From Lysobacterales bacterium (GTDB lineage Bacteria; Pseudomonadota; Gammaproteobacteria; Xanthomonadales; SZUA-36), in the NCBI GenBank assembly GCA_013002505.1, contig JABDJL010000017.1, positions 1-61,479 of the forward strand: DNA of 61,479 nucleotides, written 5' to 3'. The position numbers and the translations under genes are program-made. Under the pieces are notes generated by a model. It ran no database searches. It saw only the letters and a program-made list of their open reading frames with translations, and was not told where the DNA came from. How positions within the stretch are numbered: the stretch's first letter is position 1; each line of letters opens with the position of its first letter. Below, in pieces: positions 1-61,479 of the stretch.

Positions 1-119
1 AGGCGGCGGCGCTGGACTGGGACGAATCGAAGGCCCACAACGCCTCCTACGACGCCGAAAAATGCGCCGAACTGTTCTGCTCAGTGGTCAATCGCTGGAA
101 AATCCTGACCGGAAGATAA
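1..119 (+). CDS. rnt: Ribonuclease T, C-terminal end (partial)
   Basis: Only the last 38 codons are present, reading in frame from base 3 to the TAA at 117-119. They contain the Exo III motif of DnaQ-family exonucleases (HNASYD, with the catalytic His and Asp), followed by an EKCAELFCSVVNRWK segment that closely matches the end of RNase T. RNase T trims the 3' ends of tRNA and other stable RNAs and acts as a cytoplasmic homodimer. It is essentially restricted to Gammaproteobacteria, which helps place the organism. The start lies outside the window. Confidence 0.85.
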   Translation, partial: AAALDWDESKAHNASYDAEKCAELFCSVVNRWKILTGR

Positions 120-187
120 CCAAAAACATCAATCCCGCCAGAATTCACGAGATGCGGCCCAGGTCAGCTGATTGGCCATTTACCGGC

Positions 188-1738
188 TCAGCCGTAGCCC
201 CCGCCACCGGGTGTTTCGATTCGCAACAACTGGCCTGCCTTAACTTGTAGCTGACATTTTGAACCCAAATCATCGCCATCCAGCAGGTTCAGTCCCGGCT
301 TGCCGGCTCGACCCCCTTCCAGGCCCCACGGTGCATGCCAGCGGCGTTCACTGAGAATTGAAAGTTCGGCGTTTTCCAGGAATCGGTATTCACGCACGAT
401 GCCGTCGCCGCCATGGTGACGGCCCTGGCCGCCGGATCCACGCCGAATCGAATATTGCTCGATACGCATCGGGTAGTGTCTCTCCAGCACCTCCACCGGC
501 GTATTGAGGGTGTTGGTCATGTGGCTGTGGCGTGCCGAGCGCCCATCAAAATCGATCCCGGCACCGTGACCACCGGCCAGTGTCTCGTAGTAATCCCAGC
601 TGTGTTTGCCACGACAGCCCATCGCAAGGTTGTTCATCGTGCCCTGGCTGGCGGCGGGTATTTTTCCGGGCAGTGCCTGCGCCAGTGCGCCGCAAACTGC
701 ATCGACGATGCGCATGCTGGTCTCAACATTGCCGGCCGCCACCGCAGCAGGTGCGTTTGCATTGACCAGCGTGCCTGCGGGCGCATTAATGCCAACCGCT
801 GCCAGCGCGCCGTGGCAGGAAGGGGTCTGCGGCGGCATCAAACAGCGAAACACGTATGCGACAGCTGCTGCGGTGACCGGCAATGGGCAATTGAGGTTGC
901 CTTCCACCTGCCCGGCGGTCCCGTCAAAATCGACAGTGACGCCGTTTTCATCGGCATTGACGCAGACTTCCAGCGAAATATCACGATGCCCGAAGCCATC
1001 GTCATCGAGTACATCGCCAAAGCGATACCGGCCTCGTGGAATTTCCCCGAGGCTGATCAAGGCCATGCGCCGGCCATAGTCCTGCAATGCCACCGCCAGT
1101 TCCTGGCAGCGCTCAAAACCGTATTCTTCCAGCAATGCCTCCAGCCGCCGACAACCGAGCCGGTTGGCAGCGAGTTGGGCGGCGAAATCACCGCGCGAAG
1201 CTTGTACATCGTTCAGTTTGCCGCACAAGGCCGACAACCAGGATTCATCAAGCACGCCACTGCGTACAAGGCGGGTCGGCGCTATGATGATGCCCTCTTC
1301 GGAGAGGCTTCGGGTAACCGGCATGGAACCCGGCGTTTCAGAACCAATGTCAGCATGATGGGCGCGGTTCGCTACAAATCCCGACAATTTACCGGCATAA
1401 AATACCGGAGATACGAATGTCACATCGGGTAGATGTGTACCGCCCTTGAATGGGTCGTTAAACACCACCGAATCGCCGGGCTGCCAATCGAATTTTTGCA
1501 CCACATCCGCCATCGCAAAGGCCATTGAACCGAGGTGGACCGGTATGTGCGTGGCCTGTCCGAGCAAGCGTCCATATACATCGAACAGCGCGCAGGAATA
1601 GTCCAGGCGATCCCGGATATTGGGTGAAAGCGCCACCCTTCCCAGCAGGCTTCCCATCTCCTCGCACAGGGCATCGACGCGATTCGAATACAGGCCCAGT
1701 TCAATGCCTGATGGGGTGAATTTTTCAGGCCCGGACAT
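188..1738 (-). CDS. Hydantoinase B/5-oxoprolinase family protein
   Basis: This 516-residue protein is full length for the HyuB family (about 500-590 residues). The N-terminal block with RVALSPNIRDRLDYSCALFD, the VFNDPFKGGTHLPD block and the C-terminal RIEQYSIRRGSGGQGRHHGG and ETPGGGGYG blocks are family hallmarks. Members hydrolyse cyclic amides such as 5-oxoproline or N-methylhydantoin together with an HyuA-like ATPase subunit. No HyuA gene lies beside it here; the next gene upstream in transcription is purE, 17 bp away, so the two are probably co-transcribed. The true substrate is unknown, and HyuA may be encoded elsewhere. Confidence 0.85.
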   Translation of the reverse strand: MSGPEKFTPSGIELGLYSNRVDALCEEMGSLLGRVALSPNIRDRLDYSCALFDVYGRLLGQATHIPVHLGSMAFAMADVVQKFDWQPGDSVVFNDPFKGGTHLPDVTFVSPVFYAGKLSGFVANRAHHADIGSETPGSMPVTRSLSEEGIIIAPTRLVRSGVLDESWLSALCGKLNDVQASRGDFAAQLAANRLGCRRLEALLEEYGFERCQELAVALQDYGRRMALISLGEIPRGRYRFGDVLDDDGFGHRDISLEVCVNADENGVTVDFDGTAGQVEGNLNCPLPVTAAAVAYVFRCLMPPQTPSCHGALAAVGINAPAGTLVNANAPAAVAAGNVETSMRIVDAVCGALAQALPGKIPAASQGTMNNLAMGCRGKHSWDYYETLAGGHGAGIDFDGRSARHSHMTNTLNTPVEVLERHYPMRIEQYSIRRGSGGQGRHHGGDGIVREYRFLENAELSILSERRWHAPWGLEGGRAGKPGLNLLDGDDLGSKCQLQVKAGQLLRIETPGGGGYG

Positions 1739-1755
1739 GGATGCCTGCCAGGCGA

Positions 1756-2253
1756 TTATGCCTTTCGTGGATCAGGCTGTGCCAATACTGCCTCGCGCCG
1801 GGACTGGCGGGCTTTTTCCAGCGCTGCTTTGAATTCCGGATGCTTCAGGCCAAGTATCGAACACGCGAGAAACGCGGCGTTAATGGCGCCGGCCTTGCCC
1901 ACCGCCAGCGTGCCTACCGGGATACCGGGCGGCATTTGCACGATCGACAACAATGCGTCCAGTCCGGTAAAGGCGCTCGAGAGTATCGGCACGCCGAGCA
2001 CCGGCACAGTGGTCTTTGCCGCGAGCACGCCGGGCAGTGCAGCCGCCATACCGGCGCCGGCAATGATCACTTCGATGCCACGCGCCTCGGCCGTGCTGGC
2101 GTATTCAAATGCAACATCCGGTGTGCGGTGAGCCGAAATGACGCGCGTTTCATTGGGAATTCCGAATCCATCAAGTGTGTCGGCTCCATGGCGCATGACC
2201 TCCCAATCCGAATGGGAACCCATGATCACGCCGACCATTGCTGCTTTGTCCAC
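1756..2253 (-). CDS. purE: N5-carboxyaminoimidazole ribonucleotide mutase-like PurE
   Basis: This 165-residue protein is typical of class I PurE, which converts N5-CAIR to CAIR in purine synthesis. GSHSDW (residues 12-17) and SAHRTP with the catalytic His42 are present, as are VPVLGVP, SIVQMPxGIPVGTLAVGKAG and a terminal NPDPR-like end. One oddity: the segment that normally reads AGGAAHLPGM is AGMAAALPGV (residues 66-76), so the usual His is Ala72. purK, the usual partner, is not adjacent; a HyuB-like gene follows instead. It is transcribed divergently from the Trm112-like gene. The function call is firm at family level. Confidence 0.9.
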   Translation of the reverse strand: MDKAAMVGVIMGSHSDWEVMRHGADTLDGFGIPNETRVISAHRTPDVAFEYASTAEARGIEVIIAGAGMAAALPGVLAAKTTVPVLGVPILSSAFTGLDALLSIVQMPPGIPVGTLAVGKAGAINAAFLACSILGLKHPEFKAALEKARQSRREAVLAQPDPRKA

Positions 2254-2391
2254 AAATTACTCCGATATTGGCTGTGCGGGAAAGCGGCATATTGTAGCAG
2301 TGCTACCGGTGGGCAGACAGGCCCTTGAATGTCTTGGGCTACGGCCCCGCAGGGCGTAAAATGACGGCTGGACCATCCAAAGGCCGCGACC

Positions 2392-2658
2392 ATGCCCGTT
2401 GACGGAAAACTGCTCGAAATTCTTTGCTGCCCGACCAGCAAAACCCCGCTGATCATGCTCCCGGAATCAAAGCTCGCCAAGCTCAATGCGACGATCCGGG
2501 AAGGCGGCGTGCGCACTGTCGAAGGCAGCGATGTCAGCGATGAACTGGAAGAGGCGCTGGTGACCGAAGACATGAAAGTCATTTACCCGGTAGAAGACTC
2601 GATTCCGATACTGCTGCATGAACGTGGCATAGGCACAACCCAGCTCAACGACTTCTGA
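2392..2658 (+). CDS. Trm112-like small protein
   Basis: This 88-residue protein starts with a Trm112/YcaR-type segment (LLEILCCPTSKTPL) and ends with the characteristic YPVEDSIPILL, which in this family follows a small zinc-ribbon-like fold. It is longer than typical bacterial members (about 60 residues) because of an acidic insert at about residues 30-60. Only two adjacent Cys are present, so metal binding is doubtful. Bacterial homologues are uncharacterised; eukaryotic Trm112 activates methyltransferases. The stop codon overlaps the nadC start by one base (TGATG), so the two are likely translationally coupled. Confidence 0.75.
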   Translation: MPVDGKLLEILCCPTSKTPLIMLPESKLAKLNATIREGGVRTVEGSDVSDELEEALVTEDMKVIYPVEDSIPILLHERGIGTTQLNDF

Positions 2659-3503
2659 TGCAGCGCGAGATCAGGCGGCCATCTCCAGAGCAGGTTCGCC
2701 ATGACGTGACCACCGCACTGGAAGAAGATATTGGCAGCGGCGATGTTACCGCACGCCTGATTGATTCAGCCAGGCAATTGCAGACCCGTGTCATCTGCCG
2801 CGAACAGGCCATCCTGTGTGGCCGGCCGTGGTTCGATGAGACCTTTGCGCAACTTGACGAGCGCATCGTGATCGATTGGTCACTCGCTGATGGTGATGAG
2901 ATGTCCCCGGGACAAATAGTTTGCTCGCTTGTTGGCCCAGCGCGCCCGATACTCACAGGCGAACGCACCGCTCTCAATTTTTTGCAGGCCCTGTCTGCCT
3001 GCGCGAGCAAGTCCCGGGCTTACTGCCAGGCCGTGGCCGGAACCAAGGCCACCATCCTGGACACGCGCAAAACAATCCCAGGCCTGCGGCGGGCCCAAAA
3101 ATACGCCGTGCGTTGCGGTGGCGCCTCCAATCACCGTGTCGGGCTTTTTGATGCCTTCCTGATCAAGGAGAACCATATTGCCGCCGCCGGCAGCATCAGC
3201 GAGGCGGTACACAAGGCGGCCAATTTGCGCCCCGACCTGATGCTGGAGGTGGAAGTCGAAACACTTGAACAACTCGACGAAGCCGTGGCCAGCGGAGCAA
3301 GGCGGGCATTGCTGGATAATTTCAGCCTTGAAAAACTCCGCGAAGCGGTTCAGCGCCACGGCGGCCGAATAGAGCTGGAGGCGTCCGGCGGCGTGAACCT
3401 CGAGAGCGTACGTGACATTGCCCAAACCGGTGTTGATTTTATCTCCACCGGCGAATTGACCAAGCATGTGCGGGCGGTGGATTTCTCGATGAGGTTTCGC
3501 TGA
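2658..3503 (+). CDS. nadC: Nicotinate-nucleotide pyrophosphorylase (carboxylating)
   Basis: NadC makes nicotinate mononucleotide from quinolinate and PRPP in NAD synthesis. The 281 residues match the family length. The quinolinate-binding stretch TRKTIPGLRRAQKYAV with the following GGASNHRVGLFDAFLIKENH is intact, as are EVEVET, ALLDN, EASGGV and GVDFISTGELTK in the C-terminal barrel. It is coupled to the preceding Trm112-like gene by a one-base overlap. A CotH-like gene follows 63 bp downstream, with its own Shine-Dalgarno sequence. Confidence 0.96.
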   Translation: MQREIRRPSPEQVRHDVTTALEEDIGSGDVTARLIDSARQLQTRVICREQAILCGRPWFDETFAQLDERIVIDWSLADGDEMSPGQIVCSLVGPARPILTGERTALNFLQALSACASKSRAYCQAVAGTKATILDTRKTIPGLRRAQKYAVRCGGASNHRVGLFDAFLIKENHIAAAGSISEAVHKAANLRPDLMLEVEVETLEQLDEAVASGARRALLDNFSLEKLREAVQRHGGRIELEASGGVNLESVRDIAQTGVDFISTGELTKHVRAVDFSMRFR

Positions 3504-3566
3504 CGGCTGGCCGTTCAAGCGTTAGGCTTGTCTTATAATCGACCTGCAAAGAACAGGAGTGTCGCG

Positions 3567-4637
3567 ATGAATCCAAGAGCTGGCTTGTACACCCCCACTG
3601 CCCTGCTGATGTGTATCGGTTTGCTGTTTGCGTGTACAACGCATGCCGAGGAAGCACCCAAGCCACCCAGGTTGTTCGAGGATGATTCACGCCTAGAAGT
3701 CACGCTGACAGGCCCGTGGCGCACCATCAGGCGACGTTCAAGCACCGAGCAGCAGTTTGGCGGGGAACTCGCCTACATTGACGCCAACGGGCAAAAACAA
3801 CGGTTCACCATTGGCGTCACCACGCGCGGACTGACACGCCGAGACCGGGTGTGTGATTTTCCACCACTGAAGCTGTGGTTCAACAAGGACCTGACCAAGG
3901 GTACCGAGTTCCGCGGTCAGAGCTCGCTGAAAATGGTCACGCACTGCAAGACCAGCAAGGCCTACACACAGTATTACGTGCGAGAATTTCTGGCTTACCG
4001 GATTTATAACCTGATCACGCCATACAGTTTCCGCGTGCGCGAGATGATGGTGACCTACATCGACAGTGAACGCGATTCCAAGCCGCAAGTGTATTTCGGG
4101 TTCCTGATCGAAGACGTGGATGATGTTGCGGAACGCAATGGGCTGGTGGAACTGGAGATTCCGGAAATCCGCTATACCCGGCTGGATCCCGTTGAAACCA
4201 GCAACTATGCCCTGTTCCAGTACCTGATCAGCAATCTTGACTGGTCCGCGACCGGCGGCCCCGACCCCGTGGAATGCTGCCATAATTCGAAACTGATTGG
4301 CACGGCACCGGATGAATCTCCGATTTACTCAATTCCATACGACCTGGACTCTTCGGGCCTGGTTAACGCGCATTACGCGGCGCCTCCTGAAGCACTGAAA
4401 GTACGCAGCATCCGCCATCGCCTGTATCGCGGATTCTGCTTCCATAATGACGAATTGCCGGCCGCCCTGGACCGTTTCATCGAGCACAAACAGGCCATAT
4501 TCGACCTGTTTGAGCAAAACGACCTGCTGACCAGCAAGGGCCGCCAGGACACGACCAATTTCCTTAACGGTTTTTATGACAAACTCGAGGCGCCGGGCGG
4601 CATCAATGAGTGGCTGGTTGACAAATGTCGGGGCTGA
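3567..4637 (+). CDS. Exported CotH-kinase-like protein
   Basis: The start at 3567 is chosen because CAGGAG (3554-3559) sits 7 bp upstream and it places a clear signal peptide at the N-terminus (ALLMCIGLLFACTTHAEE), giving 356 residues. The body resembles the CotH/H-type kinase fold: an early basic KLWFNKDL/GQSSLKM segment, then YLISNLDWSATGG and the late IPYDLDSSG, which correspond to the Asp-containing catalytic and metal-binding motifs of that family. CotH proteins phosphorylate protein substrates outside the cytosol. Its 3' end overlaps that of the convergent phosphatase gene by 35 bp. The kinase call rests on motif resemblance and is moderate. Confidence 0.6.
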   Translation: MNPRAGLYTPTALLMCIGLLFACTTHAEEAPKPPRLFEDDSRLEVTLTGPWRTIRRRSSTEQQFGGELAYIDANGQKQRFTIGVTTRGLTRRDRVCDFPPLKLWFNKDLTKGTEFRGQSSLKMVTHCKTSKAYTQYYVREFLAYRIYNLITPYSFRVREMMVTYIDSERDSKPQVYFGFLIEDVDDVAERNGLVELEIPEIRYTRLDPVETSNYALFQYLISNLDWSATGGPDPVECCHNSKLIGTAPDESPIYSIPYDLDSSGLVNAHYAAPPEALKVRSIRHRLYRGFCFHNDELPAALDRFIEHKQAIFDLFEQNDLLTSKGRQDTTNFLNGFYDKLEAPGGINEWLVDKCRG

Positions 4638-5859
4638 GGGGCGTTTCGACGCCTGCCAGGGCCTCTGGCTCTGCTTCCGGATTGAGCGCATCCGCGTCCA
4701 ATTCCGGGCCGGGAACAGGCGGTGGCGGGTTAATAAGCAGCGCTAGCCGGTCCGCCAGGGCCTCGTTATCCGGCTTCAGGGCGACCACTTTTTCCAGGTA
4801 ATCAATGCGGTCTGCGTCGGTGTTTGGCAATTCGAGCCTTGCATCACCGTATGCAGCCACGGCCGTGCCGTTTTCCAGCACAAGGAACCCATCGTTTGAA
4901 CCGTAATATGCCGCCAGTCCAGTGTCGTTGACCACCACTCGCTGGCCGAAACGCGGCCACACCACGCCGCCAGTCGGCGTGTGGCCAACAACAATGCGAG
5001 ATGCGCCGTAGCGTTCGAGAATCTTGTCCAGCGTTTCGCTGAACGAAGCTTCGTTTTCCAGTGCCAGGCCGCGATACCACAGGGGCCCTTTCTCATCACT
5101 TATGATGTTTTCCCGCTGAGGATCAAAATGAAGGATTTCCTGGTGGGCCTGTTCGGTCAGTTCCTGCAGGCTCAGCTTGCAGTATTCCGGGCTGATCCCG
5201 CCGTGCAGAAAAATCGTGTCATTGACCATCACGGCGACAGGATTGGACAGCACCCACTGCCCATACTCGCCCTGCGGGGCCCAGTTCAGGCGCAGCTCGA
5301 CCCATCCCAGGGGAACTTGCTCCTCCCAACGTGCGCGGTATGCTTCCAGGTCAAGCAGTTCAAATTCTTCGGGTTTGGATTGTTGCAGCTGGTTGAGGGT
5401 GAATTGCCACTGCTGTTCTCGCAGCTGCTGCGAGTTTCGCGAGGTGAAGGCCTCGTATTCGCCGGGGTGCACATAGCGCAGGTCACCGTAGGTATTCATG
5501 GCCTCGTGATTGCCGATCAGCGTGTGGACATACCCCCCTTTACGCTCGGCCTGTTTTTTCAGCTCCCTGAGGTGATCGATGATTTTGCGGCTGGACGGCC
5601 CCCGGTCAGGAATATCGCCGGTTTGCACGAGATGGGTTCTTCCGCCTTTCCAGCGTCCGCGCGAATTGACCAGGCCGGCGTCGCGCATCACCTTGATGTA
5701 CTGGTCGTAGTCCCCGTGCAGGTCTCCGATCGCGACCACGTTTTCCACGCCGGTCCAGTGAAATTCATCGTGCTGCGTGGGTTCGCCGTGTGCGCAGGCA
5801 CAGGCAAAGGCGGCGCCGGCGATGGCCAGGACACGCGATCTCCACGACACGACATTCAT
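4603..5859 (-). CDS. Exported Shewanella-like PPP-family phosphatase
   Basis: The 418-residue metallophosphoesterase has all core PPP motifs: GDLHG (45-49), GDIPDRG (81-87), GNHE (116-119), and later His motifs in FLHGGISPEY and VVGHTPTGG. This pattern fits the Shewanella-like (SLP) branch of protein Ser/Thr phosphatases. A signal peptide with a possible lipobox (AFAC/CAC, about residues 17-22) points to export. The C-terminal 60 residues are Pro/Glu-rich and lie outside the fold. It follows the DUF4956 gene by 3 bp in the same operon. Substrate unknown; the neighbouring CotH-like protein is an obvious candidate partner. Confidence 0.85.
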   Translation of the reverse strand: MNVVSWRSRVLAIAGAAFACACAHGEPTQHDEFHWTGVENVVAIGDLHGDYDQYIKVMRDAGLVNSRGRWKGGRTHLVQTGDIPDRGPSSRKIIDHLRELKKQAERKGGYVHTLIGNHEAMNTYGDLRYVHPGEYEAFTSRNSQQLREQQWQFTLNQLQQSKPEEFELLDLEAYRARWEEQVPLGWVELRLNWAPQGEYGQWVLSNPVAVMVNDTIFLHGGISPEYCKLSLQELTEQAHQEILHFDPQRENIISDEKGPLWYRGLALENEASFSETLDKILERYGASRIVVGHTPTGGVVWPRFGQRVVVNDTGLAAYYGSNDGFLVLENGTAVAAYGDARLELPNTDADRIDYLEKVVALKPDNEALADRLALLINPPPPVPGPELDADALNPEAEPEALAGVETPLSPDICQPATH

Positions 5860-5862
5860 GGG

Positions 5863-6522
5863 CTAATCGAACACCCCTCGATCGACATCTTCATCTTCTT
5901 TGCTGAGGCGCATGTAGGTTTTGGCATCTTCAACGTAGCCATAGTTCATTGCCCATAGCGCCGCGAACACGTAGTTGAAAATCACGGTCATGATTAGCGC
6001 AATCATCAACATGCCGATTCCGGAGGCCAGTCCGACACCGACGGACATGAAAATGAACACCGAATCGGCACTGCTCTTCAGGGTGGTCCTGAATCGCACG
6101 CCCGCCACCACGCCGGTCAGGGCAAACGCCAGCGCCAGGCTGTTTTGAACGATCAGGACAATTCCCGTGACGGCGACCGGCAGGATGATCATCGTTTCGA
6201 CCAGCGACTGGTCTACCTTCGAGACCTCGCGAATGGCCATGTAAACCCAGGAAACGGGGATCATCAGCAGGACCGCGCCAATAATTGCCACGGTCAGCCA
6301 CACCACGCCACCGTACTCGTCGTTGACGCTGGAGGCATAAATTTCGATTCCGGACAGCCCCGTGGCGTCATCCTCGTTGAGCAGGTTCTCTACCACGCCC
6401 AGCGGCAGGTTCATGTCGCCCAACTGGGTGTAGGCGAACCACACGAACCCCGCGACGATGACGTAGTAAACCGTCAGCTTCAGAAACAGCCTCAGATGGT
6501 GCCAGTCCTTGAAAAATTTCAT
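5863..6522 (-). CDS. DUF4956 family membrane protein
   Basis: A 219-residue integral membrane protein with about four hydrophobic helices. The central SLALAFALTGVVAGVRFRTTLKSSADSVFIFMSVGVGLASG segment, spread over roughly residues 125-170, is the DUF4956 signature. The cytoplasmic C-terminus is acidic (MRLSKEDEDVDRG). In other bacteria DUF4956 proteins recur next to CotH-type and VTC-type (polyphosphate polymerase-like) genes, which fits the CotH-like gene nearby. It is first in an operon with the exported phosphatase. Molecular function is unknown. Confidence 0.8.
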   Translation of the reverse strand: MKFFKDWHHLRLFLKLTVYYVIVAGFVWFAYTQLGDMNLPLGVVENLLNEDDATGLSGIEIYASSVNDEYGGVVWLTVAIIGAVLLMIPVSWVYMAIREVSKVDQSLVETMIILPVAVTGIVLIVQNSLALAFALTGVVAGVRFRTTLKSSADSVFIFMSVGVGLASGIGMLMIALIMTVIFNYVFAALWAMNYGYVEDAKTYMRLSKEDEDVDRGVFD

Positions 6523-6583
6523 CGATCGCCCTCCCGCCGGCCAAGCATAACCAAAAACCGGTGATTGTGCCGCCAGGCCGTGG

Positions 6584-7738
6584 TCAGACCTGTTCCAGCG
6601 CGGTTTCCAGTGCGCCGATCAGGTCTTCGGCATCTTCCAGGCCCACGGACAGCCGGATCAGGCCATCCAGGATACCGACCCGTGCCCGCTCTTCCGGTTC
6701 AACCGCCGCGTGCGTCATCGTCACCGGGTGCGTGATCAGGGATTCAACCGAACCGAGGTTCTCGGCCAGCGTCCAGACGTCGATGTTGTCCATCAGGCGC
6801 TTGCCGGCTGCGAGCCCGCCCTTGACTTCAAACCACATCATCGCCCCGTAGCCACTGGCCTGCGTGCTGGCAAGCTCGTGCTTTGCAAATGACTCAAGGC
6901 CCGGATAGCACACTTGCGCGACCTTGGGGTGCGCCTCGAGGAAGCTGGCGATTGCCATGGCATTGGCCGACTGCTGGTCCATGCGTACCGACAGGGTTTT
7001 GCACCCCTGCAGGGTCAGCCAGGCCACTTGTGGCGACATGATGCTGCCGGTGCTGTTCTGGATAAACGCAATTTTTTCATGCAATTCCGCGGTCTTGCTG
7101 ACCACCGCACCGCCGACCGTTGCGTTGTGACCATCGATGTACTTGGTTGTTGAATGCAATGAAATGTCGCATCCCAGCTCCAGGGGGCGCTGGTAGTAGG
7201 GCGTCAGGAAGGTATTATCCACGGCATGCACCAACCCCCTGGCCTGCGTGATTTCCGAGATCGCCGCCAGGTCCGAGGTTTTCATGGTCGGGTTGGCCGG
7301 GGTTTCGGTGAACACCATTTTGGTATTGTCACGGACCGCCTCGGCGACTGCAGAAGCGTCTGATGTATCCACGAAGCTGAATTCAAGCCCAAACCGGTTC
7401 AGCACCTGCGTGGTGAGGCGGTATGTTCCTCCGTAAGCGACGTCCGAGATGATGGCGTGGTCACCCGCACTGAGCATCGCCAGCATGACACCATGCACAG
7501 CTGCCATGCCGGTGCTGAAAGCCGCGCACGCCTCACCTCCCTCCAGGTCTGCCAGTTTCAGTTCCAGGGCCTGCACCGTGGGGTTGCCCGATCTTGAATA
7601 GGAAAAGCCCTTGGACAGGTATTCATCGACTGAATCCTGGGCGAACGTGGTGGACTGGTAAATCGGTGTCAGGATCGAGCCGGTAACCGGATCAGGGGTG
7701 ACGCCCGCGTGTATTTGCCTGGTACTAAAACCCATCAA
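6584..7738 (-). CDS. metB: Cys/Met metabolism PLP enzyme (cystathionine gamma-synthase/lyase type)
   Basis: This 384-residue protein is a complete Cys/Met metabolism PLP-dependent enzyme. SYSRSGNPTVQALE, the Tyr/PLP pocket DVAYGGTYRL, the Asp in VDNTFLTPYYQ and the PLP lysine in HSTTKYIDGH are present; the SLGSVESLITHP and GLIRLSVGLED blocks close the fold. It lies downstream of metA, 117 bp away on the same strand, which favours cystathionine gamma-synthase (O-succinylhomoserine plus cysteine), but gamma-lyase or beta-lyase activity cannot be excluded by sequence. A small GC hairpin (7756-7772) lies in the metA-metB gap. Confidence 0.85.
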   Translation of the reverse strand: MMGFSTRQIHAGVTPDPVTGSILTPIYQSTTFAQDSVDEYLSKGFSYSRSGNPTVQALELKLADLEGGEACAAFSTGMAAVHGVMLAMLSAGDHAIISDVAYGGTYRLTTQVLNRFGLEFSFVDTSDASAVAEAVRDNTKMVFTETPANPTMKTSDLAAISEITQARGLVHAVDNTFLTPYYQRPLELGCDISLHSTTKYIDGHNATVGGAVVSKTAELHEKIAFIQNSTGSIMSPQVAWLTLQGCKTLSVRMDQQSANAMAIASFLEAHPKVAQVCYPGLESFAKHELASTQASGYGAMMWFEVKGGLAAGKRLMDNIDVWTLAENLGSVESLITHPVTMTHAAVEPEERARVGILDGLIRLSVGLEDAEDLIGALETALEQV

Positions 7739-7855
7739 TCATTCCTCTGAATTGCTCCGGCCCACAGCCGGAATTCAATGTTGGTTCATGCTTCAAAAAC
7801 AAGCGGCCCATGATACACAAAGCCCGCTTCGGGGTAACCTTTGAGGTGACCGGAA

Positions 7856-8950
7856 TCATCCACCCCGCGTTTCACTGCCCTTACCTCCGCTGGCCAGAGG
7901 GTCATCCGGATCAACGCCGGGCCGGAACTGTCCGTGTGGGTCGTTGTTGCTGAGCCGGTAAACCAGGCCCAGCCAATTGTTGACGATCGCCTTGCCGGTG
8001 TCGCCCCAGGTATTGTCCACCAGCGAATGCAGTGCCTGCTCGGGAAACTCTGAAACCGGCTCGGCTGACCGGCGCGCCTGCCTGCTTTCCTCGATAAAGT
8101 TTTGCGCCGTGGAGATTGCCCGCGGCTCAAAGTAGTGTTGCGGATAAGGCGGGGGTGCGTCCAGTTCGCCATCCAGAAAACGGTTCACCTCGCGCTTGTA
8201 CTCTTTCAGCAAGCTGTGCGCCTCGTACTCCGGATGGCCCTGGAAATAGACCTTGCGAAATCCGTCCCGGCTGACCGCCAGGTGCACACCCGCTTCTTCG
8301 CTCTCCGCCAATACGCGCAGGCCCTGTGCCTCGATCTGTTGCCGGCTGACGTCGTTCCAGCGCGAATGCGGCGCATCGAATCGGGTGTTGATGTCGCGCA
8401 CCAGCGGATGGTCGGGGGCCCTGACACGATGGCGGTATACGCCCCACTTTTTCTCCGGCATCAGCCGGCGCCGGATTCCATGGTGATGTTGCAACAGTGC
8501 GTGCGTGGCCAGGCACGAACACAGTACCGATGCCACGTGTTCGTCGGCCCATTCGACAACTTCAATCAGCGGCGACCAGAACGCTTCCTCTTCTAGCCTG
8601 GGGTTGGCAACGTTGGCGCCCGTTATGATCAGTGCGTCCAGCCCCTTTTCCCGGAGTTCATCGAAATCGAAGTAATGGTGAGCGATATGTTGCTCGGCCT
8701 CTGCACCGCGATTCAACTCCGGTAGCGAAAATGGATAAACGAAAAACTGGGCGATCTTGTTGCAGTTTCCGACCAGGTTGATGAACTGGTACTCGGTCGC
8801 CGTCAGGGCCGCATCCGGCATCATGTTAAGCAGCCCGATGTTCAGCTCACGTATATCCTGGTGCAAGGCTTCGTCGAGATCCAAAACCTCGATTCCGTAG
8901 CGGCGCAGGCGCTGAAAGGTCGGCAGTTGGTTGTGTGCAACGAGCGGCAT
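7856..8950 (-). CDS. metA: Homoserine O-succinyltransferase (MetA type)
   Basis: The 364-residue protein has the MetA glutamine-amidotransferase-like fold: NIGLLNMMPD near the N-terminus, the nucleophile Cys146 in CLATHA, KKWGVYRHRV, and the His/Glu pair in FQGHPEYEAHSLLKEY. It activates homoserine for methionine synthesis. In the acyl-specificity loop (ITGANVA, from residue 109) the position that is Gly in succinyl- and Glu in acetyl-using enzymes is Ala115, so acyl donor preference is not certain. It has a tail of about 60 residues beyond the E. coli enzyme, seen in other gammaproteobacteria. The metB-type gene follows. Confidence 0.88.
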   Translation of the reverse strand: MPLVAHNQLPTFQRLRRYGIEVLDLDEALHQDIRELNIGLLNMMPDAALTATEYQFINLVGNCNKIAQFFVYPFSLPELNRGAEAEQHIAHHYFDFDELREKGLDALIITGANVANPRLEEEAFWSPLIEVVEWADEHVASVLCSCLATHALLQHHHGIRRRLMPEKKWGVYRHRVRAPDHPLVRDINTRFDAPHSRWNDVSRQQIEAQGLRVLAESEEAGVHLAVSRDGFRKVYFQGHPEYEAHSLLKEYKREVNRFLDGELDAPPPYPQHYFEPRAISTAQNFIEESRQARRSAEPVSEFPEQALHSLVDNTWGDTGKAIVNNWLGLVYRLSNNDPHGQFRPGVDPDDPLASGGKGSETRGG

Positions 8951-9035
8951 CTGATTTCCTGTTTACCAGGTGTCAGCGTGACCCGGCCATACCGCTGCCA
9001 CAATGTACAACGGCGCACATTCAGACAGTGAACAG

Positions 9036-10097
9036 TCAGTCATCGTCCGGCCCGGGTAAATCGAGTCCCAATTCACGGGAGCGGCGCTCCCAGCGCCGGC
9101 GCGCCAGCTCGCGCATGTCAACGGTGTCGTCACCCTCATCGACGATCTCGAGCCCCAACAGCGTTTCGAGTATGTCTTCAAGCGTGACAATGCCCTGCAG
9201 ATCGCCGTATTCGTCCACCACCATGGCGATGTGCGCTTCGAGGTTCATCAACAGGTTGAATGCCCGGTTCAGCGATATGGTTTCCAGCAGCGCCGGCAAG
9301 TCACGGCGGTAATCGGCCAGCGCCTTGTCGTGCTCGCCGTGCGCGTAAGCCGTCACGATGTCCGCCCTCAGCACGAAACCATTGACGTGGTCCTGCTCAT
9401 CACCATAAACAGGGATGCGTGAGAAACGCACGTTGCCATGGTCTTCGAAAAAGGATCTGACGGTAAGCTGCTCAGGCAGGGTAAAAAGCACCGTCCGGGG
9501 AGTCAGGATATCGATGACACGAATTCGGCGCAGCCGCAGCAGGTTCTTTACGATCTCCGACTCGCGGCGCGCGATCTGGCCTTCATCCGCGCTAAGTTCG
9601 GCCATCGCCGCAATCTCCTGGCGGCTGTAGCCACTCATGACCACGCCTTCACTCATACCGCCGGTGATTTTCTCGGACAGCCAGATGAACGGGTAGAGCA
9701 ACCAGATCAAAACACGCAATCCATAAGCGGTCATCGGAGCCAGCCGGCGCCAATGCAATGCGCCCAGCGTCTTGGGAATAATTTCGGAAAATACCAGGAT
9801 CAGCAGCGTCAGGATGGCCGATGCGATGCCCAGGTAGGCGCTGCCAAACACCACCGCTGCCTGCGCGCCGGCACCGACTGCCCCGACCGTGTGGGCAATG
9901 GTGTTCAGGGTCAGGATGGCCGCCAGCGGTTTGCCGATGTCTTCTTTGAGTTCTGCCAATATAACGCCCGATCGTTTGCCCTCACGTTCCAGCAGCATGA
10001 CGTAGGACGAACTGATGCTCAGCAATACTGCCTCGGCGATGGAACACAGGAAAGAAAAAACCAGTGCAATCAGGACATATGTAATCAGCAGCAGCAT
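9036..10097 (-). CDS. CNNM/CorC family protein (DUF21 plus CBS pair)
   Basis: A 353-residue membrane protein. Three to four helices in the first 165 residues form the DUF21/CNNM domain (SIAEAVLLSIS, ILTLNTIAHTVGAVGAGAQ, LILVFSEIIPKTLGALH), followed by a CBS pair (about residues 195-310) ending in VVDEYGDLQGIVTLEDILETLLG. The C-terminal CorC/HlyC domain is missing; the protein ends after a short charged tail. Related proteins export Mg2+ or are linked to magnesium and cobalt handling. It lies 85 bp upstream of metA on the same strand, with no evident Shine-Dalgarno at its start. Confidence 0.85.
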   Translation of the reverse strand: MLLLITYVLIALVFSFLCSIAEAVLLSISSSYVMLLEREGKRSGVILAELKEDIGKPLAAILTLNTIAHTVGAVGAGAQAAVVFGSAYLGIASAILTLLILVFSEIIPKTLGALHWRRLAPMTAYGLRVLIWLLYPFIWLSEKITGGMSEGVVMSGYSRQEIAAMAELSADEGQIARRESEIVKNLLRLRRIRVIDILTPRTVLFTLPEQLTVRSFFEDHGNVRFSRIPVYGDEQDHVNGFVLRADIVTAYAHGEHDKALADYRRDLPALLETISLNRAFNLLMNLEAHIAMVVDEYGDLQGIVTLEDILETLLGLEIVDEGDDTVDMRELARRRWERRSRELGLDLPGPDDD

Positions 10098-10175
10098 TTC
10101 AGTGGCTTGTTTTGTTCAGGCAGAGGATACCAACACCATACCGGAAAGGATGAGCGGTTTGCGGTGCCCTTGAAT

Positions 10176-10203
10176 GAAAACGCCCGGTTGCCCGGGCGTT
10201 TTC
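10176..10203 (-). terminator. Intrinsic terminator of the TonB receptor gene
   Basis: A perfect 12-bp stem, GAAAACGCCCGG paired with CCGGGCGTTTTC, closed by a 4-base loop. The A-tract and T-tract are part of the stem, so it can work in both directions, but the only gene that ends into it is the TonB receptor gene 30 bp away on the minus strand. Confidence 0.9.
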
Positions 10204-10233
10204 GGTCCTTCCAGGTTCTGTAAACCTGGCGAA

Positions 10234-12636
10234 TTACCTTTCGAAACGATGACGATAGGTCACGCCATAAGTGCGCGGCGGATTGGTGAAATAAGCGAGG
10301 CGTGCACGGCCGCCGCGCTCCCTGTTGAACGACAGGTCGGCATTTTCGTCCGTTGCGTTGTTGACGTAAAACACCACTTCCCAGTTTTCCTTGACCAGCC
10401 CGGCCCTGAGGTTGAGCGTCTGGTAAGCATCCAGTTCCAGGTCAACCGTATTGACCTCGTTGCCCGTTGCGCCACCGAAGGTAAAGCCTGGGCTGAACAT
10501 GCCGGCGCCGGCGACCTGGTCGCTGGGCTGCGTTATGCGATCACCCACGTGTTGGTACGAAGCCGAAACATAAGCCTCTGAACCGCCCGCGATATTGGTT
10601 GGGAAGTAATAGGCTGCCGTTGCGGCCAACTGCACTTCCGGCACGGACGCCAGGCGGTTGCCGTTGGCCACACCACCCAGCACATTGCCGTTGGCGTCAA
10701 TGACAGTGGTGTCGAATTCAGCCTCCAGGAAGCTGCCGGCCAAGGTCAGTTCGACGCCGTCCGACGGGCTGCCCGCGATTTCGAACTCGATACCCGTGGT
10801 ATGCGCTTCCGGCACGTTAAAGGAGATTCGTGATGAACACGTGCCGGCATCCAGCGTGACCTGCAGGTCTTCAATATCGGTATGAAAAATGGCGGCATTG
10901 ACTGTCACGCCGCTGTCGGTGCGCATCTTGACGCCAGCCTCGTAATTCCAAAGCGTTTCATCGCCGTAGTTCTGGAAGCCGCCGAAAATCTGCACGTCGT
11001 CGCCGGTGCACAGGCTTTCATTCAGCGGGTCGTTGACGCCGCCCAGACGGAAGCCTTGTGACGCCTGGGCATTAAAGGTCACATTGTCGCTGTGGTCGAA
11101 ACTGATCATGACACGTGGAATAAAGCCGTCGGCGGAGGTCTGATCCATGATGTTGTCAAATCCGGATGAGAACCAGCCACCCTGCGTGATGGTGCGCACT
11201 TCGTCGTAATCGTACCAGCGGCCACCAACGGTCAATTGCAGTACATCGCTGATGTCATAGGTAAACTCACCAAAGATCGCGGTTTGCTCCAGGTCGTAGG
11301 GCAGTACCGCGTTGTAGGGAGAATCTGGTCCAAAGCCGTTGATGGTTGCTTCGTAGGTTCCTGCACCCAAAGCGGCATCTGTTGCATTTGAATAACCCGG
11401 CGTTGGCAGGAACTGCGAGTAATCGCGCGCCGTATCTGAATAGAACAATCCAGCCAGCCACTGCAAGGGGCCATCGTTATTGGAACTGAAGCGCAGTTCC
11501 AGGGTCGTTTGCTCGACCTTGGTGCCGTCCAGCAGATTGGACGGAATCAGGATATCGATGTCAGGCATACTGACATCGGCCGACACGCTGCCAGTCAGGG
11601 CGCTGGCATCGCGGCTGACCAGGATGTCACGATCCGTGTAGCTGGCGATAAAGGTCGTGTCGAAGCTCTTGCCGGAGTTTTCGACCGTGACGTCAAAAAT
11701 ACTGATCTCGTCATCGAAACCTTCCCGCAGCCTCAGGTATTGCTGACGCTCACCCAGTTGGATCGCCGGGCGGGTCGTGGTGTACGGATTCGCATACAGG
11801 TTATAGACTTCCTGGCGGTTGAAACCTTCCATGTCTATTTCCTGATAAATAAAGCGCGGCGTGATGGTTAGTGTGTCGGTTGGTTCAAAGCGGATGGCAA
11901 GGCGCCCACCACTGCGTTGGCCGCTGTTAACGTCCTCCCAGAAGGCACCACCCTCACCCAGCGCATCGATAAAGCCGCCGTAGTTGGTGTTGTAGGCCAC
12001 TGCCCGCAGTGCCGCCGAGCCATCGCCCAGGGGGATGTTGATCATGCCTTTCAGATCATTGCCTGAACCACCGCTCGAGATCGAATTGATACCCACTTCC
12101 ACGGTGGCGTCAAAGGCCTCCGGGTCCGGTGCGTTGGTGATGTAGCGGATCGTGCCGCCGACCGAACCGGAGCCGAAGAGCGTGCCCTGCGGGCCACGCA
12201 GGGTTTCGACACGATTCAGGTCGTACAGGTCCAGGTCTGGCGTAAACAGCGACAATGAAATCACCGACTCATCCAGGTACACCCCTACCTGCTCTTTGAC
12301 GCCCGGCTGATCGCGGATGATCTGGCCGGCGGATACACCGCGGACCGCCACCTGGCTCTGGCCCGGCCCCAGGTTCTGGATGGTCAGGCCGGCAACGTTT
12401 CGTGACAGTTCTTCGAGATTGGTTGCGCCCGAACGCTCGATGTCCTGCTGCGACATGGCATTGATCGAAAATGGCACGTCCTGGATCGTGGACGCACGCT
12501 TGGTGGCGGTCACCAGGATCTCTTCCAGGGAACCCACCTCCTCGTTGTCATTGTCCTGCGCACAGACACTGGCGCTGGCCAGCATCAACGAAGTGATGGT
12601 GGCTGCCAGCAAGGATTTACGATTGTGATTTCTCAT
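10234..12636 (-). CDS. TonB-dependent outer membrane receptor
   Basis: I place the start at 12636, where GGAGAAAACC precedes the ATG and a signal peptide follows (LLAATITSLMLASASVCAQ); an earlier in-frame ATG would overlap the neighbouring gene. The 800-residue product has a TonB box-like EEILVTATKR, a plug domain (about residues 35-165, with VAVRGV and RVETLRGPQGTLFGSGSVGG) and a 22-strand-type barrel ending in VTYRHRFER. It belongs to the large group of TonB receptors without an obvious ligand signature; no transporter or siderophore gene adjoins it. A 94-bp AT-rich leader and a good sigma70 promoter precede it. Confidence 0.92.
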   Translation of the reverse strand: MRNHNRKSLLAATITSLMLASASVCAQDNDNEEVGSLEEILVTATKRASTIQDVPFSINAMSQQDIERSGATNLEELSRNVAGLTIQNLGPGQSQVAVRGVSAGQIIRDQPGVKEQVGVYLDESVISLSLFTPDLDLYDLNRVETLRGPQGTLFGSGSVGGTIRYITNAPDPEAFDATVEVGINSISSGGSGNDLKGMINIPLGDGSAALRAVAYNTNYGGFIDALGEGGAFWEDVNSGQRSGGRLAIRFEPTDTLTITPRFIYQEIDMEGFNRQEVYNLYANPYTTTRPAIQLGERQQYLRLREGFDDEISIFDVTVENSGKSFDTTFIASYTDRDILVSRDASALTGSVSADVSMPDIDILIPSNLLDGTKVEQTTLELRFSSNNDGPLQWLAGLFYSDTARDYSQFLPTPGYSNATDAALGAGTYEATINGFGPDSPYNAVLPYDLEQTAIFGEFTYDISDVLQLTVGGRWYDYDEVRTITQGGWFSSGFDNIMDQTSADGFIPRVMISFDHSDNVTFNAQASQGFRLGGVNDPLNESLCTGDDVQIFGGFQNYGDETLWNYEAGVKMRTDSGVTVNAAIFHTDIEDLQVTLDAGTCSSRISFNVPEAHTTGIEFEIAGSPSDGVELTLAGSFLEAEFDTTVIDANGNVLGGVANGNRLASVPEVQLAATAAYYFPTNIAGGSEAYVSASYQHVGDRITQPSDQVAGAGMFSPGFTFGGATGNEVNTVDLELDAYQTLNLRAGLVKENWEVVFYVNNATDENADLSFNRERGGRARLAYFTNPPRTYGVTYRHRFER

Positions 12637-12712
12637 GGTTTTCTCCGGAATAAAATCATGCACTCTTATTGGAATAATCTGATTTTTTTTACGATTTTTT
12701 AACTTGGGCCTA

Positions 12713-12740
12713 AATATAACCGAATTGTCGTCATTGACAA
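12713..12740 (-). promoter_or_regulatory. Sigma70-type promoter for the TonB receptor gene
   Basis: On the minus strand TTGTCA (12740-12735) and TATATT (12718-12713) are separated by 16 bp. The promoter starts inside the last codons of the homocysteine methyltransferase gene and would give a leader of about 70 bases. Confidence 0.55.
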
Positions 12741-13624
12741 GCCTCAATTAGCCGTTTCAACTCACGAATATGGGCCGGGCCGACTTCACAACAGCCGCCG
12801 ACGATGGCCGCCCCGGCCTCCAGCCAGCACCGGGCATGCATGGCATAAGTCTCCGGGTCGAGGTCTGTACGCGGTGGTGGCAGGTCGGCATCAACATGGT
12901 GCTCCCACAGCGGCGGAATCGGCATAAACGCATTGCCATAGGCACCAAAGGGCAGATCAGTCAGACCCTTGAGCGCCGGCATGGCGAGATCAATGACCTC
13001 GGGTGGTGAACAATTGACCAGCACCGCGGCCACGTCCAGTCCGGCCAGGGCAGCAAGCCCTTCGGCAAGGGTTTCACCACTGCGTAGCCGAACGCTGCCA
13101 TCTTCTTGAGGCTGGTCTTGCAAGGTCCATGACACCCACACCGGCTTGCCGCTGGAGGCCGCCCCGGAGGCTGCGGCACGCGCTTCTGATGCCGTGGACA
13201 TTGTTTCGCACAGGAACAAATCCACATAGGGAGACTGCAATTCTGCCTGCTCGCGGTAAAGCGGTTCGATTTCATCAAAACGGCCCACCAGGTCCGGGCG
13301 GTAGCTCTCCTGGTAGGGTGGCAGTGATCCCGCGATCATCACGGGCAGGCCGCAACGGTCACGCGCCTCGAGCGCCAGTTGACAGGCCAGGTGATTCAGC
13401 TCGACGAAGCGGCCTTCAAGACCGGCTTTGCCCAGCACCGGGCGCGTCGCCGCATAGGTATTGGTGGTAATGATGTCGGCGCCGGCTTCGATATAGTCGG
13501 CATGAATTTCGCGCACCGTTTCGGGTGATTCAAGCAATGCGCCTGCCGACCACAACAGGTCATGGCCGGAAACACCGCGCCTGATCAGTTCCTGGCCCAT
13601 GCTGCCATCAAGCAATATAGTCAT
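12731..13624 (-). CDS. mmuM: Homocysteine S-methyltransferase family protein
   Basis: The 297-residue protein is full length for MmuM. LLDGSMGQELIRRG at the N-terminus, TNTYAATRP, and the zinc ligands (Cys in LVNCSPPE and the pair in IVGGCCEVGP) are present. MmuM methylates homocysteine from S-methylmethionine or S-adenosylmethionine. It shares the strand and pathway with metA/metB, but the TonB receptor and CNNM genes lie between. No S-methylmethionine permease (mmuP) is adjacent. Confidence 0.88.
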   Translation of the reverse strand: MTILLDGSMGQELIRRGVSGHDLLWSAGALLESPETVREIHADYIEAGADIITTNTYAATRPVLGKAGLEGRFVELNHLACQLALEARDRCGLPVMIAGSLPPYQESYRPDLVGRFDEIEPLYREQAELQSPYVDLFLCETMSTASEARAAASGAASSGKPVWVSWTLQDQPQEDGSVRLRSGETLAEGLAALAGLDVAAVLVNCSPPEVIDLAMPALKGLTDLPFGAYGNAFMPIPPLWEHHVDADLPPPRTDLDPETYAMHARCWLEAGAAIVGGCCEVGPAHIRELKRLIEACQ

Positions 13625-13757
13625 GCCGGAAACCCCGCTACCGGTTGCTTTCCTGTTGGATCATCAGTTTCAGGTTCATTGTGTCCAGTTCCCATGATAC
13701 AGGCCTGCTTTTGGTATGCTCTCGTGCGGTGTTGAAGAATCGTAAACGAAGGGTTTG

Positions 13758-13828
13758 ATGAAGAGATTGCGCGCATGAACGGCTTCCGCGACGCCGAGAG
13801 TAAACTTCTCGCATCACCACTTGCATGA
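13758..13828 (+). other. Two tiny coupled open frames ahead of a membrane protein gene
   Basis: An ATG at 13758 with GAAGGG just upstream opens a 6-codon frame ending at 13778. Its TGA overlaps the ATG at 13775 of a 17-codon frame, whose TGA (13826-13828) in turn overlaps the ATG at 13825 of the large membrane protein. The large gene has no Shine-Dalgarno of its own. The chain suggests translational coupling through leader peptides, but such short frames can occur by chance. Confidence 0.3.
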
Positions 13829-15891
13829 ACTGGGTCAGGGCGGTCGAAAATCGACGCTTTCTGATCGTCGGTGGCATTTTGCTCATCGTCGCCGGCAGCC
13901 TTGTCGTAACCGCCCTGAGAAACCCTGTATCTTTCGACGCATTCTGGCATCTGCAGACGGGTCGAGACTGGCTTGTCAATGGTCTGAGCCCGTGGCTGGA
14001 CCAGTACAGCTACACGTTTTACCAACAGGAAATATCCAACCCGCCAGTGATTTTCCAGGCGCTACTGTATGGATTTACCTCCGAATTCGGCGTCAGAAAT
14101 GGGTTCCTGCTTTTTAAGCTCTCATGTTTCCTGCTGACCATTGGCGCCGCTTTTGCGGCCTTGCGACAACTTAAAGCGCATCCGCTGATCTACGCTTTTG
14201 TTCTTCCCCTGATTGCATTTTCGCTCCAGTTACGTTCCACGGTGCGGCCGGAATTACTGGCATACCTGTTCACGATTCTTGCACTGATGATGTACTTTCG
14301 TGCGGGGGAAAAAGTAAATCTTCGCAACGTGCTGCCAATGGTTTTATTGGCTTTGCTGTGGACCATTTATCATCGTTCTTCGATTATTGCTTTTGTCATT
14401 TTTGCGGGCTTCTTTCTTGATTGCGCAATCACCCAGGTACAAACCCGCGCCAGCGCGGCGGAGTGGACACGGTGGTTCGCACTGGGTGCCCTGACACTGG
14501 CGGTCGGATTCCTGAATCCCGGTTTATCCCACCCATTACTGGAGGCCATCAGTTTTTCATCTGAATGGAACCTTTATATCGCCGAGTATCAATACGGTCC
14601 GTGGCTGTTTGAGTACCCGGCGACCTTCGTTTTTCTGATGCTGGCAATCCTCACACCTTTCATGGCCATTCAGCAGCGAAAACCGGGATATCTGCTTTGC
14701 TGCCTGACCTTGACTTACGCTGCTTTCGAGTCCGCACGGCTGTTCAGTTTTGCCGGCATGGTGGTCACGTTGATATTCGCGAAATTGCTCATTTCCAGTG
14801 GCTTCCCCGCACATTGGAAGAGTCCGCGATTCCGCTTTCTTCCCCTGGCCGGAGTATTAAGCATCGTGCTGGTCATTCCAGCGCTTGCTTCCAACGTAAT
14901 GCGTGCGCAAGCGTTGATGGCTGAAAACAGGCAGACGATCAATCGCTTCCCCCAAGCCCTGACAGATTATATGCGGGACAGCCAGTTGTCCGGCCGCGTC
15001 CACAATGAATTTTCTACCGGCGGTTTTCTGATTTATCAGCTTGCTTCACAAAACCGATTTTATATCGATGGCCGGACACACATCCTGTACCCGGTAGATC
15101 ATCTAAAACGATTCATGGAGACGGTGGCTCTGCCGGAGGTTCTGCGCAAAGAACTGGATAAATACGACGTGGACATGGTGGCCTGGATTTACGACAGCAC
15201 GCGGCACGACACGGTAATGAGCCTGGGTGATTTTTCGCTGGACTTTGTCGATTCCAATCATGCGCTGTACGTCCGGGGGCCGGCCAATTTTGCCTTGCTG
15301 GGCAGCTTGTCCTGGCAACCCGCCTGCTGGCATGAAAGCCTTTCGGAGCAACTGCAGATTGAGCGCCGGAAAATGGATTCCGTGTTGCCCTGGAATTCAG
15401 GCCTGTATCCATTTGCCAATTTTGTGCTTGGGTTTGACCAGGCTGAGGACAAGCTGGCCTTTCTTGATCAAAGCTTCGCACGGGATGTCTGGAATGACGA
15501 CATGCGCCGCTTTGCCGGTTTCCAGTTAATGCAGGCTGGCCACTATGAACTGGCGGCTTCAATGTTTGCTGGCGTTATCACGCAACGGCCACAAGACCTG
15601 TTGGCTTCAGCCACTGCGTTTCTGGACGCTGATAATCATGATGCGGCCAGCCGCGCGTTGATGGTGTTTATCGCGACACCTTGGCCGGTCATTAACAGCG
15701 CGGATCTGCAGGTACTGCAATGGCTATATCAACGGCTAAATAAAATTCGGAAACTGAACGCTGAAGAACAAAGGGTACTTGAAAAGATTGGTGGTTCACT
15801 GGACTCACCCACCTTAAGAGCGGACGAAAAACCATCTGCGCTGGGCGTGTTTTGTCTTGACAGGGCATCGTCTGACCCAAGGCCCCAATGA
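13825..15891 (+). CDS. Polytopic membrane protein with a glycosyltransferase-like N-terminal motif
   Basis: A 688-residue protein with about ten transmembrane helices in the first 390 residues and a soluble C-terminal half with TPR-like helices near the end (ASMFAGVITQRPQDLLASATAFLDADN). The first external loop holds SFDAFWHLQTGRDWL and SPWLDQYSYT. This Asp/His loop pattern is shared by a group of uncharacterised bacterial membrane proteins that look like lipid-linked-sugar (GT-C) glycosyltransferases. Enzymatic function is not established. The start has no Shine-Dalgarno sequence and overlaps an upstream micro-frame. It converges with fhs. Confidence 0.75.
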   Translation: MNWVRAVENRRFLIVGGILLIVAGSLVVTALRNPVSFDAFWHLQTGRDWLVNGLSPWLDQYSYTFYQQEISNPPVIFQALLYGFTSEFGVRNGFLLFKLSCFLLTIGAAFAALRQLKAHPLIYAFVLPLIAFSLQLRSTVRPELLAYLFTILALMMYFRAGEKVNLRNVLPMVLLALLWTIYHRSSIIAFVIFAGFFLDCAITQVQTRASAAEWTRWFALGALTLAVGFLNPGLSHPLLEAISFSSEWNLYIAEYQYGPWLFEYPATFVFLMLAILTPFMAIQQRKPGYLLCCLTLTYAAFESARLFSFAGMVVTLIFAKLLISSGFPAHWKSPRFRFLPLAGVLSIVLVIPALASNVMRAQALMAENRQTINRFPQALTDYMRDSQLSGRVHNEFSTGGFLIYQLASQNRFYIDGRTHILYPVDHLKRFMETVALPEVLRKELDKYDVDMVAWIYDSTRHDTVMSLGDFSLDFVDSNHALYVRGPANFALLGSLSWQPACWHESLSEQLQIERRKMDSVLPWNSGLYPFANFVLGFDQAEDKLAFLDQSFARDVWNDDMRRFAGFQLMQAGHYELAASMFAGVITQRPQDLLASATAFLDADNHDAASRALMVFIATPWPVINSADLQVLQWLYQRLNKIRKLNAEEQRVLEKIGGSLDSPTLRADEKPSALGVFCLDRASSDPRPQ

Positions 15892-15895
15892 ATCA

Positions 15896-15911
15896 TGCGC
15901 CTGCTGGCGCA
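15896..15911. terminator. Short hairpin between convergent genes
   Basis: TGCGCC and GGCGCA pair across a 4-base loop in the 36-bp gap between the membrane protein gene and fhs. There is no T-tract on either side, so it is at best a weak terminator. Confidence 0.25.
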
Positions 15912-15927
15912 ATGAGGAGTATCCCGT

Positions 15928-17598
15928 TCAGGCGATGCCATCCACCGTGCCGTCATCATTGAGACGCACATTCATAGCTTGCGGGAATTTTGGAAGACCC
16001 GGCATGCGCAGGATGTTGCCGGTCAGCACCACCAGGAATCCGGCGCCGGCACTGATCTGGATATTGCGTACCGTGACCTGGAAATCACGCGGGCGGCCAT
16101 GCAGCAATGGGTCATCAGACAAGGAACTGGGCGCCTTGGCGATGCAGATCGGAAGCTTGTCCAGGCCCAGGCTCTCGATGCCCTTGAGGTCTTTTTCAGC
16201 ATCCTTGCTGAAAGCGATGTCGTTGGCGCCATACATTTTTTTGCACACCTTGAGCACCTTGTGATAAACCGAATCTTCAAGCTCGTAAAGCGGCTTGAAC
16301 GGCCCGTTATCTTCGATTGAAGCCATGACCTGGCGCGCCAGTTCGGCGGAGCCTTTGCCGCCTTCGGCGAAATGACGAGACTCGGCGAAGCGCACGCCGT
16401 GAGCCGTAGCGCGTTCGGCGATGATGGCGATTTCCTCGTCGGTATCGTTGGCAAAGCGGTTCAGGGCCACGACCGGCTTCTTATTGAACTGGCTGACGCT
16501 CTCGATGTGCTTGTCGAGATTTTCCAACCCCGCCATGACCGCCTCAATATCGGGTTGTTCGAGCTGGTCCTTAGCCTTGCCGCCGTGCAACTTGAGCGCC
16601 CTGACCGTGGTCACCAGCACAACCGCATCGGGATCGAGCCCGGCGGACTGGCACTTGATATCAAAAAACTTCTCGGCGCCAAGATCAAAACCGAAACCAG
16701 CCTCGGTGACGGTCCAGTCGGCATGGTGCATGGCCATGCGCGTCGCGGCCACGCTGTTGCAGCCGTGGGCGATATTGGCGAATGGACCTCCGTGGATAAA
16801 TGCGGGCACCCCTTCCAGCGTCTGCACCAGGTTCGGGTGCACGGCATCACGCAGCATCGCGAGTAATGCGCCGGTCACTTCGAGCTGGTGCGCGTAAACC
16901 GGCTCGCCGGAGTAGGTAAACCCAAGCAGTATGCTGTCCAGCCTTCGGCGTAAGTCTTCGACATCGTTGGCCAGGCACAAAATGGCCATGACCTCGGAAG
17001 CAGCCGTGATATCAAAACCGCCCTCGCGCGGTATGCCCTGCATTTTGCCGCCCAGGCCCAGCACGATCTTGCGCAGGCTGCGATCGTTCATGTCCATCAC
17101 GCGCCGCCAGACGATGGTGCGCGGGTCAATCTGCAGGTCATTACCATGAAAAATATGATTGTCCACCATGGCCGAAATCAGGTTATTGGTGGTCGTGATG
17201 GCGTGAAAATCACCGGTGAAGTGCAGGTTGATCCGGTCGGCCGGCATAACCTGCGCGTAGCCACCTCCCGTGGCGCCGCCCTTGATGCCCATGCACGGAC
17301 CCAAAGACGGTTCGCGCAGGGCCACGGCCACTGATTCGCCAATGTCTTTAAAACCCTGCACCAGCCCGATTGAGGTGGTGGTCTTGCCCTCACCCGCCGC
17401 GGTTGGCGTGGTAGCTGAAACCAGCACCAGCTTGCCCTTGCCGTCGCGTTTGCGCGCTTCCTTCAGCGCATCGAGGTGCACCTTGCAGATATCGTCACCA
17501 AAGGAAATCAGGTGTTTCCGGTCAATGCCGAGCTCAGCGGCAATATCGGCTACGGGGCGAGGCTTGGCCTGCTGGGCAATGGCATGATCGGACAGCAT
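15928..17598 (-). CDS. fhs: Formate--tetrahydrofolate ligase
   Basis: The 556-residue protein is a complete ATP-dependent 10-formyl-THF synthetase. The P-loop TPTAAGEGKTTTSIGL (about residues 65-80), EPSLGPCMGIKGGATGGGYAQV, THF-site residues in LTYSG-like GFTYSG, and HGGPFANIAHGCNS are all present, and the end SAGAGFLVVLTGNILRMPGLPKFPQA is typical. It feeds formate into the C1-folate pool. It is last in a minus-strand run with formate dehydrogenase delta and molybdenum cofactor genes, 62 bp after moeA, which links it to formate handling. Two Cys/Met-rich neighbours are unrelated. Confidence 0.96.
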   Translation of the reverse strand: MLSDHAIAQQAKPRPVADIAAELGIDRKHLISFGDDICKVHLDALKEARKRDGKGKLVLVSATTPTAAGEGKTTTSIGLVQGFKDIGESVAVALREPSLGPCMGIKGGATGGGYAQVMPADRINLHFTGDFHAITTTNNLISAMVDNHIFHGNDLQIDPRTIVWRRVMDMNDRSLRKIVLGLGGKMQGIPREGGFDITAASEVMAILCLANDVEDLRRRLDSILLGFTYSGEPVYAHQLEVTGALLAMLRDAVHPNLVQTLEGVPAFIHGGPFANIAHGCNSVAATRMAMHHADWTVTEAGFGFDLGAEKFFDIKCQSAGLDPDAVVLVTTVRALKLHGGKAKDQLEQPDIEAVMAGLENLDKHIESVSQFNKKPVVALNRFANDTDEEIAIIAERATAHGVRFAESRHFAEGGKGSAELARQVMASIEDNGPFKPLYELEDSVYHKVLKVCKKMYGANDIAFSKDAEKDLKGIESLGLDKLPICIAKAPSSLSDDPLLHGRPRDFQVTVRNIQISAGAGFLVVLTGNILRMPGLPKFPQAMNVRLNDDGTVDGIA

Positions 17599-17660
17599 GT
17601 GATGATTCCCTGGATTGGTCTTATATTTAAGGTCTTATTCTAGTGCAAGGCTGCCGGGGG

Positions 17661-18845
17661 CTAAAGCAACAGGGCATAGGGCAGGAAATCGATAGTGTCG
17701 CCCTTGTGAATTTCGTGGCCTTCGGGCTGGACGGCCAGGCCATTTCCCCAAACCGAAGAAAACAGGATACCGCTGGATTGCGACGGGTAAATTTCCAGCC
17801 CTTTTGGACTGTGGCGAACCCTCAGGTACTCGGTGCGCGAAGGCGCCTTGCGCGAAAATGTAGCGCGGACCTGCATGGGCTGAACTTCGGTATTGCTCAT
17901 GCCCTGCAGCGACCACAGGTAAGGCCGGGCCACGATCAGCGCCGTGACCAGCACCGAGGCCGGGTTTCCTGGCAGGCCAAGAAATGGCGTGCCACAGACG
18001 TGGCCGAATGCGAATGGTTTACCCGGCTTGATCGACACTTTCCACAATTCCAGGGCACCCAGCCCGGCAACGACATTCCTGATGTGATCTTCCTCGCCAA
18101 CCGACACGCCTCCGGATGAAACGATCACATCCGCCTTGCCCGCGGTTTCGCCGAGCAGTTGCTGAATCTCGGCCGGATCATCGCGGACAATACCCAGGTC
18201 CATAACCTCGAAGCCCCAGCCGCGCAGCAGGGCATTAAGCAGGTAGCGATTGGAGTTGTAGATCTGTCCACCGGCAACAGGCTCGCCCGGTTCTACCAGT
18301 TCGCTGCCATTCGACAGCACGGCCACCCTCAGGCGGCGACAGGCCGGCACCGTGGCCATTCCCAGCGACGCGAGCAGGCCGGTTTCCTGTGGCCTGAGCC
18401 GCCGGCCAGCTTCAAGCACCACCTGGCCCTTTGCCACGTCCTGCGCCCGGGGCCGGATATTGGCGCCCTTTTCCGGCATTTTCTTAATAAGCACTGAACC
18501 GTCAATTTCAGAGCAGTTTTCCTGTATCACGACGGTGTCCGCGTCAGGCGGAATTTCCGCTCCTGTAAAAATGCGCGCCGCGGTCCCCGGTGCCAGCTTT
18601 TCAGCTACGGCGCCGGCCGGGACCCGCTGGCTGACCGGAATGGGTGTATCGGCATGGTGCCAGCTGTCGTGTCGCAGTGCATAACCATCCATGGCCGAAT
18701 TGTCAGCCGGCGGTACATTTACCCCGGAAACCAACCGCTTTGCCAGCACCGCGCCACAGCATTGATCTATGCCAAGCTGCTCAACATCGGCAATGGGTTG
18801 AACCGTGGCCAGCAGCCGCGCGATTGCCTGGTCTACTGAATGCAT
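17661..18845 (-). CDS. moeA: Molybdopterin molybdenumtransferase
   Basis: MoeA inserts molybdate into adenylated molybdopterin. The 394-residue protein has the domain order of the family, with NVPPADNSAMDGYALR near the N-terminus, FTGAEIPPDADTVV, the substrate loop VIVSSGGVSVGEEDHI and PFLGLPGNPASVLVT in the MPT-binding domain. The start codon directly abuts the moaB stop, so translation is probably coupled. It lies in the fdsD-mobA-moaB-moeA-fhs run. Confidence 0.95.
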   Translation of the reverse strand: MHSVDQAIARLLATVQPIADVEQLGIDQCCGAVLAKRLVSGVNVPPADNSAMDGYALRHDSWHHADTPIPVSQRVPAGAVAEKLAPGTAARIFTGAEIPPDADTVVIQENCSEIDGSVLIKKMPEKGANIRPRAQDVAKGQVVLEAGRRLRPQETGLLASLGMATVPACRRLRVAVLSNGSELVEPGEPVAGGQIYNSNRYLLNALLRGWGFEVMDLGIVRDDPAEIQQLLGETAGKADVIVSSGGVSVGEEDHIRNVVAGLGALELWKVSIKPGKPFAFGHVCGTPFLGLPGNPASVLVTALIVARPYLWSLQGMSNTEVQPMQVRATFSRKAPSRTEYLRVRHSPKGLEIYPSQSSGILFSSVWGNGLAVQPEGHEIHKGDTIDFLPYALLL

Positions 18846-19367
18846 TCAGCCCTGGCCTGCGCCTGTCTGTCCAACAAAGTTACAGGGCTTGTGGCGCGAG
18901 TCGAGCTGCTCCCTGAGTATCCCTTCCCAACCGGTGCGGCAGGCGCCGGTCGAGCCCGGCAGGCAGAACAGCAATGTCTCGTTTGCCAAGCCGGCAAAGG
19001 CCCGCGACTGGACCGTCGAGGAGCCGATTTCTTCGAAGGACAAGGCGCGGAATAATTCTCCAAATCCGTCTACCTCGCGGTCCACCAGGGGCCGCAGCGC
19101 TTCGGGCGTGGAATCACGGCGCGTCATCCCGGTTCCGCCGGTAGTAATAATGCAATGGATGTCAGGAGCGGCAATCCAGGCCGAAACAATGGCGCGCATT
19201 TGGTAAATATCGTCCTTGCAGATGTGTCGCATAACGACCTCGTGACCGGCATCAACCGCCAGTTTCTCAAGCGTATCGCCGGATGTGTCGTTATCGCTGG
19301 TGCGCGTGTCCGACACCGTCAGGATTACGATGTTGAGGGGAATGAATTCCAGGTCCTGGTGAGCCAT
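18846..19367 (-). CDS. moaB: Molybdenum cofactor biosynthesis protein B
   Basis: I use the start at 19367 (MAHQDLEFIPLNIVILTVSDTR), which gives 173 residues and the usual MoaB N-terminus and leaves 25 bp after mobA; longer in-frame starts would overlap mobA. IITTGGTGMTRRD and FCLPGSTGACRTGW are the MPT-binding signatures. MoaB/MogA proteins adenylate molybdopterin before MoeA acts. In the same operon as moeA and mobA. Confidence 0.93.
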   Translation of the reverse strand: MAHQDLEFIPLNIVILTVSDTRTSDNDTSGDTLEKLAVDAGHEVVMRHICKDDIYQMRAIVSAWIAAPDIHCIITTGGTGMTRRDSTPEALRPLVDREVDGFGELFRALSFEEIGSSTVQSRAFAGLANETLLFCLPGSTGACRTGWEGILREQLDSRHKPCNFVGQTGAGQG

Positions 19368-19392
19368 GTCGTTGTCCGTTCGGATTGGAGTT

Positions 19393-20028
19393 TTATACTC
19401 TTTTGTCGCCTGCCCCATCGTCAAGCAGCTGCCTTGCACGCTCAAGGTCCTGTGGCGTGTTGATGTTGAAAAATGGCGGAGGTTCGCCTTGTTCCCAGTC
19501 TTCCACGGCGTAATCAAGCCGATCGAGCATCGCCATCAGGCCGCCCCTACCTTGCTCCAGAACCAGCGCACCAATGGCATCGGCTGTGTCTGCGCGCCAC
19601 ACAGAAAAAGTCGGTTGCACGATCCCGTCATAACGCGCCACGGCGACAGCATTGTGTGCGTCGTGGGCAGCCCGGAGCAAACGATCGACCAGGTCACGAG
19701 GCAGAAATGGCGCATCGCAGGGACATAATGCCAGCCATTGCCAGGGACTGTCCTCGAGTGATTTCAATACGGAATAAAGCCCGATCAGCGGCCCCCTGTG
19801 GCTGGGCGCGAGATCCCGAACCTGCCGGTAAGCACTGTCCGGATTGCCGGCGTGATCCTGCTCCACGCTGAGCACAACATCTTCCACCTGCGGTTGCAAA
19901 CGTTCGATCACGTGATCCAGCAGGGGCTTGCCGCCAAGCTCGGCGCGGGCCTTGTCTCCGCCCAGGCGGCTTGACTTTCCGCCGCACAATACGGCCCCGG
20001 CCACGGCGTTTTGTTGGCTGCCGGTCAA
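19393..20028 (-). CDS. mobA: Molybdenum cofactor guanylyltransferase
   Basis: The 211-residue protein has the nucleotidyltransferase start AGAVLCGGKSSRLGGDKA, the metal-binding CPCDAPFLP and the late PFFNINTPQDLE of MobA. It converts Mo-MPT to the bis-MGD cofactor used by the DMSO reductase family, including formate dehydrogenases. Its start overlaps the fdsD stop in an ATGA, so the two are translationally coupled. Confidence 0.94.
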   Translation of the reverse strand: MTGSQQNAVAGAVLCGGKSSRLGGDKARAELGGKPLLDHVIERLQPQVEDVVLSVEQDHAGNPDSAYRQVRDLAPSHRGPLIGLYSVLKSLEDSPWQWLALCPCDAPFLPRDLVDRLLRAAHDAHNAVAVARYDGIVQPTFSVWRADTADAIGALVLEQGRGGLMAMLDRLDYAVEDWEQGEPPPFFNINTPQDLERARQLLDDGAGDKRV

Positions 20029-20240
20029 GCGGTTTCTACTGCCTTCATGGCTTCCAACACGGAGTTGTCGAGTCCTTCGCCGCCGTCCCGTATATGCGCC
20101 GCCAGGAGCTTACGCATGGACGGCGCCCAAAAGCGCTGGATGTGGTCGGCCGTGCGATCGGCCTGGTCAGCGTGAAAGCTGAAATTTGCCGCAATCTGGT
20201 TGGCCATCTGGATCAGGTGTTCGAGTTCCTGGTTTGTCAT
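20025..20240 (-). CDS. fdsD: Formate dehydrogenase delta subunit-like protein
   Basis: A 71-residue protein that begins EHLIQMANQIAANFSFHAD, continues DHIQRFWAPSMRKLLAAH and ends with GGEGLDNSVLEAM. This is the pattern of FdsD, the small subunit or maturation factor of NAD-dependent, molybdenum-containing formate dehydrogenases. The start at 20240 is preferred over an upstream one that would overlap the divergent sigma factor gene. The catalytic FdsGBA subunits are not in the window, so this gene is separated from its expected cluster but heads a cofactor/C1 operon. Confidence 0.85.
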   Translation of the reverse strand: MTNQELEHLIQMANQIAANFSFHADQADRTADHIQRFWAPSMRKLLAAHIRDGGEGLDNSVLEAMKAVETA

Positions 20241-20331
20241 TTCACTACCGCGTCGTTGCATTTCAAGCTCGCAGGCCTTGCCGGACCAGCGAGTCGCTCC
20301 CGGAATTGTACATCGCGTGTGCCCTCTTTCG

Positions 20332-20361
20332 TGTAACGTTTTGCTGGCCGGTGGGTCGTTA
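20332..20361 (+). promoter_or_regulatory. Possible ECF-type promoter for sigma operon 1
   Basis: TGTAACGTT (20332-20340) and TCGTTA (20356-20361) are separated by 15 bp, recalling the AAC-containing -35 and CGT-containing -10 of ECF-dependent promoters. It is 24 bp before the sigma gene and could reflect autoregulation. The match is by eye only. Confidence 0.35.
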
Positions 20362-20384
20362 CCAATAGCCAAACGGAAAACAGC

Positions 20385-20954
20385 ATGCAAGCAGTCTCGG
20401 ATGAACAATTAATCGAATGGGTGGCCAAGGGCGATTCGTCCTGCCTCGGTACCCTGTTCGAGCGGCACCACCGCAGTGTTTACCAGTTCTGCCTGCAGAT
20501 GACGCGTAACCGGGCCAACGCCGAAGACGTCGCCCAGGAGGTATTTATGAAAGTGCTCAGAAAAGCGCACACGTACCGCCACGAGGGCACGTTCAAGGCA
20601 TGGATGTTCAATATCGCACGCAACGCGACTTTTGATTACCTCCGCAAGAACAAGTCGCAGCCCGACTCACTCCCGCAGGACGATTTCGCCGATTCCCTGA
20701 TGGTTGACCACCGCACGGCAGAACATGCCGCCAGCGGAATGCAGGATATCGGTACCCTGCAACGCGCACTGGCCACGCTGCCAGCGCAGTACCAGGAAAT
20801 CATCTGGCTGGCACGTTTCGAATTCCCGACCTTTGTCGAGCTCGGCGCAGCGCTTGGCTGTAAAACCGGTACGGCACGGGTGCGCATGCACCGCGCCATG
20901 CAGCAACTGAACCTCGCCTACACAGAACTCAATGGAGCACCTTTCGATGCCTGA
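20385..20954 (+). CDS. ECF-family RNA polymerase sigma factor 1
   Basis: The 189-residue protein has region 2 (LFERHHRSVYQFCLQMTRNRANAEDVAQEVFMKV, read in two parts over residues 24-58, then TFKAWMFNIARN) and region 4 (ALATLPAQYQEIIWL ... LGAALGCKTGTARVRMHRA). It is typical of ECF factors that recruit polymerase to a small regulon. The next gene overlaps its end by 8 bp and encodes a membrane protein with the position expected of an anti-sigma factor, followed by two DUF4097 exported proteins. Confidence 0.92.
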   Translation: MQAVSDEQLIEWVAKGDSSCLGTLFERHHRSVYQFCLQMTRNRANAEDVAQEVFMKVLRKAHTYRHEGTFKAWMFNIARNATFDYLRKNKSQPDSLPQDDFADSLMVDHRTAEHAASGMQDIGTLQRALATLPAQYQEIIWLARFEFPTFVELGAALGCKTGTARVRMHRAMQQLNLAYTELNGAPFDA

Positions 20955-21681
20955 CAAACCAAGCCATGATACGCGACGGGCGACACTGCCTTTTGAAAGC
21001 AGTGACCCGGCCGAGCAGAAACTCTGGTCCGCACTGGGCGAACTGCCCCGTGGTGAACCATCGGACGAACTGCGCCGCAATTTTTACCGCGAACTGGAAG
21101 CAGCCTCCGAGCCTCGCCTGGCGGAAAGACTGAGAAACTGGCTGGGGCTGGGCTCTAACTCCGGTTGGCTGACCGTCGCGGCCTGCGTGTTGCTCGGATT
21201 CGGCATTGCGCACATCGCCGGCAATGAGTCAGCCCCGGCAATGCCCGGCTCGGATCGCCTCGCAGCGCTGGAGCAGAACATCGCCCTGTTGAACCGCGAA
21301 CTGGTACTCGACCGGCTGCAAGCCAGTGCCCCGGCCACGCGTTTATCCGGTGTTTACAAGGCCAGCATGATGGCCGAACAGGACCAGGAAATCGTCCAGG
21401 CCCTGCTGCAGCTCGCCACCGGCGACCAGGCCCTGTCAGTGCGCTCGGCTGCCATTGATGCCCTGGGTTCGCAACTTGGTGAATCCGGCGTCGACAACGA
21501 ATTGATGAAGCTTCTCGAAGCCTCCGAGTCACCGATCGTACAACTGGCGCTGGTGGACCTGGTGTTACGGCACGGCAACGGGCAGCAGATATCGCAGCTG
21601 CAGAAACTTGCCGAACAGCAGCGGCTGCACCCCGACCTGGTCAACCACGTCAACAACTCCCTGAGGAGCGAAACGATATGA
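20947..21681 (+). CDS. Putative anti-sigma membrane protein with HEAT-like C-terminal part
   Basis: I place the start at 20947, 8 bp after GGAGC. The 244-residue product has an N-terminal cytoplasmic segment (about 75 residues), one transmembrane helix (GWLTVAACVLLGFGIAHIAG) and a periplasmic part with helical HEAT-like repeats (EIVQALLQLATGDQALSVRSAA and similar; residues about 140-225). No zinc-finger motif is seen. Its position, overlapping the sigma gene, is why I propose an anti-sigma role. The periplasmic repeats could sense a partner such as the DUF4097 proteins. Its stop overlaps the next start by 4 bp. Confidence 0.65.
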   Translation: MPDKPSHDTRRATLPFESSDPAEQKLWSALGELPRGEPSDELRRNFYRELEAASEPRLAERLRNWLGLGSNSGWLTVAACVLLGFGIAHIAGNESAPAMPGSDRLAALEQNIALLNRELVLDRLQASAPATRLSGVYKASMMAEQDQEIVQALLQLATGDQALSVRSAAIDALGSQLGESGVDNELMKLLEASESPIVQLALVDLVLRHGNGQQISQLQKLAEQQRLHPDLVNHVNNSLRSETI

Positions 21682-22547
21682 ACCGCCTCGAATCAATTAA
21701 ACTTTCCCAAGCAATGGCCACTGCTGCAGCGCTTGCAGCACTGCTGGGCGCCGTTACCGCTCAAGGCGCCGAAAAGATCGAAACCCGGGACAACTGGACC
21801 GAAACATTTGCCGTCAGCGGCCACGATCCATTTTTTGAATTGAGCAATGTTTGGGGTGATGTGCGGGTACGTCCAGGCCCGGACGGTAACATCACCGTCA
21901 AGATCACCGAACACCGTTCTGCTCCTGACCAGGCCCGATATGACCGCTCGCTGGAGGCGCTGAAACTTCGGACCGATGCCGGCCCGGAAATCATCTCAAT
22001 GTATGTCGGCGGGCCTGACCGTCACAACTGGCAGCACTCGAACCGCTGCAGGGGCTGCCGGGTCCATTACCAGTTTGACATTACGGTTCCGGTCGCCACG
22101 CGCCTCGACGTCAGCACCGTCAATGACGGGCGAATAGACATCCAGGGCGTCACGGGCATTGTCACCGCGGGCAATGTCAACGGGCCGATCTCGATCAGCG
22201 GGCTCTACGACTGCACCGCGCTGAACAATGTCAACGGTGAAGTCAAATTGAGCTTTGCCCGTGCCCCGGCACAGGATTGTGAAATAGAAACCATCAATGG
22301 CGATGTCATTCTGGATATGCCCGACGGCGCCGGACTGGATGTCGCCATGGACCTGTTCAACGGAAAGATGAAATCCGATCTTCCCATCGACCCGCTGGCA
22401 CTGCCGGCCAGTGTGCGACACACGCAAGCCAATGGACGGCACCAATACCAGATTGAACAGCCCGCCGGAGTGCGCATTGCAGGCGGCGGGCCCAGATTTA
22501 CCATCTCATCCATGAATGGCGACATCCGCATCAGGAGGTCCCAGTGA
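21678..22547 (+). CDS. Exported DUF4097-type beta-strand repeat protein 1
   Basis: The 289-residue protein has a signal peptide (about 31 residues, ending VTAQGAE). The rest is a run of short beta-strand repeats with NGPISISG, NVNGEVKLSF, ETINGDVILDM and SMNGDIRIRR, the G-[DEP]-[IV] pattern of DUF4097 putative adhesin-like proteins, which fold as a solenoid. A CxxC pair (CRGC, about residue 118) is unusual in the family. Located after the putative anti-sigma gene (ATGA overlap) and before a paralogue; likely cell-envelope effectors or sensors of the sigma system. Confidence 0.8.
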   Translation: MNRLESIKLSQAMATAAALAALLGAVTAQGAEKIETRDNWTETFAVSGHDPFFELSNVWGDVRVRPGPDGNITVKITEHRSAPDQARYDRSLEALKLRTDAGPEIISMYVGGPDRHNWQHSNRCRGCRVHYQFDITVPVATRLDVSTVNDGRIDIQGVTGIVTAGNVNGPISISGLYDCTALNNVNGEVKLSFARAPAQDCEIETINGDVILDMPDGAGLDVAMDLFNGKMKSDLPIDPLALPASVRHTQANGRHQYQIEQPAGVRIAGGGPRFTISSMNGDIRIRRSQ

Positions 22548-22567
22548 ATATTTTGAAGGAGAAACGC

Positions 22568-23380
22568 ATGTTTTACCGATTCATTTTCGCACTGCTCACC
22601 GCGAGCGCCCTGCTCTGCGCGCCGCTTGCTGCGCAGGCTGAACCCCAACTGATCACGATACCGTTGTCGCGCCCTGGTGAACCGGTCAAGCTGGAAATTG
22701 AAATCCTGTCGGCGCATATCGAGGTCATCGGTGAAGACCGCCAGGACGCCGCGTTCGAAGTTTCGGTGGTCAAGGGCGAGCGCAAGATCATCACACCGTC
22801 CGGAACCCAGTCACTCGGGACCGGTGCTTACTCGCTGGATATCGAGGAAGAGGACAATACGATTGACGTTGATTCCGACTGGCGCGCCGAGAAAGTCCAT
22901 ATCGTGGCCAGGGTGCCGCGCAGGGCCGACCTGACGCTGAAAACAACCAATAACGGCGTCATCCTGGTGAATAATATCGAGGGTCAGCTGTGGCTCGAAA
23001 ATACCAACGGACCCATCACCGCAACACATATCAGCGGTTCGGTCATTGCCGACTCGGTCAACCAGGACATCAATGTCGAATTCGACTCGGTGGACGGCAG
23101 CGAAGCCATGTCATTCAGCTCCATCAACGGCGACCTGACGATCGGCTGGCCGGCCAATGCCGGTGCAGAACTGCATATTGACAGCGCCGAAGGTGAAATT
23201 TACTCGGACTTCGAGGTTACGGTAAAACCCTCGAAGCCCGTGATTACGCGCGAGAACAATCGCGGCGGCGTTGAAGTCAGGGTCGACAGCGTCATTGTCG
23301 CTGACGTCAATGGCGGTGGCCAGGTGGTCAGGCTTAAGACCCTCAATGGTGACATTCAGATTAACAAGTCGGGCGGCTGA
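22568..23380 (+). CDS. Exported DUF4097-type beta-strand repeat protein 2
   Basis: The start at 22568 is preceded by AAGGAG with a proper spacer; an upstream in-frame ATG at 22544 has none. The 270-residue product has a signal peptide ending AAQAEPQ and DUF4097-type strands (NNGVILVNNIEG, NTNGPITATHISG, SINGDLTIGW, TLNGDIQINKSGG). It has no Cys in the mature part, unlike its upstream paralogue. Last gene of ECF operon 1, followed at once by a strong terminator. Confidence 0.8.
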   Translation: MFYRFIFALLTASALLCAPLAAQAEPQLITIPLSRPGEPVKLEIEILSAHIEVIGEDRQDAAFEVSVVKGERKIITPSGTQSLGTGAYSLDIEEEDNTIDVDSDWRAEKVHIVARVPRRADLTLKTTNNGVILVNNIEGQLWLENTNGPITATHISGSVIADSVNQDINVEFDSVDGSEAMSFSSINGDLTIGWPANAGAELHIDSAEGEIYSDFEVTVKPSKPVITRENNRGGVEVRVDSVIVADVNGGGQVVRLKTLNGDIQINKSGG

Positions 23381-23407
23381 TCTGTCCACATACCGGGTTG
23401 GAAAGAC

Positions 23408-23434
23408 AAAAGGGCCTCGCAAGAGGCCCTTTTT
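23408..23434. terminator. Strong bidirectional intrinsic terminator
   Basis: AAAGGGCCTC pairs perfectly with GAGGCCCTTT across a GCAA loop and is followed by further T residues. It ends ECF operon 1 on the plus strand and can also end the convergent DUF3313-like gene that stops at 23459. Confidence 0.92.
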
Positions 23435-23458
23435 AGTAGCACTGCTCCAGGCCCGTCG

Positions 23459-24070
23459 CTAACCGCTGTGCATCTGGTCGAGCCAGCCACGGAACACCAG
23501 CGCCCAATAGTCGAAATCGGAGGCGATCGCTTCCCAGTCAATCAGCGTATAGGTGCCAAAAGCTTCTCGCTTGCCCAGGTCGGCGGCACGGGCCAGAACT
23601 TCACCGGATCGCGAATCCAGCAGCCGCGCAATCATCGTGATATGGCCGGGCTTGGTCCGCACGCGCAAGCGGTCGAGGTCCGCAGGCAGATCCTCACCTG
23701 GCGCAAGCGCGCGCAAATCAATGAATTCGACCTGTACACGAAGCACATTTTTTCCCGCGGCTTTGACCACTGCATATCGATCAGAAAGCGCGTTGCCGAC
23801 TGAACTGAAGAACAGATCCTGGGCCTTCGCAAGATTGGCGCGCGCAGTAACCGCATCTTCCGGCGACAGCACGTGTGCACTGGGCCGCCACACGCTGATG
23901 CCATCTATCATGACCGATTGGTAGCGGCCGAAATCGACACCGTCTTTAAGGTAAACCTCGTCCAGGGTAGTGTCGTACTGGTATTTGTAGACATTAATCG
24001 TGCCGGAGCAGGCTACGACCGCCGAAAGCAGGACGAGGCCAGCAATTACGATCAGGTTTTTATTGTTCAT
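23459..24070 (-). CDS. DUF3313-like lipoprotein
   Basis: The start at 24070 gives a 203-residue protein with a lipoprotein signal peptide (NLIVIAGLVLLSAVVAC; Cys21 likely lipidated). The mature part, with a YQSVMIDGISVW strand, a YAVVKAAGKNVLRVQVEFIDLRA stretch read over roughly residues 100-125, and a tail ending in a FGTYTLIDW segment, matches the DUF3313 group of outer-membrane-associated lipoproteins. Function unknown. Stands alone between a terminator and a GFA-family gene. Confidence 0.7.
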   Translation of the reverse strand: MNNKNLIVIAGLVLLSAVVACSGTINVYKYQYDTTLDEVYLKDGVDFGRYQSVMIDGISVWRPSAHVLSPEDAVTARANLAKAQDLFFSSVGNALSDRYAVVKAAGKNVLRVQVEFIDLRALAPGEDLPADLDRLRVRTKPGHITMIARLLDSRSGEVLARAADLGKREAFGTYTLIDWEAIASDFDYWALVFRGWLDQMHSG

Positions 24071-24198
24071 CGGTTTACCATTTTTGGAGCGGCCCGGCGC
24101 GCCGCAACGACGAGCCCACAATGTTGAAGCAGCAGTATATCAGGGCAAATACGAAAATATCCGTAGCCCGGATGGCACGCCACGCCGCCAGGATTCCT

Positions 24199-24615
24199 TT
24201 ATTCCCGGGTGCGGTATTCGTCGTATTCGGGGAACCCGGTTCCGCAACACGACCATGGCGTCCTGGAGCCGAAAAATATCCGCGCTTCGGGCTGCATCGA
24301 GGGCACGGTTTCCAGTGAACCTGCCGGAATAAACACCGTTCCGTACCCTTCATCGTAGCGCGGCATGCGGCTGCCGCAGATACTGCAGAAACGGTTGCGA
24401 AACCGTGTCGCGCCGGGTGGCACATAGCTGGTCAGCAAATCTTCACCCGACTGCCACGACAAGGCGCCTTTGACAAACAGGTTGCTGGCATGACCGGTGC
24501 CGGTCACTTTACGGCAGCGGCTGCAATGACAGTGGTAAAAACGTTTTTCTTCGCCTGTTGCTTTATAGCTTATGGCGCCGCACAGGCAACTGCCGTGCAA
24601 AGTGATGCTGCTCAT
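24199..24615 (-). CDS. GFA family protein (formaldehyde-activating-enzyme-like)
   Basis: The 138-residue protein has all zinc ligands of the GFA fold: GSCLCGAISY (residues 9-18), YHCHCSRCRK (27-36) and FCSICGS (76-82). Members were named after glutathione-dependent formaldehyde-activating enzyme, but most have unknown reactions. It has an extra CC pair near the C-terminus (WSCCGTGFPEYDEY). Next to the S1/P1 nuclease gene on the same strand, 49 bp apart. Confidence 0.85.
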   Translation of the reverse strand: MSSITLHGSCLCGAISYKATGEEKRFYHCHCSRCRKVTGTGHASNLFVKGALSWQSGEDLLTSYVPPGATRFRNRFCSICGSRMPRYDEGYGTVFIPAGSLETVPSMQPEARIFFGSRTPWSCCGTGFPEYDEYRTRE

Positions 24616-24664
24616 AGGTTCTCTCTCGTCAAGTCGGCGATGTGCTGCTCAAGGCAGGTCATTG

Positions 24665-25483
24665 TTATTGCTGCACTTCCTGACTGCCGACAGGCACCCG
24701 CAAAGCCGCATTGAGTACCGTGGCCAGGTTGCGCGCACCGAGCACCATTTGTTGCTGCATCAACGACCATGCCTGGTCTTCGAAGGGCTGGTTTATGATA
24801 CTTCCGCCCGGGTATGCGCGCGTTGCCGCGAGCCGGTGCGACTGATTGGTCCAGCGCACGGCCATTTCCTCGATGAAGGTTTTTCGTGGCGAAAATTGAA
24901 ACTTGTTTCGCAGAAGCCGGTACAGCGGTTGCCAGTCCGCGAACTTCGTGTTGATCAGGCCCCAATCCCAGAAACCATGAAGGCTCATCTGCTCACCATG
25001 TAAAAAAACCTGGACGTTGTTGCCACCACGGTCCGAGCCGAAGCCGGCGTGCAGGGGCTGGCTCAAATCACCGACAAAATGACACACGAATGCAAAGGCT
25101 TCGACACGTTGCTGCTGCGACAGGCTGCTGTCGGCCAGTTCAAGGGCGTACCTTGGAATCGCTTCGGTCACACACATGTCGTTCGCACAGTCACGCGACG
25201 CCAGGTATGTTCCGGCGCCCTCGGGTATATTGACGAAATGCAGTGGCGCAGTCCACGCGCCCTCGTTGGTGGCGCGGAATGCGTCCGGCCATATGCACCA
25301 GTCCACGATCGTATCGCTATTGCTGGTACCAAGCAGTGCGTACAGCTTTTGTTTTGCGCGACTGTCCATGGCCTCGATCGCCAGCGCCCCGATCGAGCGG
25401 TGCGCTTCCCGGCCCCACGCGTAAACCCCGCCATTGGCGAGCAGCATTACGATCGTCAGTCCATAAACAGCAATCCGGCCCAT
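24665..25483 (-). CDS. S1/P1-type zinc nuclease, exported
   Basis: The 272-residue protein has a signal peptide whose predicted cleavage leaves Trp at the mature N-terminus (VYA before WGREAH), as required because that Trp backbone binds zinc in S1/P1 nucleases. Other ligands are visible in DWCIWPD, APLHFVNIP, HFVGDLSQPLHAGFGSDRGGNNV and HGFWDWGLI. Such enzymes degrade single-stranded DNA/RNA outside the cytoplasm, for phosphate or nucleotide scavenging. Divergent from the first ArsR gene. Confidence 0.9.
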   Translation of the reverse strand: MGRIAVYGLTIVMLLANGGVYAWGREAHRSIGALAIEAMDSRAKQKLYALLGTSNSDTIVDWCIWPDAFRATNEGAWTAPLHFVNIPEGAGTYLASRDCANDMCVTEAIPRYALELADSSLSQQQRVEAFAFVCHFVGDLSQPLHAGFGSDRGGNNVQVFLHGEQMSLHGFWDWGLINTKFADWQPLYRLLRNKFQFSPRKTFIEEMAVRWTNQSHRLAATRAYPGGSIINQPFEDQAWSLMQQQMVLGARNLATVLNAALRVPVGSQEVQQ

Positions 25484-25643
25484 GAAGACAAATTATATCG
25501 GCTTGCGACTGAACGTTTTTCAAACCACCTTCGGCACCACTCGTCCTGGCTGTTATTTTGCTCCGCTTCCACCTTGCAAGCCCCGCCCTTGTTCTCGCCA
25601 CGTTGTGCTGTCCGATTCCTGTTTGCCCCTCACTGAGCAGGCG

Positions 25644-25695
25644 TTGATAAAATTTAGTATTAGTGTATACTTATATTAACTATGACTTATATTAA
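25644..25695 (+). promoter_or_regulatory. Promoter and possible ArsR operator with direct repeats
   Basis: TTGATA (25644-25649) and TATACT (25666-25671) are 16 bp apart, putting the start of transcription only about 4 bases before the ATG at 25682. The 11-bp sequence ACTTATATTAA occurs twice exactly (25669-25679 and 25685-25695), 16 bp apart, the second copy inside codons 2-5. AT-rich repeats at this place fit autoregulation by the ArsR protein. Confidence 0.55.
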
Positions 25696-26017
25696 TTGTA
25701 TCAAGGCGCTTTCGAACGATTCCCGGCGGGCCATCGTCGAGGGATTGCGGCAAGGACCGCGCTCGGTGAATGAGCTGGCCGGGGCAATGCCGATCAGCCA
25801 GCCGGCCGTCTCGCAGCACCTCAGGGTGTTGATGGAGGCCGGCCTGGTGCAATGCCGCCACCAGGGTACGCGCCATATCTATTCCGTCAGGCCCGACGGC
25901 CTCGACGAGCTCCGCCGGTATATTGAATCCTACTGGGATGACGTACTGGATGCCTTCGCGGGCCATCCCGGAGCCTCCGGGGGCCAGGGCGAAGATCCAA
26001 GCGAGGAACAAGCATGA
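25682..26017 (+). CDS. ArsR-family transcriptional regulator 1
   Basis: The 111-residue protein is a winged helix of the ArsR group (CIKALSNDSRRAIVEGL, then the recognition region ISQPAVSQHLRVLMEAGLV). The metal-binding Cys motif (ELCVC) is absent, as in the ArsR branch paired with AHSA1/SRPBCC proteins. The ATGA overlap with the next gene, an SRPBCC protein, shows coupling. The C-terminal tail is short and charged. The promoter predicts a very short leader, and translation would start almost at the mRNA 5' end. A second such pair is at 60500-61358. Confidence 0.9.
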   Translation: MTYINCIKALSNDSRRAIVEGLRQGPRSVNELAGAMPISQPAVSQHLRVLMEAGLVQCRHQGTRHIYSVRPDGLDELRRYIESYWDDVLDAFAGHPGASGGQGEDPSEEQA

Positions 26018-26463
26018 ATACAGCACTACAAAGCAAGCCCATGCCACCGGTCATCAAGACCATCACCGTCCCCTGGACTCAAGCTGAAGCATTCAAGCGA
26101 TTTACCGAAGGCATGACGCTTTGGTGGCCCACCCGGTCACACTCCGTGGCTGAATCCGGGGACCTGGATGTTGTTTTCGAGCCCCGCGTGGGCGGGCTAG
26201 TCTACGAGCAAAAAGGAGAGCACAGGGCGACCTGGGCCGAGGTTCTGATTTGGGAACCGGATGCCAGGTTCGTTCTTAACTGGCACCCGGGGCGCGCCGC
26301 GGAAAGCGGTGGCGCGCTCGAGGTCCGTTTTATCGACAACGGTGATTCCTGCAGGATAGAACTGACCCACAGCGGATGGGAAAAACTGGGCGAGAAGGCC
26401 CGCGAGATTCGTGCTGGCTACGAAACTGGCTGGGATCATGTACTGGCGCTTTACTCGAATTAG
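26014..26463 (+). CDS. SRPBCC/AHSA1-domain protein 1
   Basis: This 149-residue protein has the AHSA1-type START-like fold: TITVPWTQAEAFKRFTEGM at the start, WWPTRSHSV, GGLVYEQKGEHRATWAEVLIW over residues 60-80, and a C-terminal GWDHVLALYS helix. These proteins bind hydrophobic ligands or modulate Hsp90-like partners; bacterial ones co-transcribed with ArsR have unknown ligands. The start overlaps the ArsR stop. Confidence 0.85.
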   Translation: MNTALQSKPMPPVIKTITVPWTQAEAFKRFTEGMTLWWPTRSHSVAESGDLDVVFEPRVGGLVYEQKGEHRATWAEVLIWEPDARFVLNWHPGRAAESGGALEVRFIDNGDSCRIELTHSGWEKLGEKAREIRAGYETGWDHVLALYSN

Positions 26464-26477
26464 CCGACCACAGCGCT

Positions 26478-26825
26478 TCAGGGGATAAGCAATGAATCCC
26501 CGTCCATCTCAACCAGTCCCATGGGGTTGCCGGCCGGATCGCGAAACAAGCCCAGTACCACGACACCCGGCACTTCAAAACGAGGGACATCCACGGAACC
26601 ACCGGCTTCTTCAATTTGTGCGAGGGTCGCGGTGACGTCGGTAACCCCCATGTAGATCCGTTTTTCAGCCGGATCCTTGCGAATGGCGACATCCAATGGT
26701 GAGTTGACCGGAATTGAGTACTGACCGGACTCGTTGGGCCGCCAGTCAAAAATGCGGGAGTAGAATGCTTTCAGGGCATCATCGTCCTCTCCGGCAATGT
26801 CAAAAAAAACAACGGGGCTTGCCAT
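26478..26825 (-). CDS. VOC family (glyoxalase-like) protein
   Basis: The start at 26825 (MASPVVFFDIAG) is preceded by TGGAGACGAAC; an upstream in-frame ATG has no such support. The 115-residue protein has one VOC module pair: FFDIAGEDDDALKAFY, YMGVTDVTATLAQIEEAGG and a terminal FRDPAGNPMGLVE, the position of a metal-binding Glu. Likely a small metalloenzyme or ligand-binding protein; substrate unknown. Convergent with the SRPBCC gene. Confidence 0.8.
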   Translation of the reverse strand: MASPVVFFDIAGEDDDALKAFYSRIFDWRPNESGQYSIPVNSPLDVAIRKDPAEKRIYMGVTDVTATLAQIEEAGGSVDVPRFEVPGVVVLGLFRDPAGNPMGLVEMDGDSLLIP

Positions 26826-26963
26826 GTTCGTCTCCAGTAATTTGCATCGAATGCACCCATTCAGGCCCACAACATACCAGGCAATGGCTGCGCAAACAGG
26901 TTCGCCAATCGTACAATGGCAGGACGGGTAGAATCACCCGGACCAGACTAAAAGGATATCTCC

Positions 26964-27497
26964 ATGCGCATCGACGCCATCGCCATAGGCAACAACCCGC
27001 CTGAAGACGTTAATGTCATCATCGAGGTGCCGGTCGGCGGCCACCCGATCAAGTACGAAATGGACAAGGAAGCCGGCACGCTGGTGGTGGACCGTTTTTT
27101 GTACACACCGATGTCCTATCCCGGCAACTATGGTTTCGTACCCCATACGCTGTCGGAAGATGGTGATCCCATCGATGTTCTGATCTGCAACACCCGGCAA
27201 CTGGTGCCGGGCTGCGTCATCAACGTGCGGCCTGTCGGTGTCCTGGTCATGGAAGACAATGCCGGCCAGGACGAAAAAATCATCGCTGTACCGGGCAGTT
27301 CTACCACCCAGCGCTATGACAATATCCATGAATTCTCGGACCTGCCGTCCATTACCCTGAAGCAGGTTGAACATTTTTTTGAGCATTACAAGGATCTCGA
27401 ACCCGGTAAGTGGGTGCGCATCGGCGACTGGCACGGAGCCAGCGAGGCCAGGTCGATGATCACGGCCGCCATAGCGCGGGCATCGGGCTCCACGTAA
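26964..27497 (+). CDS. ppa: Inorganic pyrophosphatase (family I)
   Basis: The 177-residue protein is a soluble family I PPase. The catalytic motif DGDPIDVLI and the surrounding [16 protein letters not shown] and [14 protein letters not shown] segments are intact, and [14 protein letters not shown] is the usual late block. It hydrolyses pyrophosphate from biosynthetic reactions. Shine-Dalgarno AAAGGATATC precedes the ATG. About 270 bp without a gene separate it from the next operon. Confidence 0.97.
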
Positions 27498-27771
27498 ACC
27501 CACCCCAACAGCCATCTTGAAGCCGCGGCGTGAGCATTTGCCCCGGTAATCAACCCCGGAAACCTTTACCAGCAGCCCTGACCGCCCCACGTCTGCCCGC
27601 CCTGGGTGGTATTTCCTTTCGCACGCCCGTCTTTCCCTGCCCACCTCATTGGCCTTGGAATTAACCCCGTTTTTCGTTTTCTGCCGTTTGTAAGGGAGAA
27701 CCGTTGTCACTTGGCTGAAACTATCGGCGTCCAGCGGTGTAAGCATCCAGTAGGACCGCACAGAACGGAAT

Positions 27772-28380
27772 ATGAACAGCCCAAATGCCAGACCGATCAC
27801 TAACGACCCAGGCGATAGCGAGGCGCGCAGCTGGTTACCGCTGCACGTGCGTGGTGACGCCCAGGCGTTCGGACGACTGATGAACGCCTACCGTGGTTTT
27901 GTCATGACATTGTTGTGGCGCTATGGCGTTGATCCCGCCAGTCGCGACGACCTGTTCCAGGACGTGTTCATGAAAATTCACCAGTCTGCGGCCTCTTACC
28001 AGCCCAGCCAGGCACTGCGGCCCTGGCTGGCGACGATTACGCTTAACACGCTGCGTAATCACCGCCGTAAGCAATATCGCCGTTCTCGCGTTTACGCGCT
28101 GCTGTTCAGCAAAACAAAACACGAGTACCTGGACAAGCAGAATCCCGGCGCCGACCAGGTGCTGGAACATGATTCGACGGCGACCTGGCTCGAAGACCAG
28201 ATCGCCAAACTGCCGGACCGGCAACGCGAAGTGCTGGTGCTGTCGACGATGAACGGGCTCAGCATGAAAGACATCGCCCGGGTCGTCGCGATCCCTGAAA
28301 ACACCGTCAAAACCCGCCTGCGCCGGGCGCGCCTGGCCCTCGCCGAGGCAATCAGCCGCCGCGAGGCCGTGGAGAACTGA
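27772..28380 (+). CDS. ECF-family RNA polymerase sigma factor 2
   Basis: The 202-residue protein has region 2 (AFGRLMNAYRGFVMTLLWRY, then SRDDLFQDVFMKIHQS and PWLATITLNTLRNHRR) and region 4 (IAKLPDRQREVLVLSTMNGLSMKDIARVVAIPENTVKTRLRRAR, in pieces over residues 145-190). It heads a three-gene unit with an anti-sigma/VWA fusion and a large exported protein. A GAACCGTT (27694-27701) in the leader hints at an ECF -35, but no convincing -10 pairs with it. Confidence 0.93.
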   Translation: MNSPNARPITNDPGDSEARSWLPLHVRGDAQAFGRLMNAYRGFVMTLLWRYGVDPASRDDLFQDVFMKIHQSAASYQPSQALRPWLATITLNTLRNHRRKQYRRSRVYALLFSKTKHEYLDKQNPGADQVLEHDSTATWLEDQIAKLPDRQREVLVLSTMNGLSMKDIARVVAIPENTVKTRLRRARLALAEAISRREAVEN

Positions 28381-28381
28381 T

Positions 28382-30901
28382 ATGAACAGCTGCGAATTAC
28401 TTAAACACCACTTGCGCAAATATGGCGAGCAAGCCACCAGGCAACACGAACGACTTGGCCCGCACCTGGCCGAATGCGAGCATTGCCGGGGCCTGCTTGA
28501 AGCCTGGCACCGGGTTCCTGGCTTGCTCGACGGCCTGCCAGACCGTGAACCCGGCGACATTCTGCAACGGCGCACGCTGAAAGCGATCACTCAGGACGAC
28601 AGCTCTGCACGCCCCCCTATGCGCCGCTCACCGCGCATGGCCGCGTCGCTGGCGACCGCTGCAGTGCTGTTCGCCGCGGTCGGTATTTCGCGTCACCTGA
28701 TAGACAGCGAATATCCCCGGTCACCTTTGCCGGCATTCAAGGAAGAATATGAATCGCTGTCCGGACCCTTGCCGGAGCCGCCCCGCTCCACAACTGAAGT
28801 GGATTATTTCCGGCCCGGCGCCAGCGATAACCCGGCGCAAGTGATTGACGAGGACGGACGCATCTTTGGTGGGCATGAGCGATCTGAATCGGTCGCGGAA
28901 GAACAACTCGATTCAAACGGACTACGTCGTGGCCAGTTGGCCGGTAATTTGGCCGTTGAAAGTGAACCGCCCGCCGACAGGCAAGCTGCTGCAACGAGAA
29001 GCTACCCCGGCGCAACGGGCGAAGGCCAGGACCGGTCTGGTCACAGTGAAATTTTCACAGACGACGCCATGGAGCCAGCGCCGCGCCGTTCGTCAGTCGA
29101 CACCCCTGGTATTGCCTCCGGAACGGTCGACGCCTTGCGGCACATGGCAAAAAAACCGAAAACAGAGTCGGACCTGGAAGCGGGCGCCAAGCGCGATATT
29201 CGTGAAGGTGAGTCGCGGGAGCGCCAGCTCAAGGACAACGCTGAACAGCAGCACGCGTACCGCCAAATGCGCGAAGACAAGAAAGCCTCAGCCGGCAACT
29301 ATCATGGCAAGGCGATCGAGGCGCCAGTGATTAACGAGCGCCTTGGGAGTGCCCATTTTGACTTCGACAATACCCTCGAGCAGCTTCAGTTTCAGCCGGC
29401 CGAGGGATACTGGGCGAACACGCATGTGCCGGGTGATCCTGCAATCCGGTTGTTGAGATCGCGGCTGGCTCAATGGGACCGCGAGGGCTCCAAACTGCTA
29501 TCAGGTCTTGAACAGGATGTGCGCCCTCTTCGCCAGCCCTTCGATGCACCGGCTGACAATGCACTGGCCCTGAGCCTGATGAGCGATACCAGTGCCGTCG
29601 ACGGCGCTACCCGCATGCGCATCCAGGTTGGCGTGCGCGGTATCGAACACCGCCGCGGCCAGCGGCCCGCGATGAACATGGCTCTGGTCATCGACCTGCC
29701 GCCAGGCGCCGATGACGACAGCCGCATCGCGGCCCGGGCCCTGCTCGACGCGGCCCTGACCAGCAAACAATCCGGTGACCGGTTCTCGCTGGTCATCAAT
29801 GGTCCCGAATCCCTGGTCGTAACGCCCGAAGACTTTCGATTTGGCCCGCTGCAGATGGCGCGCCAGGCCATCGCGGGAAGTGGCCGGCAACTTCCCGACA
29901 ATGACAGCAACCTGGCGCAGGCCATCAGCCAGGCCGCGTCGATGGTGCGCCAGTCTGACGACCCGAGCCTGCCGCTGGGCAGCAGTTCCATTCTACTGAT
30001 CAGTGCCGGTGGCCTGGACAACAGCGAGCAACTCGCGAGCCTGGTCCATGGCCAGGCAGTGGAAGGCATCACTTTCAGCGTGGTACCGCTCGGTGACCGC
30101 CCGGACAACGAGCGGGTCGAGCAACTGGTACTGGCCGGCCTTGGACATCGCCGCATACTCGACGCGCCGGACCAGGCCCGGCAACTGGTTGAATCCGAAC
30201 TGCACGCATCAAGCCGGGCGGTGGCGCGCGCCGCGCGCCTGTCAATCCGCCTGGCGCCGGGCGTGCGCCTGGTAGACGTAATTGGCTCAACACGACTCGA
30301 TGAACAGCGTTCACAGCGCGTCAGGGACATTGAAAACAGCATGGACACGCGCCTCAGCAAAAACCTGGGCATCGAAGCGGATCGGGGCGATGACGAGGGC
30401 GGAATCCAGGTGGTCATCCCAAGTATTTTCTCGGGCGATGACGTCACCATACTTCTCGATGTTGTGGCCAGCCAGGCTGGGGAAATCGCTGATGTTTCGC
30501 TGCGCTACAAGGATCTCGTCTATCTTCGCAACGGCAAGCTCAGTGGACAACTGAGCCTGCCGTCCGGAACCGCGCAGCGTGGAGCGCAGCAAAATTCCGT
30601 CACTAAAAGCCTGCTGGCCTTTCAATTCAGGGCCGCAACAGCTCGCGCCGCCGATGCCCTGGGCCGGCGACAAACGGCTGAAGCCGCGGCAATCCTCGCC
30701 GCAATGCGAGACGAAATCGCACAGCTTCGCGCAGGTGATCAGGCATTCAGCAATGACCCTGACCTGCTGCGCGACCAACAGATTCTCGAGCGTTACATCC
30801 GGGTCCTGGGCAAAGACAGGGCACACACATCGCAACTGGCCGATTCGCTGCGCTACGCAGCCTGGGCGAAAACCCACCGGCCGCCATCGGAGTGGAAATA
30901 A
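28382..30901 (+). CDS. Zinc-finger anti-sigma factor fused to a VWA-like exoplasmic domain
   Basis: The 839-residue product starts with the anti-sigma zinc-binding motif HX3CX2C (His28, Cys32, Cys35), as in ZAS-domain anti-sigma factors. One transmembrane helix follows (residues 86-104), then a low-complexity charged linker and a VWA-like domain at about 430-600 (MALVIDLPPGADDD..., LLISAGG, TFSVVPLGD). The MIDAS motif that should read DxSxS is DLPPG, so metal binding is doubtful. The C-terminal part holds beta-rich and helical segments as in YfbK-like proteins. It starts 1 base after the sigma stop and overlaps the next start by one base. The domain fusion itself is visible; the sensing role is inferred. 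Confidence 0.75.
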   Translation: MNSCELLKHHLRKYGEQATRQHERLGPHLAECEHCRGLLEAWHRVPGLLDGLPDREPGDILQRRTLKAITQDDSSARPPMRRSPRMAASLATAAVLFAAVGISRHLIDSEYPRSPLPAFKEEYESLSGPLPEPPRSTTEVDYFRPGASDNPAQVIDEDGRIFGGHERSESVAEEQLDSNGLRRGQLAGNLAVESEPPADRQAAATRSYPGATGEGQDRSGHSEIFTDDAMEPAPRRSSVDTPGIASGTVDALRHMAKKPKTESDLEAGAKRDIREGESRERQLKDNAEQQHAYRQMREDKKASAGNYHGKAIEAPVINERLGSAHFDFDNTLEQLQFQPAEGYWANTHVPGDPAIRLLRSRLAQWDREGSKLLSGLEQDVRPLRQPFDAPADNALALSLMSDTSAVDGATRMRIQVGVRGIEHRRGQRPAMNMALVIDLPPGADDDSRIAARALLDAALTSKQSGDRFSLVINGPESLVVTPEDFRFGPLQMARQAIAGSGRQLPDNDSNLAQAISQAASMVRQSDDPSLPLGSSSILLISAGGLDNSEQLASLVHGQAVEGITFSVVPLGDRPDNERVEQLVLAGLGHRRILDAPDQARQLVESELHASSRAVARAARLSIRLAPGVRLVDVIGSTRLDEQRSQRVRDIENSMDTRLSKNLGIEADRGDDEGGIQVVIPSIFSGDDVTILLDVVASQAGEIADVSLRYKDLVYLRNGKLSGQLSLPSGTAQRGAQQNSVTKSLLAFQFRAATARAADALGRRQTAEAAAILAAMRDEIAQLRAGDQAFSNDPDLLRDQQILERYIRVLGKDRAHTSQLADSLRYAAWAKTHRPPSEWK

Positions 30902-33900
30902 TGAAGATACTCATCGTACTGGGCCTGGTGCTCAGCAGCATTTCATCTTGGGCGGAAGAAGTCATTTCACCCTCCGGGCAAGTGACATTGCCGCTGACGC
31001 AATACCAACTGCTGGTTCAGCAGGCGACTTCCAAAGGCCCGTCTGCGCCATCCAGCTATGCGGTTGGGCAGTCCGAGCTCAACGTGGTCTTCAGGCAGCA
31101 TACTGGCCGTGTCACGGCGACTGTTAACGCACAGGTGCAGGTCGAAACGTTTGACGATGAATGGACCCTCGTTCCGTTGCTGGGGCCCGGCGCCGCGCTG
31201 GAATCCGCCACCATTAATGGCAAGGCTGTGCAGTTGATCCAGCGTGCGGATGGCCTGTTCTGGCTGTCCGAAAACCGCCAGAAAGCCACGGTGCAGCTCA
31301 GTTACCACGTTGATGCGCATTTTTCTGACCTGTCCTATGTCACCAGCCTGCCCGTTCCGGACGCCGCAGCAACCCGCTTCACGCTGCGCATTCCGCACCG
31401 GCATATTGATCTTTCGGTTGCGCCCTCCACCAACCTGGTCAAAACGGACAACGAAAATGGCACGATGGCCACGGGTACCGTGGCTGGCGGCCGCAATGTC
31501 ATGGTGGCCTGGCGCGTGGCCCAGGAGCGTGAATTTGTCTTGAGCCAGGCCGAATATTCAGGCTCAATCAGGGGCGAAGCGATCGCCTGGGTGGCGGAGA
31601 TCGCCGCCGAAATGCTGGTCGACGGCGAAGTGACCGTGCCGCTGATATCGACCCGGTCAACGCTGGTCGGCGTTGAAGTCGATGGTAAAGCGGCCACGGT
31701 TTTCAGCAAGGAGGGCCGCTTTGCGGTACGCCTGTCCGGCGCCGGAAAACACGACATCAGGCTCAGTTTCCTGTCGCGGATCAGCCACCCAAAGGGTGTT
31801 CCGACCACGGGTTTCGATATCCCCGACGTACCGATTTCAAAATTTGAGCTGTCCCTGCCCGGTGAGAAACTGGTGCGCGTCACGCCGGCCACCAATGTCG
31901 AGTCGCGGAGTGACAAGCAAACGACGCAGGTCAGCTTTTTCATTCCGCTAAGTTCGCAGGTGTCGCTGACCTGGATGGAAGCCATCCCGCAGGACGTGGA
32001 ACTTGAAACACGTGCCAACGCGGTCGTTTACCACGCCTTGCATGCCGCCGAAGGGGTGCTGTACGGCCAGGCCGCAATCCAGTACGAGATCACCAGGGGC
32101 GACGCCAACAGCCTGCTGTTCAGTATCCCCCGCAGCGCACAGGTCAACCGCATCAGCAACGCCTCTGACGCCATCGCGGACTGGATTTTGCTCGAAAACG
32201 ACGGCGATGCCGCCAACACCACGATCCAGGTGTTTCTGAATCGCGCCGTGACCGGCGAATTCGTTCTGGATGTGACTTTTGAACAACTGCTCGAGGAGCA
32301 GTCGAGCGATATCCTGGCGCCCATCCTGCGCGCAGGTGGCGTGGTCAGGCAAAAGGGCATGATCGCACTGTTGTCCGGCTCTGAACTGGCGCTGGCGCCC
32401 GCACAACACGCCGACATGTCGGAAGTTGGAGAGAACCAGTTACCCGCGTTTTTCAGAAACCAATTGACGCAAGCGGTTTCGCACACCTACAAGTACCACG
32501 CCGATTCGGCGCAACTGCTGGTCAACACGGTGACCCCGGAACACCAACAGGGCAAGTTCAATGCCCAGGTCGACAGCCTGGTCTCGATTGGCGAAGTCGT
32601 GCTGATGGGCCAGGTCGGCATTGGCATTGACGTTAAATCAGGCGTGTTGCGCGACCTGCAACTGCAGCTTCCCGGCGACATCAACATCCTGGGTGTCACC
32701 GGCCCCTCCATCCGCACGCACCAGGTCAGCCCACAGAACGGCAAGCAACACATTGATATCGAGTTCACCCAGGAAATGGAGGGCCAGTTCCGCATTGAAT
32801 TGAACTACGAGCGCATCATGCTGGACGGCACCGCGGAAACTTCCGTACCACGTGTCGAGGTGGCCGGCGCGGATGTCGAGCACGGCCGCATCGCCATCGA
32901 GGCCCTGTCGGCGCTCGAGGTGCAGCCCAGCCTGGTTGATCAGTTATCGACGCTGGAGATCAATGAATTGCCTCGCCAACTGGTGCTGAAAACCACCAAC
33001 CCTATCTTGCTGGCCTACCGCTACGTCAAAACCGAGAAGCCTTTTGAGCTGAAACTGAGCATCACCCGCCACGAGGAAATCGAGGTGCAGGTGGCGGCCA
33101 TTGATTCGGCGGCATACCAAACGCTGTTCACGACCGATGGCCTCGCGGTGACCCGCGTGCAGTTTAACGTGCGCAACAGCCGGCGCCAGTTCCTGCGCCT
33201 GTCGCTGCCCGAGGACGCCGAAATCTGGTCGGTGTTCGTCAATTCCCAGGCACAAAAGCCCGCCATGACCGACAGCGCACAGGAAGGATCACGCGACGTG
33301 CTGATCAAGATGGTCAACTCGACCACGGCCTTTCCGGTGGAGCTTGTATATGCCACGCGTAACCGGGCCATGGACACTTTTGGCCAGATCGAAGGATCAC
33401 TGCCGCGCCCCGACATGATTGTCACGCACACCAACTGGGATGTATATGTTCCGGCCACGCCGCGCTACGCGACGCCCAAAACCAACATGCAATTGATTGA
33501 GGGCACGGGCGTCAACCCGGTCAAGGTCGCCACCGCGGGCATCCTGCGTGACGTGATGGCCAATGTCATCAGTGGCGAGCCGCTGCACATCGAACTGCCG
33601 ACCCAGGGCGTTTTGTTCCGGTTTGCCAAGCTGTATGCCAACCAGGCCAGGGAAGATGCCTATTTCCGTCTGCGCTACGTTCACCAAAAAGCCAGTTTCG
33701 CCGGGACGTGGATTAGCTTGCTGGCTGCGGCTGCAGTGTGGGCAGGCATTATCCTGATGACTCTGAAACACTCCACCGTTCAGCGACAACTGCCGATGAC
33801 ACTGGTAACGGTTGGTGCAATCGTGCTGGCGCTTTGCGTCACTTTTCTGGGCGTCAGCGTCATGCCGGCATCGATACTGACCCTTGTCGTCGCAGCCAGC

Positions 33901-33951
33901 TATGCCGCCTGGACAGGCTGGCGTAAATGGCAGGTGTGGCGAATCAGGTGA
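30901..33951 (+). CDS. Large exported membrane-anchored protein of unknown function
   Basis: I chose the ATG at 30901 (TAATG overlap with the previous stop; CGGAG 8 bp upstream). The 1016 residues begin with a signal peptide (ILIVLGLVLSSISSWAEE), continue as some 900 residues rich in predicted beta-strands and conserved-looking Gly/Asn turns, and end with three transmembrane helices (about residues 935-1010: WISLLAAAAVWAGIILMTL, and two after LPMTLV) and a basic cytoplasmic tail. No catalytic motif is apparent. The shape suggests a periplasmic solenoid or sandwich protein held by C-terminal helices, working with the anti-sigma/VWA protein. Confidence 0.75.
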   Translation: MKILIVLGLVLSSISSWAEEVISPSGQVTLPLTQYQLLVQQATSKGPSAPSSYAVGQSELNVVFRQHTGRVTATVNAQVQVETFDDEWTLVPLLGPGAALESATINGKAVQLIQRADGLFWLSENRQKATVQLSYHVDAHFSDLSYVTSLPVPDAAATRFTLRIPHRHIDLSVAPSTNLVKTDNENGTMATGTVAGGRNVMVAWRVAQEREFVLSQAEYSGSIRGEAIAWVAEIAAEMLVDGEVTVPLISTRSTLVGVEVDGKAATVFSKEGRFAVRLSGAGKHDIRLSFLSRISHPKGVPTTGFDIPDVPISKFELSLPGEKLVRVTPATNVESRSDKQTTQVSFFIPLSSQVSLTWMEAIPQDVELETRANAVVYHALHAAEGVLYGQAAIQYEITRGDANSLLFSIPRSAQVNRISNASDAIADWILLENDGDAANTTIQVFLNRAVTGEFVLDVTFEQLLEEQSSDILAPILRAGGVVRQKGMIALLSGSELALAPAQHADMSEVGENQLPAFFRNQLTQAVSHTYKYHADSAQLLVNTVTPEHQQGKFNAQVDSLVSIGEVVLMGQVGIGIDVKSGVLRDLQLQLPGDINILGVTGPSIRTHQVSPQNGKQHIDIEFTQEMEGQFRIELNYERIMLDGTAETSVPRVEVAGADVEHGRIAIEALSALEVQPSLVDQLSTLEINELPRQLVLKTTNPILLAYRYVKTEKPFELKLSITRHEEIEVQVAAIDSAAYQTLFTTDGLAVTRVQFNVRNSRRQFLRLSLPEDAEIWSVFVNSQAQKPAMTDSAQEGSRDVLIKMVNSTTAFPVELVYATRNRAMDTFGQIEGSLPRPDMIVTHTNWDVYVPATPRYATPKTNMQLIEGTGVNPVKVATAGILRDVMANVISGEPLHIELPTQGVLFRFAKLYANQAREDAYFRLRYVHQKASFAGTWISLLAAAAVWAGIILMTLKHSTVQRQLPMTLVTVGAIVLALCVTFLGVSVMPASILTLVVAASYAAWTGWRKWQVWRIR

Positions 33952-33974
33952 CTTTGAGTACAGGCCGTCACGCT

Positions 33975-34008
33975 GCGGGCAAGCCCCCACGCGGGGCTTG
34001 AGTCCCGC
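33975..34008 (+). terminator. GC-rich hairpin after ECF operon 2
   Basis: CAAGCCCC (33980-33987) pairs with GGGGCTTG (33993-34000), and an outer GCGGG/CCCGC arm extends it. The T-run that would complete a terminator comes only 20 bp later (34030-34036), so termination here is uncertain. Confidence 0.4.
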
Positions 34009-34072
34009 GATGCCAGGCCCTGCCCGATATTTTTTTGCCGAATTATTTTCAGGTGATTCAGACCTGCAAGAG

Positions 34073-34117
34073 CTGTCAGATTTAACAGTGTGTATTCATT
34101 AACTGAACATCTATATT
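34073..34117 (+). promoter_or_regulatory. Palindrome-activated promoter for the CheY/CheC pair
   Basis: CTGTCAGATTTAACAG (34073-34088) followed after 23 bp by TATATT (34112-34117). The palindrome covers the -35 region, as expected for an activator bound about 43 bp before the start of transcription. The leader would be about 110 bases and can fold a GGTCGG/CCGACC hairpin (34159-34176). Confidence 0.65.
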
Positions 34118-34233
34118 GCTATTCAGGCTCGTTTTCCAGCCAGTACACAAAGGGCCGGGGTCGGCATCTTCCGACCGGGCCAGGCAGGCTCTGGAACGAG
34201 GGGACATGGAAGCACAATCAAAGGGGTGCAGAT

Positions 34234-34596
34234 GTGGCAAAGATTCTAATCGTGGATGATTCTGCTTTTGCCAGAAACACACTGAGCAGGATTGTCGAGC
34301 ATGGCGGCCACGAGGTCGTTGGACGTGCGGAAAACGGCTCGGAAGCAATGGCGCTTTTCAAGAGCCGCAACCCCGAACTGGTCACTCTCGATTACCTGAT
34401 GGAAGGACAAAATGGCGACGATGTGCTTGATGAAATCATGCAACACGACTCAAGCGCAAAAGTCATTATGATCTCCGGATCTGGTGATCATGCAATAGGA
34501 GCAAGGGCGCTCGAGGGCGGCGCGAAGTTCTTCCTGGAAAAGCCCCTCGTGTTCAGGGACATATTGAAAGTGATCGACCAGGTGATGGTCGCCTGA
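34234..34596 (+). CDS. CheY-like single-domain response regulator
   Basis: The GTG at 34234, with AAGGGGT 7 bp upstream, gives a 120-residue receiver domain: acidic pair VDDS (8-9), phosphoacceptor Asp53 in TLDYLM, Ser81 in ISGSG, and Lys103 in EKPL. There is no output domain, so it should act by protein contact like CheY. The next gene encodes a CheC/CheX-like phosphatase, its probable antagonist. The leader contains several GGA triplets (for example in ACATGGAAGC), possible CsrA sites. No flagellar or Che kinase gene is nearby; a pilus-directed role is plausible. Confidence 0.9.
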   Translation: MAKILIVDDSAFARNTLSRIVEHGGHEVVGRAENGSEAMALFKSRNPELVTLDYLMEGQNGDDVLDEIMQHDSSAKVIMISGSGDHAIGARALEGGAKFFLEKPLVFRDILKVIDQVMVA

Positions 34597-34643
34597 GATG
34601 CAACCATCCAAACGACAGCGAAAGATTACAGGGGATTCGTGAC

Positions 34644-35384
34644 TTGATTACCAACCAACTATCATTGAACGAGGAACAGGTCAGTTCCTTTGCCCGGTTC
34701 CTGATGGAAGGTTCAGATGCCGCATTGCACGCATTGCAGAACCTGTTTGGCCTGGACATCGACAGTGCAGATGCCAGTATTGAAATCACGCCTGCGCTGA
34801 GCCCCGACTACGTCAACAACCTGGGTGACCAGACCTTGTACACGGTTTCCAGCGCCATGGTGGGCGAATTGCAGGGCAGCATGTTGCTTCTGATGCGCTC
34901 CGAAGACTTCCAAAGCCTGGGCGATTTGATGCGCCCGGTACTGAGCCTGTTGTTTATGTCCGGTGAAGAACCACAACAGGAATCACCGGACAATCATCGT
35001 GCGGGCAGGACCCAGGCCACAAATCCTGGTACCGATAGCGATACGGAGTTTCGAGCCCAGATGCTCGATGTGCTGACCGAGATGGGCAACGTCCTCATCG
35101 GACTGTACACCAAGGCCATTTACAATATCTATTCACTGAATACGCATCATTCCATACCGCTGGTCTGCACTGATGAGAGCCAGGAAACAATTCGACGGTT
35201 TCTGACGGCAAAGCAACCGCCTGACCAGATGCACCTGGTCATTGAAAATGAGTTTACGACCATGGACCACACCATCACGCTCTGGTGCCTGATTTCACCA
35301 TCCAGTGAGTCTTTCAACAGCATCTTGAATTGCATTGAAAACCATGAAGAACTCTTCAGTCACCCTGTTGGGCAAGCGCATTGA
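34644..35384 (+). CDS. CheC/CheX-like CheY-P phosphatase
   Basis: Starts at TTG 34644, 9 bp after AGGGG; no ATG or GTG fits in frame. The 246-residue protein has two CheC-like halves. The second holds DVLTEMGNVLIGLYTKAI (about residues 145-162) with the Glu-x-x-Asn pair that attacks the acyl-phosphate; the first (LMEGSDAALHALQNLFGLDI) has lost it. A weakly conserved Gln/Asn-rich linker joins them. Such proteins dephosphorylate CheY. Pairing with the single-domain regulator 47 bp upstream supports this. Confidence 0.75.
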   Translation: MITNQLSLNEEQVSSFARFLMEGSDAALHALQNLFGLDIDSADASIEITPALSPDYVNNLGDQTLYTVSSAMVGELQGSMLLLMRSEDFQSLGDLMRPVLSLLFMSGEEPQQESPDNHRAGRTQATNPGTDSDTEFRAQMLDVLTEMGNVLIGLYTKAIYNIYSLNTHHSIPLVCTDESQETIRRFLTAKQPPDQMHLVIENEFTTMDHTITLWCLISPSSESFNSILNCIENHEELFSHPVGQAH

Positions 35385-35885
35385 TAATTGGCGACAGGGT
35401 ATAAATTCTCGTTAAATCAAACAATTGTTGAAACAAGAAATTTGTCATTCATTTTCGCAACGGTTAGGTGTATGCTACGCGGACAAATCTAAAGTTATGT
35501 GAATCGCTATCTTGATGGGATTAATACCGCGCCGCAGGCGGTTACAAACCCAGGGATCAGGACCAGTAGCCACCGAGCAAGCGCTACACATACAATCCTC
35601 GTTTGGAAACTCCGAGGCGGCAGCCTGTTTCTTCAGTGTTCTGCCCTCACAGTGCCATTCCCGCCCGTTTCAATTACGCACGGTTGTTCCTCTGCAATCG
35701 GCCCCAGGGCGCTTAAAGCCTGTCCGACTGCCTTCTCATCACTGGCACCCCAAACACATAAATGCGGCAACCCAAAGTCAGCCATTTCCCACCATGGATG
35801 ATTTATTTGGCTGAATGGATATTTCCGGCAGGCTGAGACCTGCTGCCGATCAAATTTTGTGTTTTTGAAAACACGAGGAAAACTT
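35385..35885 (+). other. Intergenic stretch without recognisable gene
   Basis: About 500 bp between the CheC-like gene and the next regulator gene. Possible frames of about 100 codons (35499-35814) resemble no protein I know and have poor starts. A 10-bp palindrome AACAATTGTT lies at 35420-35429 and a TATGCT at 35471 could be a -10 element. I found no copy of the CTGTCA palindrome here. Confidence 0.5.
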
Positions 35886-36779
35886 ATGAAAAAGCAGGTC
35901 ATGATTGTCGACAACGACCCCAAGTTCCGTCAGCGCCTGCATAAAATTCTGGAGAAGAATGGTTTTGAGGTACTCGAAGCAAAAAATGGCCAAGAAGCGC
36001 TGAACAAGGCAAACCAACAATCGCCCGACCTGATTATTTCTGAACTGAAACTTCCAAAAGTGAGTGGACACGCGCTGCTCAGGCGCCTGAAAACGAACCG
36101 TAAATTCGCTGCCATTCCTTTCGTTGTCTGTTCTGACTTTTTCACCAACCCCAGTGATGAAGATATCGCAAGGAGCGTAGGCGCGGATGCCTTTATAAAC
36201 AAGCCGGCCAAGCCGACACAATTGCTCGCCTTGATAAAAAAGCTCCCGGCCAAATCCACGTCTGCGACATCCCCGGTGACCCAAGACCCTGATTTTGAGT
36301 CAGAGTACCGGGGCAAGGAATCTCACAAGCAACTGGTGGGGAAGCTGGAAAGCAAAATTCTTGAGCTAACCCAGGCCAACCAGGAGCTGACCGACAGCGA
36401 GAGGCATCTTAAATCCCTGCTTAATGCTATTCCGATCGGAATGGCAGTAATTGGCACCGACGGGAAGTTCATCGAGATCAACCCGGCGGGAGTTCGCCTG
36501 TTCAGGGCTCGCCGGGCAAATCAATTTATCGGACAACCATTGGAAAAAAATATAAAGAAGAACCACCGTTCTCGCTTCAATACATTGTGGGGAAATGTGC
36601 TCGCCGGCGGCGAAGACCTGTTGGAGTGCGAGGTTGCCTGTCTCGAGGGCGAGAGCCGTTGGGTGGCCTGCACCGCAACGCCGCTACTCGATTCCGCAGG
36701 TGTCGTCGAATCAGTGCTGCTGGCCATGCAGGACATTGACTATCAAAAGTCTTGCGCAGCAAACCACCCATCGAACTAG
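35886..36779 (+). CDS. Receiver-PAS protein with Glu at the phosphoacceptor site
   Basis: The start at 35886 follows GAGGAAAACTT. The 297 residues comprise a receiver domain (1-120), a coiled-coil-like linker (about 135-175) and one PAS domain (about 180-295, SLLNAIPIGMAVIGTDGKFIE split over 182-205). The receiver keeps the acidic pair (VDNDP) and the conserved Lys (INKPAKP), but the phosphorylated Asp is Glu53 (IISELKLP). In other receivers an Asp-to-Glu change can mimic the active state, so this may be a constitutively active or phosphorylation-independent hub. No output domain or DNA-binding motif follows PAS. Lies between CheY/CheC and the nuclease gene. Confidence 0.85.
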   Translation: MKKQVMIVDNDPKFRQRLHKILEKNGFEVLEAKNGQEALNKANQQSPDLIISELKLPKVSGHALLRRLKTNRKFAAIPFVVCSDFFTNPSDEDIARSVGADAFINKPAKPTQLLALIKKLPAKSTSATSPVTQDPDFESEYRGKESHKQLVGKLESKILELTQANQELTDSERHLKSLLNAIPIGMAVIGTDGKFIEINPAGVRLFRARRANQFIGQPLEKNIKKNHRSRFNTLWGNVLAGGEDLLECEVACLEGESRWVACTATPLLDSAGVVESVLLAMQDIDYQKSCAANHPSN

Positions 36780-36863
36780 CGAAAGACATAGCTATTCCAT
36801 GCACCATTAAACCTTTGCCATTCAGGAAACGCGCTTCGGTACTGCCTGTTTTTTAAAGGAAAC

Positions 36864-36907
36864 CTGTCAAATCCTACAGTAGGAATAGCGCGCAGCCTTC
36901 TTATAAT
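36864..36907 (+). promoter_or_regulatory. Palindrome-activated promoter for the nuclease gene
   Basis: CTGTCAAATCCTACAG (36864-36879), 22 bp, then the perfect -10 TATAAT (36902-36907). The start of transcription would be near 36914, 25 bases before the GTG start codon. No -35 hexamer is seen apart from the palindrome. Confidence 0.7.
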
Positions 36908-36938
36908 TCACTATACCCGTTGCTGACCAAGGATTACT

Positions 36939-37517
36939 GTGAAACTGGCTCAGCCAATCCCCAAGGCTCGCGCTTTTATCCCAGGGCGGAAACTCAAGAC
37001 ATCGCTGGTAAGTGGCGTTTTGATTGCGATTGCCTTCGTGCTGTATACGCAATTTAACTTGCGCGCGGAGGCCGGCAAAGAAAAATACGATTACATCACC
37101 GGAAACGTATTGTCAGTGCTGGACGGCGACTCCATCAGATTCCAGGCCAGTCATGGAGATCTTACTATTGAATTGAGAGGTATTGACGCGCCGGAGCTGG
37201 GCCAGAAATTCGGCAAACACGCCCGTCACTACCTTTCAGAGCTGATCAACTCCAAAAAAGTCACTATTGCCATGAAAGCGGACGATCGTGACGGAATTTT
37301 GCGCGGTGAAATATTTCTCGACGGAGTCTCTATCAATAAACTCTTGTTAAAGGATGGATTCGCCTGGGCCCGGCGGGGGTCATCCGGAAACAGAAGCTGG
37401 ATTAGCATCGAGAAACAGGCCCGTGACCACAGATTTGGCTTGTGGCGTCAACACGATGCCATGGCGCCCTGGGAGTATCGTGAACTGGTTCTGGAAGGCG
37501 TTGGCGCTACCCCCTGA
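36939..37517 (+). CDS. Membrane-anchored or exported thermonuclease-like protein (SNase fold)
   Basis: GTG start at 36939 after AAGGATTACT. The 192-residue protein begins with one hydrophobic helix (about residues 24-38, SGVLIAIAFVLYTQF) followed by an SNase domain: VLDGDSIRF (metal Asp), ELRGIDAPELGQKFG (Arg and Glu of the active site), ILRGEIFLDGVSINKLL and DGFAWARR. Active-site residues appear complete. It likely acts in the periplasm or outside, on DNA or RNA. Its promoter carries the same palindrome as the pilus and signalling genes, suggesting a link to surface life or extracellular DNA. Confidence 0.85.
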   Translation: MKLAQPIPKARAFIPGRKLKTSLVSGVLIAIAFVLYTQFNLRAEAGKEKYDYITGNVLSVLDGDSIRFQASHGDLTIELRGIDAPELGQKFGKHARHYLSELINSKKVTIAMKADDRDGILRGEIFLDGVSINKLLLKDGFAWARRGSSGNRSWISIEKQARDHRFGLWRQHDAMAPWEYRELVLEGVGATP

Positions 37518-37582
37518 GCTCAAACAGGCCTGTACCCCACAGTAGCAGGGGATCTGGTTTCCGTATTATGTTCATTCCATGT

Positions 37583-37627
37583 CTGTCATTTTTGACAGAT
37601 GTATCAACCCATCGCGTGATGGATGAT
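37583..37627 (+). promoter_or_regulatory. Palindromic operator ahead of a GGA-rich intergenic region
   Basis: CTGTCATTTTTGACAG (37583-37598) is a perfect inverted repeat. GATGAT (37622-37627) lies 23 bp downstream, a weak -10 (4 of 6). The kinase start codon is over 300 bp away, so the transcript either has a long leader or is a separate small RNA. Confidence 0.55.
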
Positions 37628-37633
37628 TGTGTT

Positions 37634-37765
37634 GAGGATGAAACAGGAGAATGGAAACCAAGCAGGGAAGCAAACCGTCCCCCCAATGCATCCAATTTAA
37701 TCCTGGGATGGCGACCCCAACCGGCATTCAAGGTCAAGAAATCTGACCTTTGTGCCGGTGTTTCC
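37634..37765 (+). ncRNA. Candidate GGA-rich small RNA A (or long leader of the kinase gene)
   Basis: From the predicted start near 37634 there are five GGA triplets in 73 bases (37636, 37646, 37653, 37666, 37706), three in an ANGGA context if the -10 overlap at 37621 is counted. The stretch ends with a long hairpin: ACCGGCA (37720-37726) pairs with TGCCGGT (37753-37759) and AAGGTCA (37730-37736) pairs with TGACCTT (37744-37750), then GTTTCC. Density of GGA and a terminal hairpin recall CsrA/RsmA-binding RNAs. No good reading frame explains it. The tail is T-poor, so termination is uncertain. Confidence 0.4.
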
Positions 37766-37941
37766 ACGTCCAGATTATTGTTTGCTGCCCGATATTTCAG
37801 GTTAAATTTTCTGCATCAACAGCAAAAAACTGTGATGATGTAATAGATATCGTGTGTGGATAAAGTGATTGCTCATCAATCAGATGCGAAGAAGCAATTG
37901 CCAACACTGATCTGAACCATTGCAAATTGAGGGGTAAAGAA

Positions 37942-40900
37942 TTGGAATCTCGGGCTAAATTTGCCAAGCTGGACAAGGACGCCGAAATCAGCGAATTGCA
38001 TCGCGATCGGCACGACCGGAATGATCCAGCCGCAATATTGCCCCCCAATGACAACGACCTGTTTAGCCAGTTCGGAATGGCTTGGATGGCCATCACCCCG
38101 CAGGGAAATATTCTGGATTGCAACGATTTCTGCCTGAAACTCTTGGGCGAATCCCTTGACGTACTCAAGAAATCAAGCATTGATGATTTTATTGCCCCTG
38201 AATTCCTCGACCGGGTCAGGGAACGCAGAAAACGGCGAATTCGAGGCGAACAGGTTCCCAATAATCACGAATGCCGACTGAAGCTTGCCAGCGGCACTGA
38301 GCTGTGGGTCCGCGTGCGCACCTCGCTGCTGGAAGGGCAGGAGAAAACCGGGGGCATGATGGTCATACTCACGGACATCACCGACCAGAAACTGGCAGAA
38401 GCTGCCCTGCACAACAAGGAGCAGGAGTATGCGCGGCTGTTCGCAAGCTCCCAGACTGGCTACGTGGTTTCCGACGCTGACGCTCGTATTCTTGAATGTA
38501 ATGACTTATTTCTCGACTTCCTGGGGCAGAACAGGGATTCACTTGGCACATTGAGCTTGTGGGATTTTCTTGCTCCTGAGTGCATGGCTGACGCGAAAAA
38601 ACGCAATGCGCTCTATTTGCTGGGACACGAGGAAAGTCTTGATTATGAAATTCATTGCCTGCGTCCGGACGGCAGTGACGTTTGGCTGCAGGTTCACTCT
38701 GTCCCACAATATCGAGATGGAGAGTTGTCCGTCGTCGAGTCTTTGATGTGGGATGAAACCGATGCCAGAAACGCCCAACTTGAGCACACCAAGGAATCCG
38801 CCCGCGCCCAGAAAGCCGCAGATACCCTGAACGCAATATTCCGGTCATTGCCGGCCAACGTCCTGCTGTTGGACAAAACCGGAAGCATAGTTTCGATGAG
38901 CGATTCCTGGCAGGAATTGTCAAGTCAGCAGGGGCAAGCCATTCTCCTGGATTTCAAGATTGGCGATAACATACTGGAACTGTGCGATCTGGCCATTGGA
39001 CCGGGGGATGAGAATGCCAGGCTCTTGTCAGAAGGGATCAGGGGGATTCTGAGTCTTCAGCAGCCCAGGTTCGATTATCGCGGTAACTACTTCCTGGCCG
39101 GCGAACAGCGCTGGTACGACATGGCGGTAACGCCGCTAATTCCGGGCAAGCGAGAGGGGGCCGTGCTTTTGTGTTACGAGACCACCCGGCAGCACCAGGA
39201 ACGAGAAGCCCTCAGGACGGCCCAGTTGCACCTGCAAGAAGTGGTTAATTCTACAGGCGGTATTCTCTGGGAAGCAGACCCCAAGACATTCAGGTTTACC
39301 TATGTCAGCGAGGCGGCTGAGCGCATTCTGGGCTACCCGGTCTCCATGTGGACAGATGACGTGGAATTCTGGGCCAGTCACATTCATGAGGATGACCGCC
39401 AATCAGCAGTCCGGTACTGCATGGAACACACTGCGCGCGGTGAGAACCACCGCTTCAGGTACCGCATGATCGCAGCGGATGGCCAGGTTGTGTGGATGGA
39501 AGACGTCGTCACCGTGATCTCCAGGGATGGAAAACCCGAATCATTGCGAGGCGTCATGGTGGATGTTTCTGCCGAGGTTGCTCAGCAAGAAACCCTTTCG
39601 CAGATCAGCACCACGCTTGACCTGAGCTTTAGTGAGATCTATATATTTGACAGTGATTCTCTAAAATTCAAGTACATAAACAATGGTGCATTGAGCAACC
39701 TGGGGTTCAGTTCCAGACAAATGCTAAGAATGACACCGATTGATATCAAACCAGATTACGAGGAAAACTCTTTCCGTAAGTTGCTGGAGCCCCTGAAGAA
39801 AGGCGAAGTGCCCAAACTGGTCTTTACGACCAAGCACCTTCGCGCTGACGGCAGCACGTATCCCTGCGAGGTGCATTTACACCACACGAAACACCAATCA
39901 AAAGATTCGTTCCTCGCCGTGGCCCTGGATATCAGCGAACGCAGAGACCAGGAGGAGTTTCACCAGTTATTACTCGAGAATGTCATTTCTGGCCTACTGC
40001 TGGTCGATATTGAAGGTGGCATTACCCTGGCCAACCGTTATATTCACGAAATGTTCGGATTTGACCAGGGCGAATTGGTTGGCAAGCCCATCGAAACGCT
40101 GGTGCCGATGAAATCACGCAAGGAACATGTAGCCCTTCGCAATGAGTACGTCAAGGATCTGAAGCCCATTCACATGGGGTCGCGCGAAGGCCTTCTCGGG
40201 CTGCGCAAGGACGGCACCGAGTTTCCGGTAGATATCGAAATCTCCCAAACCACCATCTCGGGAAAACCGTTCCTTTTGGTATGCGTCAGCGATCTGACCG
40301 ACCGGCTTGCAATCGAAGAAAAGGCTGCAAAATCTCTCGAAAAGTACGAGCGGGTAGTAGAGCACATGCACGACGCATTGCTGGTGGATGACCTCGAAGG
40401 GAGGGTGGTGTATTGCAATGATCGTTTCCTGGAGTACTTCGGCCTTGAACGTAAAGATGTCGAAAATTTGACCATGGACGATTACATCGCACCTGAGCAC
40501 CTTGAACGAATGCGCCAAAGCCATGCCCGGCGCGTCACTTCGGAAAGTGCAGCTGAAATTCAGGAGTTCGAAGGGGTGCGTAAGGACGGCAGCCGCTTAC
40601 ATTTGCAGGCCCGTACAACACCTGTGTTCAAAAAGGGTGAGTTATTTGGTACACAGTCAATATTGCTCGATATCACAGAGAGCAAGATCGTGGAAGAGGA
40701 GTTGCGCCGTGCGCAGATGCACATCGAGGAACTGATTGACGGTACCGAGGGTATTGTCTGGGAAAGCAAGCCTGGATCGATGCGCTTTTCATATATCAGC
40801 AAGCAGGCTGAAAGACTGCTCGGTTACCCTGTTGAGCGCTGGCTCAACGAACCAAACTTCTGGCGTGACCATATACACCCCTATGACCGGAGCATGGTGG

Positions 40901-41790
40901 TTCGTGAATATGGCAAGGAAGGACAGCAGGACAGTTCACACAGAATTGAGTATCGCATGATTGCGGCCGACGACTCTATCGTCTGGCTGGATGACCAGGT
41001 CAGCGTGATTTACCAGGACGGGGAACCCGTCGTGTTGCGCGGCATCATGGTTGATATCACTGAGCGCAAGACACTCATGGAGGCACTACGAAACCTGAGC
41101 CAAAGAGAGGGTGCCCTGGTGGAAAATGAGCGACGACGAATTGCACAGGAACTACATGATGATTACAGCCAGCGAATGGCTCTTGTGGCCCTGCGTTTGC
41201 AAACACTCGGACGTGAGTTACCCGAGAGCTTTAGCCACCAACAACAAACGCTGGAAGAGCTTTGGTCTGACACCAAGCTATTGTCGACGGATTTACATAA
41301 CCTGGCTTATGAACTGGCGCCTACATCACTGAGGCAGATGGGGCTGCAAGGCGCGATCTCCAATCTTTGCGACAAGTATTACAAGCACCACTCGCTGCCC
41401 GTGGATTTCGTTTTCAGTAACCTGCCCAAACTGTTGTCAGAAACCAAGGCAATTGCGCTTTACCGAATCGTCCAGGAAGCATTAAATAATGTACGCAAAC
41501 ACAGTAATTCGGATGATGCGACAGTCCAGCTGACCGGGGTGGATGGAAACCTGGAGCTGATCATTTCCGATTCAGGAGAGGGGTTTGACACCACCCGCAA
41601 CGCGCACACCCATAATCTCGGTTTGATGGGAATGGCAGAACGAGCGTACATGGTAGGCGGAACCTGGTCAGTCACCAGTCATCCGGACCAGGGCACCACC
41701 ATCAAGGTCGTCATCCCCTTGCCCGCGTCACCCGCTTCTGAAACCCCCGAAAACCCTCAAACGGAAACGACTGGTCATGATGAAAAATAG
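37942..41790 (+). CDS. Soluble sensor histidine kinase with eight PAS domains
   Basis: The TTG at 37942 is preferred over one at 37927 because AGGGG (37930-37934) sits 7 bp before it. The 1282 residues hold eight PAS domains starting near residues 44, 165, 299, 433, 560, 675, 804 and 929, then a HisKA_3 dimerisation domain with phospho-His1072 (RRRIAQELHDDYSQR) and an HATPase domain (N box about 1179, DSGEGFD about 1209, LGLMGMAERA). PAS 4 and 8 (GILWEAD, GIVWESK) and PAS 1 and 7 (DDFIAPE, DDYIAPE) look like duplicated pairs. No transmembrane helix is present, so it senses intracellular cues. The partner regulator gene overlaps its end by 14 bp. Confidence 0.93.
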   Translation: MESRAKFAKLDKDAEISELHRDRHDRNDPAAILPPNDNDLFSQFGMAWMAITPQGNILDCNDFCLKLLGESLDVLKKSSIDDFIAPEFLDRVRERRKRRIRGEQVPNNHECRLKLASGTELWVRVRTSLLEGQEKTGGMMVILTDITDQKLAEAALHNKEQEYARLFASSQTGYVVSDADARILECNDLFLDFLGQNRDSLGTLSLWDFLAPECMADAKKRNALYLLGHEESLDYEIHCLRPDGSDVWLQVHSVPQYRDGELSVVESLMWDETDARNAQLEHTKESARAQKAADTLNAIFRSLPANVLLLDKTGSIVSMSDSWQELSSQQGQAILLDFKIGDNILELCDLAIGPGDENARLLSEGIRGILSLQQPRFDYRGNYFLAGEQRWYDMAVTPLIPGKREGAVLLCYETTRQHQEREALRTAQLHLQEVVNSTGGILWEADPKTFRFTYVSEAAERILGYPVSMWTDDVEFWASHIHEDDRQSAVRYCMEHTARGENHRFRYRMIAADGQVVWMEDVVTVISRDGKPESLRGVMVDVSAEVAQQETLSQISTTLDLSFSEIYIFDSDSLKFKYINNGALSNLGFSSRQMLRMTPIDIKPDYEENSFRKLLEPLKKGEVPKLVFTTKHLRADGSTYPCEVHLHHTKHQSKDSFLAVALDISERRDQEEFHQLLLENVISGLLLVDIEGGITLANRYIHEMFGFDQGELVGKPIETLVPMKSRKEHVALRNEYVKDLKPIHMGSREGLLGLRKDGTEFPVDIEISQTTISGKPFLLVCVSDLTDRLAIEEKAAKSLEKYERVVEHMHDALLVDDLEGRVVYCNDRFLEYFGLERKDVENLTMDDYIAPEHLERMRQSHARRVTSESAAEIQEFEGVRKDGSRLHLQARTTPVFKKGELFGTQSILLDITESKIVEEELRRAQMHIEELIDGTEGIVWESKPGSMRFSYISKQAERLLGYPVERWLNEPNFWRDHIHPYDRSMVVREYGKEGQQDSSHRIEYRMIAADDSIVWLDDQVSVIYQDGEPVVLRGIMVDITERKTLMEALRNLSQREGALVENERRRIAQELHDDYSQRMALVALRLQTLGRELPESFSHQQQTLEELWSDTKLLSTDLHNLAYELAPTSLRQMGLQGAISNLCDKYYKHHSLPVDFVFSNLPKLLSETKAIALYRIVQEALNNVRKHSNSDDATVQLTGVDGNLELIISDSGEGFDTTRNAHTHNLGLMGMAERAYMVGGTWSVTSHPDQGTTIKVVIPLPASPASETPENPQTETTGHDEK

Positions 41791-42424
41791 CCTAAATCGA
41801 GTATTGCTGGCGGACGATCATGCGATGCTGCTGGATGCGTTCCGCAAACTGCTGGAACCGCATTTTGAGGTCGTGGGTACCGCAAAAGATGGGCGGGAAC
41901 TGGTGAAGCTCGCTTCAAAATTGAAACCTGATGTCATCGTTACGGATATCTCGATGCCGCTATTGAATGGGCTCGACGCCGCGGCGAAGATCAAAAAGCT
42001 GCAACCGGATATCAAGTTGGTCTTTGTTACGGTCAACGAGGATCCGGACCTGGTCGCCGAGTCGTTTCGAATCGGCGGCAACGGTTACTTGCTCAAGAGC
42101 TCTGCCGCGTCGGAATTGTTCAAAGCCATCGAAGTGGTGATTGGCGGGGGCAAGTATGTCACTCCCCTGATTACCGGCGCCATGATCGGTTCGTTGCTGC
42201 GCGACCCGACCGAACGCAGTCAGCAACATGTGCTGACGACCCGCCAGCGAGAGATCCTGCAACTGCTGGCTGAAGGAAAAACCATGAAGGAGGCGGCCAA
42301 CATCCTGTGTGTGACCTCCAGGACGGTAGCATTTCACAAGTACCGGATCATGGAGGACCTGGGCATCAAGACCAACTCAGAGCTGATCCATTACGCCATC
42401 AAGCAGGGGCTAATTTCCATTTGA
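41777..42424 (+). CDS. NarL/LuxR-family response regulator
   Basis: The 215-residue protein has a receiver (LADDHAM acidic pair, phospho-Asp57 in VTDISMP, Thr in VFVTVNED, Lys in YLLKSS) and a LuxR-type helix-turn-helix (LTTRQREILQLLAEGKTMKEAA, recognition helix in TSRTVAFHKYRIMEDLG). It overlaps the kinase gene by 14 bp and is its evident partner. NarL/LuxR regulators bind short inverted repeats and often activate from just upstream of the -10, matching the CTGTCA-N4-TRACAG sites around it; I infer, without proof, that it is the protein that binds them. Confidence 0.95.
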   Translation: MMKNSLNRVLLADDHAMLLDAFRKLLEPHFEVVGTAKDGRELVKLASKLKPDVIVTDISMPLLNGLDAAAKIKKLQPDIKLVFVTVNEDPDLVAESFRIGGNGYLLKSSAASELFKAIEVVIGGGKYVTPLITGAMIGSLLRDPTERSQQHVLTTRQREILQLLAEGKTMKEAANILCVTSRTVAFHKYRIMEDLGIKTNSELIHYAIKQGLISI

Positions 42425-42451
42425 TTGTCAAGAAGTTATGCGGTTCAAATG

Positions 42452-42496
42452 CTGTCATTATTGACAGTGTCCAGGCCCCCTTATTTGTCGCATAAT
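42452..42496 (+). promoter_or_regulatory. Palindromic operator and promoter for candidate small RNA B
   Basis: CTGTCATTATTGACAG (42452-42467) is a perfect inverted repeat with the same arms as the copy at 37583. After 23 bp comes CATAAT (42491-42496), 5 of 6 to the consensus. It lies 27 bp after the response regulator stop and points into a region with no plus-strand gene. Confidence 0.7.
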
Positions 42497-42502
42497 AATG
42501 GT

Positions 42503-42655
42503 GTATTTCTGGTTGGGCGCAACTGAAAATACACTGGGACGAAGCAGGTCAACAAGGATGTTGAAACCGAGCGGCCACTTGAGTGAATACGCGCGTAGCG
42601 TGAAACCGGTATCTGGAACAAAGGGAGTTGGGCCATGATGCCGGTTTTGCTTTAT
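42503..42655 (+). ncRNA. Candidate Rsm-like small RNA B
   Basis: Downstream of the operator the sequence folds in three hairpins. The first begins at the predicted 5' end: GTGTATTT (42501-42508) with AAATACAC (42527-42534) and an inner GGTTG/CAACT stem. The second, CAACA-AGGA-TGTTG (42550-42563), puts GGA in the loop and contains ACAAGGATGT, the core of the published high-affinity CsrA ligand. The third, AAACCGGTATC (42603-42613) with GATGCCGGTTT (42637-42647), is followed by TGCTTTAT and resembles a terminator; its loop holds AAAGGGA. Four GGA triplets in all. The region converges with the MHYT gene, whose own terminator the last hairpin could be. A 61-codon frame from 42635 with AGGGAG upstream is an alternative, unrecognised product. 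Confidence 0.5.
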
Positions 42656-42746
42656 CCGGGCGCTTCCGACACCGTAACCCGCGCTTTTGTCATGACCAAA
42701 AAAATGGACCTTGCAGCCCATTTTTTCGGTATCAATTTTGCCTCAT

Positions 42747-44735
42747 TCAACCTGCGGTGGCCTTCCATTCTTCAACGTTGGTGGTGCTGGGAACCGCGCG
42801 CAGGGACCTCTCCGGAATGACTTCCCGCAACACGCCGACCATGTGCGTTGGGTTCCCTGCTTCGTCAAACATCAAGCCTCCAGCAGAATGCAGCAAGCGC
42901 GTGGTGGCGTCCGGCCAACATACCCGAAACTCCATGTCAAAAGGCACGCCGGCCAGGAGGCTATTCCTGAAGGCGGCTTTAATCGTAGGCCTGTCATCGG
43001 GGTGAATCAGCCTGATAAAACTCTCGAATTCGGCAGCCTCACTATGCGGCAGCCCGAGGTTTACCTGCACGTTCCCCGACCACTTTATTTCGCCGGTATC
43101 TATGATCCAGTCCCATGTCGCCATGTTGGCATAATTCAGGCTCGCCACCATGCGTTGGTTGTTTAACTCCCGGTTTATCGAGGCTACTTTTTGCTCATGG
43201 ATATCCACCCAGCAACCTACCAGCAGGCCGGGCCTGCCGCTTTCATCGCAAATGACATGGCGCGAGTCGGAAATCCAGCGATAACTTCCGTCGGGCGACT
43301 TGATCCTGTATTCAATCGTCTCCTTGAGCTTGTCGCGCAACAGCCAGCAATCCGCGCCAAAGCGATCGACATCATGCGGATGGACCAGGCCCGCCCAGAA
43401 TTCGGCAGTGGACGAGATTGACTCGGCAGAGTAGCCCAATAATTTCTTTGAATTGGGGCTGACATATACGAACGGCAGACCGTGGCTTACTTTACGCGTG
43501 TAGACCGTGCCTGGACTGACAGAAAGCAGTAACTCGAGTTTCTTTTCCAAACCTTTCAATTTCGATTCTGCTTGCTTGAGTGCGCTGTTCGGGCGAATCA
43601 CCGCGACAAACTCCAGGCCACTTCGGCGGCTAAGGGGTGATATGGCCAGCTCCGCGGAGAATTCTGTTCCGTCTGCCTTGCTAAATACCAGGTCATGCGG
43701 CCGATTGATTAGACTGCCCAACCCCGGGCCTGATGAGCTGATCTGCGACTTGTAGGTTTTCAAAATACGCAATGGCAGCAGGTTAAGACAATTCTCACCG
43801 ACAATCCTGACCGCGGGGTAGCCGAACATGTCTATGGCCGCTTGGTTCAGGCTTTTGATGGTACCAAAGCTGTCAGTTGTGATGACGCCCAGCGAGGAAT
43901 CCTCGAGGGCTGTCAGGGTTTCAGTCATACCTGATTCGACCATTTCTGTTATGGCAAATTGGTGACCCAGCCTGACTGCGAGGTACAACAACAGCGAAAA
44001 CGCCAGCACCGAGATGGCCACGACCCAGCTGGCCAAGCCCGGATCCTGTGTAAATCCGTAAACCGGCGTCCAGTCACTGTCTGACGGAAAAAAGTGAACT
44101 GACGACATGGCAATTTGTTGAACAGCCAGTGCCGCACTGCTGAAAATCAGCGAACAAAACAGCAGACCCGCCATCGAGGGCAGACGTTTACCCATGCTTG
44201 ACTGACAATGCCACCAGACCTGCAGTACCAGACCTGACAGTACAACCGCCGCAATCAGGGTAAGCACGCACCAGGACAGCGCGAGTTTTATTTCGGCATT
44301 AGGATGCAATGCAAAAATACCCGCGTACTGCATCACGCTCATGGCAAGACCCAGGATTCCATAAATGGCCCAGCGCCTGGTCAAGCTGAGCTCAGACCCT
44401 GATGTGACGCGCAACAGCAGGCCGGCGCCCACGACCGCCGGAACCAGGTACAGCAATGCGTACTCCGGATACAGGTTCGTTTCGACCGGCAACGAGAGGG
44501 CCAACAAGCCAATAAAGTACAGCAACCAGATACCTGCGCCCATGACCAGCGCGCCGGCCATCCACCAGGCATGCGCAAGCCAAGGAAGAAGTTTTCTGAC
44601 CCGGTACATGTGATGTGAAATTCTCAGCGCCAGGTAGATTGTCAGGGTAGCGACAATCAGTGATAGCAGGATGATTTGCAGATCAAATTGACCCTTATAG
44701 GCAGAACTCAGGTTTGCAAACTTCTCCAAAAACAT
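42747..44735 (-). CDS. Degenerate MHYT-like membrane sensor with three PAS domains and no output domain
   Basis: The start at 44735 is backed by GGGAGGGGAAC. The 662-residue protein has seven or so helices in the first 260 residues in the layout of the MHYT sensor domain, with three repeats around residues 71-80 (LLYFIGLLAL), 135-142 (MQYAGIFA) and 206-213 (QQIAMSSV). In true MHYT domains each repeat carries a Met-His metal pair; here every one of the three His is replaced (Tyr/Gln/Gln). Three PAS domains follow (starting about 275, 405, 530). Unlike classical MHYT proteins there is no GGDEF, EAL or kinase domain; the protein ends after PAS 3. Probably a sensor that signals by protein contact. 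Confidence 0.75.
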   Translation of the reverse strand: MFLEKFANLSSAYKGQFDLQIILLSLIVATLTIYLALRISHHMYRVRKLLPWLAHAWWMAGALVMGAGIWLLYFIGLLALSLPVETNLYPEYALLYLVPAVVGAGLLLRVTSGSELSLTRRWAIYGILGLAMSVMQYAGIFALHPNAEIKLALSWCVLTLIAAVVLSGLVLQVWWHCQSSMGKRLPSMAGLLFCSLIFSSAALAVQQIAMSSVHFFPSDSDWTPVYGFTQDPGLASWVVAISVLAFSLLLYLAVRLGHQFAITEMVESGMTETLTALEDSSLGVITTDSFGTIKSLNQAAIDMFGYPAVRIVGENCLNLLPLRILKTYKSQISSSGPGLGSLINRPHDLVFSKADGTEFSAELAISPLSRRSGLEFVAVIRPNSALKQAESKLKGLEKKLELLLSVSPGTVYTRKVSHGLPFVYVSPNSKKLLGYSAESISSTAEFWAGLVHPHDVDRFGADCWLLRDKLKETIEYRIKSPDGSYRWISDSRHVICDESGRPGLLVGCWVDIHEQKVASINRELNNQRMVASLNYANMATWDWIIDTGEIKWSGNVQVNLGLPHSEAAEFESFIRLIHPDDRPTIKAAFRNSLLAGVPFDMEFRVCWPDATTRLLHSAGGLMFDEAGNPTHMVGVLREVIPERSLRAVPSTTNVEEWKATAG

Positions 44736-44868
44736 GTTCCCCTCCCTGGCAAACATGAACTGAGCAACCTTAAGGTATTGCTCAATTACACCCCTAGAAC
44801 CGCATTGACGGCATCAATCATTCCTGATGGCAGCGCCGATCCATGCTTTCCATGTTCGTTGAATTGTC

Positions 44869-44934
44869 ATTTTGAATGTTGGGTGTGCGACAAACTAGGT
44901 TATTAATGACAGTTCTGACTGGTAAAATTGACAG
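44869..44934 (-). promoter_or_regulatory. Two CTGTCA-type elements upstream of the MHYT-like gene
   Basis: Reading the minus strand, CTGTCAATTTTACCAG (44934-44919) and the half-degenerate CTGTCATTAATAACCT (44912-44897) lie 6 bp apart. CAAAAT (44874-44869) is 22 bp beyond the second element, the same spacing as at other sites. The start of the MHYT gene is about 130 bases further on. The elements match the shared consensus less well than the others. Confidence 0.45.
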
Positions 44935-44980
44935 TTCCCCGATTGGACACGGGACGCGGTCAATGCAGTTTCGGCTGCCG

Positions 44981-45250
44981 TCAGGCCGTAAACAGGAACA
45001 GTTCCTTGACAAACACCAGCAGCCACCACGATGAGTAGACTGCAAGGGGGATCGCAACCACCCAGGTCAATATCCATCGGCAGCGGAGCAATCTTTCCTT
45101 TCTCTCGTTGACCAGGAACGCCCTGATACGCCGCTTCTTCCTGGGCACAATCCACACACCACCAGGCGGCCCCCGGTATTGGTCAGACCAGTCAAAGTCA
45201 TCTTCCCTGGGGATTCGCTTGAGTTCAGAGAGGTCTGTTTTCTGATTCAT
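44981..45250 (-). CDS. Small membrane protein of unknown function
   Basis: The start at 45250 gives 89 residues: a charged N-terminal half (SELKRIPREDDFDWSDQYRG) with a basic stretch (PRKKRRIRAF) and one C-terminal transmembrane helix (about residues 61-85, rich in Trp/Leu/Val). The positive-inside rule puts the N-terminus in the cytoplasm. It lies 40 bp after pilE and is likely the last gene of the minor pilin run. I recognise no family. A helper of pilus assembly is possible but only by location. Confidence 0.55.
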   Translation of the reverse strand: MNQKTDLSELKRIPREDDFDWSDQYRGPPGGVWIVPRKKRRIRAFLVNERKERLLRCRWILTWVVAIPLAVYSSWWLLVFVKELFLFTA

Positions 45251-45290
45251 CCTGTACGGTTTCCGCTTGTGTGAACTAAATTCCGCAAGA

Positions 45291-45680
45291 TCAGTGGCTC
45301 CAGCAAACTTCGTGCCCGGACGGGCCGGTAGCGCCAACCTGGTTGAGGGTGATCACTGAGCAGCTAATCCCGTCCTCCTTGTCACTCGCCTGGCTACCTT
45401 GAGCCGTGGCTGTGAGCGTATACGTGGAGGCGGTCGCAGTCATGGAGTAAACGTAATAGGTGTCTGCCAGCGGCGTGACACCCAGGTTGTAAGACGGGTT
45501 GTCCGCGCGCCACATGGCTTGCCGGTTTGCCCACTCAAGCAGCTTGGATACGGCCTCTGCCCGGTTGGACTTTCGGATAAAGCTTTTATACGAGGGCACG
45601 CCAAGGCCAAGCAGCGTAGCCATCAATGACACCACGATCAGCATTTCCATCAGTGAATATCCGCGGTCAGATTTTTTCAT
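45291..45680 (-). CDS. pilE: Type IV pilin-like protein (PilE type)
   Basis: The start at 45680 follows AGGTGAGC. The 129-residue protein has the class III signal: short basic leader MKKSDRG, then YSLMEMLIVVSLMATLLGLG with Glu5 retained (processing after Gly7). A C-terminal Cys pair (ISCSVITL and EVCWSH) can form the D-region loop. Position last among pilins matches PilE of the fimT-pilVWX-pilE minor pilin sets. It follows the large PilV-like gene by 54 bp. Confidence 0.88.
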   Translation of the reverse strand: MKKSDRGYSLMEMLIVVSLMATLLGLGVPSYKSFIRKSNRAEAVSKLLEWANRQAMWRADNPSYNLGVTPLADTYYVYSMTATASTYTLTATAQGSQASDKEDGISCSVITLNQVGATGPSGHEVCWSH

Positions 45681-45734
45681 GCGCTCACCTGTTATGTTGA
45701 CGGCCAACGGGCCGTGCAGGGCTTATGGAATCGT

Positions 45735-47888
45735 TCACGGGCAGCTACTCGATTGTTTTACGATGGTCAGGTTGATGGTGGTATCTTCAGACAATCCACT
45801 GAAGGTCATGACCGTGACTTCACCCGGGATGCCCAGGTCGGGGTCCGCCATGACGCCATCGTCAAATACCTGCAAGCTGACATAGGCAGCATTATCGGTA
45901 CACACTTTCCGGTTCAACACCGTCACACTGTTGCCGGTCACTTTAAGGGCGTTGTAGTCCTTGACGGTCACGGTGCCACTGGCCGCCCCGCCGGAAAGCG
46001 CCAGGTCACAAACATATGCCTTCTGGGTGGAATTTCCGTCCACTATGGAAACAATTTCACAGTTGACGGCCGGCGGATCCTGGCTGACACGAACTGTTTC
46101 CACGTTGATCTGGTTCGCACCGGCATTGATGTCTCCGAGCACCAGAATGCCGGCGGCAGGCGGCGTTCCGCCAATATCCACCAAAACGGGATAATCCTCC
46201 GATTCTTCCGTCTCGTCGTCCGGGTCAATCGGGTTGGTATCGGTCAGGCCGGTATTGGAAGTTTCGATATCAGCGGTCACGTCCGTCGCCACGCTAAAAT
46301 GATCCTGGGACAACGAGACCGCGCCCCGGCTGAAGCTGTTCGAGGTGATGTCGCTGATCGGTGAATTGGTCACGGTAATTGCGCTCGACCCTTTGCTCCA
46401 GTTCGCAAGAGACGTGGTGTCAATGTCGAAAAATGGCAGAATCTCGAGCCATGGCGGATCTTTCAGGGTATTGCAATGGTCTTCGAACGGACCCGAGCCC
46501 CCGGCCTGCAGACACTTGATTTTCGCCAGCAGTTCATCTGTCAGGTAATCCACGTAAATACCGCGTGACATGGCTTGCTTGGTCACCCCGGCGTTGCCGA
46601 AGAACATGCCTGGTGCACTGGAACTGTAACTGCCGTCCGGTACAACGCCCGGGTAGGTTTCGGCATCAACTCCATTCATGAAACTTCCTACGAAGTTGAC
46701 CACCGAGCTGCTGTAGCTGGAATTGAAGTTGCTCGGAAAACTTGCAGAAACCACGTCCAGGTTTTCCAATGCCATGTCCGTCGTTAACCTGAAAAACCCG
46801 TCTTTCCTGATGTATCGACAGGCTTCCAGGTATTCATCGCCTTCAACCGCCAGCTCCTTGATGCCGTTGACGAGGCCGTAATGCGCATGATCGCCATAGA
46901 AATTGAAGCTGCCTGCGTCGCCGCTGAATGCCGGCCTGAACGGGTCATATGAATCCTCGGCAGAACTGCTGTCGTGGTGATCCCTGCAGCACATCTCGCA
47001 GGCAGCGGGCTGGCCCGCCTCGTCTGCAGAAACGCTCCCGGTTCGTTTACTGACCAATTCACCCAGAACGTACTCTTTTCCGTCCCAGACGGTCGGCTCC
47101 CGCCCTGTGCCGAGGCCCGAATTCAGCGTGCAGATGCAGTTGACTACCTTGAACTCTTCACGGCGCTGCAAATAAGCGTCGTCTTGAGACTGCAGGTAGG
47201 TGATGACATCAAATGATGTGATGACATTGACACCCTGGTTGACAATTTTGGGTTCCGGCGTGGTGGCACCCTTGAGTTTGTCATTGCCTATGGCCAACTC
47301 CACCACGCCGGGAAAATTCTGTGGGTTGAAAGTCGTCCGGGGTGGCAGATTGGAATCGACCCTGGCCATGATTCGCCCGGTGTTGAATATTGAAGTTGCG
47401 TCAATAACGTCCTGCAGTTCGAAATTGTGCGACGCGCCCTCGCCATCGGTCCAGCCGACATGTACCGTGACCATTTTCAAATCTGGTCTTACGCGGCCGC
47501 TGTTGCTCGAATATGGCTCGGTGCTGCCGTCGGCGTTCTGCGTGTAACCCGTAATCGTCCACGTAACATCGAGTTGCAAATTGCCCACTGTCACCGTGTT
47601 GGCCGATTCGCAGGATTCCAGGTCATCGAACCCTACCTGCAACACCGAGCACGCCGCGGCGCCCGTGTCGCCCATGGTGAAAAAGGAGTGCATGGTTTCG
47701 ATTTGCTGTTCCGCGACATTCATGGCGATCGTTCTTTGCTTGGCCACGGTGCTGTAGTTGGTGAGTTTTCCTTGCAGATTAGCCAACGCAGCCAGGCCAA
47801 TTGAGATGATCAGTACACTGATCATGACTTCGAGCAAGGTGAAGCCTGGTGCTGAACCTTGAGGATGATCAATCTGTAGGCTCTTCAT
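45735..47888 (-). CDS. pilV: Enlarged PilV-like minor pilin
   Basis: The N-terminus (GFTLLEVMISVLIISIGLAA after an unusually long 15-residue leader ending in Gly) is that of a PilV pre-pilin. PilV proteins are normally some 150-250 residues; this one has 717. The extra 500 residues contain a Cys-rich module (AACEMCCRDHHDSSSAE, about residues 292-308), Ser/Thr-rich beta segments, an acidic Asp/Glu linker (DPDDETEESED) and a late beta-domain. This is a candidate pilus-tip adhesin. No pilY1 gene is present in the operon, so this domain may take its place. Start 10 bp after the pilX stop. Confidence 0.85.
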   Translation of the reverse strand: MKSLQIDHPQGSAPGFTLLEVMISVLIISIGLAALANLQGKLTNYSTVAKQRTIAMNVAEQQIETMHSFFTMGDTGAAACSVLQVGFDDLESCESANTVTVGNLQLDVTWTITGYTQNADGSTEPYSSNSGRVRPDLKMVTVHVGWTDGEGASHNFELQDVIDATSIFNTGRIMARVDSNLPPRTTFNPQNFPGVVELAIGNDKLKGATTPEPKIVNQGVNVITSFDVITYLQSQDDAYLQRREEFKVVNCICTLNSGLGTGREPTVWDGKEYVLGELVSKRTGSVSADEAGQPAACEMCCRDHHDSSSAEDSYDPFRPAFSGDAGSFNFYGDHAHYGLVNGIKELAVEGDEYLEACRYIRKDGFFRLTTDMALENLDVVSASFPSNFNSSYSSSVVNFVGSFMNGVDAETYPGVVPDGSYSSSAPGMFFGNAGVTKQAMSRGIYVDYLTDELLAKIKCLQAGGSGPFEDHCNTLKDPPWLEILPFFDIDTTSLANWSKGSSAITVTNSPISDITSNSFSRGAVSLSQDHFSVATDVTADIETSNTGLTDTNPIDPDDETEESEDYPVLVDIGGTPPAAGILVLGDINAGANQINVETVRVSQDPPAVNCEIVSIVDGNSTQKAYVCDLALSGGAASGTVTVKDYNALKVTGNSVTVLNRKVCTDNAAYVSLQVFDDGVMADPDLGIPGEVTVMTFSGLSEDTTINLTIVKQSSSCP

Positions 47889-47898
47889 GGCGGCCGAT

Positions 47899-49467
47899 TC
47901 AGTTGAACGTGGACTGGTCAGACCAACTGCCGGCCAGGTTTCCGAGGATGATCAGCGGGTGTATCTTGCTGACGATGTCTTCAATGTAGACCACCGTGAA
48001 GCCACCATTAAAGATGGCGGCGCCCGGGTCGGTCATCACGGCCCCGTAAACGACGGGACCACCATTTAGAGAAGCCGGAATACTGTCAATCCCCTGTTCG
48101 CTGGCCGGGACGGTGGGGTCGGTAATAACCAGCACACCATAGAAAATCGAGTTTGAATTGAGCTTGACACCCTTGGCAGTGACCAGGGCCACCGGGCCCG
48201 TCGCCGAACCGACTTCCTTGCCCGACAGGTCGCAGTAGTTATCTGCCCAGACCAGCCCCGTCCAACTCGTATCCGCATCGCCGCAGTCCGTAACTACCAG
48301 GTCGGCGGCATCACGTACCAGTTGGTATTCGGTCCTGGCCACGCCGAAGTAATATTCAAATATGTCTTCCGGGTACAAAGGGTCTTCATCCACAACGTCG
48401 AAGAACTTGCGCGCAGGTTCCGTGCTCTGGGTGTGCGTCAGGGCACCCTGGTCTTCCTTGTCGGGGCATACACAGCTGTCGCAGGTGTTGTATTGAACAC
48501 CCTGGCTGTCTGTCCAGGCTCGCCAGGCCGATGGATTCTTGGTGTCCAGAAACTCCTCGATTTCGCAGGTGGCGACACTGCCGCTGCCCGATTCCTCGAT
48601 GAATACGTAGTTCCTGGACCAGATGGAAGTCGGTACCCCGACCCCGCCGGCATTCGGATTCACGACCACGTTGACGCTTCCATTCGGGGCGACCTGGTTA
48701 TACGTCATGATCGGCACGCTCGGCGGACCGCCACCTGGCTCAACGTTTGCAAGTGTCTGGGTAATGATGGTCTGTGCACTGCCATCGTCCGAGATGCCCG
48801 TCGAAACCAACCTGATTGCGAAATGAATTCCGGAAGGTGTGCCCGAGGCGTCACACTTGGCATAGGTATTCGGGTTTCCAGCCTCGAAAAAGTCCTGGTC
48901 GTAGTCCATGACGCACAGCAGGGCCTGGACCCGGTAATCGGTACTGTCTATTTGAACAGGAGGGTCTGAGTTATCGTACTTTCTGACCAATGAGGATATG
49001 GGCAGGAAGGTGTTGAGGGTTTCGGCGTCCGGATCCTCAACGTAATAGAACACGTTCTCACGACTGAAGCCGTCCGCTCTTCCGTCTGCAGCCAGGGAAG
49101 CCGCGGAGCATGGCAGTGTGACGTCATCGGCAGTACAGGGCAGCCAGTGCCTGTCCGACCCCGCGCCCTGCAACCAGCCGCCCGTGTCAGCAGAGCTGAT
49201 ATTGCGCAAATTTCGGGAGAAAAAGCGCATGGCGTGGCTCAGACCTGCTTCGGCAGCGTGTTGCGCCAGCTTTGCCCTGCGGTCATTGGCTGAGATGGCC
49301 TGCTCCACTGCAGTCATACGTGCATTGAAGAACAGCATGAGCGTCATCATGATCAGGATCATCATCACCAGCAGCAATGCAGCTCCCCTGGATTTCCGAG
49401 CTCCGGGTGCTGCAGCCGGGATGGTGCATTTTGTGCTGTTGGTCACTGGTGATTCCTGCTGATTCAA
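47899..49467 (-). CDS. pilX: Enlarged PilX-like minor pilin
   Basis: The 522-residue protein starts with RGAALLLVMMILIMMTLMLFF, a PilX-type hydrophobic segment without Glu5, after a long 26-residue leader. PilX is usually near 170-200 residues. The remaining part has a Cys-rich stretch (EYNTCDSCVCPDKED-like: QYNTCDSCVCPDKED, about residue 335) and a beta-rich C-terminal region. The start overlaps pilW by 4 bp (ATGA). Together with PilV it makes the tip complex of this system unusually large. Confidence 0.85.
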   Translation of the reverse strand: MNQQESPVTNSTKCTIPAAAPGARKSRGAALLLVMMILIMMTLMLFFNARMTAVEQAISANDRRAKLAQHAAEAGLSHAMRFFSRNLRNISSADTGGWLQGAGSDRHWLPCTADDVTLPCSAASLAADGRADGFSRENVFYYVEDPDAETLNTFLPISSLVRKYDNSDPPVQIDSTDYRVQALLCVMDYDQDFFEAGNPNTYAKCDASGTPSGIHFAIRLVSTGISDDGSAQTIITQTLANVEPGGGPPSVPIMTYNQVAPNGSVNVVVNPNAGGVGVPTSIWSRNYVFIEESGSGSVATCEIEEFLDTKNPSAWRAWTDSQGVQYNTCDSCVCPDKEDQGALTHTQSTEPARKFFDVVDEDPLYPEDIFEYYFGVARTEYQLVRDAADLVVTDCGDADTSWTGLVWADNYCDLSGKEVGSATGPVALVTAKGVKLNSNSIFYGVLVITDPTVPASEQGIDSIPASLNGGPVVYGAVMTDPGAAIFNGGFTVVYIEDIVSKIHPLIILGNLAGSWSDQSTFN

Positions 49468-50147
49468 ATCCTCAAATATTGGTTCCTGAGTTGCACGGCG
49501 TTGCTCACTGTCCGGGTCGTGCCGGTGTCGGATCGCAGGTTGCCGCTGATGATGATGCTGACCTGCTCCAGTCCGACCTGGACCGTGTTGCCGGAAGCGA
49601 GATTTTCCGCGATGTCAGTCAGTTGATCCTGGTGTTCAAACTGCAGGGCCGATATGTTGGTCAGTTGAGGATCGGAAACGTCTACCCAGCCACTGTCATC
49701 AGCCGCAGTGGCGCAAGAGGCGGTCATACCGAAGTGGGCTGAAACCCTCCCCACGCCCGCAATCACGCGAAGCCGGTAAACAGCGTTCTTTTCATTGCCA
49801 TCCAGGTCCTGGTAACGCACGGCCAGGCAGTCGGCCCGCTCATTGGCATCGAGCGTGCCCATGGTGATCCCACTGGTGATGGACTGGGTCGTCAGGAATC
49901 CTGCCAGCGCATCATCGTTGTACCCGGAGCGGCGAATATCCCTGGATATCAGTTGCATTGATGAACGCAGTTCCTGGGTCAGCTGTATCATGTGAATGGA
50001 CCAGCTGTTGGCCTGGAAAACACCTGCTGCCAGGTAAATGGTAATAAACGAAACAATTATCATGATGAGCATGGAAATCATCAGCTCGATCAGCGTAAAA
50101 CCGCGCGGTGTGTGCCGCGATATGTATCCAAATTGCTTTAGCTGCAT
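49464..50147 (-). CDS. pilW: PilW-like minor pilin
   Basis: The 227-residue protein has a leader ending RHTPRG and the segment FTLIELMISMLIMIIVSFI, with Glu5. The body contains SSMQLISRDIRRSGYN, typical of PilW/GspJ-like proteins that follow the N-terminal helix. It overlaps fimT by 10 bp and pilX by 4 bp, so translation of the set is coupled. Confidence 0.92.
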   Translation of the reverse strand: MQLKQFGYISRHTPRGFTLIELMISMLIMIIVSFITIYLAAGVFQANSWSIHMIQLTQELRSSMQLISRDIRRSGYNDDALAGFLTTQSITSGITMGTLDANERADCLAVRYQDLDGNEKNAVYRLRVIAGVGRVSAHFGMTASCATAADDSGWVDVSDPQLTNISALQFEHQDQLTDIAENLASGNTVQVGLEQVSIIISGNLRSDTGTTRTVSNAVQLRNQYLRI

Positions 50148-50692
50148 GTGACGTAGCCCACCAGCTTGTGGTCAGAGGGCGTGCACTTCCTCACGCTGCC
50201 CGTGGCGTTGACGGTGACATTGACGCTGTAATCGTGATTCACGTGCTTGACGTCTATGGAGACGGAGTCCGACGGATCTGCCAATATCCCCCTCACCGGA
50301 TCAAACGTCACGGATCCGTCCACAAAGCTGGCCTGAATCTCACTGAAGTCCTGGAATGTCTGGCTGGACAACAGTGCAGGTTGAGAGTCGATTGTGCACT
50401 GCGCCGGCGCATCCATGCAGTCGCAGGGTGCGTCCTTTCCCGACGCGGCGCCAATGCACCAGCTATTGCCATCGTCTTCCGATTTGAAGGATATGGTCAC
50501 GAATTCACTGCGCTTGATGGATTCCATCTTGATGTTTTCGAAAAACACGCTGACCATGTTTGACGCACCAGCCACTTTTCGTTTGCTGATGAATCCTGAA
50601 TAGGATGGAGCTGAGAGGCCCATCATGATGGCAACCACGGCAACGGAGGTGACCAGTTCAACAAATGTAACGCCGCGTTGTTTGAAGTTCAT
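50138..50692 (-). CDS. fimT: FimT/GspH-family pseudopilin
   Basis: The 184-residue protein has the short leader MNFKQRG and VTFVELVTSVAVVAIMMGLS, then the GspH/FimT sequence SYSGFISKRKVAGASNMVSVF and a strand-rich C-terminal domain with four Cys (CIGAASGKDAPCDC, CTIDSQ, KCTPSDH, VTCS). It is first in the minor pilin operon and serves as an initiator of the pilus tip. A palindromic regulatory site lies about 160 bp upstream. Confidence 0.9.
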   Translation of the reverse strand: MNFKQRGVTFVELVTSVAVVAIMMGLSAPSYSGFISKRKVAGASNMVSVFFENIKMESIKRSEFVTISFKSEDDGNSWCIGAASGKDAPCDCMDAPAQCTIDSQPALLSSQTFQDFSEIQASFVDGSVTFDPVRGILADPSDSVSIDVKHVNHDYSVNVTVNATGSVRKCTPSDHKLVGYVTCS

Positions 50693-50821
50693 TTTGAATA
50701 CAATTCCTTTTGTTTTTCGCCCAGTCCTTGGGAGATATTCGCGCCGGTTTCACGCACCGGCCTGGTTGGTCTTTCGGGTTATCGCTCGCAGCAAATTCCG
50801 CCGAAAGTTTCCTGTATTTGA

Positions 50822-50865
50822 ATTTGAACTTCTGCCTCGATCCCGGCAACTGTTAAATCTGCCAG
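50822..50865 (-). promoter_or_regulatory. Palindromic operator ahead of the minor pilin operon
   Basis: On the minus strand CTGGCAGATTTAACAG (50865-50850) differs from the CheY site by one base. TCAAAT (50827-50822) follows at 22 bp, 4 of 6 to the -10 consensus. The leader to fimT would be about 125 bases. On the plus strand TACATT (50890) could serve a divergent transcript. Confidence 0.55.
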
Positions 50866-51018
50866 ACTCTCGAGAAAATATTACCGATCTACATTTATAA
50901 GCAGGACACTTACAATGACCGGGCATGACATGCTCTGGGTATTGTGCTAAAAATGTGCGCGCCAACATCGTCCGCTGTATGCTTGCGGTGAAGATGATAA
51001 GAATCAAACTGGTCTGAG

Positions 51019-51285
51019 CGATTTTTTTCGCCGGCAAGCAATTTAAGCCGGATTCGGCTTAAGTTATATGGACTGGAAACTTGGCAGTTCGCCCGAACTA
51101 AGAGGTATCAGAAAATTTTAATTGAGTTCTTCAAACAGCTTGCTTGCACTCACGAATTCAAGCGTGACGCCACCTTTCGTCAAACGAGCAAGGACGACCA
51201 CAAGGTGCAGTGGATCTGTCCAAAATGCAAACTGAAGAAAGTCAGGTTCCGCTGGGATCCGCCAAAGGGCGCGCAACCGGAATAA
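51019..51285 (+). CDS. Small zinc-ribbon-like open frame without a clear start
   Basis: An open frame ends at TAA 51283-51285 and encodes EFFKQLACTHEFKRD followed by VQWICPKCKLKKVRFRWDPP. The CxxH ... CxxC arrangement with basic residues looks like a small zinc ribbon of the kind frequent in phage and accessory genes. There is no in-frame ATG, GTG or TTG with Shine-Dalgarno; ATT at 51121 is one option. A -1 shift would join it to a short ATG frame at 51068 that stops at 51121, so a frameshifted remnant is equally likely. Confidence 0.3.
   Translation, partial: RFFSPASNLSRIRLKLYGLETWQFARTKRYQKILIEFFKQLACTHEFKRDATFRQTSKDDHKVQWICPKCKLKKVRFRWDPPKGAQPE
51040..51065. repeat. Inverted repeat in the pilus intergenic region
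   Basis: AATTTAAGCCG and CGGCTTAAGTT pair over 11 positions (one G-U in RNA) around the 4-base loop GATT. There is no T-tract following it on the plus strand; on the minus strand an A/T run begins 10 bp beyond. It may be a terminator or protein-binding site. Confidence 0.45.
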
Positions 51286-51523
51286 CACCGCACCTGCGCT
51301 CCAGGCGCGGCTGCAGGCTCCCTACCACTGATTATTGCAATAAGCCTTTAAAACCTTTCCTCCCGGCAATCACGCGCATGTAACTGGGCCATGGCAAGAA
51401 GCCTCCCCCCGGGTGTGCCGACTGTGCCACGCCCATTTGCCCGATCCCCCGCCCTGCACTCCTGCTGAATGAGAATTTGCCGCCTCGAAGCGCATCGCCG
51501 CTGTGGGTCTGCGTAGGCGAAAC

Positions 51524-51568
51524 CTGTTAAATCTAGCAGCAGATATATCGTCGCAGCTGGCGTATAAA
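51524..51568 (+). promoter_or_regulatory. Palindrome-activated promoter for the PilT-type ATPase pair
   Basis: CTGTTAAATCTAGCAG (51524-51539), 23 bp, then TATAAA (51563-51568). Transcription would start near 51575, about 73 bases before the GTG codon at 51648. The spacing is identical to that at 34073 and 42452. Confidence 0.65.
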
Positions 51569-51647
51569 TGAAGGCGAAATCAGTATTAATGATCAAAGAC
51601 ACGGATGTTGACTGCGTTCAGGTCTTAACGGGTTAAGGAGTAACCAC

Positions 51648-52871
51648 GTGAAGCCAGGTGCCATGCACTTACCTGCTGTTCCTTCACCATCTGCCCCTGA
51701 GCAGGTGCAGGAAAACACGCAGCCACCCGCGCCAAATATCAGGTTGGCGCGAACTCAAAAGCGGGAATTCGGACAATCCGGCACTAAGCTGGCGGCGGAC
51801 CGGGCAAAAAAATTACGGTACCAACCCGGTATGGCATTGCAGGATCTTTTGCAACAGGCCCTCGAACTCCAGGTCAGCGATCTTCACTTGCACAGCGGCG
51901 CCAGGATTCGCGTTCGCCTTGGCGGAAAACTCTGGGACGCCACGGAAGACGTGCTTGACCCCGATGAATGTGAGCGCCTCATCAAGAGCGTTCTCAATGA
52001 GGTGCAGTTAGATGCGCTGCAAAGCCGGCTGCAGGTGGATTTTGCATTCGAACTTCCCGGTATCGGGCGATTCCGTGCCAACGCTTACAAGCAGCAGCGC
52101 GGAATTGATGCGGTATTCCGCAGCATCAGCCTTTCACCCCCGACGCTTGCCCGGCTGGGCTTACCTGATGAATTTAAAAAATTTACCGAGTTCCACCAGG
52201 GCCTGATTCTGTTTACCGGTCCGGCCGGGTGCGGAAAATCTTCGACCATGGCGGCAATGGTGAACCTGATCAATCAAAGTCGCTCGGATCATATTCTGAC
52301 TATTGAAGACCCCGTGGAGTTTGTCCATACCTCTGCTTGCTGCAATGTTACCCAGCGGGAAATTGGACCCCACACAGAATCGTTTTCACGCGCTTTGCGA
52401 GCCGCCTTGCGCGAGGATCCTGACGTAATCGTGATAGGTGAGCTGCGCGACCTCGAAACCATCTCATTGGCCATCACCGCTGCCGAGACAGGCCATCTTG
52501 TCATGGCCACGCTGCATACCTCGAACGCCATTCGCACCATTAACCGCCTGCTCGGCGTATTTCCACCAGACCAGCTCTCGCAAATCAGGCGCATGCTCTC
52601 AGAGTCCCTCAAGGTGGTGATTTCACAGCTGTTGGTGCCGCGAAAAGACGGAAAAGGTTGCGTTGCAGCGCTCGAAGTCATGATCAATAACGATGCCGTC
52701 GCCAACCTGATCCGGGAAAGTCGTACCAGCCAGATCAAAACCATCCTGCAGACCGGTGCATCCCAGGGTCAGCAACTGATGGACAATTCGCTAATGCGCC
52801 TGGTGAAACAAAACATCATCTCGCGCGAAGAAGCACTAAGGTATGCAGAAGAAGACAGGAAATTCGAGTAA
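51648..52871 (+). CDS. PilT/PilU-family retraction ATPase with N-terminal extension
   Basis: GTG start at 51648, 7 bp after AAGGAG. The 407-residue protein has about 60 extra N-terminal residues (Pro/Gln/Ala-rich) before the usual PilT start (LQDLLQQALELQVSDLHLHSG). Walker A reads GPAGCGKSS, the Asp box TIEDPVEFVH, Walker B VIVIGELRD and the His box ATLHTSN. The C-terminal NLIRESRTSQIKT matches the retraction motif of PilT. It is a hexameric cytoplasmic motor that pulls pili in. A paralogue follows 12 bp later, as with pilT/pilU; which is which is unclear. Confidence 0.92.
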   Translation: MKPGAMHLPAVPSPSAPEQVQENTQPPAPNIRLARTQKREFGQSGTKLAADRAKKLRYQPGMALQDLLQQALELQVSDLHLHSGARIRVRLGGKLWDATEDVLDPDECERLIKSVLNEVQLDALQSRLQVDFAFELPGIGRFRANAYKQQRGIDAVFRSISLSPPTLARLGLPDEFKKFTEFHQGLILFTGPAGCGKSSTMAAMVNLINQSRSDHILTIEDPVEFVHTSACCNVTQREIGPHTESFSRALRAALREDPDVIVIGELRDLETISLAITAAETGHLVMATLHTSNAIRTINRLLGVFPPDQLSQIRRMLSESLKVVISQLLVPRKDGKGCVAALEVMINNDAVANLIRESRTSQIKTILQTGASQGQQLMDNSLMRLVKQNIISREEALRYAEEDRKFE

Positions 52872-52883
52872 CCGGAGTAAACC

Positions 52884-53987
52884 TTGGCCAAAATCGACGA
52901 ATTATTTCGATACCTGAATGAGCAACAAGGCTCTGACCTTCATCTGCTGGCGACGCGCGTTCCCCGTGTGCGTATTCACGGGCAACTGACCGATGTTGAA
53001 GGCCGGGACCCGCTCTCGAATGAAGAACTGGAGTGCATGCTGCGTGAAATTGCAACGCCCCAACAGTGGGACGAGTACCAACGCAGCGGAGACCTCGATT
53101 TTGCCTGGGCCCTCCCGGGCGAGTGCCGTTTCAGGGTCAATTTCTTGCGCCAGCATCTCGGGGCTGCGGCCGTGTTCAGAATTATTCCGGAGACCATACT
53201 TACCTTCGACCAACTTGACTTGCCGCAGGCCGTTCGCGACCTGGCTCACCTGGAACGGGGCTTGGTGCTGGTCACCGGGCCTACCGGTTCAGGCAAATCG
53301 ACCACGCTGGCGGCCATCGTCAATGAAATCAACGAACACTATCAAAAGCACATCGTCACGATCGAAGACCCGGTAGAGTTCGTGCATCAAAACAAGCAAT
53401 GCACCATTTCACAGCGCGAGGTTGAACAGGACACGCGCAGTTTCAGTGATGCGCTTCGGGTCACCATTCGACAGGACACTGATGTCATTCTCGTGGGCGA
53501 AATGCGTGACATGGAAACGATCGAACTGGCCATCACCGCGGCCGAGATGGGCTCCCTGGTTTTCGGAACCCTTCACACCAACAGCGCGACTAAAACCATT
53601 GATCGCTTGATAGACGCATTCCCGGCGAGCCGGCAGGAACAGATTCGCACGACCCTGGCCGATTCCATTTGCGCCATCGTGTCACAACAGTTGCTTCCAA
53701 CTGCCGATGGTGAGGGTCGCTGTGCAGCGCACGAGATCATGCTGCGAACAAACAGCCTGCCCAATATTATTCGCGAGGGCAATACAACCATGTTGGTATC
53801 GGTCATCCAGGGTGGAATGAATCACGGGATGTGCAGCATGGATGATTCGCTGGCCGGGCTGGTCAAAAAAAGGAAAATTACTGCCACTGCGGCGTTGAGC
53901 AAGGCCAAAGACAAAAAACGTTTTCAATTCCAGGCCCAGCAGGAACAGGCAGCGGAAAACGCAGCGCCTGATAATCATCCTCACTGA
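52884..53987 (+). CDS. pilT: PilT-family retraction ATPase
   Basis: TTG start at 52884, 6 bp after GGAG; the sequence begins AKIDELFRYLNEQQGSDLHL as in PilT. The 367 residues include Walker A GPTGSGKST, Asp box TIEDPVEFVHQNKQC, Walker B VILVGEMRD and His box GTLHTNSATKTIDR, with NIIREGNTTMLVSVIQGG as the late motif. The tail is Lys/Gln/Ala-rich. It is co-transcribed with the preceding ATPase; the pair probably forms a PilT/PilU-like two-motor set for twitching. No pilB is in the window. Confidence 0.92.
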   Translation: MAKIDELFRYLNEQQGSDLHLLATRVPRVRIHGQLTDVEGRDPLSNEELECMLREIATPQQWDEYQRSGDLDFAWALPGECRFRVNFLRQHLGAAAVFRIIPETILTFDQLDLPQAVRDLAHLERGLVLVTGPTGSGKSTTLAAIVNEINEHYQKHIVTIEDPVEFVHQNKQCTISQREVEQDTRSFSDALRVTIRQDTDVILVGEMRDMETIELAITAAEMGSLVFGTLHTNSATKTIDRLIDAFPASRQEQIRTTLADSICAIVSQQLLPTADGEGRCAAHEIMLRTNSLPNIIREGNTTMLVSVIQGGMNHGMCSMDDSLAGLVKKRKITATAALSKAKDKKRFQFQAQQEQAAENAAPDNHPH

Positions 53988-54150
53988 ACTTGCCCGGATA
54001 CCCAGAACAGAAATCAAACCGCGAAGCCAGTTGATTAGCGGTTCGTCGAGTCCATTTCCCGGGGTAAGTTTTCAGCACTGGCCGACACCGCGCTGATGTC
54101 CCGCCCGGGATCATTGGGGCGGGGCAACCCCGGCCCGGCGTTTCCGCATT

Positions 54151-54495
54151 TCAAACCTGCCACAATCCGTGCTGAATCCCACCCAGAATGTAGATGGCAA
54201 ACGTGCCATAACCCGGAATTTCCATCGGTGGATGGGCCAGTTCGGCACCCGTCGATTCGATCTCGGACACGGCCATGGCGATGTCCTTGACCAGCCAGTA
54301 AGGCCGCACGACCGGCGTCTCGGATTCGTGCATCGGCGCTCGTACGCCAACCATGGCACCATCGCTGCGCTGCGCAGTGCGCGCGTTTCCGAGTTCGGCA
54401 ACGGGCTCACCGAATGGCTTGCCCAGTTGCGCCGCCAACGAGGCACAGGTCGAATCAACATCAGGGGTTACGATTTCAAGGTAGTGAATCTGCAT
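54151..54495 (-). CDS. VOC family (glyoxalase-like) protein
   Basis: The 114-residue protein starts IHYLEIVTPDVDSTCASLA, with a middle VVRPYWLVKDIAMAVSEIE and an end IPGYGTFAIYILGGIQHGLWQV: two beta-alpha-beta-beta units of the VOC fold. The first His and the final Gln occupy metal-ligand positions, but the usual terminal Glu is missing. Substrate unknown. It faces the pilT gene convergently across 163 bp in which a GC-rich stretch (54100-54140) may help terminate transcription. Confidence 0.75.
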   Translation of the reverse strand: MQIHYLEIVTPDVDSTCASLAAQLGKPFGEPVAELGNARTAQRSDGAMVGVRAPMHESETPVVRPYWLVKDIAMAVSEIESTGAELAHPPMEIPGYGTFAIYILGGIQHGLWQV

Positions 54496-54544
54496 GGCCC
54501 TTATCTTTTGCTTGTGAATCGCTATTAGTTAAGCACATATCTGC

Positions 54545-54760
54545 ATGCCCGGAATACGCTGCGCTCAAATTGCCGGATTGCTTGAGTTTTTTCAGCGCCT
54601 GGACGTATTCTTTCCCCTGGCCCCTTCCCCGAAGCATATTGAAATCGTCATTCACCACCCGTCCGGCGGCGACCTCATCGTCACGGACACGCACGAGACA
54701 TTGAAGGGCCTGCACCTTGAAAATCCTGAAAATGCCGATTCGGATAATGGCACCGAATGA
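54545..54760 (+). CDS. Possible small hypothetical protein
   Basis: A 71-codon frame with an acidic tail (LENPENADSDNGTE). Its TGA overlaps the ATG of the following frame (ATGA at 54757), which favours it slightly. There is no Shine-Dalgarno and I recognise no family. A minus-strand frame covers the same stretch. Confidence 0.2.
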   Translation: MPGIRCAQIAGLLEFFQRLDVFFPLAPSPKHIEIVIHHPSGGDLIVTDTHETLKGLHLENPENADSDNGTE

Positions 54761-55161
54761 CACGTGCATCGACGATGCAGGGTTTGATGCCAGTGCAGGC
54801 CATGATAATTCCTGAATGCCACGTCGTTTTCGATTATTCTGTATCCAACATGTCGACCCATATTCAAGCCCGATTACTCAGCATCATGCAGCGTGAAATG
54901 GATATGCTGGGCATGAGCCTGCCCTCTTCATGCAGGAGCCAGATTGAAAAGATGATCAATCGTGGTGTCATTCGCATGCGCATGAATAACCTGCTGGACA
55001 ACCCGGGCATGGTCCTGCAGGCCGAAAGCAACCTCAAGGGGCTGGTCCGGTACTTCTGCGATTTCTCGCGCGAGGTCAATACCTACCCCACCCTCAATGA
55101 TGCAGATTTTCAAAAGGGGCTGACCGCCTGCCCGACGTTTTTCCCATACTGGAGCTCGTAG
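54757..55161 (+). CDS. Hypothetical protein
   Basis: A 134-codon frame whose convincing part begins at about codon 32 (54850; MSTHIQARLLSIMQREMDMLG). The protein looks alpha-helical in the middle (CRSQIEKMINRGVIRMRMNNLL) with a Met/Arg-rich face, and ends with Tyr/Pro-rich TFFPYWSS. I know of no family match. Start choice among 54757, 54805 and 54850 is open because none has a clear Shine-Dalgarno. Confidence 0.4.
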   Translation: MTRASTMQGLMPVQAMIIPECHVVFDYSVSNMSTHIQARLLSIMQREMDMLGMSLPSSCRSQIEKMINRGVIRMRMNNLLDNPGMVLQAESNLKGLVRYFCDFSREVNTYPTLNDADFQKGLTACPTFFPYWSS

Positions 55162-55293
55162 GGATCGTTCTTGTTGACTGTGCACCGCGCACCGGCGGCT
55201 CTGTCAGTTGGCAACTCATGCGCGGCGCGCTAAAGTAAATAGGCGCTGAGAAACGCGCATCCAAGCCAACACCAGTAACAAGGGGGAGTTCTG

Positions 55294-57381
55294 ATGGCCA
55301 GCTTTTGCGTCTCTTTTCGACGCTCGATCCGTAACCTGATCCCGCAAACCTGCCGCATGCTTACGCTTGCGAGAATCTCAGCCGTATTGTTGATGATGGT
55401 TTCTTTTCAGGCCCCTGCGCTTGACCTGGTGCGGGTCGAAACCGGCGCCGACCAGGTGTTTTCCGATCTCGGCATTACCGGCAAGGACGTGGTCGTGGCG
55501 GTGCTCGACCGTGGCATCGACTGGTCTCATCCCGACTTCATCAACGAGGACGGCACGACACGAATCAAGTGGATGCTGGACCAGAGCGGCTTCAACCTGT
55601 GTGACCCGGCCAACCCGCAAGCCATTGAATATTCCGAAGCCGATATTAACCAGGCGCTGGACGGCGGGCCCAGCCTGTCTTTCAGGGATGCCGTGGGCCA
55701 CGGCACTGCCACAGCAGGCATGGCCGCAGGTAATGGCCGCGCATTGCCCGATGGTCGTTACCGGGGCATTGCGCCGGAGGCCGACCTGATCATCATCAAG
55801 ATGACTTCCGAAGGCGCGCCGGCACACGACTCCGAAACCGCGGAAACCTTTTTCCAGGGATGCATTGACGACGCCCTGGACTGGCTCAAAATTAAGCTCG
55901 ACGAGCTCGGCAAACCGGCCGTGGCAATCATCAACAGCGGCACCCAATGGGGGCCGATGGACGGCACCTCCGCAGTCAGCCGCAAGATCGATGAAGTTTT
56001 TCCGCCCGACCAGCCAGGACGCATCATGGTCATGCCCTCGGGCGATGAAGGCAGCCTGCCCAACCATTCCAGAACCACTTATTCAGACAGCGCAGCCGGG
56101 GAAATCAGTATCTCCAGGGCGAGCGCCACGACCTCGGTCATGAGCGCCTGGAATACCGGCAGCCTGCCGGCCAGCATCACGGTGACGTTTGACGATGGCA
56201 CATCGGTCGGTCCGGTAGCGCCTGGGTCATCGCTGGATGAGAACGGCATTTTCATTATCAATTACCAGCCTGGTTCCGAGTTTTACCCGTGGTTGTCCAC
56301 CAGCGGTGACAGCGCAGCGTGGATCAGGGTCACCGGTCACGCAACCACCGGCAAGGTCATATTCCAGGGTATTAATTCCGGCACCGGCACTGCAGACCTG
56401 TATGGCGACGTGATTGGTCCGAACCTGACACCGGTCACCTCCATGACCGACAAACTGACGCCCGGCCGACTCAATGATTACGCGACCACGCACTCGGTCA
56501 TTTCGGTCGCCAATCACGTCATTCGCACCGCCTGGACCGACATTGACGGTATCCCGAGATCCATCAATGACGAGGGCCTGACCGGCGAATTGTGGTTGAA
56601 ATCATCGGGCGGCCCGACACGCGACGGACGCGCACCCGGTATCGATGTATCCGCACCGGGACAGAATTCTTTTACCGCCGTCGGACCGAATTCATTCTGG
56701 GCAACCGGCCGCGGCAATCTGCCGCAAGGCAGCAACAGTCAGTACATCCGGTTCGGCGGCACCAGCGGGTCGGCGCCCATCGTCGTGGGCACGATCGCCC
56801 TGATGTTGCAGGCTAACCCCAACCTGACCACCAACGAGGTACGCCAGATCCTGCGCAATACCGCCGTTACGGACAACAACACCGGCGCCGTGCCCAATAA
56901 CGACTGGGGCTGGGGCAAGCTCAATATCCTGGCGGCGGTGCAGGGCGCAGCATTCACCATCAATGCCGGGATCAACGATGCCTGGGTCAGCGATGGTGCG
57001 CCGCTGCAGGGCATGTTCATCACCATTTTTCCGAACCTGAAGTTCGTCTTCCTGGCCTGGTTTACATTCGACTCGGTGATTCCAGGCTCGGGCTCAGCAA
57101 CATTTGGCGCCATTGACCAGCGCTGGGTGACCGCCGCGGGCGGCTTCGAGGGAAATACCGCCACCCTGAGCGCAGAGTTGACTACCGGCGGGCGCTTTAA
57201 CAGCGACACACCCCTGCCCATGCAGGTAGCGGCTTACGGTACCGTGACGGTGACGTTCAAGAATTGCTCCGAGGTTACAGAGCAATTTGACTTCCCCGGC
57301 GTCCGCGAATCCGGAGAATTCACCATCAAGCGAGTACTGAACAGCAACGTGCCGCTGTGCGAGTCACTGAATGGCGACTGA
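55294..57381 (+). CDS. Exported subtilisin-like (S8) serine protease
   Basis: ATG at 55294 after GGGGGAG. The 695-residue protein has a signal peptide (about residues 24-43, ISAVLLMMVSFQAPA) and an S8 catalytic domain with Asp72 (VAVLDRGIDWSHPDF), His136 (AVGHGTATAGMAAG) and Ser491 (GGTSGSAP). The insertion between His and Ser is long. Where the oxyanion-hole Asn usually sits in a GN-E-G motif, this protein has Asp251 (PSGDEG). A C-terminal beta domain of about 130 residues with one Cys pair follows. No pro-peptide is apparent. Likely a secreted or cell-surface protease; convergent with the somatomedin-like gene. Confidence 0.85.
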   Translation: MASFCVSFRRSIRNLIPQTCRMLTLARISAVLLMMVSFQAPALDLVRVETGADQVFSDLGITGKDVVVAVLDRGIDWSHPDFINEDGTTRIKWMLDQSGFNLCDPANPQAIEYSEADINQALDGGPSLSFRDAVGHGTATAGMAAGNGRALPDGRYRGIAPEADLIIIKMTSEGAPAHDSETAETFFQGCIDDALDWLKIKLDELGKPAVAIINSGTQWGPMDGTSAVSRKIDEVFPPDQPGRIMVMPSGDEGSLPNHSRTTYSDSAAGEISISRASATTSVMSAWNTGSLPASITVTFDDGTSVGPVAPGSSLDENGIFIINYQPGSEFYPWLSTSGDSAAWIRVTGHATTGKVIFQGINSGTGTADLYGDVIGPNLTPVTSMTDKLTPGRLNDYATTHSVISVANHVIRTAWTDIDGIPRSINDEGLTGELWLKSSGGPTRDGRAPGIDVSAPGQNSFTAVGPNSFWATGRGNLPQGSNSQYIRFGGTSGSAPIVVGTIALMLQANPNLTTNEVRQILRNTAVTDNNTGAVPNNDWGWGKLNILAAVQGAAFTINAGINDAWVSDGAPLQGMFITIFPNLKFVFLAWFTFDSVIPGSGSATFGAIDQRWVTAAGGFEGNTATLSAELTTGGRFNSDTPLPMQVAAYGTVTVTFKNCSEVTEQFDFPGVRESGEFTIKRVLNSNVPLCESLNGD

Positions 57382-57403
57382 GCATCGAAGATAAGCGGCC
57401 CGT

Positions 57404-58555
57404 TTACTGGCCCTTGAGCTGGATAAAGCTCATTTTCTGGTCATAGTGGTCGACATTTTCCATTTCCATTCCGCAGTAGGCCATGTTGTGGCCCTGGAAC
57501 AGGGTGCCGTAGTTACTGCTGCACAAGTCCTCGTCGGTGCACCAGTAGCCAAAATAATCCCAGTCCCAGGAAAGGTTTTGACCGTCTCCACACCATTCCA
57601 CGGCAGTATTGCGCGCGCCCGATGAGTGGTAACCCACGGCGCCGTCGTTGTGCCACGGAAGGAACCACCAGGCCGCATCCAGGGTAATGTTATCGCTGCC
57701 GGATACCTGGTCCAGAAATCCACCGGTGTGAAAAACTGGCACACCGCGCGTGTTGTTGTGATCATAAAGATTGCGCACCTGGCTGGGCCCGATTTCTGAA
57801 GCGAGCTCACAGGCAAACAGGTCTGCCAACGCCCCCCAGTCAGACAGCTCGCTGCCGCCGCCGTTGCCTGCAGAGGTCCTGACTTCGAGAATGTTCCACG
57901 CCAGTGATTCTTCGCATTGCCGCTTGCGGCCCTTACCGGTGCATACGCGGTCAACGGTCGCCAGTTGATCGAGGGCGTAACCCATGACGTTGTCGCCGTT
58001 GGAATAGTTGTAAACCACGCAGCTGTTTGAATCCGTGCAACAGGCATCGAGATAGCGGCCGAGTGTTTTGGCGGCGACCTGGGTGCCGGTGTCGTCGGTC
58101 TGAACCGCCTTGACATCGACGGCTGTCGCATTGGCAATTCCGGAAACATCCGCCAGGCGGTCAGGGTCGTCTTCGTAATCCCATTTAGAGGAGCACATAC
58201 CACCGACGTGCAGAAAAGCGATTTGGCCTGAATCGGGCGCACACTGGAATTCTCCGGCACACACCGGTGCATAGTCGGCACAACAATTGCCATTGGCCTC
58301 GCAAGCCGAATCGCAGGAACAGGACCCGTCATTGCCCAGTCCGCCACAGAATGTATCCTCGGTCACGCAGACACGCTTCTTGCCCTTTCCGGTGCACACC
58401 TGGGTCGATTCACTGGCGAGCCGCTCGCAGCGGCCGAGGTCGCCACCGCCGATGGTGCCGGCCAGCACTGTGCCGCTACTTGCCATGCCGAGTGTCAAAA
58501 GCATGCAAGCCGCCAACAAGACGAGCCGTGGTTGTTGCCCTGATTTTTTGTTCAT
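57404..58555 (-). CDS. Secreted Cys-rich protein with a somatomedin-B-like module
   Basis: The 383-residue protein has a signal peptide (cleaved after about residue 32) and 27 or so Cys residues. Residues 70-99 (Cys70, 79, 81, 85, 91, 92, 99) follow the somatomedin-B spacing, with CSCDSACEANGNCCADY. The decapeptide CTGKG[KR]KRxC occurs twice (54-63 and 205-214). The remainder resembles an alpha/beta-hydrolase (VVYNYSNGDNVMGYALDQL, then a late HNDGAVGYHSSGA with His), so a secreted lipase- or esterase-like enzyme is possible, though its nucleophile Ser is not in a standard GxSxG. Many Trp near the C-terminus. Unknown function. Confidence 0.6.
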   Translation of the reverse strand: MNKKSGQQPRLVLLAACMLLTLGMASSGTVLAGTIGGGDLGRCERLASESTQVCTGKGKKRVCVTEDTFCGGLGNDGSCSCDSACEANGNCCADYAPVCAGEFQCAPDSGQIAFLHVGGMCSSKWDYEDDPDRLADVSGIANATAVDVKAVQTDDTGTQVAAKTLGRYLDACCTDSNSCVVYNYSNGDNVMGYALDQLATVDRVCTGKGRKRQCEESLAWNILEVRTSAGNGGGSELSDWGALADLFACELASEIGPSQVRNLYDHNNTRGVPVFHTGGFLDQVSGSDNITLDAAWWFLPWHNDGAVGYHSSGARNTAVEWCGDGQNLSWDWDYFGYWCTDEDLCSSNYGTLFQGHNMAYCGMEMENVDHYDQKMSFIQLKGQ

Positions 58556-58600
58556 TGTTGTTCCCTGTCTCTGAAGCCTGGTTCGAGTCCCAAAATCATA

Positions 58601-59755
58601 TTAGCCGTCGCCCGGGTTCTCCGGCCTTGTCAGCTTGACGCCTCGCCGCTCGGCATCTTCATACATCTCGATCATGCGCTGCCGGCGGGGGCTGTGGTTT
58701 TCTTGTGACCGGAACCCCTGTAAGGAATAGTTTCCGCCAGTTTGATAGTCGGTGGCAAGTTGCGGGATATGTTCGCGGTCCGGTACGTCGCCCGGGCGCA
58801 TGCGGTAGCCATGCAAATTTCGCAGCGTGAACGGGGCCTGGGCCTCGGCATCATGAAACAACAGGCCGTAATACCGCAGCGCAGCCACTGCGTTCCCTTG
58901 CGCCAGCGGGCCTTCAAACCGGGCCCAGCCAAAAGGCTTGCCGGCGCGGTCAAACAGGTTGCCATCAATCCTGAATATTCCGTCCCTGTGAACATCCAGA
59001 CCGACCTCAATCAACAGGTCTCCACCAGCCATGAAATCCCGGAATGTGCCGGTAAAATGGGCGGGGACACGCTCTTTCCCAGTAAAAAAGAAATCCAGCT
59101 CCCCCGATTGAGGCTTCAGATCCCGGGCTGAAAACTTCGCGCCCACCCGCACACGCCCAAGGTATTCAGGCCAGTGCTTGTTGGGTTCAAACACGGTGGT
59201 TTTTGCTTTGCCATCGCTGCGCGCGGCCAGCATAACCGGCGCATGGCGGTCGCCGGGGCCGACAGCTTCGGCCTGCAGTGAAACTGACTCCGGCAGCACA
59301 GCCTCACCGCGATTCCACAACTGCAGTGAGATCAAAATCGGCTCATCACCAGTGACAAAAAAACGATCCGCCGTGAACAGGACCTGCCAGGCCAGGTCGG
59401 GATTATCCGGCCCGGGCAGTGCCTGCCGGTTTTCATGCCGCGCTCCGGGGTTTAGCAAGTCAAAGGAATTCTCATTGATTTTCCGGGTACTGGCCGGATA
59501 GCGGGTGCGCTCCCTGAACTGGTCAAGTGCTGAGGGTTCGTTCGACACTTGCAGCGCTTCACCGTGGCCGGTTTTGGCAAGCATTTCCGTGTCAGGCGGC
59601 GCCTCTTGCAAAGCAACATCGCTGTCGTCACTCACACCAGCGGATCGTCCTGGGGCGGCCGGCTCGGGCCATTGCCACCAAGCCAGGATCACAAGCAAAA
59701 GCAACGCTCCAAGAGCCCAGGCCCTGCTGTTGTGGTGTTCAGCCGCCCGGCTCAT
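58601..59755 (-). CDS. Membrane-anchored exported protein of unknown function
   Basis: The 384-residue protein has a single N-terminal transmembrane helix (residues 12-27: AWALGALLLLVILAWW), an acidic linker and a long exoplasmic region: a beta-rich part (about 110-275, e.g. DRFFVTGDEPILISLQLWNRG, read in two parts) that looks like Ig-like or calcium-dependent sandwich folds, and a C-terminal charged segment. I know no named family. It lies between the somatomedin-like gene and another exported protein on the same strand. Confidence 0.6.
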   Translation of the reverse strand: MSRAAEHHNSRAWALGALLLLVILAWWQWPEPAAPGRSAGVSDDSDVALQEAPPDTEMLAKTGHGEALQVSNEPSALDQFRERTRYPASTRKINENSFDLLNPGARHENRQALPGPDNPDLAWQVLFTADRFFVTGDEPILISLQLWNRGEAVLPESVSLQAEAVGPGDRHAPVMLAARSDGKAKTTVFEPNKHWPEYLGRVRVGAKFSARDLKPQSGELDFFFTGKERVPAHFTGTFRDFMAGGDLLIEVGLDVHRDGIFRIDGNLFDRAGKPFGWARFEGPLAQGNAVAALRYYGLLFHDAEAQAPFTLRNLHGYRMRPGDVPDREHIPQLATDYQTGGNYSLQGFRSQENHSPRRQRMIEMYEDAERRGVKLTRPENPGDG

Positions 59756-59800
59756 CTACTTTAAACTGCGGGCAAAGGCTGCAGCGCAATTCCCGGAATT

Positions 59801-60367
59801 TCACTGCTCCCTTTCAATTTGGGGCTCCCTGTGCAGCACTGCTTCGAAACGTGGCTGGCCATGACGCTCGAGGTAGTAAGTCAGGCGGGTCGCATGTTCG
59901 CTCAATTCGAGGAACCATTCGTTCGTGGACGCTTCGGGAATTAACATTGCGGTATGGACATCGGCTGGAAATGACTGCCTCAGATCACTGCCGCTGTGTT
60001 GCGTGGTGCCGCCGTACATCGTGACCTCGTCCGGTGTACCGTCTGCATGGCGGTGATCATGCTTGAGTTGCAGGCCACCTTCCACCCTGCTCAGTATCCA
60101 GGTGCGCGACCGGTCTTCCCCGACATGGAACGGAATGCGAATTTCATCGGCCTCGCATTGCTCGATATGCGCAACCAGCTCCTGGTCTCGAAATGCATCG
60201 CCCGGATCTTCGGGAAATGTGGCCTGCCCCGTGAAACGCGCGCCACAAAGACTGGAAATGCGCTCAAAAAACGCCGCTTGCGGGTCAGAATGATCCACAG
60301 AAGGCGAGGCCGCTGCAAGGTATCCGGAATACAGCAGAACCGCGAACATCATAATCATTTTTTTCAT
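59801..60367 (-). CDS. Exported hypothetical protein
   Basis: The 188-residue protein has a signal peptide (about residues 1-19, MMFAVLLYSGYLAAA) and a mature beta-rich domain with two Cys (SSLCGARF and EQCEADEI) that could form a disulphide, and a His/Asp-rich HDHRHADGTPDEV. I see no known motif. It could belong to a family of periplasmic, heme- or metal-responsive proteins, but that is a guess. 45 bp from the membrane-anchored gene downstream. Confidence 0.6.
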   Translation of the reverse strand: MKKMIMMFAVLLYSGYLAAASPSVDHSDPQAAFFERISSLCGARFTGQATFPEDPGDAFRDQELVAHIEQCEADEIRIPFHVGEDRSRTWILSRVEGGLQLKHDHRHADGTPDEVTMYGGTTQHSGSDLRQSFPADVHTAMLIPEASTNEWFLELSEHATRLTYYLERHGQPRFEAVLHREPQIEREQ

Positions 60368-60465
60368 GTGATTATTCTATAGCACCCGGCATCACGGGAT
60401 GGCTTTCACGGAGCATCCAAAACACCGCTTGGAGTTTTGCTTGCATTCCTCACTGTATTTAAGTA

Positions 60466-60493
60466 TTGACTTAATTAAGTAATTGCTTATAAT
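60466..60493 (+). promoter_or_regulatory. Near-consensus promoter with palindromic ArsR operator
   Basis: TTGACT (60466-60471) and TATAAT (60488-60493) are 16 bp apart. The perfect 12-bp palindrome ACTTAATTAAGT (60469-60480) overlaps the -35, ideally placed for repression. Transcription would start 6-7 bases after the -10, at the A of the ATG (60500), predicting a leaderless mRNA. Confidence 0.75.
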
Positions 60494-60499
60494 AAAGGC

Positions 60500-60814
60500 A
60501 TGGATACTTTCACTGCACTGGCTGACCCGACGCGGCGCCGCATCATCGAACAACTCGCCGTGGGCGAAACCACCTTCGGCGAACTCGCCGACCAGTTTGA
60601 AATGAGCCGGCCGGCCGTCTCGCAGCACCTCAAAACGCTGCGCGAAGCCGGCATTGTCGCTTCGCGGGCCGACGCGCAGCGCCGCATTTACCGCCTCACC
60701 GACCACGGGCTGGACGAAATGGATGCATGGTTGCGCAAGGTCCAGGGCTACTGGAATCAGCGCCTCGATCGCCTTGAGCGGTTGCTGGCCGAAGAAGAGG
60801 ACATTAAGGAGTGA
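60500..60814 (+). CDS. ArsR-family transcriptional regulator 2
   Basis: The 104-residue winged-helix protein starts MDTFTALADPTRRRIIEQLAV and carries the recognition helix SRPAVSQHLKTLREAGIV; metal-binding Cys motifs are absent. It precedes an AHSA1-type gene, whose Shine-Dalgarno AAGGAG lies in the last codons of this gene. It likely represses its own promoter through the palindrome ACTTAATTAAGT. Same architecture as the pair at 25682-26463. Confidence 0.93.
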   Translation: MDTFTALADPTRRRIIEQLAVGETTFGELADQFEMSRPAVSQHLKTLREAGIVASRADAQRRIYRLTDHGLDEMDAWLRKVQGYWNQRLDRLERLLAEEEDIKE

Positions 60815-60818
60815 AACA

Positions 60819-61358
60819 ATGAATCAATATGGCGAACTGATAGACAACACCACCGTGCGATTCGAACGCATGCTGCCCGGCCCCATCGAGCGCGTCTGGC
60901 GCTACATCGTGGACAGCGACAAGCGAAGGCGCTGGCTGTGTGCCGGCGATATCGGCCCCGGCGACGGCGGTCACGTGGACATGCACTTTCACAACGAAAC
61001 GCTCTCAGATGCACCTGACATCGAAGTGCCTGAAAAGTACCGCGATATGCCCAATGAAATGCGCTTCGCTGGAAACGTGACGCGCTGGGACCCGCCGAAT
61101 GCCGTGTCCCATACCTGGGATTTCAATGACGAAGAATCATCTGAAGTCTGCTACGAACTCGAGGCAGTCGGCGACCAGGTTCGCCTGGTGCTGACCCATC
61201 GCCGGCTTGAATCGAATGACACCGTCCTCAGCGTCAGTGGTGGCTGGCATACCCACCTGGACATCCTGGCGGATGTGCTCGAAGGTCGCGAGCCGAGGGC
61301 ATTCTGGAAAGCCCACGCGGCCAACGAGGCCGAGTATGAAAAGCGCCTTGGTAACTGA
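60819..61358 (+). CDS. SRPBCC/AHSA1-domain protein 2
   Basis: ATG at 60819 after AAGGAG and a 7-bp spacer. The 179-residue protein has the AHSA1 pattern: VRFERMLPGPIERVWRYIVD, RRRWLCAGDIGPGDGG, then a strand-rich centre and an end VSGGWHTHLDILADVLEGREP. It lies 4 bp after the ArsR stop. Ligand unknown; co-regulation with the ArsR implies a small-molecule or stress response. The remaining 121 bases of the window hold no feature I recognise. Confidence 0.9.
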   Translation: MNQYGELIDNTTVRFERMLPGPIERVWRYIVDSDKRRRWLCAGDIGPGDGGHVDMHFHNETLSDAPDIEVPEKYRDMPNEMRFAGNVTRWDPPNAVSHTWDFNDEESSEVCYELEAVGDQVRLVLTHRRLESNDTVLSVSGGWHTHLDILADVLEGREPRAFWKAHAANEAEYEKRLGN

Positions 61359-61479
61359 ACGCTGGAAATCGTACTCGTCATAAAAACCTGGAGGCGGGGC
61401 GGACGAACCCCCCGACGGTGAACCTCTGCCTCGGCCCCTGGGTGCCTGGATTAACTAATCCAGCGGCGTCAGTACGCTG

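Follow-up and report, generated by a model that had tools for sequence, protein, structure and literature searches.

The DNA analyzed here is a stretch of 61,479 bases (contig C32; 57% G+C), called the window below, from a genome of 3.04 Mb in 196 contigs that is ~93% complete and whose relatives carry the labels Lysobacterales or Gammaproteobacteria. It encodes a multi-PAS histidine kinase and a response regulator, named regulator 41777 after its start coordinate, whose gene overlaps the kinase reading frame by 14 bp. Around this pair lie genes for other signaling proteins, a nuclease-domain protein, minor pilins and PilT/PilU-type ATPases (Table 1); a further, paralogous PilT/PilU pair is found on contig C189. 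Variants of the palindrome CTGTCA-N4-TRACAG stand in front of these genes and directly behind the regulator gene.

Palindromes of the window and their promoters

Exact copies of the palindrome occur in the window at 34073, 37583 and 42452. The sites at 44919 and 50850 (given in an earlier note as 44934 and 50865) carry one mismatch in their better orientation, and those at 36864 and 51524 carry two. Pattern searches of the whole genome found exact copies at four places only, three of which fall inside the window (binomial p ~3e-5). Because the pattern had been chosen with the sites already in view, we built a scoring matrix solely from other genomes, using the sites next to their regulator genes. 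This matrix ranked 37583, 34073, 42452, 44919, 50850, 36864 and 51524 as the seven best positions in the window, with scores from 23.4 to 16.2, and the eighth-best position reached 13.7. No score of 16 or more was seen in 20 Markov-simulated windows. An additional site that had been listed at 44912 (44897-44912) scored 8.5, a value that arises by chance ~7 times per window, and is therefore unsupported; the shared palindrome itself stands, with seven sites. All seven lie outside convincing genes, and the open reading frames that overlap them (37568, 50750 and 51348) either find no support in any family or are short antisense frames.

Table 1. Features of the window, with positions and strands.
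Feature	Position	Strand	Remarks
Operator CTGTCAGATTTAACAG	34073-34088	+	Upstream of CheY-like receiver gene; score 23.3
-10 TATATT	34112-34117	+	Operator 34073, spacing 23
Stand-alone CheY-like receiver protein	34234-34596	+	120 aa from GTG, start inferred; Pfam Response_reg
Operator CTGTCAAATCCTACAG	36864-36879	+	Upstream of SNase-domain gene; score 17.6
-10 TATAAT	36902-36907	+	Operator 36864, spacing 22
Staphylococcal-nuclease-domain protein	36939-37517	+	Pfam SNase, 6e-16
Operator CTGTCATTTTTGACAG	37583-37598	+	Upstream of kinase gene; score 23.4, highest in the window
-10 GATGAT	37622-37627	+	Operator 37583, spacing 23
Kinase leader	37634-37926	+	First part GGA-rich (GAGGATGAAACAGGAGAATGGAAACC...CAGGGAAG); six GGA; ANGGA 2 vs 1.0, no clear enrichment
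Multi-PAS HisKA_3 histidine kinase	37927-41790	+	Pfam PAS, HisKA_3, HATPase_c
NarL/FixJ-type response regulator	41777-42424	+	Pfam Response_reg and GerE; recognition helix RTVAFHKYRIM; proposed binder
Operator CTGTCATTATTGACAG	42452-42467	+	27 bp past regulator stop codon; score 22.8
-10 CATAAT	42491-42496	+	Operator 42452, spacing 23
Candidate CsrA-binding sRNA, ~150 nt	42503-42652	+	Fold, hairpin, terminator-like hairpin ACCGG...CCGGTTTTGCTTT
MHYT and PAS membrane signaling protein	42747-44756	-	Pfam MHYT, PAS
Operator CTGTCAATTTTACCAG	44919-44934	-	~160 bp ahead of MHYT-PAS gene; score 19.5
Minor-pilin operon: GspH/FimT-like, N_methyl pilin, PilX_N, large N_methyl (PilV-like) protein	45735-50692	-	Pfam, NCBIfam
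-10 TCAAAT	50822-50827	-	Operator 50850, spacing 22
Operator CTGGCAGATTTAACAG	50850-50865	-	~158 bp ahead of minor-pilin operon; score 19.1
Operator CTGTTAAATCTAGCAG	51524-51539	+	Upstream of second pilT/pilU-type pair; score 16.2
-10 TATAAA	51563-51568	+	Operator 51524, spacing 23
PilT/PilU-family ATPase pair	51648-52871 and 52884-53987	+	TIGR01420

We aligned 21 sites from many genomes, with the direction of each set by its neighboring genes. The score for -10-like hexamers peaked only at 23 nt after the palindrome, with A at position 24 in 17 of the 21 sites and T at position 28 in 16. Relatives alone gave the same peak (z 6.2), and the geometry is therefore independent of the sites from which the pattern was first drawn. 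The same spacing is preferred at the Acidobacteria sites. Within the window, six sites have a -10 at the 22-23 bp that had been claimed for them, four at 23 (34073, 37583, 42452 and 51524) and two at 22 (36864 and 50850); a good -10 at 23 nt is lacking at 44919. Immediately after the palindrome comes a degenerate hexamer with the consensus T-A-G-A-C, placed like a -35 at 17 bp from the -10. The palindrome is therefore centered near -43 and lies against a poor -35. The earlier note had placed the center correctly, but its suggestion that the palindrome replaces the -35 gives way to one in which the two elements abut. A fixed operator distance and an operator that overlaps or abuts the -35 are the layout of class II activation, and both are found here relative to predicted start positions.

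The site is also conserved in front of pilus genes, as the earlier note had asked of orthologues. A fimT-like orthologue in genome G035 (L162, 54% identity) has it ~160 bp upstream, similar to the window, and among orthologues of the pilT-like genes it lies upstream in L132 and L133 and, by genome, in G033 and G036 and weakly in G035. Two more PilT/PilU-type genes, in G001 and G015, carry a site. The remaining pilT-like paralogue loci, presumed housekeeping genes included, have none, and distant paralogues are mostly without one. A receiver-like reading frame likewise follows the site at locus L193. Quite different genes stand next to the operator in Acidobacteria and Nitrospira (phosphoketolase, Ysc84, DUF4136, DUF2252 and kinases), which argues that the operator belongs to the regulator and not to pili. 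A kinase suspected beside the regulator of G004 proved to be a hydantoinase reading frame. Nor is every target in the window a surface-signaling or type IV pilus gene, as had been proposed: site 36864 precedes a nuclease-domain gene, 37583 a GGA-rich kinase leader, and 42452 a non-coding stretch. The literature searched, which lay outside subscription papers, contained no description of a CTGTCA-N4-TGACAG operator in several spellings, for pilus genes or otherwise.

Linkage of the operator to regulator 41777 and its recognition helix

Regulator 41777 scores above cut-off with both PF00072 and PF00196, as expected of a NarL/FixJ-type protein. In Lysobacterales, Acidobacteria and Nitrospira, orthologues that are 44-66% identical to it are accompanied by the palindrome, and in most Lysobacterales the site lies at the corresponding place, shortly downstream of the regulator gene. 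Granulicella sp. L60 and Acidobacterium sp. S8 are examples of cultivable bacteria that have the regulator. We counted 11 exact palindromes in the 15 family genomes that have the regulator vs 1 in the 22 that lack it. A looser pattern that combined operator and -10 gave no separation of these two groups of genomes and was dropped.

The presence of a site follows one residue of the recognition helix. Among regulators of these three groups with the alanine helix RT[VI]AFHK, 28 of 40, a count that takes in the Lysobacterales training sites, have a matrix-scored site within 1.5 kb, in contrast to none of 25 with the glutamate helix RTVEFHK and none of 38 when all glutamate types are taken. Over all helix types other than AF, 1 of 42 has a site (Fisher 2e-11), and that single case is an AYHK variant, which still carries alanine. 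The alanine/glutamate contrast persists in the Acidobacteria rows once Lysobacterales are left out. Approximately 30% of alanine-type loci have no site within 1.5 kb; one of them is L010 of G033, where the contig is short. An unbiased enumeration of inverted repeats found CTGTCA-N4-TGACAG to be the commonest repeat at RT[VI]AFHK loci (13 of 38), whereas the leading repeats at RTVEFHK loci did not include it. A search for a matching palindrome near glutamate-type regulators gave nothing convincing. The alanine in question, Ala185 of the 41777 product, aligns with Lys188 of NarL, a residue that contacts bases in the NarL-DNA complex.

A paralogue on contig C13 is 60% identical to regulator 41777 and has the same helix, RTVAFHKYRIM; the one exact palindrome that the genome has outside the window is 360 bp from its gene. 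Linkage to the regulator and its paralogue, the helix correlation and conservation before pilus orthologues all point to regulator 41777, the LuxR-type protein that had been singled out as candidate binder. The palindrome is almost certainly its landing site, and may possibly serve the C13 paralogue as operator as well.

Non-coding stretches behind the operator

Site 42452 faces no credible gene. Instead, it is followed by a terminator-ended, GGA-containing non-coding stretch with the hairpin TCAACA-AGGA-TGTTGA at ~42549-42564. In Lysobacterales relatives, too, the site that closely follows the regulator gene faces non-coding sequence, which is rich in A(N)GGA and often terminator-ended. A(N)GGA is the motif to which CsrA binds (PMC5338858), and csrA is present in the genome of the window. 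Simple GGA counts against base-composition shuffles gave a modest excess per site, and the stricter ANGGA motif, pooled across sites, served as the deciding test. At 12 regulator-adjacent sites we counted 39 ANGGA where dinucleotide shuffles gave 15.3 (z 6.5); seven other sites, picked by the palindrome alone, had 25 vs 10.2 (z 5.1). GGA fell in the loops of stems of at least 5 bp 14 times vs 5. AGGA hairpins recur (GGCAAGGATGCC, TGCAAGGATGCA and TCAACAAGGATGTTGA); variation in their stems was not counted as evidence of covariation because the hairpins had been selected for pairing. Several stretches, that of the window among them, finish in terminator-like hairpins. G015 has three related copies, one near csrA, and G011 has two. 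Where the copies resemble one another at the peptide level, they do so in several frames and not in one coding frame alone, as expected of relatedness at the DNA level.

As a set, the stretches of the relatives thus show the traits of sRNA antagonists in Csr/Rsm systems: a short non-coding stretch, several A(N)GGA, some in hairpin loops, and a terminator. Given the many A(N)GGA motifs, their placement in loops and the frequent terminators, the Lysobacterales RNAs probably sequester CsrA. The claim rests on the copies of the relatives, since the copy in the window is weak on its own, with two ANGGA vs 1.0 expected and one good hairpin. The leader at 37634-37926 might be just that or, on weak indications, a second sRNA. 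Rfam gave no covariance-model match to known Csr/Rsm families of CsrA-type RNAs, and relatives L033 and L005 have few GGA. The Acidobacteria sites show no GGA enrichment, and the RNA arm would therefore be limited to the Lysobacterales group.

These observations leave several other readings to be weighed. That a short palindrome clustered here by chance or through a repeat has a negligible probability: the after-the-fact choice of the pattern speaks for it, but the ranking by an independent matrix and the helix-linked distribution of sites refute it, and the constant distance to the -10, the location between genes and the conservation of the sites tell the same way. That the main binder is a regulator other than 41777, be it its C13 paralogue or an unlinked factor, is decidedly improbable. 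The paralogue's identical helix and neighboring exact site fit such a role, but none of the seven window sites is more than 10 kb away from the 41777 gene, and in other genomes the site directly follows the gene of the 41777 orthologue. It is quite possible that the two proteins share binding. It is unlikely, to a lesser degree, that operator and regulator are rightly paired and the non-coding stretch is merely a GGA-rich leader or spacer that CsrA does not bind. The low motif counts of the window copy, the GGA-poor relatives and the Rfam result would suit a leader or spacer; pooled ANGGA enrichment in two non-overlapping sets of sites, the hairpin-loop placement, the terminators, the multiple copies of G015 and peptide similarity outside any single frame argue for an RNA.

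The palindrome also resembles lux/las boxes, which have CTG-N10-CAG symmetry and a class II position. A box of this type, bound by an acyl-homoserine-lactone receptor of the LuxR family, would match the sites of the window in symmetry and in their location near -43, and in one relative a luxI-type gene is preceded by the palindrome (G039, L112). This reading is very improbable and fails because no Autoind_bind domain was found in the genome at its ~93% completeness. Moreover, no autoinducer-synthase domain appeared among the window genes scanned, and the presence of the site follows that of a receiver-type regulator and a single residue in its recognition helix. The proposed binder has a phosphoreceiver domain, not one that binds AHL.

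A proposed regulatory circuit resembling Gac/Rsm

Our preferred reading, to which we assign a probability of roughly 0.78, takes the palindrome as the operator of regulator 41777, with class II activation, pilus and signaling genes as targets, and CsrA-sequestering RNAs in Lysobacterales relatives. The regulator would be phosphorylated by its probable partner, the multi-PAS kinase whose gene lies immediately upstream. A regulator dimer would then bind CTGTCA-N4-TGACAG, centered ~43 bp before the start and beside the poor -35, and would recruit sigma-70 polymerase to the -10 23 nt downstream. The minor-pilin operon, the accessory PilT/PilU pair, the receiver gene, the nuclease gene and the regulator's own kinase would be switched on directly; for the pilus and signaling genes, direct control by regulator 41777 is probable. 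The regulator would also drive a non-coding RNA from the region directly 3' of its gene, and sequestration of CsrA, in Lysobacterales relatives, would couple direct control of pili to the CsrA regulon.

This arrangement recalls BarA-UvrY, GacS-GacA and LetS-LetA, which act through CsrB, RsmY and RsmZ. A NarL-family regulator, a palindromic operator and GGA-rich sRNAs that antagonize CsrA are common to both (PMC4682653; PMC5338858), with binding, activation and CsrA capture predicted from sequence in the present case. By its NF007018 score of 129 bits, far below the cut-off of 280, regulator 41777 falls outside the UvrY/SirA/GacA family, and a closer UvrY-like protein is encoded elsewhere in the genome (C104:78399, 222 bits). 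Its best-scoring named model is MctR (NCBIfam NF052445), with which it shares domain architecture, at 152 against a cut-off of 300. The operators differ as well: the UvrY/GacA box is TGTAAG-N6-CTTACA, and the UvrY repeat lies at ~-183 in csrB (PMC4682653), in contrast to ~-43 for CTGTCA-N4-TGACAG. The best matches to TGTAAG-N6-CTTACA within 300 bp of the candidate RNAs have 4-5 mismatches, and a reading in which GacA-type boxes serve these RNAs was rejected. Unlike in the UvrY/GacA cascade, pilus genes would be direct targets, and the putative RNA gene lies just behind the regulator gene. In our best reading, the 41777 circuit would work like those of GacA, UvrY and LetA, although by the tests made the regulator is not a member of that group. 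It looks like a circuit of the Gac/Rsm type that has a regulator, an operator and RNAs of its own and coexists with a separate GacA-like regulator.

CsrA-antagonist sRNAs of gamma-proteobacteria have been attributed to UvrY/GacA orthologues (PMC4682653). In Xanthomonas, which belongs to the same bacterial order, known CsrB/Rsm-type RNAs were not found; RsmU, an RsmA-binding sRNA outside known sRNA families, was described instead and is processed from the comEA 3' UTR (PMC7694677). The candidate RNAs reported here would, unlike RsmU, have their own regulated promoter. What appears to be new is an operator that, in Lysobacterales relatives, faces A(N)GGA-rich non-coding sequence resembling CsrA-sequestering sRNAs. 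We would give even odds to the wider proposal of a previously undescribed response-regulator subfamily in at least three phyla, with one operator, one promoter geometry and one alanine-versus-glutamate helix signature at the NarL Lys188 position. Among Lysobacterales relatives, this subfamily would have joined GacA as an additional driver of sRNAs that sequester CsrA; the RNA gene would sit immediately after that of the regulator, and type IV pilus genes would answer to the same switch.

If this holds, a second pair of regulator and operator for CsrA-antagonist RNAs and pilus genes would supply a missing branch of Csr/Rsm control in this order. The operator and the alanine/glutamate split would also lend themselves readily to testing how NarL-type regulators select their DNA, cultivable Acidobacteria included.

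Palindromes and their binder

Palindromes of the CTGTCA-N4-TRACAG operator form also stand in tandem upstream of an autoinducer-synthase gene in the relative G039. These copies are probably true lux boxes, and they illustrate that the palindrome motif alone is insufficient to name its binder. Patterns of CTG-N10-CAG plus a -10 hexamer numbered 17-20 in the genomes G006, G017 and G024, compared with 0-4 in the control, and despite this abundance all three lack a close orthologue of the regulator encoded at 41777.

Within the contig's own genome, the fourth exact palindrome lies on contig C13 beside the paralogous regulator gene, and the gene downstream encodes a 7TMR-DISM protein.

Positions of palindromes and genes
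Feature	Sequence	Coordinates
Tandem palindromes	G039, L112	1485-1516 and 2263
Fourth exact palindrome	G000, C13, L114	1501-1516
Long open reading frames of 839 aa and 1019 aa	window	28382-33951
Protein with a prepilin-type N-terminus (717 aa)	window	45735-47888

Candidate sRNA genes in G015

Two loci of the relative G015 (L191 and L192) carry GGA-rich candidate sRNA genes that are related to each other. csrA is near one of the two, and L192 has a group II intron match toward its opposite end.

Other proteins of the window

The two long ORFs gave no Pfam matches at 0.001. The final gene of the minor-pilin operon encodes an unusually large protein with a prepilin-type N-terminus, possibly a pilus-tip adhesin.
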